DNA of 32,134 bases from Prevotella sp. (GTDB taxonomy: Bacteria > Bacteroidota > Bacteroidia > Bacteroidales > Bacteroidaceae), in the NCBI GenBank assembly GCA_017651265.1, contig JAGCDO010000034.1, forward strand, positions 1-32,134. Reading direction: 5' to 3'. Position numbers and translations under genes: made by a program. This document shows, one piece after another, positions 1 through 32,134 of this stretch (positions are counted from its first letter, which is position 1; every line of letters begins with the position of its first letter). The notes below the pieces were generated by a model that saw only the letters and a program-made list of their open reading frames with translations, was not told the DNA's origin and ran no database searches.

Positions 1-531
1 ATTATCCTCGAGGAATGACCGTACCTCATCCGCCGTAGGATTCCCTACGTAATGAATGGGGTAATGATGCTTCTGTTCAAAGAACGGAACCTCGAACGGC
101 AGGATAGAGAACAGCTCATCGACATCGCGTTTGATGCTCTTGATGCGATATTCCTTCCATGCCCAGATCTTGGGAGAGATATAATAATAGATGGCCGGTC
201 GGTTCTTCCTGTTCTTATGAAGATACTTGGCAATCTTTAGGTTAAAGCCGGGATAGTCGACAAGGATCACTGCATCGGGCTGCCACTGCATGATGTCCTT
301 CTTGCACAACGCCATATTCCTGAAAATGGTGCGCAGATGGAGTAATACAGGAACGAAGCCCATATAGGCCAGTTCCTTATAATGTTTCACACGGGTGCCT
401 CCCACGGCGGTCATCAAGTCACCGCCGAAGAAACGGAACTCCGCCTCCGGATCTTCTTTCTGCAACGACTTCATCAGATGTGAAGCATGAAGATCACCGC
501 TTGCCTCACCGACTATCAGGTAGTATTTCAT
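1..531 (-). CDS. lpxB: Lipid-A-disaccharide synthase LpxB (3' end cut by window edge)
   Basis: N-terminal 177 codons of LpxB, the inner-membrane-associated GT19 glycosyltransferase that joins UDP-2,3-diacylglucosamine to lipid X to make the lipid A disaccharide. The translation opens MKYYLIVGEASGDLHASHLM, with the GEASGD signature of the family. Further matches are GGDLMTAVGGTRV, a VDYPGFNLKIAKYL segment and a YYISPKIWAWKEYRIKSI segment. The ATG at 529-531 (minus) is the only start that preserves this N-terminus. It lies 26 nt after the surE stop, so the two genes probably share a transcript. The spacer consists almost entirely of 7-bp repeats with no Shine-Dalgarno. The C-terminal half lies outside the window. 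Identification is secure from the N-terminal motifs. Confidence 0.95.
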   Translation of the reverse strand, partial: MKYYLIVGEASGDLHASHLMKSLQKEDPEAEFRFFGGDLMTAVGGTRVKHYKELAYMGFVPVLLHLRTIFRNMALCKKDIMQWQPDAVILVDYPGFNLKIAKYLHKNRKNRPAIYYYISPKIWAWKEYRIKSIKRDVDELFSILPFEVPFFEQKHHYPIHYVGNPTADEVRSFLEDN

Positions 532-534
532 GTA

Positions 535-569
535 GTTGAGAGTTCAGAGTTCATAGTTCATAGTTGGAG
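535..569. repeat. Heptamer array, five units of GTTCAnA/GTTGAGA type
   Basis: Five consecutive 7-bp units on the plus strand: GTTGAGA, GTTCAGA, GTTCATA, GTTCATA, GTTGGAG. On the coding (minus) strand the array supplies the surE stop codon (TGA at 558-560) and forms essentially the whole lpxB leader. It belongs to the same family as the arrays at 21108-21135 and 28904-28938. Confidence 0.85.
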
Positions 570-1334
570 ATTCCAACTGTTCAGCATTTCTATTGCACTA
601 TAGGCAGTCACATCAATCTGGGTGGGCGTAATCGCCACATAGCCATGATTCAGTGCCCAGTTATCAGTATCCTCGGCTTCAGGCTCATCATTGGTGTAGG
701 AACCTACCATCCAGAAATAGTCGTACCCACGAGGATGGTGGCACATCACACACTCATTGCCCCAAGTGCCATGAGCCATGCGGCACACCTTCACGCCCTT
801 GAATTCAGGAACCAGCGGGAAGTTCACGTTCAGACATACGCCGAGGGGAAGACCTTCCTTCAACACCTTTTGTGTAATGGTTCTGATCAGCGGTCGTAAG
901 GGCTCGAAATCAGCCTCATCACGATAGTCGCAAAGAGAGAATGCCACACTGGGAATGTATTTCATGCAGCCTTCCATGGTTACCCCCATGGTTCCACTGT
1001 AATGGGTATTCACGGAAGCATTGTCACCATGGTTGATACCACCGATGACCATATCGGGTTTGCGTTCCTGACAGAACTGGTTCAATGCCAGTTTCACACA
1101 GTCCACTGGAGTTCCGTTGCACGACCACACCTCCACGCCTTCCCTTTTCCTGCGCAGTTTCAGTCGCAAAGGCGTGGTGGCCGAGAAAGCACAGGAATAA
1201 CCAGAACGCGCCGATTCCGGAGCGCATACCAGCAAATCGGCTATGTCTTTCAGCATATCCATCAGCTCGTTGATTCCCTTCGAGTGATAGCCGTCATCAT
1301 TCGAAATAAGTATTAACGGTCTATTATTTTTCAT
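558..1334 (-). CDS. surE: 5'/3'-nucleotidase SurE
   Basis: 258-residue SurE, a metal-dependent nucleoside-monophosphate phosphatase (survival protein E). The N-terminus carries the metal-binding ISNDDG motif (Asp13-Asp14), followed by CAPESARSGYS and CNGTPVDCVKLAL. A GGINHGDNASVNTHYSGTMG stretch is the active-site region with the family's Asn and Gly residues. The ATG at 1332-1334 is chosen because the protein then begins MKNNRPLILISNDDG, as in the family. The frame stays open upstream to 1541, but that part crosses the promoter and overlaps the divergent parA leader. A minus-strand promoter lies about 22 nt upstream. The last residues and stop codon fall in a heptamer array, and lpxB follows. 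Confidence 0.95.
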   Translation of the reverse strand: MKNNRPLILISNDDGYHSKGINELMDMLKDIADLLVCAPESARSGYSCAFSATTPLRLKLRRKREGVEVWSCNGTPVDCVKLALNQFCQERKPDMVIGGINHGDNASVNTHYSGTMGVTMEGCMKYIPSVAFSLCDYRDEADFEPLRPLIRTITQKVLKEGLPLGVCLNVNFPLVPEFKGVKVCRMAHGTWGNECVMCHHPRGYDYFWMVGSYTNDEPEAEDTDNWALNHGYVAITPTQIDVTAYSAIEMLNSWNLQL

Positions 1335-1355
1335 AAATAATGCTTGTTTGGGGGA

Positions 1356-1412
1356 CAAAGTTACGAAAAGTTGAGGGCAATACAAAAGAAAAGTCGTTTT
1401 TCTTTTTATTGC
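1356..1412 (-). promoter_or_regulatory. surE-lpxB promoter with inverted repeat over the -33 box
   Basis: On the minus strand, -33 TTTG (1383-1386), a 19-nt spacer and -7 TAACTTTG (1356-1363) fit the Bacteroidetes sigma-ABfr consensus. An inverted repeat, GCAATACAAAAGAAAA (1377-1392) against TTTTCTTTTTATTGC (1398-1412), has one bulged base and a 5-nt loop. The -33 box lies inside its promoter-proximal arm. The arrangement recurs at other promoters in this window. Confidence 0.75.
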
Positions 1413-1429
1413 TGAGACGGAGTAAGTTC

Positions 1430-1443
1430 GCGAATTTATTCGC
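1430..1443. promoter_or_regulatory. Palindrome GCGAAT-TT-ATTCGC between surE and parA
   Basis: Perfect 6-bp arms with a 2-bp centre in the divergent surE/parA intergenic region, about 50 bp upstream of the parA -7 box. It could be an operator. It does not resemble a parS site, and no regulator can be assigned from the sequence. Confidence 0.4.
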
Positions 1444-1492
1444 AAAATTACTAAAAAAGGTTGGAAAATACCCGTTTCTCGCATAAAATATG

Positions 1493-1500
1493 TAACTTTG
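1493..1500 (+). promoter_or_regulatory. parA -7 box TAACTTTG (weak -33)
   Basis: TAACTTTG at 1493-1500 matches the Bacteroidetes -7 consensus and lies 63 nt upstream of the parA ATG. No TTTG is present 19-20 nt further upstream, so the promoter is either weak or helped by an activator. Confidence 0.55.
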
Positions 1501-1563
1501 CACAAAATTTTGTTTGTCAGAACACCTCTTATGAGGTGCACACGACGTAAACATCACGAAGAA

Positions 1564-2349
1564 ATGGGAAAGATTATAGCTTTAGCCAACCAAAAAGGAG
1601 GCGTAGGAAAGACCACCACGACCATCAACCTGGCCGCATCGTTGGCCACGTTGGAGAAGAATGTGCTGGTTATTGACGCAGACCCGCAGGCCAACGCTTC
1701 CAGTGGTCTTGGCGTAAATATCAAAGATATCGACTGCTCTCTTTACGAATGCATCATCGATCATGCCGATGTGCGAGATGCCATGTACACCACAGACATC
1801 GAAGGACTCGACATCATCCCCAGTCATATCGACCTAGTTGGTGCTGAGATAGAGATGCTGAATGTGGAACATCGTGAACAGGTGATCAAGAACCTGTTGG
1901 AACCGATCAAGGACGAATACGACTTCATCCTCATCGACTGCTCACCGTCGCTGGGCTTGATTACCGTGAATGCGCTGACAGCAGCCGACTCGGTCATCAT
2001 CCCCGTACAGTGTGAGTACTTCGCTCTGGAAGGAATCAGTAAGCTGCTGAACACCATCAAGATCATCAAGAGTAAGCTGAACCCCAAGCTGGAGATTGAA
2101 GGATTCCTGCTGACCATGTATGACAGTCGTCTCCGTCTGGCCAACCAGATTTACGACGAAGTGAAACGTCACTTCCAGGAACTGGTATTCAAGACCGTTA
2201 TCCAGCGAAACGTGAAGCTGTCGGAGAGTCCGAGTCATGGCTTGCCCGTTATTCTCTACGACGCAGATTCCACGGGAGCAAAGAACCACCTGTCGTTGGC
2301 TAAGGAGATTATCAACAAGAACAAACCGAAAGGTAAGAAGAGAGGATAG
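1564..2349 (+). CDS. parA: Chromosome partitioning ATPase ParA (Soj)
   Basis: 261-residue deviant-Walker ParA ATPase, which works with ParB to segregate replication origins. MGKIIALANQKGGVGKTTTT holds the KGGVGKTT signature (residues 11-18). The Walker A' stretch VLVIDADPQANASSGL follows (Asp38, Asp40), and DFILIDCSPSLGLITVNAL is the Walker B region. The length is typical of chromosomal Soj proteins that lack the N-terminal HTH of plasmid ParA. ATG 1564 is chosen over upstream in-frame starts because those fall in the promoter. parB follows after 32 nt, so the pair is co-transcribed. No parS-like palindrome was found in the window. Confidence 0.96.
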   Translation: MGKIIALANQKGGVGKTTTTINLAASLATLEKNVLVIDADPQANASSGLGVNIKDIDCSLYECIIDHADVRDAMYTTDIEGLDIIPSHIDLVGAEIEMLNVEHREQVIKNLLEPIKDEYDFILIDCSPSLGLITVNALTAADSVIIPVQCEYFALEGISKLLNTIKIIKSKLNPKLEIEGFLLTMYDSRLRLANQIYDEVKRHFQELVFKTVIQRNVKLSESPSHGLPVILYDADSTGAKNHLSLAKEIINKNKPKGKKRG

Positions 2350-2381
2350 AAGATTAGAGAACGTTTTATAGTTCAAAGAAA

Positions 2382-3272
2382 ATGGCAGTAAGAAAGAAAT
2401 ACAGTGCACTGGGACGTGGTCTTGATGCCCTCATCTCAACAGAAGATGTGAAGACACAAGGCTCCTCCACCATCAACGAGATACCCATCGAACAGATCGA
2501 GGCTAACCCCAACCAGCCACGACGGGAGTTTGAAGAGACCGCGCTGAATGAGCTGGCACAAAGCATCAGCGAGATCGGCATCGTGGTTCCCATCACCTTA
2601 CGACAGATGGGAGAGCATAAATACCAGATCATTGCCGGTGAACGCAGATGGCGTGCCTCGCAGATTGCCGGTCTGACCTCCCTACCCGCCTATATCCGTA
2701 CCATCAAGGACGAGGAGGTGATGGAGATGGCGCTGGTGGAGAACATCCAGCGTGAGGACCTGAATGATATCGAGATCGCCCTGGCTTATGAACATCTGCT
2801 GGAAACCAGCGGTATGACACAGGAGAAGATGTCAAAGCGTGTGGGAAAGAGTCGCACAGCTGTGACCAACTACCTGCGTTTGCTGAAACTCCCTGCACAG
2901 GTACAGATGGCTTTGCAGAACAAGACCATCAGCATGGGACATGCCCGTGCCTTGCTTTCTCTGGAGAGTCCTGCGCAACAGATCAGGTTGTTCAAGGAAA
3001 TCCAGAAGAACGGCTATTCCGTTCGTCAGGTGGAGGAACTGGTGAAGAGTGCCAAAGATCATGATGAGGTTTCCTCTTCAAAGAAAGGCAATGCCGGAAA
3101 GAAAAGTCTGCCGGCAGAGTTCAACGTTCTGCAGAAACGGTTATCCGACTTCTTCAACACGAAGGTGGTGATGAGCTGCTCGGCAAAAGGAAGGGGAAAG
3201 ATCAGCATTCCCTTCAGTAGTGAAGAGGAGTTGGAACGTATCATCAACATGTTTGACAAGTTGAAAGAGTGA
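2382..3272 (+). CDS. parB: Chromosome partitioning protein ParB (Spo0J/Noc family)
   Basis: 296-residue ParB, a CTP-dependent clamp that loads at parS and stimulates ParA. The N-terminal domain contains IPIEQIEANPNQPR and the CTP-binding GERRWRA box (residues 86-92). Next come ALVENIQREDLNDIEIA and an HTH around MTQEKMSKRVGKSRTAVTNY. The C-terminal dimerisation segment begins near residue 250. It sits directly downstream of parA in the usual order. Its TGA stop overlaps the GTG start of the next gene in GTGA, indicating translational coupling. Confidence 0.96.
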   Translation: MAVRKKYSALGRGLDALISTEDVKTQGSSTINEIPIEQIEANPNQPRREFEETALNELAQSISEIGIVVPITLRQMGEHKYQIIAGERRWRASQIAGLTSLPAYIRTIKDEEVMEMALVENIQREDLNDIEIALAYEHLLETSGMTQEKMSKRVGKSRTAVTNYLRLLKLPAQVQMALQNKTISMGHARALLSLESPAQQIRLFKEIQKNGYSVRQVEELVKSAKDHDEVSSSKKGNAGKKSLPAEFNVLQKRLSDFFNTKVVMSCSAKGRGKISIPFSSEEELERIINMFDKLKE

Positions 3273-3991
3273 GTATCATCAATACGATATACAAGAAATG
3301 GCTGGTTGTCATCTCATTGATCGTCATGTGCGTTCCTTGTGGTGCCGCAACAGGATTGCTGACAGACAGTGTGGAGGTTGACTCTACTGCGGAGATCCTG
3401 AAACAAGACTCCGCCATGGTCAGCGAGATGATCATGAAGGACAGCAAGCAGAAAGTGAAACGCGACTGGAGTACATGGCGCCCGTCACCCAAACGGGCCA
3501 TGTGGCTGGCTATTGTCGTTCCGGGTGCCGGACAGATCTATAACAGAAAGTACTGGAAGCTGCCCATCTTCTACGGAGGATTCCTCGGATGCTACTACGC
3601 CATGCGTTGGAACAACATGATGTATCGCGATTATTCGCAAGGGTATATCGACCTGAACGACGGGAACCTGGAGACGCAGAGCTACAACCAGTTCATGCAC
3701 CTGGGAATGACCATCGACGAGTCTAACCCGAGCGATGTACAGCGGTTCTCGAACAAGTTCAAGAAGAGAAAGGACTACTACCGCCGATACCGCGACATGA
3801 GCGCCTTCATCCTGATCGGTGTCTATGCACTGTCAGTGATTGATGCCTATGTGGATGCTTCGCTGTCGGAGTTCGATATCTCGGAGGATCTGAGCATGAA
3901 AGTGTCGCCGACACTGATGCAAAACGGGGGCTATACGTTCAATCCTGTGAGGACTACCTCGCTGGGTGTTCACTGCTCTCTCACATTCTAA
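3269..3991 (+). CDS. DUF5683 domain membrane protein
   Basis: 240-residue protein with an N-terminal signal or anchor segment (WLVVISLIVMCVPCGAATGL). A DUF5683-type core follows: RDWSTWRPSPKRAMWLAIVV, then PGAGQIYNRKYWKLPIFYGG, with hydrophobic helices and a later FILIGVYALSVIDAYVDASL segment. The family is common next to parB in Bacteroidales and has no established biochemical function. The GTG start at 3269 overlaps the parB stop by 4 nt. No other start precedes the signal sequence. The position between parB and a lytic transglycosylase suggests an envelope or division role, which is inference only. Confidence 0.85.
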   Translation: MSIINTIYKKWLVVISLIVMCVPCGAATGLLTDSVEVDSTAEILKQDSAMVSEMIMKDSKQKVKRDWSTWRPSPKRAMWLAIVVPGAGQIYNRKYWKLPIFYGGFLGCYYAMRWNNMMYRDYSQGYIDLNDGNLETQSYNQFMHLGMTIDESNPSDVQRFSNKFKKRKDYYRRYRDMSAFILIGVYALSVIDAYVDASLSEFDISEDLSMKVSPTLMQNGGYTFNPVRTTSLGVHCSLTF

Positions 3992-4028
3992 CCATTATTC
4001 AACCTATTAAAACCCATATCATTCAAGA

Positions 4029-5402
4029 ATGAAGAATAAAATATTTATAGCTATAGCCGCGATGTTCTTAGGAGGACCATGCACCATGATGGCCCAGATT
4101 GAAGGAGATGAGATCACCGTGACAACAAAAGAAGGTGAAGCGGATGTCATTGAAGTACCGGAAGGTATGCTGCTCGAGATTGACAGTCTGCTGAACCAAT
4201 ACAATTCCAAGACGTATCTGCAAGACAACGACTGCCACTATAGTGACGTCAACCCGGAATTTTCCGTGGAGACATACATCGAGCGACTGCAACGCATTCC
4301 CTCGGTGATGGAGATGCCGTACAATGATGTGGTGAGGAAGTTCATCGACCGCTATGCGGTACGACTGCGGGCATCTGTCAGCTACATGCTCGGTGCGGCG
4401 AATTTCTACATGCCTATCTTCGAAGAGGCACTGGAGATGTATAACCTGCCCTTGGAGTTGAAATACCTGCCCGTCATTGAGTCGGCACTTAGTCCTACCG
4501 CTACCTCTCGTGTAGGTGCTGCCGGTTTGTGGCAGTTCATGCTTGCTACCGGTAAGCAGTATGGCTTGGAGGTGAACTCTTTGGTGGACGAGCGCCGCGA
4601 TCCCATCAAATCAACCTATGCTGCAGCCCGCTACTTACGCGACCTCTATAAAATCTACGATGACTGGAACCTGGTGATTGCGGCCTATAACTACGGTCCG
4701 CAGAACATCAACAAGGCCATTCACCGGGCCGGAGGTGTGAAGGACTACTGGGCTATCTACAAGTATTTGCCCCGTGAAACACAAGGATATGTACCGGCAT
4801 TCATTGCCGCCAACTATATCATGACCTATTACTGCGAGCATAACATCTGTCCGATGCGTACACAGATTCCTGCCAAATCCGACACGATTGTCGTCAACAG
4901 GGATGTGCACTTCAAGCAGATTGCCGCTGTAACGGGTATTCGAATTGAAGAGCTTCGCTCCCTGAACCCGCAGTACCGCCGCGATATTGTCAATGGCAGT
5001 ACCCAGCCTTCGGTGATTCGCCTGCCGCAGACTTATGTCAACGCGTTCCTTGATCGTGAGGATTCCATCTATAACTATGAGGCAGCCACCCTGCTGACCA
5101 AGCGCACAGTGGTGGAAGTGACTGCCGATGATGTGAAGGAAGACGTGGTGGCAAGAAGTCAGACGGTGGCACCCAGAACCAGTCAGGCTACCCACGGCAG
5201 GACAAGAGCCGTTTCTCAGAGTCGTAGCCGCAGGGGCGGAAAGTCTGCTTCAAGGGGAAGAAGTCAAAGTGTAACGGTGAAATCCGGACAGACCCTCTCA
5301 CAGATTGCCAAAAAGAACAACACGACTGTTGAAAAGCTGAAGCGATTGAACGGTATTAAAGGAAACAATATCCGTGCAGGAAAGAAGCTCAAGGTGAAAT
5401 AA
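4029..5402 (+). CDS. LysM-containing lytic transglycosylase (MltD-like)
   Basis: 457-residue periplasmic murein lytic transglycosylase. A signal peptide (MKNKIFIAIAAMFLGGPCTM) precedes an SLT (goose-lysozyme-like) domain. LKYLPVIESALSPTATSR carries the catalytic Glu151, and GLWQFMLATGKQYGLEV and NLVIAAYNYGPQNINKAI are the conserved substrate-cleft blocks. A degenerate LysM-like stretch follows the SLT domain, then a Ser/Arg-rich linker near residues 385-412. The protein ends in a clear LysM domain (VKSGQTLSQIAKKNN onwards). It cleaves peptidoglycan glycan strands to 1,6-anhydro products. The gene lies 37 nt after the DUF5683 gene and 27 nt before rsh, consistent with one operon. Confidence 0.92.
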   Translation: MKNKIFIAIAAMFLGGPCTMMAQIEGDEITVTTKEGEADVIEVPEGMLLEIDSLLNQYNSKTYLQDNDCHYSDVNPEFSVETYIERLQRIPSVMEMPYNDVVRKFIDRYAVRLRASVSYMLGAANFYMPIFEEALEMYNLPLELKYLPVIESALSPTATSRVGAAGLWQFMLATGKQYGLEVNSLVDERRDPIKSTYAAARYLRDLYKIYDDWNLVIAAYNYGPQNINKAIHRAGGVKDYWAIYKYLPRETQGYVPAFIAANYIMTYYCEHNICPMRTQIPAKSDTIVVNRDVHFKQIAAVTGIRIEELRSLNPQYRRDIVNGSTQPSVIRLPQTYVNAFLDREDSIYNYEAATLLTKRTVVEVTADDVKEDVVARSQTVAPRTSQATHGRTRAVSQSRSRRGGKSASRGRSQSVTVKSGQTLSQIAKKNNTTVEKLKRLNGIKGNNIRAGKKLKVK

Positions 5403-5429
5403 TATCATACACCTTAAAAATATAGGGAC

Positions 5430-7712
5430 ATGGAAGAGCACATCAACAAAGAAACCGCGAAGGAGTTGTCGGAAGAACAAATAGTTGACGAAGCGTTCCA
5501 GCACCTGCTGGACAGTTACCGTACCTCACGACACCGAAAGAAGGTTGATATCATCACGAAGGCCTTCAACTTCGCCCGACAGGCGCACAAAGGCGTCCGC
5601 CGTCTTTCTGGTGAGCCCTATATCATGCATCCTATTGCCGTGGCACAGATTGCTTGTTCTGAAATAGGACTGGGTTCCACGAGTATCTGCTCTGCCTTGC
5701 TTCATGATGTGGTGGAAGATACCGACTACACCGTTGAGGATATTGAGAATATCTTCGGTAAGAAGATCGCACAGATTGTTGACGGTCTGACCAAGATCAG
5801 TGGTGGTATCTTCGGTGAACAGGCTTCTGCCCAGGCTGAGAACTTCAAGAAGCTGCTGCTCACGATGAGTGACGATATCCGCGTGATCCTTATTAAGATA
5901 TGTGACCGTCTTCATAATATGCGCACCCTTGACAGTCAGCCTGCCAACAAACAGTATAAGATTGCCGGCGAAACGCTCTACATCTATGCCCCGTTGGCCA
6001 ACCGACTGGGATTGAACAAGGTGAAGACCGAGCTGGAGAACCTGAGTTTCAAGTTTGAGCATCCTGAAGAATACAATGCCATCACGCAGAAACTGACCAG
6101 AACACAGGAGTCGCGTGACGAGTTGTTCGACAAGTTCACGGAGCCTATCCGACAGGCGCTCGACGACATGGGCGTGAAATATGAGATCAAAGCCCGCGTG
6201 AAGAGTCCTTATTCCATTTGGAATAAGATGCAGAACAAACACATCACCTTCGACGAAATCTATGATATCCTTGCTGTACGCATCATCTTCACTCCGAACA
6301 AACGGGAGGAGGAGATCAATGAGTGCTTCAATATCTATGTGGCCATCAGTAAGATATACAAGAGTCATCCCGACCGTTTGCGCGACTGGCTGAGTCATCC
6401 GAAGGCCAACGGCTATCAGGCCCTGCATGTCACACTGATGTCCCGGCAAGGTAGCTGGATTGAAGTGCAGATCCGTTCCGACCGCATGGACGAGATTGCC
6501 GAGCAGGGCTTCGCGGCCCACTGGAAATACAAAGACGGTGTGGAGGAGGAATACACCGAAGACGAGGGCGAGCTGAACGACTGGCTACGCACCATCAAGG
6601 AGATTCTCGACGATCCGCAGCCTGATGCCATGGACTTCCTCGATGCCATCAAGCTGAACCTGTTCGCTTCGGAGATCTTCGTGTTCACGCCCAAGGGCGA
6701 GATCAAAACCATGCCCGCAGGATGTACAGCACTCGACTTCGCCTTCCAGATACATACCTTCCTGGGCAGTCATTGTATCGGTGCGAAGGTGAACCACAAG
6801 CTTGTACCACTGAGTCATAAGCTGCAGAGCGGCGACCAGGTGGAGATCCTGACCAGTAACTCACAGCATGTACAGCCTTCATGGGTGAACTTCGTGAGTA
6901 CAGCGAAGGCAAAAGGAAAGATCCAGGCTATCTTACGACGAGACAACCGGGAGATCCAAAAGAAGGGTGAGCAGATGCTGGAGGAGTTCCTCAAGCGACA
7001 CGATATGGAAGTGACCACCTCGGTGCTCGACAAGTTGTGTGAGTTCCATGACATCAGGAAGCCTGAGAACCTGCTCATGGCCATCGGTAAGAAGAACATC
7101 ATCCTGAGCGAGAAGGATATCGATGAGCTGCACGGTAAGAAGAATGCCAATGAAGGAAAGGGATGGCGGCGCTATATCCCCTTCATCGGAAAAGAAAAGG
7201 CCAAGGCTTCCGCGGAGCTTATTCAGAGTCAGGACTATTTCGTCGTGCCCAAGGACTTCAACCGCAAGAAGCCTGTCTATATCACAGAGAACAACATCAC
7301 GCAGTTTGTCTTCCCCACCTGCTGTCATCCTATTCCTGGTGATGACGCGCTGGGATTCATCGACGGTAAGAACCGCATAGAGATCCACAAGCGAAACTGT
7401 CCTGTTGCCAACAAGCTGAAATCCAGCTATGGCAACCGTATCCTCGACGTGAAATGGGACATGCACAAACAGCTTTACTTCACGGCCACGGTCCAGATGC
7501 GCGGTATCGACCGCATCGGACTGTTGAATGAAGTTACACAGATTATCTCCCGTCAGCTGAACGTGAACATCCATAAGATCACGATTAGTTGCGAAGACGA
7601 TATCTTCGAAGGGGAAATTGAACTACGCGTTCACGACCGCGATGATGTAAAGGTGATCATCGACGAACTGAAATCCGTGAGCGGACTACAGGAGATTCAG
7701 CAGATTATCTAA
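5430..7712 (+). CDS. Bifunctional (p)ppGpp synthetase/hydrolase (RelA/SpoT, Rsh)
   Basis: 760-residue long RSH protein controlling the stringent response. The N-terminal HD hydrolase is intact (LLHDVVEDTDYT; His92-Asp93). The synthetase domain includes KSPYSIWNKM, a RLRDWLSHPKANGYQALHV block and the EVQIRSDRMDEIAEQGFAAH motif. The TGS domain begins near residue 413 (IFVFTPKGEIKTMPAGCTAL), and a C-terminal ACT domain follows from about residue 680. The intact HD motif and the RLRD variant (not the acidic motif of RelA monofunctional enzymes) favour a bifunctional enzyme. The gene ends a plus-strand run that starts at parA. A 35-nt heptamer array separates its stop from the convergent merR-type stop. 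Confidence 0.95.
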   Translation: MEEHINKETAKELSEEQIVDEAFQHLLDSYRTSRHRKKVDIITKAFNFARQAHKGVRRLSGEPYIMHPIAVAQIACSEIGLGSTSICSALLHDVVEDTDYTVEDIENIFGKKIAQIVDGLTKISGGIFGEQASAQAENFKKLLLTMSDDIRVILIKICDRLHNMRTLDSQPANKQYKIAGETLYIYAPLANRLGLNKVKTELENLSFKFEHPEEYNAITQKLTRTQESRDELFDKFTEPIRQALDDMGVKYEIKARVKSPYSIWNKMQNKHITFDEIYDILAVRIIFTPNKREEEINECFNIYVAISKIYKSHPDRLRDWLSHPKANGYQALHVTLMSRQGSWIEVQIRSDRMDEIAEQGFAAHWKYKDGVEEEYTEDEGELNDWLRTIKEILDDPQPDAMDFLDAIKLNLFASEIFVFTPKGEIKTMPAGCTALDFAFQIHTFLGSHCIGAKVNHKLVPLSHKLQSGDQVEILTSNSQHVQPSWVNFVSTAKAKGKIQAILRRDNREIQKKGEQMLEEFLKRHDMEVTTSVLDKLCEFHDIRKPENLLMAIGKKNIILSEKDIDELHGKKNANEGKGWRRYIPFIGKEKAKASAELIQSQDYFVVPKDFNRKKPVYITENNITQFVFPTCCHPIPGDDALGFIDGKNRIEIHKRNCPVANKLKSSYGNRILDVKWDMHKQLYFTATVQMRGIDRIGLLNEVTQIISRQLNVNIHKITISCEDDIFEGEIELRVHDRDDVKVIIDELKSVSGLQEIQQII

Positions 7713-7713
7713 T

Positions 7714-7748
7714 TAGAGGTGAGAGGTAAGAAGTGAGAGGTGAGAGAT
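7714..7748. repeat. Heptamer array, five units of GAGAGGT type
   Basis: Units TAGAGGT, GAGAGGT, AAGAAGT, GAGAGGT, GAGAGAT fill the gap between the convergent rsh and MerR-type stop codons. Reading the plus strand, the TGA formed at each unit junction shifts frame every 7 bp, so all three frames are closed within 21 bp. The family is the same as at 18050-18105, also a convergent junction. Confidence 0.9.
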
Positions 7749-8095
7749 CACGTCAAATAATCCAGTTGCTTCTTCAAAGCTTTCAAGTCATCACGCACCT
7801 TCATCAGACTCTCCATGACACGGGTATTGTTATCAACACCTTGCTTATTCTCACGTAGCATCTTGCGGGCAGCTGCCAACTTGAAGCCACGCACCTTCAC
7901 AAGATTATACACCGCCTTGATGTTCTCAACATCCTTGTCGGTATATTGACGGATGTTGTTACCGGTTGTCTTGGGCCGGATCAATGGAATCTCCTTCTCC
8001 CAGAAACGAAGGTTACTTTCAGAAACACCCACGATTTCCGCCACCTCTTTGATGGAGTAATACAATTTCAGGTTCTTGTCTGTATTCAGTGCCAT
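7748..8095 (-). CDS. MerR-family transcriptional regulator
   Basis: 115-residue protein with an N-terminal MerR winged [23 protein letters not shown], then [20 protein letters not shown] and [21 protein letters not shown] basic helix and a short C-terminal coiled coil ([17 protein letters not shown]) follow. There is no effector-binding domain and no cysteine cluster, so it is not a metal-sensing MerR. Small MerR proteins of this shape are common in Bacteroidales, with unknown targets. ATG 8093-8095 is chosen because residues upstream of it would read through the promoter -7 box. It is divergent from alaS; autoregulation of the shared region is plausible but not shown. Confidence 0.88.
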
Positions 8096-8120
8096 AGCGT
8101 CCGTAATGATTTGATTGCCG

Positions 8121-8128
8121 CAAAGATA
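8121..8128 (-). promoter_or_regulatory. -7 box TATCTTTG of the MerR-type gene
   Basis: TATCTTTG on the minus strand, 25 nt upstream of the start codon. No good TTTG lies at the expected -33 spacing. Confidence 0.5.
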
Positions 8129-8170
8129 CAACATTTTCAACTAAAATGCAAGTGTTTTTCGTATTTAATT

Positions 8171-8266
8171 TGTACCTTTCGCTTTGCCGAAGGTACTTTC
8201 GCTCGAAAAAGCAAAAGAAAAGCACTCTTTCCTTTTGCTTTTTGCTCGCTTATTTGTACCTTTGCA
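8171..8266 (+). promoter_or_regulatory. alaS promoter within a two-hairpin repeated element (copy A)
   Basis: -33 TTTG (8234-8237), 19 nt, then -7 TACCTTTG (8257-8264), about 26 nt before the alaS start. Upstream is an imperfect hairpin (TACCTT near 8173 against AAGGTA near 8191). A longer inverted repeat then spans 8201-8222 and 8227-8248, with the -33 box in its right arm. A second copy of the whole arrangement, with a different sequence but the same layout, occurs at 19574-19668 upstream of the RecD-like helicase. Confidence 0.8.
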
Positions 8267-8290
8267 CACAAATTTGAAATAAGAACAAAT

Positions 8291-10915
8291 ATGATGACAG
8301 CCAATGAGATTCGCGACTCGTTCAAGAAGTTCTTCGAGTCGAAAGCACATGCCATCGTGCCCTCTGCACCGATGGTGATCAAAGATGACCCTACCCTGAT
8401 GTTCACCAATGCCGGTATGAACCAGTGGAAAGATATTATCTTAGGTACCCGCGACCCGGAACCACGTCGTAGAGCCGACTCCCAGAAATGTCTCCGCGTA
8501 AGCGGTAAGCACAACGACTTGGAAGAGGTTGGTCATGACACCTACCACCACACCATGTTCGAGATGCTCGGTAACTGGAGCTTCGGTGACTATTTCAAGG
8601 AGGGTGCTATCGATATGGCATGGGAATACTTGGTTGATGTGCTGAAACTCAATCCCGAAGATCTGTATGTAACCGTCTTTGAAGGTGACAAGGCAGAGAA
8701 TCTGGAGCGTGATGACGAGGCTGCCGGTTACTGGCTGAAGCATGTGCCTGCCGACCATATCATCAACGGTAACAAACATGATAACTTCTGGGAGATGGGT
8801 GACACAGGTCCTTGCGGTCCTTGTTCAGAAATCCATCTCGATAGTCGTACACCTGAAGAGAAGGCCAAGGTGCCCGGTCGTGAGCTGGTAAACCAGGACG
8901 ATCCGCAGGTGATCGAGATCTGGAACCTGGTGTTCATGCAGTTCAACCGCAAGGCCGACGGTTCCTTGGAGAAACTCTCCATGAACGTGATCGATACCGG
9001 TATGGGCTTCGAACGACTGGTGCGCGCCATCCAGGGCAAGCACTCCAACTACGATACCGATGTGTTCCAGCCGATGATCAAGGAGATTGAACGACTCTCT
9101 GGTCTTCAATATAGCGGAGCGCAGACTGATACAGATGTGGCGATGCGTGTGATTGCCGACCATATCCGTGCCGTGAGCTTCTCCATTGCCGACGGTCAGC
9201 TGCCCGGTAATGCCAAGGCTGGCTACGTGATCCGTCGTATTCTGCGCCGTGCCGTACGCTATGCCTATACCTTCCTCGACCAGAAGGATGCGTTCCTGTT
9301 CAAGCTCGTTCCTACACTGGTACATGAGATGGGCGAGGCTTATCCAGAGTTGAAGGCTCAGCAGCAGCTCATTACCCGTGTCATCAAGGAAGAGGAAGAT
9401 TCCTTCTTGCGCACCCTCGACCGTGGTATCAACCTGTTGAATGGGGCCATGGATGAGTTGAAGGCACACCAAAAGACTATCTTGAGTGGTGTTGATGCTT
9501 TCCGTTTGTTCGACACTTATGGTTTCCCGCTCGACCTTACCGAACTGATTTGTCGTGAGAACGGTCTTACCGTTGATGAGGAACAGTTCAATGTGGAGAT
9601 GCAGAAACAGAAAGAACGTGCCCGTAATGCCGCACAGGTGGAGAATGGCGACTGGATAGAGCTCAAGCAAGGTGAGCAGCAGTTCGTGGGTTACGACTAT
9701 AACGAATATGAATGTCATATCCTGCGTTACCGTCAGGTAACTCAAAAGAAGAACACCTACTATGAATTGGTACTCGACAACACCCCGTTCTATGGCGAGA
9801 TGGGTGGTCAGGTAGGTGACCAGGGTGTGCTCGTTAGTGAGCATGAGACCGTAGAGATCATCGACACCAAGCGCGAGAACAACCAGAGCATTCATATTGT
9901 CAAGAAGCTGCCCGAACATCCCGAGGCCGACTTCATGGCATGTGTTGATACTGACAAACGCGAGGCTTGTGCCGCTAACCATACAGCAACCCACCTGCTC
10001 GACTATGCCTTGAAGCAGGTTCTGGGCGATCATGTAGAGCAGAAGGGATCGTTTGTCTCTCCAGATACGCTGCGATTCGACTTCTCCCATTTCCAGAAGG
10101 TTACCGACGAGGAGATCCGTCAGGTGGAACGACTGGTGAACGACATGATCCGTCAGGACATCTGTCTGGAGGAATTCCGTGAGACACCTATCGAGGAAGC
10201 CAAGAAGTTAGGCGCTATAGCCCTGTTCGGTGAGAAATATGGCGATAAGGTACGAGTAGTGAAGTTCGGTCCGAGTGTGGAGTTCTGCGGTGGTATCCAT
10301 GCCCACAGCACTGGTCATATCGGCATCTTCAAGATTGTCAGCGAAGCCAGTGTGGCTGCCGGCATCCGTCGTATCGAAGCCAAGACCGGTAAGGAATGTG
10401 AGGAACTGCTATACAATTTGGAAGATGCCATCAAGGCCATCAGGGCGATGTTCAACAATTCCAAGGATCTGCAGGGTGCCATTGAGAAGTACATCAATGA
10501 GCACGATGCGATGAAGAAACAGATGGAGCAGTTCCATGCAGAGGCCGTTGAGCGCATGAAAGAGGATATGCTCTCAAAAGGTCGCGAGATCAATGGTGTG
10601 AAAGTGTTCTCAGCCGTGCTTCCCATCAAACCGGAAGCTGCCAAGGATCTGGTATTCAAGATTCGTGCTGCAGAACCGGAGCATTCACTCTGCGTGGTAG
10701 GATCTGTCTTCGACAAACGTCCTATGCTGAATGTTAGCATCAGCGACGATCTCGTGAAGGAAAATGGTTTCAATGCAGGACAGCTGGTTCGTGAGGCCGC
10801 CAAGTTAATGCAAGGCGGCGGCGGTGGTCAGCCCCACTTCGCCTCAGCAGGTGGAAAGGATCCTGATGGAATCAGTGCCGCTGTTGATAAAGTGATTGAG
10901 TTGGCAGGGTTGTAA
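8291..10915 (+). CDS. alaS: Alanyl-tRNA synthetase
   Basis: 874-residue class II AlaRS, close to the usual length of about 875. It charges tRNA-Ala in the cytoplasm and edits misacylated Ser/Gly. The catalytic core begins [18 protein letters not shown] and contains [35 protein letters not shown] and [18 protein letters not shown]. The editing domain has the zinc ligands HTATH (His564, His568) and CGGIH (Cys666, His670). The C-Ala domain ends with a [14 protein letters not shown] block. The start is ATG 8291 (ATG 8294 is also possible). The frame is open upstream to 7946 but crosses the promoter, so that extension is not used. The gene converges on recA across a large repeat. Confidence 0.97.
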
Positions 10916-10922
10916 GTATTTA

Positions 10923-11068
10923 GAAGCAAGAAGCAGGAAGCAAGAAGCAAGAGAATAGCTTAGAGAAGCAAGAAGCAGGAAGCAAGAAGCAAGAGAATAC
11001 TACTGAGATTTAGGCTCTATATCATAGTGCATTTCTCTTGCTTCTTGCTTCCTGCTTCTTGCTTCCTT
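10923..11068. repeat. GAAGCAA heptamer arrays forming direct and 33-bp inverted repeats; probable bidirectional terminator
   Basis: Two identical 35-bp blocks (10923-10957 and 10965-10999), each GAAGCAA GAAGCAG GAAGCAA GAAGCAA GAGAATA, are separated by one heptamer, giving an exact 42-bp period. A third, inverted block at 11033-11065 pairs perfectly with 10965-10997: a 33-bp stem with a 35-nt loop. A run of T (11067-11072) follows on the plus strand, so the structure can end alaS transcription. It can also fold in the convergent recA transcript, but there it has no T tract. Confidence 0.9.
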
Positions 11069-11070
11069 TT

Positions 11071-12093
11071 TTATTGATCCGATATCGCCTGCATGATCTT
11101 AGCCTCCAGCTCCTCGCAGAGCTCAGGATTATCTTGCAGGAGTTTTTTCACGGCATCACGTCCCTGAGCCAGTCTGCTGTCACCATAGGAGAACCAGCTG
11201 CCGCTCTTCTGGATGATACCATATTCCACACCAAGATCGACAATCTCACCCACCTTGGAGATACCCTCGCCGAAGGTGATTTCGAATTCGCATTTGCGGA
11301 AGGGCGGTGCTACCTTGTTCTTCACCACCTTTACGCGTACCTGGTTACCGATTACCTCGTCACCATCCTTGATGCTTGTTACGCGACGGATATCCAGACG
11401 AACAGATGCATAGAACTTCAGGGCATTACCGCCGGTGGTGGTCTCAGGATTACCGAACATCACACCGATCTTCTCACGCAACTGGTTGATGAAGATACAG
11501 GTGGTATTGGTCTTGGAAATGGTGGAAGTGAGTTTACGCAATGCCTGACTCATCAGTCGGGCCTGCAAGCCCACCACGTTATCACCCATCTCTCCCTCAA
11601 TCTCCTTCTTCGGTGTAAGGGCTGCCACGGAGTCGATCACCAGGATATCAATAGCTGAGGAACTGATCAGCTGGTCGGCAATCTGCAGAGCTTGTTCTCC
11701 ATTGTCGGGCTGAGAGATCCACAGGTTATCGATATCGACACCCAGTTTCTCTGCATAGAACCGGTCGAAGGCATGCTCTGCATCGATGAATGCCGCAATA
11801 CCTCCCGCCTTCTGTGCCTCGGCAATGGCATGAATGGCCAGGGTTGTCTTACCTGATGACTCAGGACCGTAGATCTCGATGATCCTTCCCTTGGGATAAC
11901 CTCCCACGCCCAACGCAGCATTCAGTCCGATACTGCCTGAGGGGATGACCTCCACGTTCTCCACATGCTCATCACCCAGTTTCATGATACTGCCTTTACC
12001 GAAGTCCTTCTCTATCTTCGACATCGCTGCCTGCAGCGCCTTCAGTTTCTCGCTTTGCGAGTTTGTAGCCTCGCTTGGTTTTTCTTTTGCCAT
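11071..12093 (-). CDS. recA: Recombinase RecA
   Basis: 340-residue RecA, the strand-exchange and LexA-coprotease ATPase. Walker A is GPESSGKTT (residues 76-84). The core blocks [38 protein letters not shown] and [20 protein letters not shown], then [20 protein letters not shown], are present in order. The C-terminal tail is short and acidic to neutral. ATG 12091-12093 ([20 protein letters not shown]) is the family start. The open frame upstream of it is encoded by a heptamer array and is not counted. No promoter motif is visible just upstream, so recA may depend on read-through from the carboxynorspermidine synthase promoter across the S23-type gene. Confidence 0.98.
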
Positions 12094-12118
12094 TGTTGTT
12101 TTTTTAGAGGTGATAAAG

Positions 12119-12153
12119 GAAGCAAGAAGCAAGATGCAAGAAGCAAGAGATTA
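12119..12153. repeat. GAAGCAA heptamer array, left arm around the S23-type gene
   Basis: Units GAAGCAA, GAAGCAA, GATGCAA, GAAGCAA, GAGATTA. Extended to 12154, it forms an ungapped 36-bp inverted repeat with 12584-12619 (31 of 36 positions complementary), including a perfect inner GCAAGAGATTAC/GTAATCTCTTGC. The two arms enclose the S23-type gene. Confidence 0.9.
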
Positions 12154-12188
12154 CTTCTGCTTACCACCACCATATTAATATACTATAA

Positions 12189-12566
12189 TTAATCAAACTT
12201 TATTGCTTTTTCATTCAAAGCATTTCGTAAACCTATGAGCATTCGAGCTATTCCTTTTATGTTCTGCTCCTGCTTTTTTAATATCTCTGAAGATATATAA
12301 TTCAAACTTTCAGCAATTTCCAATTGGCACATCACCTCTGATAAAGACCCGTATGAGATCTCCAAGAAATGGATTCTCTCTTTTACAGAAAAGCGTCCCA
12401 TACCTTCAGCGATATTCGAAGGAACAGAGATAACAGCTCTTTGTAACTGATTTGTCAAAGCCGTTCTCTCTTTGGCAGGGAAACAATCCATCAATAAATA
12501 CACATCCTTTACTAACTGCTGCGATAAATGATAGACCTTCAGCTTTCTATAATAAAAATCATCCAT
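12189..12566 (-). CDS. Four-helix-bundle protein of the 23S rRNA intervening-sequence (S23) family
   Basis: 125-residue protein starting MDDFYYRKLKVYHLSQQLVK. It contains the family core ALTNQLQRAVISVPSNIAEG followed by a helix with FLEISYGSLSEVMCQLEIAE. The family (TIGR02436/PF05635) was first found inside intervening sequences of 23S rRNA and is related to the Avd protein of diversity-generating retroelements. Its biochemical role is unclear. The start is ATG 12566; the upstream reading frame runs into a repeat array. The gene is visibly AT-richer than its neighbours and sits in a roughly 500-bp segment bounded by 36-bp inverted repeats, between carboxynorspermidine synthase and recA. No reverse transcriptase, template/variable repeat or rRNA is nearby. 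The family call is firm; the function is unknown. Confidence 0.88.
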   Translation of the reverse strand: MDDFYYRKLKVYHLSQQLVKDVYLLMDCFPAKERTALTNQLQRAVISVPSNIAEGMGRFSVKERIHFLEISYGSLSEVMCQLEIAESLNYISSEILKKQEQNIKGIARMLIGLRNALNEKAIKFD

Positions 12567-12588
12567 TATTCCTAATCTCAAATGTAAT

Positions 12589-12623
12589 CTCTTGCCTCTT
12601 GCTTCTTGTTTCCTGCCTCTACA
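12589..12623. repeat. GAAGCAA-type heptamer array (inverted), right arm around the S23-type gene
   Basis: Plus-strand units CTCTTGC, CTCTTGC, TTCTTGT, TTCCTGC, CTCTACA. It is the inverted partner of 12119-12154 and overlaps the stop codon of the carboxynorspermidine synthase gene (12619-12621). Confidence 0.88.
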
Positions 12624-13857
12624 ATTCGATGTCAACATCGAATTGTTCATGCCACGGCAGTCCTTGCTTGTTGAGCTGCTCAAGGAATGGATCGGGATCG
12701 AATTCTTCTACGTTATACACACCCGGCTTCTTCCAGATGCCTTTGCAGAACATCATCGCACCAATCATGGCTGGTACGCCGGTGGTGTAAGAAACGCCCT
12801 GCATGCCTGTCTCCTCATAGGCGGCACGGTGCGAGCAGTTATTATATATATAATAGGTGTGCTCCTTACCGTCTTTACCGATACCGCGGATGCGACAACC
12901 AATGCTGGTCTCTCCTTCGTAGTTCTCACCAAGATCCTGCGGATTGGGCAATACGGCCTTCAAGAACTGTAGAGGCACGATCTTTACCCGGGCTGTTCCT
13001 GTACCATCAGCCAGCGGAGCCTCATACACCACCTCGTCGATACGACTCATACCGATGTTCTGTATCACCTCCAAGTGCTTCAGGTACTGCTGTCCGAAGG
13101 TCATCCAGAAACGGGCACGCTTAATGGTGGGGAAGTTGATGACCAACGACTCGATCTCCTCATGATGCAGCAAATAGCTGTCACGCGGTCCGATTCCAGG
13201 ATAAGTCAGGTCCTTATGAATCTCCAGCGGCTCTGTTTCCACCCACTGTCCGTTCTCCCAGTAGAGACCCTTCTGCGTAATCTCGCGGATATTGATCTCC
13301 GGGTTGAAGTTCGTGGCGAAAGCTTTATGATGATCACCGGCATTGCAGTCAACAATGTCCAGATACTGTATCTCATCAAAATGATGCTTGGCAGCGTAAG
13401 CCGTAAAGATGCTCGTCACACCCGGGTCAAAGCCACAGCCCAGGATGGCGGTCAGACCGGCCTTCTCGAAACGCTCCCTATAAGCCCACTGCCATGAGTA
13501 CTCGAAGTGCGCCTCATCCTTGGGTTCGTAGTTGGCCGTGTCGAGGTAGTTGCATCCGCAGGCCAGACAAGCCTCCATGATGGTCAGATCCTGATACGGC
13601 AGGGCCAGGTTAATCACCAGTTCAGGCTTATAGTCGCTGAACAAGGCTTTCAGCTGCTCCACATCATCAGCATCTACCTGTGCTGTCTTGATATCCATCT
13701 GATAACCTTTCGCATGGATCGCCTCCACCAGTCGGTCGCATTTTGCCTTACGCCTACTGGCAATCATGAACTCTGTAAACACATCAGCATTCTGCACGAT
13801 CTTGAATGCTGCTACCGTTGCAACGCCTCCGGCGCCAATCATCAATACCCTACTCAT
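12619..13857 (-). CDS. Carboxynorspermidine synthase/dehydrogenase (saccharopine dehydrogenase family)
   Basis: 412-residue NAD(P)H-dependent enzyme that reductively condenses aspartate semialdehyde with a diamine to carboxy(nor)spermidine, the alternative bacterial spermidine route. A Rossmann start MSRVLMIGAGGVATVAAFKI (GAGGVA at 8-13) is followed by PELVINLALPYQDLTIMEAC, an AILGCGFDPGVTSIFTAYAA block and DIVDCNAGDHHKAFATNFNP. The DPDPFLEQLNKQGLPWHEQF ending is characteristic of the Vibrio-type carboxynorspermidine enzyme and differs from lysine-pathway saccharopine dehydrogenases. The decarboxylase partner (NspC) is not in the window. A good promoter lies about 50 nt upstream on the minus strand. 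The S23-type gene and recA lie downstream on the same strand. Confidence 0.88.
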   Translation of the reverse strand: MSRVLMIGAGGVATVAAFKIVQNADVFTEFMIASRRKAKCDRLVEAIHAKGYQMDIKTAQVDADDVEQLKALFSDYKPELVINLALPYQDLTIMEACLACGCNYLDTANYEPKDEAHFEYSWQWAYRERFEKAGLTAILGCGFDPGVTSIFTAYAAKHHFDEIQYLDIVDCNAGDHHKAFATNFNPEINIREITQKGLYWENGQWVETEPLEIHKDLTYPGIGPRDSYLLHHEEIESLVINFPTIKRARFWMTFGQQYLKHLEVIQNIGMSRIDEVVYEAPLADGTGTARVKIVPLQFLKAVLPNPQDLGENYEGETSIGCRIRGIGKDGKEHTYYIYNNCSHRAAYEETGMQGVSYTTGVPAMIGAMMFCKGIWKKPGVYNVEEFDPDPFLEQLNKQGLPWHEQFDVDIEL

Positions 13858-13907
13858 TGATACTTTATAGATTTAAGTGAATAATTACGATCATTGCATT
13901 GTTTCTG

Positions 13908-13960
13908 CAAAGATACGACTAAATAGGTTAAAAACCAAAAGAAAAGTATGATTTCTTTTT
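13908..13960 (-). promoter_or_regulatory. Carboxynorspermidine synthase promoter with inverted repeat at -33
   Basis: Minus strand: -33 TTTG (13936-13939), 20 nt, -7 TATCTTTG (13908-13915). An inverted repeat AAAAGAAA (13937-13944)/TTTCTTTTT (13952-13960) overlaps the -33 box, as at surE, alaS and the RecD-like gene. The leader is about 50 nt. This is probably also the main promoter for recA. Confidence 0.7.
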
Positions 13961-14033
13961 AAATCTTTCTTATTATCCCTCTTTTTCTTTGGCGCAAAGA
14001 AAAGAGGCAAAAGAAACATCCACCCTCTCCCAT

Positions 14034-14126
14034 CCTCCCCCTATATGGGGAGGCTCAACTGAAAATTGCGGAACCGCCAATTTTCAGATTTCACTAAAGT
14101 AAAATCGGGCATCAAAGCCCGATTTT
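14034..14126. terminator. Cluster of three hairpins; probable terminator of the serine hydrolase-DUF6621 transcript
   Basis: Three successive hairpins occupy most of this stretch: CCTCCCC/GGGGAGG (14034-14053), CTGAAAATTG/CAATTTTCAG (14059-14087) and AAAATCGGGC/GCCCGATTTT with a 6-nt loop (14101-14126). The last is a perfect 10-bp stem ending in T runs on both strands, so it can terminate transcription leaving the DUF6621-like gene leftwards. Apart from the carboxynorspermidine synthase promoter, a palindrome and a heptamer array, the 13861-14262 gap shows no gene. Confidence 0.65.
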
Positions 14127-14173
14127 GGTTTTTGTCGGCTTACGCCAGTGTCATTGGGGCGGGATTACGTGAC

Positions 14174-14187
14174 TTCGTAATTACGAA
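14174..14187. other. 14-bp perfect palindrome TTCGTAATTACGAA
   Basis: A perfect palindrome without a spacer in the gene-free stretch between the DUF6621-like gene and the terminator hairpins. It is typical in size for a dimeric protein-binding site, but no promoter or regulator can be tied to it. Confidence 0.4.
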
Positions 14188-14200
14188 ACCTCAGTGGTTT

Positions 14201-14228
14201 TCTCCTTCCTCCTTCGTCCTTCCTCGAA
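14201..14228. repeat. CCTCCTT/CGTCCTT heptamer array
   Basis: Units TCTCCTT, CCTCCTT, CGTCCTT, CCTCGAA. Except for one missing unit it nearly matches the array inside dnaG at 25531-25565, and it shares units with the array inside cardiolipin synthase (23145-23214). Here it is intergenic, 34 bp beyond the DUF6621-like stop. Confidence 0.85.
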
Positions 14229-14262
14229 GGTCCCCCTCGCCCCTTGGAGCGTGGGGTAGTCT

Positions 14263-14835
14263 TCAAATCTCTTCCCCTCTGATTCCCAGCGCCTGCATCA
14301 GCGAGTAGCCCAGGATTTCCTGACGGAAGTTGCCACCCGGCATGGGCTGCATGGCGAACACGGTGATGTGCTTGTCATCGTTGACGGATTTCAAATGATG
14401 GCGAACCTGATCATACACCCCTCCTTCCTCGGCGTTAGGTACCACCATGATGCGCTTCACCTCCTTCTGGTCAACCATCAGATCGATGGTATCCAACAAC
14501 AAACTGGTCTTATTGGTAATGTCTTCCACGGGTACGGCATGAATCACAAACTCCCCCAGTCCACTGCGGAACGCCTTTTCGTTGAGTTCTGTTTCGTAGT
14601 CGGCAGGTGTGAAATTCCGCAGTCGTTCCACCTCTTTCTCGTGGATCAGCACCACCGTTGTCTCCTGCGGTTCCTCACTTTCACGCACACCACCATCAAG
14701 GGCGACACATTCCATCCACCGTGCCAGATCGGCCTGTGGAATCCGTCGCTCGAGCATCCGCTCGAAATTCACGGTCAGGTTAAATGCCACACGGTCTATA
14801 TAGTCGGCATCAACAATGATTACATGTTTGTCCAT
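14263..14835 (-). CDS. DUF6621-like hypothetical protein
   Basis: 190-residue cytoplasmic protein. It begins MDKHVIIVDADYIDRVAFNL and then TVNFERMLERRIPQADLARW, a pattern I associate with a Bacteroidales-restricted family (DUF6621) of unknown function. No catalytic motif, signal peptide or membrane helix is visible. ATG 14833-14835 is chosen because homologues as I recall them begin close to the VDADYIDRVAF block. An alternative start at 14868 would overlap the upstream gene. It follows the serine hydrolase gene by 19 nt on the same strand, so the two are probably co-transcribed. Terminator hairpins lie downstream. The family name is from memory; the function is unknown. Confidence 0.72.
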   Translation of the reverse strand: MDKHVIIVDADYIDRVAFNLTVNFERMLERRIPQADLARWMECVALDGGVRESEEPQETTVVLIHEKEVERLRNFTPADYETELNEKAFRSGLGEFVIHAVPVEDITNKTSLLLDTIDLMVDQKEVKRIMVVPNAEEGGVYDQVRHHLKSVNDDKHITVFAMQPMPGGNFRQEILGYSLMQALGIRGEEI

Positions 14836-14854
14836 AACTGTATTCTTAAGTATA

Positions 14855-16051
14855 TTAAAACAGTCCAAAATTACTGAGCTGCTCGAAGAGCTCCGGGATG
14901 AAGACGTATTTACGATTGGTCATACCCATCCTGACCATGATCAGGTTCTTGTAGGGATTGACGTACAACACCTGTGCATTTATGCCCAAAGCGTAATAGC
15001 CAGGATATGGAGGCTTCCCGGAACCTGTACTTTTCAGGTTATACCAGTTGAAATGATAGCAATCGTTATCGGTACTATATGCACCTGATTGGCGAATCCA
15101 TTCCTCACTGACAATCCGCTGACCGTTCCACACTCCTTGATGGAGATACAAACGACCGATCTTGGCCAGATCCTTCATGGTAAGGGTAATGCCGCCAAAA
15201 GCGTGAGCCACATCGTGTTTCTTACTGTCGATGTTCACAAAGGCAGGCGACTCCATCTGCAGGGGTTTCCATACCTTCTCGCTCAGGTAGTCGGCATACC
15301 GTTTGCCTGTGGCCCGCTCAATCACTACCCCTAAGATGGCTGCCGTCATACTCTCGTAGCGATGCTCTTTCCCTGGTTCGCAACGGAACTTCAGACCGCG
15401 TATCTGCTTTATCAAGTTGTGTCCATAGTTCAGTCTTGCCATGGCATGAAGACGTTTCAGTCCCTTCAGATTCAAGTAATACGTATCGTCGAAATCCAGT
15501 CCGCTGCGCATATCCAGCAGATGACGGATAGTGAGCTTCTGCCACATAGGATCCTTCTTCAACAGTTCAGGCAGATAGTCGGTCACGGCATCATCGATAC
15601 TCTTGATATAACCGTCGTCAACGGCAATGCCGCACAACAGCGAGGTAACCGACTTGGAAACAGAGAACACCGTAGCCAGACGATCTGAGGAGAAATCGCC
15701 CCAATATCTCTCATAGACGATACTGTCGTTCTGGATAACGAGCACACCCTGTGTCTCGCTCTTCATGTCCATCGCCTCCACGAAAGTGATATCCTTACAG
15801 TAGGGTGGTTGGTTGTAGAAATGGAGGGTATCAATCCATGTAGCCTGCTGTTTGGCAACAGGAAAGTGGAATGACTGTTCACCCGTGGTAATCGTGTCAT
15901 GAACATGTTTCTTAAAGCTGTAGATACCAGGACCATCTTTGCCGTCAGTCATATATCCTCTGACTACCGAGCAGGCAGTCATCAACATACATAGGAAACC
16001 CCATGCCAGCATCTGCTGCACCTTCTTCCACACCAACACGCGCTTTCTCAT
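14855..16051 (-). CDS. Beta-lactamase-like serine hydrolase lipoprotein
   Basis: 398-residue class C beta-lactamase/transpeptidase-like protein. A basic N-terminus and hydrophobic stretch end in a lipobox (LMTAC, Cys27), so it should be lipid-anchored. The serine nucleophile motif is SVSK (Ser130-Lys133) in ATVFSVSKSVTSLLCGIAVD. Further blocks are TIRHLLDMRSGLDFDDTYYL, HRYESMTAAILGVVIERATG and FGGITLTMKDLAKIGRLYLH. The family includes esterases, D-amino peptidases and beta-lactamases, so the substrate is undefined. The presence of only SxxK and the broad fold does not establish antibiotic resistance. A 17-bp palindrome lies about 24 nt upstream of the start. Confidence 0.88.
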   Translation of the reverse strand: MRKRVLVWKKVQQMLAWGFLCMLMTACSVVRGYMTDGKDGPGIYSFKKHVHDTITTGEQSFHFPVAKQQATWIDTLHFYNQPPYCKDITFVEAMDMKSETQGVLVIQNDSIVYERYWGDFSSDRLATVFSVSKSVTSLLCGIAVDDGYIKSIDDAVTDYLPELLKKDPMWQKLTIRHLLDMRSGLDFDDTYYLNLKGLKRLHAMARLNYGHNLIKQIRGLKFRCEPGKEHRYESMTAAILGVVIERATGKRYADYLSEKVWKPLQMESPAFVNIDSKKHDVAHAFGGITLTMKDLAKIGRLYLHQGVWNGQRIVSEEWIRQSGAYSTDNDCYHFNWYNLKSTGSGKPPYPGYYALGINAQVLYVNPYKNLIMVRMGMTNRKYVFIPELFEQLSNFGLF

Positions 16052-16074
16052 ATGATCCGTCGTTTTGCAGTTTT

Positions 16075-16091
16075 ACACCCATCATGGGTGT
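16075..16091. promoter_or_regulatory. Palindrome ACACCCAT-C-ATGGGTGT upstream of the serine hydrolase gene
   Basis: A perfect inverted repeat with 8-bp arms and a single central base, 24-40 nt upstream of the serine hydrolase ATG (minus strand). It is either an operator or a 5'-leader hairpin. No strong -7/-33 pair could be fixed for this gene; the nearest, a TATCTTTT sequence at 16163-16170, is weak. Confidence 0.5.
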
Positions 16092-16213
16092 CTTCTCTTA
16101 CTAACGTAATAAATCATTTTTTATTATATGCCACAGGACTTGAGAAAGATGGGAAAGTTGCGAAAAGATATAAAAAAATGACGGAAAAGCGTATCGGTAT
16201 CAAGAAAAAACAT

Positions 16214-16221
16214 TACCTTTG
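16214..16221 (+). promoter_or_regulatory. -7 box TACCTTTG of the Lys/Ala-rich protein-nhaD operon
   Basis: TACCTTTG at 16214-16221, 32 nt upstream of the ATG at 16254. The -33 position has no TTTG. Confidence 0.6.
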
Positions 16222-16253
16222 CATTATCGTTTAACTCAAAAAAGAACAAACGT

Positions 16254-16724
16254 ATGAAAAAGAATGTATTAAGACTTATGACGATGGTTGCCCTGTTGTT
16301 CTGTATGAGCATCAATGCACAGGCACAGGCTGTTATCGGAACCGCTGGCGATCCCGCTATGGAAGCTCAGCAGGCAAAGGCCATGCAGAAGGCCGCTAAG
16401 GAACAGGACAAGGCGCTGAAGGCTCAGGCCAAGGCTGATAAGGAAGCTGCTAAGGCTGCTAAGGAAGCAAAGAAGGCTGAGAAGAAAGCCGAAAAGCAAC
16501 GTAAGGAGGCTGAGAAACGTGAGAAAGCCATTGAGAAGGCTGAGAAAGCCAAGAAAGATGCCGAGAAGGCAGTAAAGAATGCTGAGAAAGCTTCACAGAA
16601 GGCTCTTGAAGCACAGGATGGCGATCCGATGAAGGCCGCCAAGGCTCAGGAAAAAGCCGCCAAGGCACAGCAGAAAGCCTTGAAGGCACAAGAAAGGGCT
16701 GAGAAGCTGGCTAAGAAACTATAA
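16254..16724 (+). CDS. Secreted Lys/Ala/Glu-rich coiled-coil protein
   Basis: 156-residue protein with a clear signal peptide (MKKNVLRLMTMVALLFCMSI, cleaved after NAQAQA). The rest is almost entirely Lys, Ala, Glu and Gln in irregular AKAQKAAK/AEKAEK-like units, predicting one long charged alpha-helix or coiled coil. There is no recognisable domain. Such composition occurs in TolA-like periplasmic stalks and in histone-H1-like proteins, but the signal peptide argues for the periplasm. Its TAA stop overlaps the nhaD ATG by one base (TAATG), so nhaD translation is coupled to it. No function can be assigned. Confidence 0.8.
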   Translation: MKKNVLRLMTMVALLFCMSINAQAQAVIGTAGDPAMEAQQAKAMQKAAKEQDKALKAQAKADKEAAKAAKEAKKAEKKAEKQRKEAEKREKAIEKAEKAKKDAEKAVKNAEKASQKALEAQDGDPMKAAKAQEKAAKAQQKALKAQERAEKLAKKL

Positions 16725-18052
16725 TGACCACACTGACTATCTGTATTATTATTGCTTTCGTGATTGGCTATGCGTGTATAGCCACCGAGAGTATCTTGGA
16801 GATCAACAAGGCTGCTATCGCCTTGCTGATGTGTGTGGTATGCTGGACCTTGTTCATGATGTCGCCTGAGTCGTATATATCAGGCGACAATGTGCTCGCA
16901 CAGGTAAGTGAGAAGATCCAGATGAGTTTAGGTGATACTGCCTCCACCCTGTTCTTCCTGATGGGTGCTATGACCATCGTGGAGATTGTCGACTCGAATG
17001 GTGGTTTCAACTTCGTTCGAGACACCATCAAGACACGCTCCAAGAGGAAACTGATGTGGCGTATTGCCTTCATGACCTTCTTCCTGTCGGCTATCCTCGA
17101 CAACCTCACCACTTCGATTGTGATGATCATGGTGTTGAGGAAACTGGTACAGGAGCGTAAGGAACGGTTGATCTATGCTGCCCTGGTTGTGATTTCCGCC
17201 AACTCGGGTGGTGCTTTCTCGCCCATCGGCGACGTCACCACCATCATGTTGTGGATTAAAGGTGTCATCACTACGCAAGGTGTCATCACCGAGATCTTCA
17301 TCCCGTCGCTTGTATCCATGCTGATTCCTGCTTTTATCCTGCAGTATCAGTTGGAAGGGAAGTTCGACAAGGAACAGAACCTGCCAAAAGCCCAGGTGAG
17401 TGCCTTTACGCATAGACAGCGCGACATCATCTTCTGGTTAGGCGTAGGCGGACTATGCTTTGTGCCTATCTTCCGTTCACTCACCAACCTGCCTCCTTTC
17501 ATGGGAATCCTGCTGGTGCTGGGTGTGCTGTGGACTACCACAGAGTTCTTCCACCGCGGTGTTCATCGTGATGGTGAAGAGGATACCATGGCCAAGCGTG
17601 TAACCGAACTGCTGTCGCGTATCGACCTGTCAACCATCATGTTCTTCCTCGGTATCCTGATGGCCGTGAGCTGTCTGGAACATGTGGGCGTGCTTCACGC
17701 GTTGGGCAGCTGGCTTGATGGCGTAAGCAACGGAAACCACTATCTGGTAACGGGCATCATCGGTGTTCTCTCAAGTATCGTAGATAACGTACCGCTGGTG
17801 GCTGGTGCCATGGGTATGTATCCCGTTGCTCCCATGGGTGATATGGCCGTTGACGGTATCTTCTGGCAGTTGCTGGCCTACTGTGCCGGAGTGGGTGGCT
17901 CGATGTTGATCATCGGTAGCGCCGCTGGCGTGGTGGTTATGGGACTGGAGAAGATCACTTTCGGCTGGTACATGAAAAAGATCACCTGGATTGCTTTTGC
18001 TGGCTATCTCGCCGGTATGTTCACCTATTGGGTGGAGAAACTGATTTTTTAG
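16724..18052 (+). CDS. nhaD: Na+/H+ antiporter NhaD
   Basis: 442-residue inner-membrane sodium/proton antiporter of the ion-transporter superfamily. Many hydrophobic helices are present. Characteristic segments are FLMGAMTIVEIVDSNGGFNF, ILDNLTTSIVMIMVLRKLVQ, and ISANSGGAFSPIGDVTTIML. The second half has SIVDNVPLVAGAMGMYPVAP and GGSMLIIGSAAGVVVMGLEK, the internal-repeat counterpart. The ATG overlaps the preceding stop by one base. Its own stop codon TAG is the first three bases of a GAGAGGT heptamer array shared with the convergent rsmD gene. Confidence 0.95.
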   Translation: MTTLTICIIIAFVIGYACIATESILEINKAAIALLMCVVCWTLFMMSPESYISGDNVLAQVSEKIQMSLGDTASTLFFLMGAMTIVEIVDSNGGFNFVRDTIKTRSKRKLMWRIAFMTFFLSAILDNLTTSIVMIMVLRKLVQERKERLIYAALVVISANSGGAFSPIGDVTTIMLWIKGVITTQGVITEIFIPSLVSMLIPAFILQYQLEGKFDKEQNLPKAQVSAFTHRQRDIIFWLGVGGLCFVPIFRSLTNLPPFMGILLVLGVLWTTTEFFHRGVHRDGEEDTMAKRVTELLSRIDLSTIMFFLGILMAVSCLEHVGVLHALGSWLDGVSNGNHYLVTGIIGVLSSIVDNVPLVAGAMGMYPVAPMGDMAVDGIFWQLLAYCAGVGGSMLIIGSAAGVVVMGLEKITFGWYMKKITWIAFAGYLAGMFTYWVEKLIF

Positions 18053-18105
18053 AGGTGAGAAGTGAGAGGTGAGAGGTTAGAGGTGAGAGGTGAAGATTGA
18101 GAAGT
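18050..18105. repeat. Heptamer array, eight units of GAGAGGT type, overlapping both convergent gene ends
   Basis: Units TAGAGGT, GAGAAGT, GAGAGGT, GAGAGGT, TAGAGGT, GAGAGGT, GAAGATT, GAGAAGT. The first unit contributes the nhaD stop. The rsmD stop (18077-18079) and its last nine or so codons also lie inside the array. Confidence 0.9.
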
Positions 18106-18616
18106 TTACGCTTCCGTAGCTGCGATGCTCTGCAAAGTGCGGATGCTGTGAGAAATCATAATTCTTACCATGCTCAAGGACGAATACACCATCGTCTTTG
18201 AGCATGTTTTTTTCGAAGATCATGTCGGGAATGTCTGCCAACTCTTTGAGGGCATAGGGCGGATCGGCGAAGATAAAGTCGAACTGCTGACGACAACTCT
18301 TCACAAAGCGGAACACATCCCCACGAATAGCGATACACTGATCTGTATCCAGCTTCTTCAAGCACTGCTTGATGAACGCATGATGATCACGGTCGGCCTC
18401 CACACTGATTACCTGACTGCAGCCCCTCGACAGCAGTTCCAAAGAGATACTGCCCGTGCCTGAGAACAGATCCAACGCTACGGCATCTTCAAAATCCAGA
18501 TAGCCGTTCAGCACATTAAAGATGTTCTCCTTGGCAAAATCCGTGGTAGGTCGCGCCTTGAACGAGCGTGGCACCTCGAAATGTCTTCCCTTATATTTTC
18601 CGGTAATTATTCTCAT
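18077..18616 (-). CDS. rsmD: 16S rRNA (guanine(966)-N(2))-methyltransferase RsmD
   Basis: 179-residue SAM-dependent rRNA methyltransferase. It begins MRIITGKYKGRHFEVPRSFK ARPTTDFAKENIFNVLNGYL. The SAM-binding ALDLFSGTGSISLELLSRG lies near residues 47-65, and the N6/N2-methylase catalytic motif FADPPYAL is present. It modifies G966 of 16S rRNA during 30S assembly. The last residues (SIFTSHL) are encoded by the heptamer array, so the natural C-terminus has been rewritten by it, although catalysis should not depend on it. It follows the DUF3822 gene by 41 nt on the same strand and probably shares its promoter. Confidence 0.94.
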   Translation of the reverse strand: MRIITGKYKGRHFEVPRSFKARPTTDFAKENIFNVLNGYLDFEDAVALDLFSGTGSISLELLSRGCSQVISVEADRDHHAFIKQCLKKLDTDQCIAIRGDVFRFVKSCRQQFDFIFADPPYALKELADIPDMIFEKNMLKDDGVFVLEHGKNYDFSQHPHFAEHRSYGSVNFSIFTSHL

Positions 18617-18657
18617 CTTTATATCATTCCCACTCCTCTTGAAAGATTAGGGGTAGC

Positions 18658-19482
18658 CTATCGTCCTTTCACCAACAGTGTCATCAAGTCGTATGGCATT
18701 CCCTTGATAGCTGCCACAGGGGCGCGGTTGAAATCAGCAGTAGGATTGATGACGTAGGCGTTCTGCACAAACCGTCTGATCTCACTGAGGAAGGTCTCCT
18801 TATCAGGAAGATTACCCGCCAGATGCAACTCATCCTTACGCTGGTCTAATCCCAATTGCTGCCATACGGAGAGCAGGAAGAACACCGAATCGCGGGCACT
18901 CGTCACCTCATAGCTGTTGCAGAAGTGGAACCTACTCTGCTGGAACGAGAACACCTCCAGGCGTTTATCGTGGAAATAGCCATACAGTTTCCTGCGCACT
19001 CCCGTAAAGCTACGACGATACAGATGGTTCCATACAGGCTGGGCAACAGGCATGAACCGCACATCCGAGAAATGATCGTCAATCACCAATTTGAGGTCTT
19101 TGTTGATGGGATAGAGAGCTACGGCATTCAACGTGGGTAAGACCGAAGCAAGTACCGTGTCATTCGCATGTCCGGTAATGGCATGATGATAATAGGTATT
19201 GATTCGTTCCTGATCCTGCTCGTAATAATCCTCCAAGGGTATGATGACCACGGGTGTGTCGAGCATCACCTGAGCCCGCGACCACTCTTCCGTCAGCTGC
19301 TCCTCGGTCTTGAAAGCCTCACGCAGGTTGGCAGCGATGCTCACACCGCTTCTCACGGTATAGGGCATATAGACTACCTGGTTCTCAGATTCCTCATCAG
19401 GGAGGGCGAAGGCAAGGGATGCCTGACCGATTCGTATCGTAAGACGGGGACGTCTGCCATGACTATTTACGCTGTTCATCAT
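18658..19482 (-). CDS. DUF3822 family protein
   Basis: 274-residue protein of a Bacteroidetes family (DUF3822) with an actin/ASKHA-like pattern but no proven function. Visible segments are RLTIRIGQASLAFALPDEES, SGVSIAANLREAFKTEEQLT, and TPVVIIPLEDYYEQDQERIN. A late LFLLSVWQQLGLDQRKDELH-like block follows (FFLLSVWQQLGL). It is regularly found upstream of rsmD, as here. The start is ATG 19482 (or 19479). The frame is open far upstream, but that part crosses the divergent promoter and the RecD-like gene. A promoter with -33 TTTG and near-consensus -7 TAACTTCG lies 22 nt upstream. Confidence 0.85.
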   Translation of the reverse strand: MMNSVNSHGRRPRLTIRIGQASLAFALPDEESENQVVYMPYTVRSGVSIAANLREAFKTEEQLTEEWSRAQVMLDTPVVIIPLEDYYEQDQERINTYYHHAITGHANDTVLASVLPTLNAVALYPINKDLKLVIDDHFSDVRFMPVAQPVWNHLYRRSFTGVRRKLYGYFHDKRLEVFSFQQSRFHFCNSYEVTSARDSVFFLLSVWQQLGLDQRKDELHLAGNLPDKETFLSEIRRFVQNAYVINPTADFNRAPVAAIKGMPYDLMTLLVKGR

Positions 19483-19504
19483 TGATCTCGTCTGTTTTGT
19501 CTGC

Positions 19505-19539
19505 GAAGTTACGGAAATCTTTTTATTCTTCAAAGAATT
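19505..19539 (-). promoter_or_regulatory. DUF3822-rsmD promoter
   Basis: Minus strand: -33 TTTG (19532-19535), 19 nt, -7 TAACTTCG (19505-19512; one mismatch to TAnnTTTG). The -33 box is embedded in a small inverted repeat, ATTCTT-CA-AAGAAT (19526-19539). Confidence 0.6.
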
Positions 19540-19573
19540 TGTTGCTTTTTCTCTACGAATTAGACGAAAAATG

Positions 19574-19668
19574 AGTATCTTTGGCTTCGCCGAAAATACT
19601 TTCACTCGACAATAAAAGAAAAAAACTTTTTTTTCTTTGTATTGTACTCGTTTATTCGTATCTTTGCC
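19574..19668 (+). promoter_or_regulatory. RecD-like helicase promoter within a two-hairpin repeated element (copy B)
   Basis: -33 TTTG (19636-19639), 19 nt, -7 TATCTTTG (19659-19666). The element is co-linear with copy A at 8171-8266. An upstream TATCTTTG (19576-19583) opens a small hairpin closed by GCCGAAAATA, then comes TACTTTCACTCG. A longer inverted repeat follows (CAATAAAAGAAAAAAA at 19610-19625 against 19627-19644) whose right arm carries the -33 box. The ATG lies only 5 nt beyond the -7 box, which implies a leaderless or nearly leaderless mRNA. Confidence 0.8.
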
Positions 19669-19671
19669 ACA

Positions 19672-21108
19672 ATGATCACAGAAGCATTGTCTCTCCGCAT
19701 ACGTCAGACCTTCCGTCTGGAGCCTACCCGCGAGCAATCGCAGGCCATCGAGACCTTCTGCCGTTTTATTACCAGCAGGGATGCTCATTCGACGATGATG
19801 ATGCGGGGCTGTGCTGGAACAGGAAAGACTTCCCTGGCAGGTGCTTTTGTTCGAACCCTGTTGCAACTCCAGCAGAAGGTGGTGCTGTTGGCACCGACGG
19901 GAAGGGCCGCGAAGGTGTTCTCGCAGAACAGCGGATACCCTGCATTCACCATCCATCGTAAGATCTACCGTCAGAAAACACTCACCGACTACCAGTCGGG
20001 ATTCAGTCTGAACGACAATATGCACACCGATACGCTGTTCCTTGTGGACGAAGCTTCGATGATTGCCAACAGCGGTCCGGCTGGCGGGGAGGCGTTCTTC
20101 GGTAGCGGGTATCTGTTAGACGATCTGATCCAATATGTGTATAGCGGCAGGAATTGTAGGTTGATGCTCATTGGCGACAAGGCTCAGCTGCCTCCTGTAG
20201 GTGAGGAGGAATCGCCGGCACTGACAAAAGGTATGCTGGAGGAATACGGATTGCAAGTAGCGGTATGCGACCTCAACGAGGTGCTCCGCCAAAGTCAGGA
20301 GAGTGGTATCTTGTTCAATGCAACGATGATCCGGCAGATGATCAATGCCCCGCAGCTGCCTCGCATCCACTTTCATGCCTTCGCCGATATCCAGATGGTT
20401 CCGGGTAATGAACTCGTGGAACAGCTCAACAGTTCTTATTCCAAGGTGGGAATCGATGAGACCATGGTGATTACCCGAAGTAACAAACGGGCAAACATCT
20501 ACAACGAAGGAATCAGGAGAACCATTCTCGACCGTGAAGAGGAGCTGAACACCAACGACCTGCTCATGGTGGTGAAGAACAACTACTATTGGGTGAAACC
20601 TGGAAAGGAGGAAGACGACGGGCAGGAGCTGAGCTTCATCGCCAACGGCGACAGGGTGAAGGTGTTGAAGGTGCGCAACGTGCGGGAACTCTATCAGTTC
20701 CGCTTTGCCGATGTGCTCCTGCAGTTTCCCGACTATCATGATTTCGAGCTGCAGACAACAGTTATCTTGGACAGTCTGACCACCGAGGCGCCTGCTCTCA
20801 CCTCCGAGCAGAACGAGCTGCTGTTCCAAGAGGTGATGGTCGACTACGCTGATATACCCTATAAGCGCGACCGTATCAAGAAGATCAAGGAGGATCCGTA
20901 CTACAATGCCCTACAAATCAAATATGCCTATGCAGTGACCTGCCATAAGGCGCAGGGTGGACAGTGGGCACATGTCTATCTCGACCAAGGGTATATGACT
21001 GATGATATGCTCTCGCCTGATTATATCCATTGGCTCTACACCGCCTTTACCCGTGCCACCGAGAAGCTGTTCCTCGTGAACTGGCCCACCTCCCAAATCG
21101 CCAAATAG
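19672..21108 (+). CDS. RecD-like ATP-dependent DNA helicase (SF1B)
   Basis: 478-residue superfamily 1 helicase of the short RecD-like type common in Bacteroidetes. Walker A is GCAGTGKTS (residues 47-55), with VVLLAPTGRAAKVFSQNSGY downstream as motif Ia. Motif II is LFLVDEASM and motif III is LMLIGDKAQLPPVGEE. The C-terminal UvrD_C_2-like domain contains KYAYAVTCHKAQGGQW and LYTAFTRATEKLFLVNW. It lacks the long N-terminal region of RecD2 and is not accompanied by recB or recC. It probably unwinds DNA 5'-3' in repair. ATG 19672 is chosen because it immediately follows the promoter. rmuC is downstream across four GTTCAAA units. Confidence 0.9.
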   Translation: MITEALSLRIRQTFRLEPTREQSQAIETFCRFITSRDAHSTMMMRGCAGTGKTSLAGAFVRTLLQLQQKVVLLAPTGRAAKVFSQNSGYPAFTIHRKIYRQKTLTDYQSGFSLNDNMHTDTLFLVDEASMIANSGPAGGEAFFGSGYLLDDLIQYVYSGRNCRLMLIGDKAQLPPVGEEESPALTKGMLEEYGLQVAVCDLNEVLRQSQESGILFNATMIRQMINAPQLPRIHFHAFADIQMVPGNELVEQLNSSYSKVGIDETMVITRSNKRANIYNEGIRRTILDREEELNTNDLLMVVKNNYYWVKPGKEEDDGQELSFIANGDRVKVLKVRNVRELYQFRFADVLLQFPDYHDFELQTTVILDSLTTEAPALTSEQNELLFQEVMVDYADIPYKRDRIKKIKEDPYYNALQIKYAYAVTCHKAQGGQWAHVYLDQGYMTDDMLSPDYIHWLYTAFTRATEKLFLVNWPTSQIAK

Positions 21109-21135
21109 TTCAAAGTTCAAAGTTCAAAGTTCAAA
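21108..21135. repeat. Four perfect GTTCAAA heptamers between recD-like gene and rmuC
   Basis: GTTCAAA repeated exactly four times. It starts on the last base of the helicase stop codon and ends 5 nt before the rmuC ATG, so it makes up almost the entire rmuC leader. This is the most uniform array in the window. Read as plus-strand codons it contains no stop; read on the minus strand it carries TGA in every unit. Confidence 0.93.
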
Positions 21136-21140
21136 GATAT

Positions 21141-22595
21141 ATGATCGAATCACTTCTCTTCCTCGTCGGCCTCCTCATCGGAGCCATCGTCCTGTTCTTC
21201 ATCGGACAGCGCAAAGCAGCGCCTATCATCAACGAGAAAAACAAGCTGGCCATGGGACTGGCTGCTAAAACCAGTGAGCTGTCCATGCTCAACCAGCAAT
21301 ACACCGACACCAAGAACCTGCATGAAAAGCAGGTGGCGGAGATGAAAGACCGTCATGAGCAACAAATGACCGAGATCAAGGATCGGCATGAACGACAGAT
21401 TGCAGAGATCAAGGACCAGCATGAGCAGTTCGTCCGTAATATGCAGAAGCAGGCTGAAGAAGACCGTAAGCGGACTGACGAGCAGTTCAACCAGCGTCTG
21501 ACACTGGTGCAGGAGCAGTTGAAGACCGCCACGGAACAGCTGCTGCGGAAACGGTCGGAGGAGCTGGACAAGACGAACCAGTCGCAGATGGGTGCCATCA
21601 TCGCCCCCTTGCGTGCCGTGATGGATGAGATGAAGAAATCGATGGACGACAATAAGGAGTCGTTCACCCGTAACACCTCTGCCCTCAGCGAACAGTTGAA
21701 GAACATGCTCCAGGCCACCTCCTCCTTAGGAGCAGAGGCCGAGAAGCTATCAAGGGCCCTCCAAACCGGTCCTAAGGTGCAGGGCGACTTCGGTGAGATG
21801 AAGCTCAACGACCTGTTGGATAAGTTCGGATTCACCAAAGGATTGGAATACGACGTGCAGTATGTGATGCGGGATGCGAAGGGGAAGGTGATCCGCAATG
21901 ATGATACGAACGACGGTATGCGACCAGATGTGGTGCTGCACTACCCTGATAAGAAAGATGTTATCATTGATGCGAAGGCGTCGCTCACCGCCTTTATCGG
22001 CTATGTGAATGCCCATACGGATGAAGAGAGGAAAGCCTTCCTGGAGGAACACTGCCGAAGCGTGCGCAAACATGTGAATGAGTTGGCCGACAAGCAGTAT
22101 AACAGATATTCGATGGAGGGGAGGGAGACGCTCGACTTTGTCATCATGTTCGTTCCACAGGAGGCGGCCATGCAGTTAGCGGTGTCGGCCGATACAAACC
22201 TGTGGAGCTACGCGTTCGACAAGAAGGTGTTCATCACTGGGGAGCAGAACCTGTTCGCTGTGCTGCGCATGCTACAAATCACTTGGACACAACAACGGCA
22301 GGAAGAGAACCAGGAAAAGGTGTACGGATTGGCCAATACCTTGCTCGACCGTGTAGGCGACTTCATGGAACGTTTCGACGAGATGGGTGATAAGATACAG
22401 AAAGTGCAGAATGCATACAATCATGCTGAGCTGAAACTGAAAGGAAACCAGAGTCTGCTTGTCCCTGCCCGCAAACTCGTTGAGATGGGAGCCAAAGAAA
22501 ACTCAAAACACCCGTTACCTGAGTTAAGAACTGATAGTTCTCTGCCTATAACAGCGGAGAAAGCAACCGAACCAACGACTCCCACAGACGCTTAA
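21141..22595 (+). CDS. rmuC: DNA recombination protein RmuC
   Basis: 484-residue RmuC-family protein. An N-terminal membrane helix (MIESLLFLVGLLIGAIVLFF) is followed by a long coiled coil to about residue 200. The nuclease-like RmuC domain then contains GPKVQGDFGEMKLNDLLDKF, GMRPDVVLHYPDKKDVIIDA with the KASLTAF motif, DFVIMFVPQEAAMQLAV and NLFAVLRMLQITWTQQRQEE. RmuC limits inversions at short repeats in E. coli, which is notable given the repeats here. The coiled coil includes three 11-residue repeats (residues 67-99). ATG 21141 is chosen because it starts the membrane helix. The gene overlaps the convergent cardiolipin synthase gene by 50 nt. Confidence 0.93.
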   Translation: MIESLLFLVGLLIGAIVLFFIGQRKAAPIINEKNKLAMGLAAKTSELSMLNQQYTDTKNLHEKQVAEMKDRHEQQMTEIKDRHERQIAEIKDQHEQFVRNMQKQAEEDRKRTDEQFNQRLTLVQEQLKTATEQLLRKRSEELDKTNQSQMGAIIAPLRAVMDEMKKSMDDNKESFTRNTSALSEQLKNMLQATSSLGAEAEKLSRALQTGPKVQGDFGEMKLNDLLDKFGFTKGLEYDVQYVMRDAKGKVIRNDDTNDGMRPDVVLHYPDKKDVIIDAKASLTAFIGYVNAHTDEERKAFLEEHCRSVRKHVNELADKQYNRYSMEGRETLDFVIMFVPQEAAMQLAVSADTNLWSYAFDKKVFITGEQNLFAVLRMLQITWTQQRQEENQEKVYGLANTLLDRVGDFMERFDEMGDKIQKVQNAYNHAELKLKGNQSLLVPARKLVEMGAKENSKHPLPELRTDSSLPITAEKATEPTTPTDA

Positions 22596-24102
22596 GGAAA
22601 GGACGGTGGTCCAGGTTCTCCACATCATCAAGAAGAACACTGTCCTTCACATCGTTCATATACACCTCCTTCATCCGCAGCGCCATGTCACGGTCGTAGA
22701 TAAACGCGTTGCCCTCGAAATTGTTCTCGAAGCTACGGAAATCCACATTGGACGAGCCCACCGTACACATCGAATCGTCGCTCACCAACAGCTTGGAGTG
22801 GTTGAAACCCTTTTGGTACAGATAGATCTTCACACCGGCACTCACCACCTCATGCACATAGCTCCTGCTCGCCCACTCCACCAGTTTCGCATCGGTCTTG
22901 TAAGGAATCATCACCCTGACGTCAACACCCGTCAGTGCAGCGGTTCGCATGGCTAAGAGTACAGGTTCTGTGGGCAGGAAATAAGGTGTTTCGATATATA
23001 CATATTTCTTGGCTTCCAACAGGATGCGTATATAGCCTTGCATGATATCAGGCCATTCGGATATCGGACTGCTCGTCACAATCTGTACAATACAGTCGCT
23101 GCCCATACTTCCTTGGCTTTCCCCGTAGGCGCCGACCGTTGGTTCCTCCTTCGTCCATTCTCCTTCGTCCTTTGTCCATTCTCCTTCCTCCTTCGTCCTT
23201 CCTCCTTCCTCCAGAATCGGAGGATAATAGCTGTGATCGGAGATCAGCGTACGGTCAACAAAGTACCAGTCAACCAGGAAAGCCCGCTGAATGCCATACA
23301 CGCCGCCGCCCTGGATACGCAGATGGGTATCGCGCCAAAGCACCCTCTTGCTTCCTGCTTCTTGCCTCTTGCTTCTTTTCTTCTTCCCCCTGACATACCT
23401 CGTGGCGATGTTCATCCCACCAATGAACCCGATCTTTCCATCGATCACGCACAGCTTACGGTGGTTACGGTAGTTCACCTTACTGGTAAAGGCAGGGAAT
23501 TTCACCGGCATGAAGCCATGTACCTCAATGCCCGCATCCCTCATCCGTTCAAAGAAAGAGCCCTTCACGTCCCAGCAGCCCACATCATCGTAGATCACCC
23601 GCACCTCCACATGCTCCTTGGCCTTGTCAATCAACGCGTCGGCAATCATGTTTCCCAGCTCGTCGTCGTTGAAGATATACGAGTCGATATGGATATGATG
23701 CTTCGCCTTGGCTATATCCCGTAACAGCGCATGGAAGAACTGATAGCCGTCGGTATAGATGTCTATTTCGTTGTCCTTGAACGGCAAAGCCCAGTTCTGA
23801 CTGGCGAACAGCTTGATTAGCTTCTCGTGTTGCTGCGGCAGCACCAGATTCTTCTGTTCGGCAAACTCCAGCATCGAACGCTTCGTGAGCTGGTCCAGAC
23901 TGTTCTGCGAGATCATCTTCTCCTTCCTGGTGTTCTGTCCGAAGAAGAAATAGAGTATGATACCAACCAGCGGAAGGAATACCAGCACCAGCATCCACGC
24001 CATGGTCTTGGCTGGCTGACGGTTATCCATCAGCACCGTAATCATCGTACCGACAACTGCCAGTACGTAGATAGCGAGGAGTAGCCAATGGATATAGATC
24101 AT
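22546..24102 (-). CDS. cls: Cardiolipin synthase (phospholipase D family) with two repeat-encoded insertions
   Basis: 518-residue membrane enzyme that condenses phosphatidylglycerol to cardiolipin. Two N-terminal transmembrane helices precede two HKD motifs: NHRKLCVIDGKIGFIGGMNI (about residue 217) and FNHSKLLVSDDSMCTVGSSN (about residue 436). Between them are two stretches not expected from other Cls proteins. KKKRSKRQEAGSKRVL (about 240-255) and a Glu/Trp/Lys/Gly-rich stretch (about 297-320, with EGEWTKDEGEWTKEE) are both encoded by heptamer arrays. The catalytic motifs are intact, so the protein is probably functional. It follows dnaG by 22 nt on the same strand. Its 3' end overlaps rmuC by 50 nt. 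Confidence 0.92.
   Translation of the reverse strand: MIYIHWLLLAIYVLAVVGTMITVLMDNRQPAKTMAWMLVLVFLPLVGIILYFFFGQNTRKEKMISQNSLDQLTKRSMLEFAEQKNLVLPQQHEKLIKLFASQNWALPFKDNEIDIYTDGYQFFHALLRDIAKAKHHIHIDSYIFNDDELGNMIADALIDKAKEHVEVRVIYDDVGCWDVKGSFFERMRDAGIEVHGFMPVKFPAFTSKVNYRNHRKLCVIDGKIGFIGGMNIATRYVRGKKKRSKRQEAGSKRVLWRDTHLRIQGGGVYGIQRAFLVDWYFVDRTLISDHSYYPPILEEGGRTKEEGEWTKDEGEWTKEEPTVGAYGESQGSMGSDCIVQIVTSSPISEWPDIMQGYIRILLEAKKYVYIETPYFLPTEPVLLAMRTAALTGVDVRVMIPYKTDAKLVEWASRSYVHEVVSAGVKIYLYQKGFNHSKLLVSDDSMCTVGSSNVDFRSFENNFEGNAFIYDRDMALRMKEVYMNDVKDSVLLDDVENLDHRPFLKRLWESLVRLLSPLL
23145..23214. repeat. Ten-unit CCTCCTT/CGTCCTT heptamer array inside cls
   Basis: Ten consecutive heptamers, e.g. CCTCCTT, CGTCCAT, TCTCCTT, CGTCCTT, TGTCCAT. 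At the 21-bp (three-unit) level it encodes the repeating peptide EGEWTKD on the minus strand. Both strands are free of stops in this family. It is the same family as 14201-14228 and 25531-25565. Confidence 0.92.
23345..23379. repeat. Five-unit GAAGCAA-type heptamer array inside cls
   Basis: Plus-strand units CTCTTGC, TTCCTGC, TTCTTGC, CTCTTGC, TTCTTTT, the inverse of GAAGCAA/GCAAGAG. It encodes SKRQEAGSKR on the minus strand. It is nearly identical to the intergenic arrays at 10923-11068 and 12589-12623. Confidence 0.9.
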
Positions 24103-24124
24103 ATTTGTAAAGAATAAATGCTGT

Positions 24125-26155
24125 TTATGTCATGATACTGGTACCTAACTTCTTCGCCATCAGGTTCCGCAGTTCCATCATATTCTTCAGTTCCTCCATC
24201 AGCTGAGGCAGGCGTTCCGGATTACTTGCCGATAGCGCTATCTGCTGACGAAGTGTCTGGATGTGCGTATTCACGTAGTCGAAACGGAAATCCAGCACCA
24301 GGTGCTCCACCTCCTGTCGGAACGAGTCTTCTTCCTCCTTCATCTGCAGACTCTTGGTGAGCTGCACCTCGTCAATAAGCATTTCCGCAGCGAGCGCACT
24401 CACCTTGATGTCGTGATGACGGGAGAAGAACTCCGAGGCCACAAAGCCCTCATCGCCCGAATGTGCCACTGCCTCTTCCAGCACCTGGTTATACAGCGGG
24501 TTACGGAACCTTAGTCCGTCGGCATTCAAGTCAATCTGTATATACTGCGCCACGTTCAGGTCGATGGTTCCACCATCTTCGGTCTCCACATCGCGATACA
24601 CAATCTTCTCCCCATGACGGATAACCATACGGATAAGGAGGTCCTCTACAGAAGAATATTCTCGAGAGTTGAGAGTTGACAGTTGAGAGTTGACAGTTGG
24701 GGATTGAGGATTCGTGGGCGTTGGTGACGGCGTGGAAACGGCCTTCGCCTTCTGCTCCTTGTCATTCCTGATCATCTTGTTCATCGTAGATATCAGCGTG
24801 GCCTCGTGAATGCCTAACCGATGGGCACAGTCGGTGATGTACGTAGCCCTTGTAATCTGATCGGTTATCACACTGATGCTCTTGATGATCGAGTTAATGG
24901 CCTCTGAACGCTTGATGGGATCGGTGACACCCTTCAGCAGCACATCACTCTTGAACTGGATGAAATCGGTTTGGTGCTCCTCGATATATCGTCTGAAGTC
25001 ATCAGCCGTATGCTTTCTGGCAAAGCTGTCGGGATCATCCCCATCAGGAAACAGCAGCACCTTCACATTCATACCCTCAGCCAACAGCATATCCGTACCG
25101 CGCAGGGCTGCATGAATACCCGCCTCATCACCGTCGTACAACAAGACGATGTTCTGTGTGAAGCGGTGGAGCATACGGATCTGATGGTTGCTCAGGGCGG
25201 TACCCGAGTTGGCCACCACATTCTCGATACCGCATTGGTGCATGGAAATCACATCGGTGTAGCCCTCCACCATATACACGCAGTTCTCCTTGGCTATCGC
25301 CTTCTTGGCCTGATAGATACCGTAGAGGTTCTGTTCCTTGTGGTAGATCTCACTGTCGGGCGAGTTCACGTATTTCTGCTGCACGCCCTTCGTAGCCTGG
25401 TCGAGTTTTCTTCCGCCGAACGCCACCACCTTTCCACTGATGCTCAGCCACGGGAATATCACCCTTCCCGCAAAGCGGTCCACCAGGGTCGAAAACGAAC
25501 TATCCTTAGCGCCTGTATTCTCAGCGCTATTCTCCTTCCTCCCTCCTCCTTCGTCCTTCCTCGAAACATCCTCCTCACTCCTCGTTTTCTCATAGCACAA
25601 GCCCGTGCTCACCAGGAACTCCTTCTGATACCCCTTTCGCTGCGCTTCCTTCGGTAGGGCGAAACGGTCGTTGAGGTCATACCCCAAACGGAACTTACGG
25701 ATGATATCGTCACGGATACCGCGACTGCGGAAATACTGCATACCGATGGCCACCCCATCCACATGGTTATGAAGAAGGTCCTCGAAATAGTCGGCGGCCC
25801 ACTCGTTCACGATGAACATCGACTCGCGTTTGCTCTCGGCCTCCTTCTCCTCATTACTCAGCTCACGCTCCTGAATCTCGATATTGTACTTCTTGGCCAG
25901 CCACCGCAGCGCCTCCGGGTAGGTCATCTGCTCATGGGCCATCAAAAAGCCCACGGGCGTACCTCCCTGACCGCAAGAGAAACACTTACAGATATTTCGG
26001 GCGGGAGAAACATAGAACGACGGGGTGCGCTCATTGTGGAAAGGACATAAGCCTTTGTAGTTCGCCCCGCTCTTCCTCAGCGTCACGAACTCCGACACCA
26101 CATCCACAATATTCGCAGCATCAATAATCCTGTCAACCGTTGCCCTGTCGATCAT
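24125..26155 (-). CDS. dnaG: DNA primase DnaG with two repeat-encoded linker insertions
   Basis: 676-residue replicative primase. The CHC2-type zinc finger has Cys37, His40, Cys58 and Cys61 (CPFHNERTPSFYV, CKCFSCGQGG). The catalytic core contains VYMVEGYTDVISMHQCGIEN (about 295) and the acidic LLYDGDEAGIHAALRGTDML (about 340) of the TOPRIM domain. The C-terminal helicase-interaction domain follows. Two segments are encoded by heptamer arrays: about residues 197-209 (SRKDEGGGRKE) within the N-terminal half of the core, and about 482-498 (PTVNSQLSTLNS) in the linker to the C-terminal domain. As an essential gene it must tolerate both. The start ATG 26155 gives MIDRATVDRIIDAANIVDVV, the family N-terminus. 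Confidence 0.95.
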   Translation of the reverse strand: MIDRATVDRIIDAANIVDVVSEFVTLRKSGANYKGLCPFHNERTPSFYVSPARNICKCFSCGQGGTPVGFLMAHEQMTYPEALRWLAKKYNIEIQERELSNEEKEAESKRESMFIVNEWAADYFEDLLHNHVDGVAIGMQYFRSRGIRDDIIRKFRLGYDLNDRFALPKEAQRKGYQKEFLVSTGLCYEKTRSEEDVSRKDEGGGRKENSAENTGAKDSSFSTLVDRFAGRVIFPWLSISGKVVAFGGRKLDQATKGVQQKYVNSPDSEIYHKEQNLYGIYQAKKAIAKENCVYMVEGYTDVISMHQCGIENVVANSGTALSNHQIRMLHRFTQNIVLLYDGDEAGIHAALRGTDMLLAEGMNVKVLLFPDGDDPDSFARKHTADDFRRYIEEHQTDFIQFKSDVLLKGVTDPIKRSEAINSIIKSISVITDQITRATYITDCAHRLGIHEATLISTMNKMIRNDKEQKAKAVSTPSPTPTNPQSPTVNSQLSTLNSREYSSVEDLLIRMVIRHGEKIVYRDVETEDGGTIDLNVAQYIQIDLNADGLRFRNPLYNQVLEEAVAHSGDEGFVASEFFSRHHDIKVSALAAEMLIDEVQLTKSLQMKEEEDSFRQEVEHLVLDFRFDYVNTHIQTLRQQIALSASNPERLPQLMEELKNMMELRNLMAKKLGTSIMT
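24664..24712. repeat. Seven-unit GTTGACA/GTTGAGA heptamer array inside dnaG (linker)
   Basis: Units GAGAGTT, GAGAGTT, GACAGTT, GAGAGTT, GACAGTT, GGGGATT, GAGGATT. On the dnaG (minus) strand they read without stops and encode the NSQLSTLNS-type linker. On the plus strand they would give repeated TGA stops. Confidence 0.92.
25531..25565. repeat. Five-unit CCTCCTT/CGTCCTT heptamer array inside dnaG
   Basis: Units TCTCCTT, CCTCCCT, CCTCCTT, CGTCCTT, CCTCGAA. With one additional unit this repeats the intergenic array at 14201-14228, including the shared TCGAA end. Confidence 0.9.
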
Positions 26156-26163
26156 TTCGTATG

Positions 26164-26171
26164 CAAAGATA
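26164..26171 (-). promoter_or_regulatory. dnaG -7 box TATCTTTG, almost adjacent to the start codon
   Basis: Minus-strand TATCTTTG at 26164-26171, only 8 nt before the dnaG ATG, so the transcript would have a leader of a few bases at most. No TTTG is present at the usual -33 distance. Confidence 0.5.
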
Positions 26172-26192
26172 CGATATTTTTTCTTATCAGTA

Positions 26193-26223
26193 TTTGTATT
26201 GTTGAAAAAAAACATTATTTTTG
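26193..26223 (+). promoter_or_regulatory. Promoter of the SusE/F-like gene
   Basis: -33 TTTG (26193-26196), 19 nt, -7 TATTTTTG (26216-26223). The leader is about 50 nt to the ATG at 26281. It overlaps the divergent dnaG promoter region. Confidence 0.7.
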
Positions 26224-26280
26224 CATACAAAATACTAACATTAGTAATACGCTTTTTTATGCGACTCTAATTATTTTATT

Positions 26281-28776
26281 ATGATGAAAAGGATACTTAC
26301 ACTGATGGTGTTGGGGGTTATAGTGGCCATCAGCACTGTGGCTAAGGCCAGTGAGCTGGCACCTTATGTCACAAGCATAGATTTATATGGTTCACCTAAC
26401 GACTGGAATGAGCCTATTGGGCATTTCGAGAAAGACGGCGACGGCGTGTGGCATCTCAATGACGTCGAGATTAACGACGTCACCACCTTCAAGCTGAAAC
26501 TTCACATCAATAATCCGCAAGGACAAGAGAGTGATGTGTGGTTCGGCATCAAAAACGGTGACGACCAGATGCTGAAGAGCGCATCACCTGGTACCATTGT
26601 AGAATGCAGTAGCGCAAGTAATGCTCCCAATTTCCGTATCGGCCATCCAGGTAAGTTCTCCTTCACCTTGAATGACAATGACATCAACAGTGCCCGGTTC
26701 CATTTTGAGGGAAAATTCGAAAAGAACCGCTTTATCACGGGAGAGTTCAATAACTGGGGTGAGACTAGGTTCACTGCTTGGGTTGGCGAATACACGCTCG
26801 ACATCGATCCTGATGACTCGCCCCCTATGAGCGGCCAGTTCCTCATTATTGATCAGGATTACAATTACCTGGGTGGAATAACTGACGGAGAGTACTACAC
26901 CATCACTGAGGATAATCCGAATGTCAATCTTGCTACAGATGCTCAAGGCAAGAAAAATCTCTACCTCGCAAACGATGGCTACTACTTATTCATCATTGAT
27001 GAAAATGACAAGCTCACAATAAAGAATTGGCCTGAGGAAGTGGTCACCGTCAGCATCGTCGGCTCAACCGTCCCTGGCTGGGATATGTCTAACGCGAGAA
27101 TCATCCCACTCACGCTCGACCAGTCAACAGGCAATTACATCAGCGAGCCAACGGGCATCCTTGCAGGTTTCGACTGCCAACTGCTCAAGCACAGCAGCTT
27201 TAACAGCGTTGGAGACACTTGGTATGGTGGTTCATCGGACAAATTCACCATAGAGATTCCTGAAGGCGCATCAGATATTCCTCTGGAATCATTATTAGGC
27301 GCTGATTTCTGCTTTACCGACAATGGAATATTCACCTTCACACTGTCACCCGACTTCAGCACACTGAATATCAGCGGCTCCTACAATGTCGAGAATCAGT
27401 ATTTTCTGATCGGCGATTTCAACAACTGGAAACAGGATGAAAAAGTAGCTTTTGTTGCCCAAGACGGTGTATTGACTCTCACCCAGGAAATGGTGGGCGA
27501 GTTCCTTATTCTGGATATTTATGGCAACCTGTTGGGCGGAGCAACTAACGACAACCGCTACGTGCTTCACGAGGGTTGGCCCAGCGTGCAACTGACCACC
27601 GACAACAAAAAGAACCTCTACGTGGCTAATGTAGGCAAATACACGCTCACCATACAAGGTGGAAAACTCACCGTTACCAGTTTCCCCACCGATGACTACT
27701 ACATATGTGGTGACTTTAACAATTGGGTATCCGAGCCGATGACCAAGAACGCAGATGGCACCTACAGCATTGTGATGACCATTGGTGAAGACAACCAATT
27801 TAAGTTCCTTGACCATCGAGGAAATTGGTATGGTGGCAATACCCAGGGGAATGGCGATACCTACCTGATTCACAGTGAATGGTGCACTGATGTGCCACTG
27901 ACCAAAGGCGACTCTGGCTCCAACTTCATCATCAACGCCACAGGAAGCTACAAGTTTATCCTTGCCGGTAATGATGATGCCTTGAAGCTCACTGTCGTGG
28001 GATTTGGAAACATAACCCTTGCCGAAGCTTTAGAGGGCATTTCTGGCAACATTTCAGATTACCTCTATGTGGCAGCCGTATACGTATACGAGAACAAGGT
28101 GTATGTAACAAACGGCACCGACTGGCTGCGCCTCGAAAACGTGTACAATGCCGGTGAGCTATCCGAGGGCTACTGTGTCGAGCTCCCCAACCCTATTCCC
28201 GATGGCCTCAGTGGCAAAGACACACAACCCACCTTCACTATCGATAATTGGCTCTCAATTAGCTCAGATGACCCGCAAGTGCCTGTCATTGTCAATTATT
28301 CGCTTGCTGAGCCTTTCCACCCAATGCCCAAGCCCTGTCAAGTGGTGAACCTCGAGGGCTGGTTCTTCAATCAAGACGACACGAGCGTGCTTTGTGCATA
28401 CAACGACCAGAGTGGCAATTACAATCCGTCTATCGAACTTTATAATACTGATGACATGGTAGACATGGAAGAGGGCAGGATGTACAACATCAAGGCTGCT
28501 ATCACTCTTAGAGAGCCTTGGCAGAATATTGCCCCTCGCATCATGCCATCAGATTCCAACGCTATCGAAAATCTGGTAGCTGAAGTTATCGAATTCAAAG
28601 CCAAGGAATTGCCTATTGCCACTGGCATCATCAATACCACCGATGCTGCCACAGTTGTCAGCGTGAAATACGTAAACACTGCAGGACAGGTAAGTCTCAA
28701 ACCGTTTAAGGGTGTCAACATCGTCGTAACCACACATTCCGATGGCAACATTACTACGGTGAAAGAGGTTCACTAA
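26281..28776 (+). CDS. SusE/SusF-like multidomain surface protein
   Basis: 831-residue exported protein. The signal peptide is MMKRILTLMVLGVIVAISTV AKA, without a lipobox cysteine. The body contains related beta-sandwich modules marked by an F-N-N-W motif: GEFNNWGETRF near residue 150, GDFNNWKQDEK near 375 and GDFNNWVSEP near 473. A divergent module begins about 258. Each module has a FLILDIYGNLLGG- or FKFLDHRGNWYGG-like strand and a ...LYVANVGKYTLTI-like end, as in SusE/SusF carbohydrate-binding domains. The C-terminus (VSVKYVNTAGQVSLKPFKGV onwards) resembles a terminal domain shared by many Prevotella surface proteins. No SusC/SusD or glycosidase is next to it. Binding to glucan-type glycans is inference. 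Confidence 0.75.
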   Translation: MMKRILTLMVLGVIVAISTVAKASELAPYVTSIDLYGSPNDWNEPIGHFEKDGDGVWHLNDVEINDVTTFKLKLHINNPQGQESDVWFGIKNGDDQMLKSASPGTIVECSSASNAPNFRIGHPGKFSFTLNDNDINSARFHFEGKFEKNRFITGEFNNWGETRFTAWVGEYTLDIDPDDSPPMSGQFLIIDQDYNYLGGITDGEYYTITEDNPNVNLATDAQGKKNLYLANDGYYLFIIDENDKLTIKNWPEEVVTVSIVGSTVPGWDMSNARIIPLTLDQSTGNYISEPTGILAGFDCQLLKHSSFNSVGDTWYGGSSDKFTIEIPEGASDIPLESLLGADFCFTDNGIFTFTLSPDFSTLNISGSYNVENQYFLIGDFNNWKQDEKVAFVAQDGVLTLTQEMVGEFLILDIYGNLLGGATNDNRYVLHEGWPSVQLTTDNKKNLYVANVGKYTLTIQGGKLTVTSFPTDDYYICGDFNNWVSEPMTKNADGTYSIVMTIGEDNQFKFLDHRGNWYGGNTQGNGDTYLIHSEWCTDVPLTKGDSGSNFIINATGSYKFILAGNDDALKLTVVGFGNITLAEALEGISGNISDYLYVAAVYVYENKVYVTNGTDWLRLENVYNAGELSEGYCVELPNPIPDGLSGKDTQPTFTIDNWLSISSDDPQVPVIVNYSLAEPFHPMPKPCQVVNLEGWFFNQDDTSVLCAYNDQSGNYNPSIELYNTDDMVDMEEGRMYNIKAAITLREPWQNIAPRIMPSDSNAIENLVAEVIEFKAKELPIATGIINTTDAATVVSVKYVNTAGQVSLKPFKGVNIVVTTHSDGNITTVKEVH

Positions 28777-28809
28777 ACCGCCCCCTCGGTATAATTTGTG
28801 CTATTTCGA

Positions 28810-28899
28810 ATGGCACAATTACAGAGTTTATAAAGAGAGTTGGCAATCTTGACCGCCATCGCCACCAGCCTGGGAGTCACCAGCTGCATTACGGGCTAA
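28810..28899 (+). pseudogene. Remnant of a smalltalk-type small protein
   Basis: The frame ending at TAA 28897-28899 reads ILTAIATSLGVTSCITG, which I recognise as the C-terminal signature of the short (about 30-residue) smalltalk proteins of gut Bacteroidales. The in-frame ATG at 28810 is separated from it by a TAA at 28831-28833. In the neighbouring frame the preceding bases read TEFIKRVG, suggesting a frameshifted N-terminus. Only a very short product from TTG 28840 would be intact. It is probably a decayed copy. The identification is from memory of the family motif. Confidence 0.45.
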
Positions 28900-28903
28900 A
28901 GCC

Positions 28904-28938
28904 CAGTTGACAGTTGACAGTTGACAGTTGACAGTTCT
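28904..28938. repeat. Heptamer array, five units of CAGTTGA (GTTGACA) type
   Basis: CAGTTGA four times, then CAGTTCT. It is intergenic, beginning on the last base of a small GGGCT/AGCCC hairpin (28893-28904). It is followed by two small hairpins, CTTCGC/GCGAAG (28937-28951) and CGGC/GCCG. It has the same units as the array in the dnaG linker. Confidence 0.9.
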
Positions 28939-28999
28939 TCGCGTAGCGAAGCGGCAGAGCCGAGCGGATAATTAACCTCCCAAAAGAGAGGGGTTCAAG

Positions 29000-29034
29000 A
29001 ATGAGGATGGGCAATCGCTCATCCTCATTTTATT
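29000..29034 (+). terminator. Rho-independent terminator before etfB
   Basis: AATGAGGATGGGC (29000-29012) pairs with GCTCATCCTCATT (29017-29029): a 13-bp stem with one G-U pair and a 4-nt AATC loop, followed by TTTATTT. It should end transcription coming from the SusE/F-like gene and the 28777-29000 gap. Confidence 0.8.
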
Positions 29035-29075
29035 TGCAGTCCTTTATGAGAATCGGTTTCGCATGCGAACAGAGT

Positions 29076-29120
29076 TGCACAAAAAACGCAATTTGTGCAC
29101 AAACGACGTGTTTTTGTGCA
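29076..29120. promoter_or_regulatory. Nested TGCACAAA inverted repeats upstream of the etfB promoter
   Basis: An outer inverted repeat, TGCACAAAAAAC near 29076 against GTTTTTGTGCA ending at 29120, surrounds a perfect central palindrome TTTGTGCACAAA (29092-29103). The core TGCACAAA therefore occurs four times (two per strand) just upstream of the -33 box (29127). The layout suits a cooperatively binding repressor or activator. Confidence 0.6.
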
Positions 29121-29126
29121 TTTTAT

Positions 29127-29168
29127 TTTGCTGTGTGCGCAAAAAGCAGTACCTTTGCAGTGCTTTTT
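29127..29168 (+). promoter_or_regulatory. etfB promoter with inverted repeat around the -7 box
   Basis: -33 TTTG (29127-29130), 19 nt, -7 TACCTTTG (29150-29157). AAAAAGCA (29141-29148) and TGCTTTTT (29161-29168) are perfect 8-bp arms flanking the -7 box, so a bound dimer would cover the transcription start. The leader is about 50 nt. Confidence 0.75.
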
Positions 29169-29208
29169 GAAAAAGCGTCCGTAAGGAATACATTATTTAC
29201 TAATAAAT

Positions 29209-30081
29209 ATGGCTTTAAAAATTGTAGTACTTGCTAAGCAAGTACCAGACACAAGAAACGTGGGTAAGGATGCCATGACCGCTGAAGGTACAGTGAACCG
29301 TGCCGCCCTACCCGCCATCTTCAATCCCGAAGATTTGAATGCCCTAGAGCAGGCTCTCCGTTTGAAGGAGCAGAATCCTGGCTCTACAGTAGGAATCCTC
29401 ACGATGGGTCCTCCACGTGCAGGTGAAATCATCCGTCAAGGACTGTATCGTGGTGCCGATACGGGTTGGTTGTTAACCGACCGTCTGTTTGCTGGTGCCG
29501 ACACCCTCGCCACTTCGTATGCGCTGGCTACAGCCATCAAGAAGATTGGTGATGTGGACATCGTGATTGGTGGTCGTCAGGCTATCGATGGTGATACCGC
29601 ACAGGTGGGTCCGCAGGTAGCTCAGAAACTGGGTCTGAACCAGGTGACATACGCCGAGGATGTGCTCAGCGTGAAAGATGGTAAGGCTACCATCAAGCGC
29701 GTGATTGACGGTGGTGTGGAGACTGTAGAGGCTCCGCTGCCCGTGGTGATCACCGTGAACGGAAGTGCTGCCCCCTGTCGCCCGCAGAACGCCAAGCTGG
29801 TGATGAAGTACAAGCGCGCTACCTGTCCGATGGAGCGTCCTGCTGAGGGTACAGCATACGACTATCTCTATGAGGAGCGTCCTGAGCTGACACTGAACCA
29901 GTGGAGCGTGGCTGATGTGGATGGTGATGTGAACCAGTGTGGTTTGAGTGGCTCACCCACCAAGGTGAAGGCCATCAAGAGCATCGCGTTCCAGGCTAAG
30001 GAGTCGAAGACTTTGACGGCTTCTGATGCTGATATCGAGGGAATGATCAAAGAATTGTTGGAAGAAAAAATCATTGGCTAA
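29209..30081 (+). CDS. etfB: Electron transfer flavoprotein subunit beta (EtfB)
   Basis: 290-residue EtfB. It starts MALKIVVLAKQVPDTRNVGK and contains FNPEDLNALEQALRLKEQNP, GILTMGPPRAGEIIRQGLYR and DIVIGGRQAIDGDTAQVGPQ. With EtfA it forms an FAD/AMP heterodimer that carries electrons from acyl-CoA dehydrogenases. The C-terminal half (TCPMERPAEGTAYDYLYEER) is typical of the group. Its position just before etfA and an acyl-CoA dehydrogenase supports a fatty-acyl or amino-acid-derived electron pathway. Whether it bifurcates is not clear from the sequence alone. It has its own strong promoter. Confidence 0.95.
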   Translation: MALKIVVLAKQVPDTRNVGKDAMTAEGTVNRAALPAIFNPEDLNALEQALRLKEQNPGSTVGILTMGPPRAGEIIRQGLYRGADTGWLLTDRLFAGADTLATSYALATAIKKIGDVDIVIGGRQAIDGDTAQVGPQVAQKLGLNQVTYAEDVLSVKDGKATIKRVIDGGVETVEAPLPVVITVNGSAAPCRPQNAKLVMKYKRATCPMERPAEGTAYDYLYEERPELTLNQWSVADVDGDVNQCGLSGSPTKVKAIKSIAFQAKESKTLTASDADIEGMIKELLEEKIIG

Positions 30082-30090
30082 CATGAACAA

Positions 30091-30174
30091 TAAATTTGTG
30101 ATAAATTCAAGGATAATTAATGATAATTCGTGTTTTATTTTTTAACATGAATTGCCATCAATTGAACACGAATT
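30091..30174. repeat. AT-rich 10-bp-period repeats (CACGAATTAT type) between etfB and etfA
   Basis: A degenerate run with about a 10-bp period (TAAATTTGTG, ATAAATTCAA, GGATAATTAA, TGATAATTCG) ends in AATTCGTGTT (30125-30134). That sequence is perfectly inverted as AACACGAATT (30165-30174). A smaller AATTG-CCAT-CAATT hairpin is nested inside. Related direct units recur after etfA (31231-31260). Confidence 0.65.
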
Positions 30175-30202
30175 TTTCATGAATGAATTTAAGTTGAAGA
30201 TT

Positions 30203-31225
30203 ATGAATAATGTTTTTGTATATTGCGAAATTGAAGGTACTCTGGTACAGGAAGTATCTCAGGAGTTGCTGACCAAGGGTCGCAAGCTCGCCAATGAATT
30301 GAAAGTGGAGCTCCACGCCGTTGTTGCCAGTACAGGTATCAAAGGCAAGGTGGAGGATCAGATTCTGCCTTATGGCGTCGATAAGCTGTTTGTGTTCGAT
30401 GCTCCCGATCTGTTCCCCTATACATCAGCACCCCATACCGACATCTTGGTGAACCTCTTCAAGGAGGAGCAGCCGCAGATCTGCTTGATGGGTGCTACCG
30501 TGATTGGTCGTGACCTCGGTCCTCGTGTTAGTTCATCACTGACCTCTGGTCTGACTGCCGACTGCACCGAACTGGAGATTGGTCCTTTCGAGGATAAGAA
30601 GAATAACAAGGTTTATGAGAACCTGCTCTATCAGATTCGTCCTGCCTTTGGTGGTAACATCGTGGCTACGATCGTGAACCCCGACCACCGTCCACAGATG
30701 GCTACCGTACGAAGTGGTGTGATGCAGAAAGCTCTCTACGAGGGAAAGGCCAAGAACGAGGTTGTTTATCCCGAGGTTTCGAAGTATGTGAGTCCTGAGG
30801 CTTTCGTGGTGAAGGTGCTCGACCACCATGTGGAGGCTGCGAAGCATAACCTGAAGGGTGCGCCCATCGTGGTTGCCGGTGGTTATGGTATGGGCTCGAA
30901 GGAGAATTTCGACCTGCTGTTCGACCTGGCTAAGGTGCTGCATGGCGAGGTGGGTGGTTCTCGTGCTGCTGTGGATGCAGGCTGGCTGGATCATGACCGT
31001 CAGATTGGTCAGACGGGTGTTACCGTTCATCCGAAGGTGTATATCGCCTGTGGTATCTCTGGACAGATCCAGCACATCGCTGGTATGCAGGACTCTGGTA
31101 TCATCATCTCTGTGAACAACGACCCCGATGCTCCTATCAACAAGATTGCCGACTATGTGATTGTGGGTACTGTAGAAGAGGTGGTTCCCAAGCTCATCAA
31201 GTACTATAAACAGAATAGCAAGTAG
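30203..31225 (+). CDS. etfA: Electron transfer flavoprotein subunit alpha (EtfA)
   Basis: 340-residue EtfA, the FAD-binding partner of EtfB. The N-terminal domain begins MNNVFVYCEIEGTLVQEVSQ. The C-terminal FAD domain contains PIVVAGGYGMGSKENFDLLF, GGSRAAVDAGWLDHDRQIGQ, and TGVTVHPKVYIACGISGQIQ. HIAGMQDSGIIISVNNDPDA then leads to the ADYVIVGT end. All conserved FAD contacts appear present. ATG 30203 is chosen because the family starts at NNVFVYCE; the upstream in-frame stretch from 30152 is encoded by the repeat. The 121-nt gap from etfB is unusually long for this pair and is filled by AT-rich repeats. Confidence 0.96.
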   Translation: MNNVFVYCEIEGTLVQEVSQELLTKGRKLANELKVELHAVVASTGIKGKVEDQILPYGVDKLFVFDAPDLFPYTSAPHTDILVNLFKEEQPQICLMGATVIGRDLGPRVSSSLTSGLTADCTELEIGPFEDKKNNKVYENLLYQIRPAFGGNIVATIVNPDHRPQMATVRSGVMQKALYEGKAKNEVVYPEVSKYVSPEAFVVKVLDHHVEAAKHNLKGAPIVVAGGYGMGSKENFDLLFDLAKVLHGEVGGSRAAVDAGWLDHDRQIGQTGVTVHPKVYIACGISGQIQHIAGMQDSGIIISVNNDPDAPINKIADYVIVGTVEEVVPKLIKYYKQNSK

Positions 31226-31230
31226 TCTTT

Positions 31231-31260
31231 AAACACGAATTACCACGAATTATCCATTAA
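31231..31260. repeat. Short 10-bp-period repeat AACACGAATTA/CCACGAATTA after etfA
   Basis: AAACACGAAT, TACCACGAAT, TATCCATTAA: three 10-bp steps between etfA and the GxxExxY gene, matching units in the etfB-etfA gap. Confidence 0.6.
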
Positions 31261-31270
31261 TTTATAACGT

Positions 31271-31726
31271 ATGTTCGTAAAGGATTTCAAGCAATATAAG
31301 GATACCGTATATCAAATCATTGGAGCAGCAATGAATGTTCACGATGAATTGAGTTGGGGTTTACTGGAGCCTGTATATAACGAAGCACTCCACCTTGAAC
31401 TACTTGACAATAATATCGCTAACGAACGGGAAAAGCATCTGCCTTGCTATTACAAGCACCATCAGTTAGAGAAATTCTACCAGATGGACCTTGTGGTGGA
31501 CGATGTCGTAGTCGAACTCAAGTCTGTAGAAGAGTTGAGCTCTGCTCATAGGGCACAACTCTTCAACTACTTGCGACTGACACGAAAGCCCATTGGCTTG
31601 CTTATCAATTTTGGTCAGCCCTCTCTACAGGGAGAACGCTATGGATACGATGAGGTGACTAACGAATGTATCCTGCTTAACAAAAATATGGAACCCGTAT
31701 ATGCGGAAAATTATATGGACAATTAA
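31271..31726 (+). CDS. GxxExxY protein
   Basis: 151-residue protein of the GxxExxY family (TIGR04256/PF13366, PD-(D/E)xK nuclease-like fold). The name-giving motif is GLLEPVY (Gly30, Glu33, Tyr36) within DELSWGLLEPVYNEALHLEL. The nuclease-like core MDLVVDDVVVELKSVEEL has the Asp and E-L-K pattern. Next come AHRAQLFNYLRLTRKPIGLL and INFG. The function is unknown. These genes occur scattered in Bacteroidetes genomes inside otherwise conserved operons, as here between etfA and an acyl-CoA dehydrogenase. It is AT-richer than its neighbours, and CACGAATTA repeats lie upstream. The family call is firm; function and mobility are open. Confidence 0.88.
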   Translation: MFVKDFKQYKDTVYQIIGAAMNVHDELSWGLLEPVYNEALHLELLDNNIANEREKHLPCYYKHHQLEKFYQMDLVVDDVVVELKSVEELSSAHRAQLFNYLRLTRKPIGLLINFGQPSLQGERYGYDEVTNECILLNKNMEPVYAENYMDN

Positions 31727-31737
31727 ATGGTAATTAT

Positions 31738-31935
31738 ATGTTAAACAAAATGAAAGCATTAGATTATTTTCTCCTTATCTGTGCCATTGCTCTGCTCGGT
31801 GTTGCCTATTACATTACTACAAAAGGTAATTTGGAACTCGCTGCTTTAGTAAACTTCTGTGCTTATATTTGTGGTACAGTAGCCGGCACAAGGATAGGAG
31901 CAAGAATTTATAAGAAGAATAAAGAAAACAAATAA
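31738..31935 (+). CDS. Small two-helix membrane protein
   Basis: 65-residue protein. Two hydrophobic segments (YFLLICAIALLGVAYYI, then LAALVNFCAYICGTVAGTRI) are separated by a short TTKGNLE loop, and the protein ends in a basic tail (RIYKKNKENK). I do not recognise the family. It starts 11 nt after the GxxExxY stop and ends 6 nt before the acyl-CoA dehydrogenase start, so it is in the same transcript. ATG 31738 and ATG 31750 are both possible starts. It may be a passenger that arrived with the GxxExxY gene. Confidence 0.55.
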   Translation: MLNKMKALDYFLLICAIALLGVAYYITTKGNLELAALVNFCAYICGTVAGTRIGARIYKKNKENK

Positions 31936-31941
31936 GATAAT

Positions 31942-32134
31942 ATGGCAAACTATTATAGCGATCATCCTGAGATCGGGTTCTACTTGAACCACCCCCTGAT
32001 GGCTCGTATCGTTGAGCTGAAAGAAAAAGGTTTCGCTGATGCGAAAGAATATGACTACGCTCCCGTTGACCTGGGCGATGCCATCGAGAATTACAAGCAG
32101 ATTCTCGACATCACAGGCGACGTGGCTGCTAACA
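31942..32134 (+). CDS. Acyl-CoA dehydrogenase (5' part, cut by window edge)
   Basis: The first 64 codons read MANYYSDHPEIGFYLNHPLM ARIVELKEKGFADAKEYDYA, then PVDLGDAIENYKQILDITGD. This matches the N-terminal helical domain of the acyl-CoA dehydrogenase that follows etfBA in many Bacteroidales, where the enzyme passes electrons to ETF. The catalytic part lies beyond the window, so substrate class cannot be judged. The gene starts 6 nt after the small membrane protein stop. Confidence 0.82.
   Translation, partial: MANYYSDHPEIGFYLNHPLMARIVELKEKGFADAKEYDYAPVDLGDAIENYKQILDITGDVAAN

Follow-up and report, generated by a model that had tools for sequence, protein, structure and literature searches.

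Heptanucleotide repeat arrays in a Prevotella genome: many appear to be matching arms of small hairpin elements

The window analyzed here, a stretch of 32,134 nt, comes from a Prevotella genome (G000; 93.89% complete) that is related to rumen strains. It carries surE-like, relA/spoT-like, saccharopine-dehydrogenase-like, CitMHS-like and phospholipase-D-like genes, dnaG, and the convergent genes alaS and recA with a hairpin element between them. A scan of the window for periods 1-30 found 12 period-7 arrays at a score of at least 13 and 15 at a score of at least 10 (Table 1). TRF placed arrays at the same starts, including both 10922 and 10964 in the alaS-recA gap and 25532 in dnaG. No such array arose in 20 first-order Markov sequences of window length. 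An Rfam search of the window gave no match, and a tRNA search of it found none. The arrays listed in a first-pass annotation of this DNA are thus real, and its repeat families and their recurrence at separate loci were correct. It had placed the arrays at gene junctions; four lie within genes, two in the phospholipase-D-like gene (23143-23212 and 23346-23377) and two in dnaG (24664-24699 and 25532-25562). Two features had been overlooked, namely that positions 10922-11065 make up a palindromic element whose arms are complementary, and that in several families a boundary motif adjoins the array on one side.

Table 1. Heptamer arrays and related features of the window. G118 is the sister genome; G144 and G145 are close relatives.
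Feature	Position	Strand	Remarks
Solitary array AACTATG/AACTCTG	534..565	-	4.6 units; at stop codon of surE-like gene (558-1541, -); G118 copy unchanged
Solitary array AGAGGTG	7715..7746	+	3' of relA/spoT-like stop codon; G118 copy shorter, degenerate
Left arms of palindromic element, alaS-recA gap	10922..10994	+	AGAAGCA arrays 10922-10952 and 10964-10994, linked by partial core copy
Type-I core (GAATACTACTGAGAT ... GCATTTC) of alaS-recA palindromic element	10995..11035	+	
Right arm of alaS-recA element	11036..11065	-	Exact reverse complement of left arm across compared bases; identity 1.00
Solitary AGAAGCA array	12119..12148	+	Inward motif GAGATTAC; 5' side of recA; G118 copy identical
Degenerate AGAAGCA array	12589..12620	-	Directly downstream of saccharopine-dehydrogenase-like gene
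GGAGGAA array, short	14202..14225	-	
AGAGGTG array	18051..18093	+	Begins within CitMHS-like stop codon; site empty in G118, G144 and G145
AGTTCAA array	21107..21136	+	From stop codon to next ATG; G118 two units fewer, G144 period-9 array, G145 none
GGAGGAA array within phospholipase-D-like gene	23143..23212	-	Other unit numbers in G118 and G144; missing in G145
AGAAGCA array within phospholipase-D-like gene	23346..23377	-	G144 has three more units (21 bp)
AGTTGAG/AGTTGAC array within dnaG	24664..24699	+	Reads AACTCTC on coding strand; G118 has GGAGTGT family, G144 a longer AGTTGAC array, G145 degenerate heptamers
Half type-I element within dnaG	25510..25570	-	GGAGGAA arm (array 25532-25562) and core remnant; shorter in G144; G145 without such array
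AACTGTC array behind conserved hairpin-like sequence (28937-28966)	28904..28966	-	30-base 5' flank found, exact or near-exact, at 4 of 12 AACTGTC arrays

We counted arrays in 418 kb of G000, in stretches mostly picked near arrays already known. Period 7 gave 122 arrays, compared with 0, 0, 4 and 14 for periods 5, 6, 8 and 9; periods 18 and 22 gave 11 and 15. At 80 dnaG loci of Prevotella relatives, period 7 gave 117 arrays and periods 5, 6, 8 and 9 gave 0, 3, 33 and 30, so that period 7 was about three to four times as frequent as period 8 or 9. The excess of period 7 that the first-pass annotation had named as support for an active system was found both in the genome sample and at the genus loci. 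Its description of the period as strictly 7 holds for the window, where scores of at least 13 were confined to periods 7, 14, 21 and 28 and one period-18 run, but not for the genus. The AGTTCAA pattern, known beforehand, occurs in 17 of the first 20 stretches of G000, and the rest of contig C23 was added because one stretch of it was rich in arrays. Since the AGTTCAA family makes up only 26 of the 128 arrays of the sample, the choice of stretches did not create the excess. It does make the extrapolated density an upper figure, namely about 900 arrays per genome from the first sample and about 500 from C23 (26 arrays in 21 clusters over 159.6 kb). G000 seems to contain hundreds of short heptamer arrays, many of which form the matching arms of small hairpins. 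Dispersal of the arrays is supported by a single exact 31-bp array with a characteristic set of unit variants: it was present in 31 copies in G000 and 10 in G118, and was missing from the remaining 148 of the 150 genus genomes searched. The phenomenon is patchy among Prevotella: only 4 of 20 further stretches, 10 of them from genomes rich in a degenerate unit pattern, had a period-7 array. Twenty stretches from other Bacteroidales families gave 2 arrays.

Over 537 kb with home-made gene calls, 37 of 133 arrays were intragenic, and a system specific to junctions, as had been supposed, is consequently not supported. Among non-edge arrays 84 of 121 were intergenic, and array ends cluster at stop codons. 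Reading frames were open through the intragenic arrays tested, and arrays place changing peptides in conserved proteins (DnaG, SufS-like and SufB/D-like). At the dnaG half-element, the protein matches of many relatives are interrupted (residues about 217-247). Among 15 intragenic arrays in which just one strand has stop codons, that strand was the template strand in 11 and the coding strand in 4, a bias that is suggestive only. The G-richer strand was the coding strand for 37 of 60 co-directional, 12 of 16 convergent and 19 of 37 intragenic arrays; given the intragenic share of only 19 of 37, we do not claim a strand rule.

The commonest array length is 30-32 bp (63 of 154 arrays), so that the unit number, given earlier as mostly five, is nearer 4.4. 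An intact element consists of a heptamer array of about 31 bp, a short inward boundary motif, a core of roughly 13-130 bp, and then boundary and array again as the reverse complement. Boundary motifs are of type I (GAGAATA, GAGATATG or GAGATTAC), type II (ATGATTAC) or the rare type III (TTTGCTGCCGC, 4 arrays). An inward motif was present at 71 of 139 arrays of the source genome, compared with 1 of 139 in the outward control and 24 of 4000 random places. Because the motifs were derived from these same arrays, more weight is placed on the outward control and on the relatives, in which 77 loci gave 21 of 109 inward, 0 of 109 outward and 55 of 15400 at random places. Some arrays may not be arms, since 66 of the 139 arrays, and 159 of 222 in sister genomes and relatives, are without a known boundary motif.

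Inverted pairing of neighboring arrays exceeds chance expectation in both data sets. Inverted pairs of the same family made up 23 of 40 adjacent pairs in the source genome (shuffled mean 3.8, maximum 11), the other 17 being 9 direct and 8 of other kinds, and 11 of 20 at 97 relative loci (shuffled mean 0.87, maximum 5). Re-pairing the arms of different elements gave a match as good as that within elements in only 4 of 200 trials in one test and 3 of 200 in another; beyond membership of one family, the agreement between arms is modest. The type-I core profile comprises 15 elements with arms of GGAGGAA, GGAGTGT, GTGGAAT, GCAAGAA or the 8-bp GGTGGCGC, and type-II boundaries adjoin AACTTTG in G000, AGAGGTG in L084 and AATTATG in G172. 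One type-I element of G118 (c23:62997, named for its position on contig C23) has arms from two separate families, and variant and mosaic units were seen within arrays. A search of 150 genus genomes with the type-I core matched 4, one of them over 21 bp. This core is nearly restricted to the G000 lineage, and arrays are therefore more widespread than the named cores. A consensus common to all units was rejected. An EM register fit, made on 57 distinct units taken from 77 loci of relatives, scored 3.45, above the best of 40 letter shuffles (3.24) and the value for genomic 7-mers (2.84), but when the degenerate pattern obtained from it was searched for in whole genomes, the reversed control gave comparable and in some genomes far more matches (509 versus 45 in G073, 703 versus 200 in G169).

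Comparison with close relatives revealed how the arrays change. Of 40 indels of at least 12 bp between G000 and G118, 23 touch an array, while arrays with 10-bp margins make up 1.4% of the aligned bases; at 7 of the 26 sites for which G000 and G118 were compared, the two differ at most by substitutions or reordered units. The clean presence or absence envisaged for orthologous junctions is seen at 18051, where the site can be empty; other sites vary by whole units (14 bp at 21107, 35 bp at c23:135636) or carry another family. At c23:62227, within an Aminotran_5 (SufS-like) gene, four species have four heptamer families, and the frame is open in all four. In G144 an arm at c23:78650 has been exchanged for one of another family at a fixed site, with core and flanks kept. 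It seems that the repeat pattern is kept at a site while its letters are rewritten.

We believe, with a probability of about 0.55, that the arrays belong to small dispersed fold-back elements, either as paired arms or as single arms left over, and that slippage and template switching rewrite the arm sequences. Inheritance would preserve the form, namely period 7, roughly four and a half units per array, arms complementary to each other and a boundary motif, while the letters of the arms would turn over. Slippage would add units to the arms or remove them. When a replication strand stalls, it could take another array as its template, which would change the family, or the opposite arm, which would make the arms match; whole elements would probably insert too. 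Selection would chiefly purge insertions that break genes, leaving arrays close to stop codons and within protein loops; an adaptive function would not be required. A bolder form of this reading, which we put forward only tentatively, is a repeat class that inherits form and not sequence: a loop-boundary motif with about 4.5 heptamer units complementary on both sides. Fold-back copying and template switching between arrays would replace the unit letters while the site stays fixed, and the second arm would follow the first. Such a class might have arisen or been rewritten independently in many Prevotella lineages.

A trans-acting transposase could produce much of the same picture. The elements would then be non-autonomous transposons (MITEs), palindromes moved or copied in trans, with arrays as subterminal binding sites and solitary arrays as decayed copies. 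The dispersed exact copies in G000 and G118, the inverted ends, the polar core common to elements and the type-I element of about 120 bp at c23:62997, present whole in G118 and not in G000, all agree with this, and the palindromic subset, though only that subset, is short, non-coding, bounded by terminal inverted repeats and present in many copies. We nevertheless consider it rather unlikely. Instead of a constant terminus common with an autonomous transposon, one core has arms of unlike sequence, although a transposase that recognizes a specific sequence should not accept them, and the family swap at c23:78650 left core and flanks in place. A search of the sampled sequences for inward-pointing pairs 250-4500 bp apart gave four candidate stretches, in which inspection by eye recognized no autonomous partner; nor did reading of the empty sites by eye show a recognizable target duplication, though arrays blur the ends there. 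No mobilizing enzyme was found, and a RAYT/IS200-605 mobilizer, the one candidate family examined, is not supported: G000 lacks a match to the Y1 transposase PF01797, and the 87 of 150 genomes that have one do not include G118.

Plain simple-sequence repeats, by which chance 7-bp duplications grow and shrink through polymerase slippage with period 7 favored by polymerase geometry (an idea that PMC4692102 attributes to its reference 33), would account for the unit-step length changes at 21107, 23346 and c23:135636 and for the heptamer excess in unrelated bacteria (PMC4692102). Slippage alone is improbable, since it cannot yield one variant pattern exactly at 31 places, inward motifs, inverted pairing, the 30-32 bp length peak or a family swap at one site. 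That the arrays are functional sites, e.g. bidirectional terminators, stabilizers of mRNA 3' ends or protein binding sites, is suggested by the clustering of array ends at stop codons and the hairpin between alaS and recA, but is very improbable for repeats that are intragenic in more than a quarter of cases, with open frames where tested, whose letters change freely and whose site at 18051 is cleanly empty in sister species. A shared 7-bp templating enzyme would have to be inferred. We give least credence to such a dedicated writer, a reverse transcriptase or other polymerase adding arrays from a seven-base template; the fixed period, near-fixed unit number and variable letters would suit it, but variant and mosaic units better fit the copying of existing arrays.

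Heptamer repeats are known from several bacterial phyla, and as of 2015 no detailed literature on them existed (PMC4692102). Among open-licence papers none joined 'heptanucleotide repeat' with Prevotella, and Prevotella, heptamer and tandem repeat together retrieved only PMC5009743, by its title unrelated. In the present system sister species hold unlike families at the same site, and gain, loss and rewriting can therefore be traced. In the G000 sample, arrays start at base 1 of three contigs, so arrays may also break assemblies.

Cyanobacterial heptanucleotide repeats are known as STRR. Like them, the arrays described here include several heptamer units within one genome; we know of no fold-back cores in STRR. 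Rickettsia palindromic elements are tolerated in frame within protein genes, as are arrays here. The two work alike in this respect, although we do not claim membership, and to our knowledge the Rickettsia elements are without heptamer arms. Closer in taxonomy, PINSR of Prevotella intermedia is likewise a high-copy intergenic Prevotella repeat, differing in its length of 188 bp and its lack of terminal inverted repeats (PMC4755523). The BrickBuilt MITE of Porphyromonas gingivalis (19 copies in one strain) is also a Bacteroidales element combining a tandem repeat with inverted ends, but has 23-bp units and is always intergenic (PMC4596501), whereas the present units are of 7 bp and partly intragenic. 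TAACTGA repeats, found in marine Beggiatoaceae, some Cyanobacteria and five Bacteroidetes, resemble our arrays in being heptameric, largely intergenic and patchy across phyla; their own traits are a single unit, direct orientation with one exception and, in the main genome, a position mostly directly before start codons (PMC4679880).

The nearest published system, closer than the STRR proposed in the first-pass annotation, is that of the Xanthomonas GGGAATC repeats (PMC4692102). These are dispersed, mostly of four units, mostly intergenic and nearer the upstream gene, and neighboring repeats are oppositely oriented in 70 and 75 cases; the Nostoc repeats, GGGGA(T/C)T, have few inverted pairs, and three tandem heptanucleotides are mentioned for Calothrix (PMC4692102). 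As expected of interspersed heptamers, our arrays are dispersed, lie mainly between genes near stop codons and have period 7 far above other periods. They share with the Xanthomonas and Nostoc repeats the heptameric unit, the dispersal and a length and sequence that vary across related species (PMC4692102). The intragenic share is 37 of 133 here versus 7-11% in Xanthomonas (PMC4692102). In place of one G-rich, quadruplex-capable unit family there are many families, and AACTTTG, AACTGTC and AATTGAA are by reading without G-tracts. Unlike the Xanthomonas and Nostoc repeats as described in the available text of PMC4692102, the Prevotella arrays have boundary motifs, can differ in family at a single site and include elements in which a common core carries exchanged arms.

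The scan of periods 1 to 30 placed 15 period-7 arrays in the window at a score of at least 10 and 12 at a score of at least 13, a level otherwise reached only by multiples of 7 and one period-18 run. Period-7 arrays were absent from 20 Markov sequences of window length. The window is contig C31 of a 3.16 Mb genome (G000), and the genes beside its arrays are, by Pfam, ordinary chromosomal ones: surE, parA/parB, relA/spoT, alaS, recA, saccharopine dehydrogenase and rmuC, together with a phospholipase-D-like enzyme, dnaG and ETF subunits. The three closest named relatives at the dnaG locus are the Prevotella assemblies RUG047, Tb.RUG.501 and RGIG7613; the last came from water buffalo omasum, and RUG stands for rumen. 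Positions 16389-16690 hold a coding repeat of 21-bp period whose unit reads as Lys/Ala/Glu-rich, inside an ORF (16254-16724) without a Pfam match.

The G000 sample, made up of the window and 20 further stretches (417,633 bases in all), contained 122 period-7 arrays; the counts for periods 5, 6, 8, 9 and 11 were 0, 0, 4, 14 and 6, and those for periods 18 and 22 were 11 and 15. The density is biased upward because 17 of the 20 stretches hold an array known beforehand. Another contig, C23, carries 26 arrays in 159.6 kb. Its positions 1-55000 have no period-7 array; the first 25 kb are almost without anchors in the compared stretch of the sister genome G118, which covers only part of them, and the 30-45 kb region is A+T-rich, yet common to G118. 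In the relatives, 80 dnaG loci (1.43 Mb) yielded 0, 3, 117, 33, 30, 6 and 2 arrays for periods 5 to 11, and 43 of these loci had at least one period-7 array. Twenty additional Prevotella stretches gave 19, confined to four loci, and 20 stretches from other Bacteroidales families (273 kb) gave two. Matches to the AGTTCAA search pattern numbered 181 in G000, 171 in G028, 23-27 in three genomes and 0-11 in the remaining 31 of 35 genus members; G047, from another Bacteroidales family, had 29. The distribution within the genus is thus patchy. The two-contig, 99% complete genome G172 has six arrays in 20 kb, which speaks against an assembly artefact.

Array length has its peak at 30-32 bp, which accounts for 63 of 154 arrays in the G000 sample and for 35 of 135 arrays of other unit sequences in relatives. 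Aligning arrays by family (unit sequence) revealed a conserved flank on one side. Many GGAGGAA, AGAAGCA and GGAGTGT arrays are followed by GAGAATA, GAGATATG, GAGAAATG or GAGATTAC, and many AACTTTG arrays by ATGATTAC. A hairpin-like sequence of 30 bases precedes 4 of 12 AACTGTC arrays. Boundary motifs pointed inward at 71 of 139 arrays in the sample; the control in the outward direction gave 1 of 139, and 24 of 4000 randomly chosen places had a motif. Since the motifs were derived from these same arrays, the real test lies in the outward control and in 77 relative loci, where the counts were 21 of 109 inward, 0 of 109 outward and 55 of 15400 at random. Of 40 pairs of neighbouring arrays no more than 250 bp apart, 23 consisted of inverted arrays from a single family (500 shuffles: mean 3.8, maximum 11), the others being nine direct pairs and eight of other kinds; 97 relative loci gave 11 of 20 (shuffled mean 0.87, maximum 5). 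Among the sequences examined, 40 palindromes with cores of up to 130 bp were listed, one of them in the window (table).

One core can carry different arms. A search profile built on the type-I core, element types being told apart by the motif bordering the array, found 15 elements in the first G000 sample, with arms of GGAGGAA, GGAGTGT, GTGGAAT, GCAAGAA or the 8-bp repeat GGTGGCGC. The type-II boundary ATGATTAC adjoins AACTTTG in G000, AGAGGTG/AGAACTG in UBA3294 (L084) and AATTATG in G172. At c23:78650 (position on C23) G000 and G118 have a GGAGTGT-like left arm and the sister genome G144 a GGAGGAA-like one, beside an unchanged core, and the G118 element at c23:62997 has two arms from different families. 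Agreement between the two arms of an element exceeded that of arms re-paired within a family (0.934 versus 0.912, n = 15, 4 of 200 re-pairings as good; second set, 0.932 versus 0.890, nine elements, 3 of 200), a modest effect. The G118 orthologue of C23 57005 has a palindrome with 8-bp-repeat arms of the GGTGGCGC and GTACCTCC kinds inside a SufB/D-like gene; G000 has none there.

C23 and the window together contain 30 array clusters, and for 26 of them the orthologous site was present in G118. Sorted by reading, seven sites showed no change beyond substitutions or reordered units, 12 had altered unit number or arms or an inserted element, and three had a missing or degenerate array; the family differed clearly at three (c23:57268, c23:62227 and 24664, the last in dnaG) and doubtfully at one (c23:133826). 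Clean unit steps measured 14 bp at 21107, 35 bp at c23:135636 and 21 bp at 23376 in G144, and array 18051 is cleanly absent from G118, G144 and G145. At c23:62227 the families are AGTTCAA, AACTGTC, ACCTCTC and AATTGTC in G000, G118, G144 and G145, between matching flanks; with flanks the stretch measures 66, 60, 60 and 66 bases, each a multiple of three, and the frame is open in all four. The gene matches Aminotran_5, and from its motif we take it to be a SufS-like cysteine desulfurase; the swap at c23:57268 lies nearby, in the SufB/D-like gene already named. Of 40 indels of at least 12 bp between G000 and G118, 23 touch an array in one genome or the other; the arrays, counted with 10-bp margins, make up 1.4% of aligned G000 bases. 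In the G144 copy of the 21107 site (L081) the same two genes flank a period-9 array, CCCATTAAG, in place of one with period 7. The G118 and G144 copies of the C23 65027 region contain an insertion of about 120 bp, without heptamers, adjoining ACATGGTCACAGCTGTGACC copies.

A 31-bp array that includes one variant unit has exact copies at 31 places in G000 and at 10 in G118; the remaining 148 of the 150 genomes searched have no copy. The type-I core matched in G000, G118, G080 and, over 21 bp, G172. The concrete elements are therefore lineage-bound and probably young, unlike the element form, which is genus-wide though patchy. A separate element of 67-71 bp (ACTTTTGGAGCAGCGAG ... GACAAAAGTCAACGAAGTTA) is embedded in heptamer arrays belonging to several families and immediately follows TTGA, AAGA, AGGA or TTCA. 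Nine of its 22 profile matches lay above the cut-off for 7-periodic flanks; below it some had array remnants and weaker ones had none.

Positions of the window palindrome and of the 67-71 bp element
Feature	Position	Remarks
Palindromic element of window	10922-11065	two left arms with a partial core between them, followed by the core and the right arm; arms complementary
ACTTTTGGAGCAGCGAG ... GACAAAAGTCAACGAAGTTA element	C23 of G000: 55686, 60981, 63735	
ACTTTTGGAGCAGCGAG ... GACAAAAGTCAACGAAGTTA element	Relatives' loci: L036 2938; L034 18134; L182 3739; L176 12602	

In our reading the arrays belong to fold-back elements; these would spread by copying, and their arms would be rewritten afterwards. 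Slippage would give whole-unit length steps; a replication strand switching to another array would replace the family between unchanged flanks, and one switching to the opposite arm would produce matching arms. Template switching with arm homogenisation is on record for inverted arms in the portions consulted of PMC8604942 and PMC8794818. Insertions that break genes would presumably be lost, so that arrays would persist at stop codons and in the loops of proteins. The main rival is a transposase acting in trans; Y1_Tnp, the sole transposase family searched, had no match in G000.

The closest parallel is with the GGGAATC repeats of Xanthomonas, which, in the part of the description consulted (PMC4692102), share the heptamer period, with a majority of four units, oppositely oriented neighbours (70 and 75 cases) and a position nearer the upstream gene. 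They differ in having one unit family and, in that same part, no common core with swapped arms. PINSR of Prevotella (PMC4755523) and BrickBuilt of Porphyromonas (PMC4596501), as far as the sections seen describe them, are different elements. The likeness between Prevotella and Xanthomonas, which belong to two phyla, suggests that the process is general.
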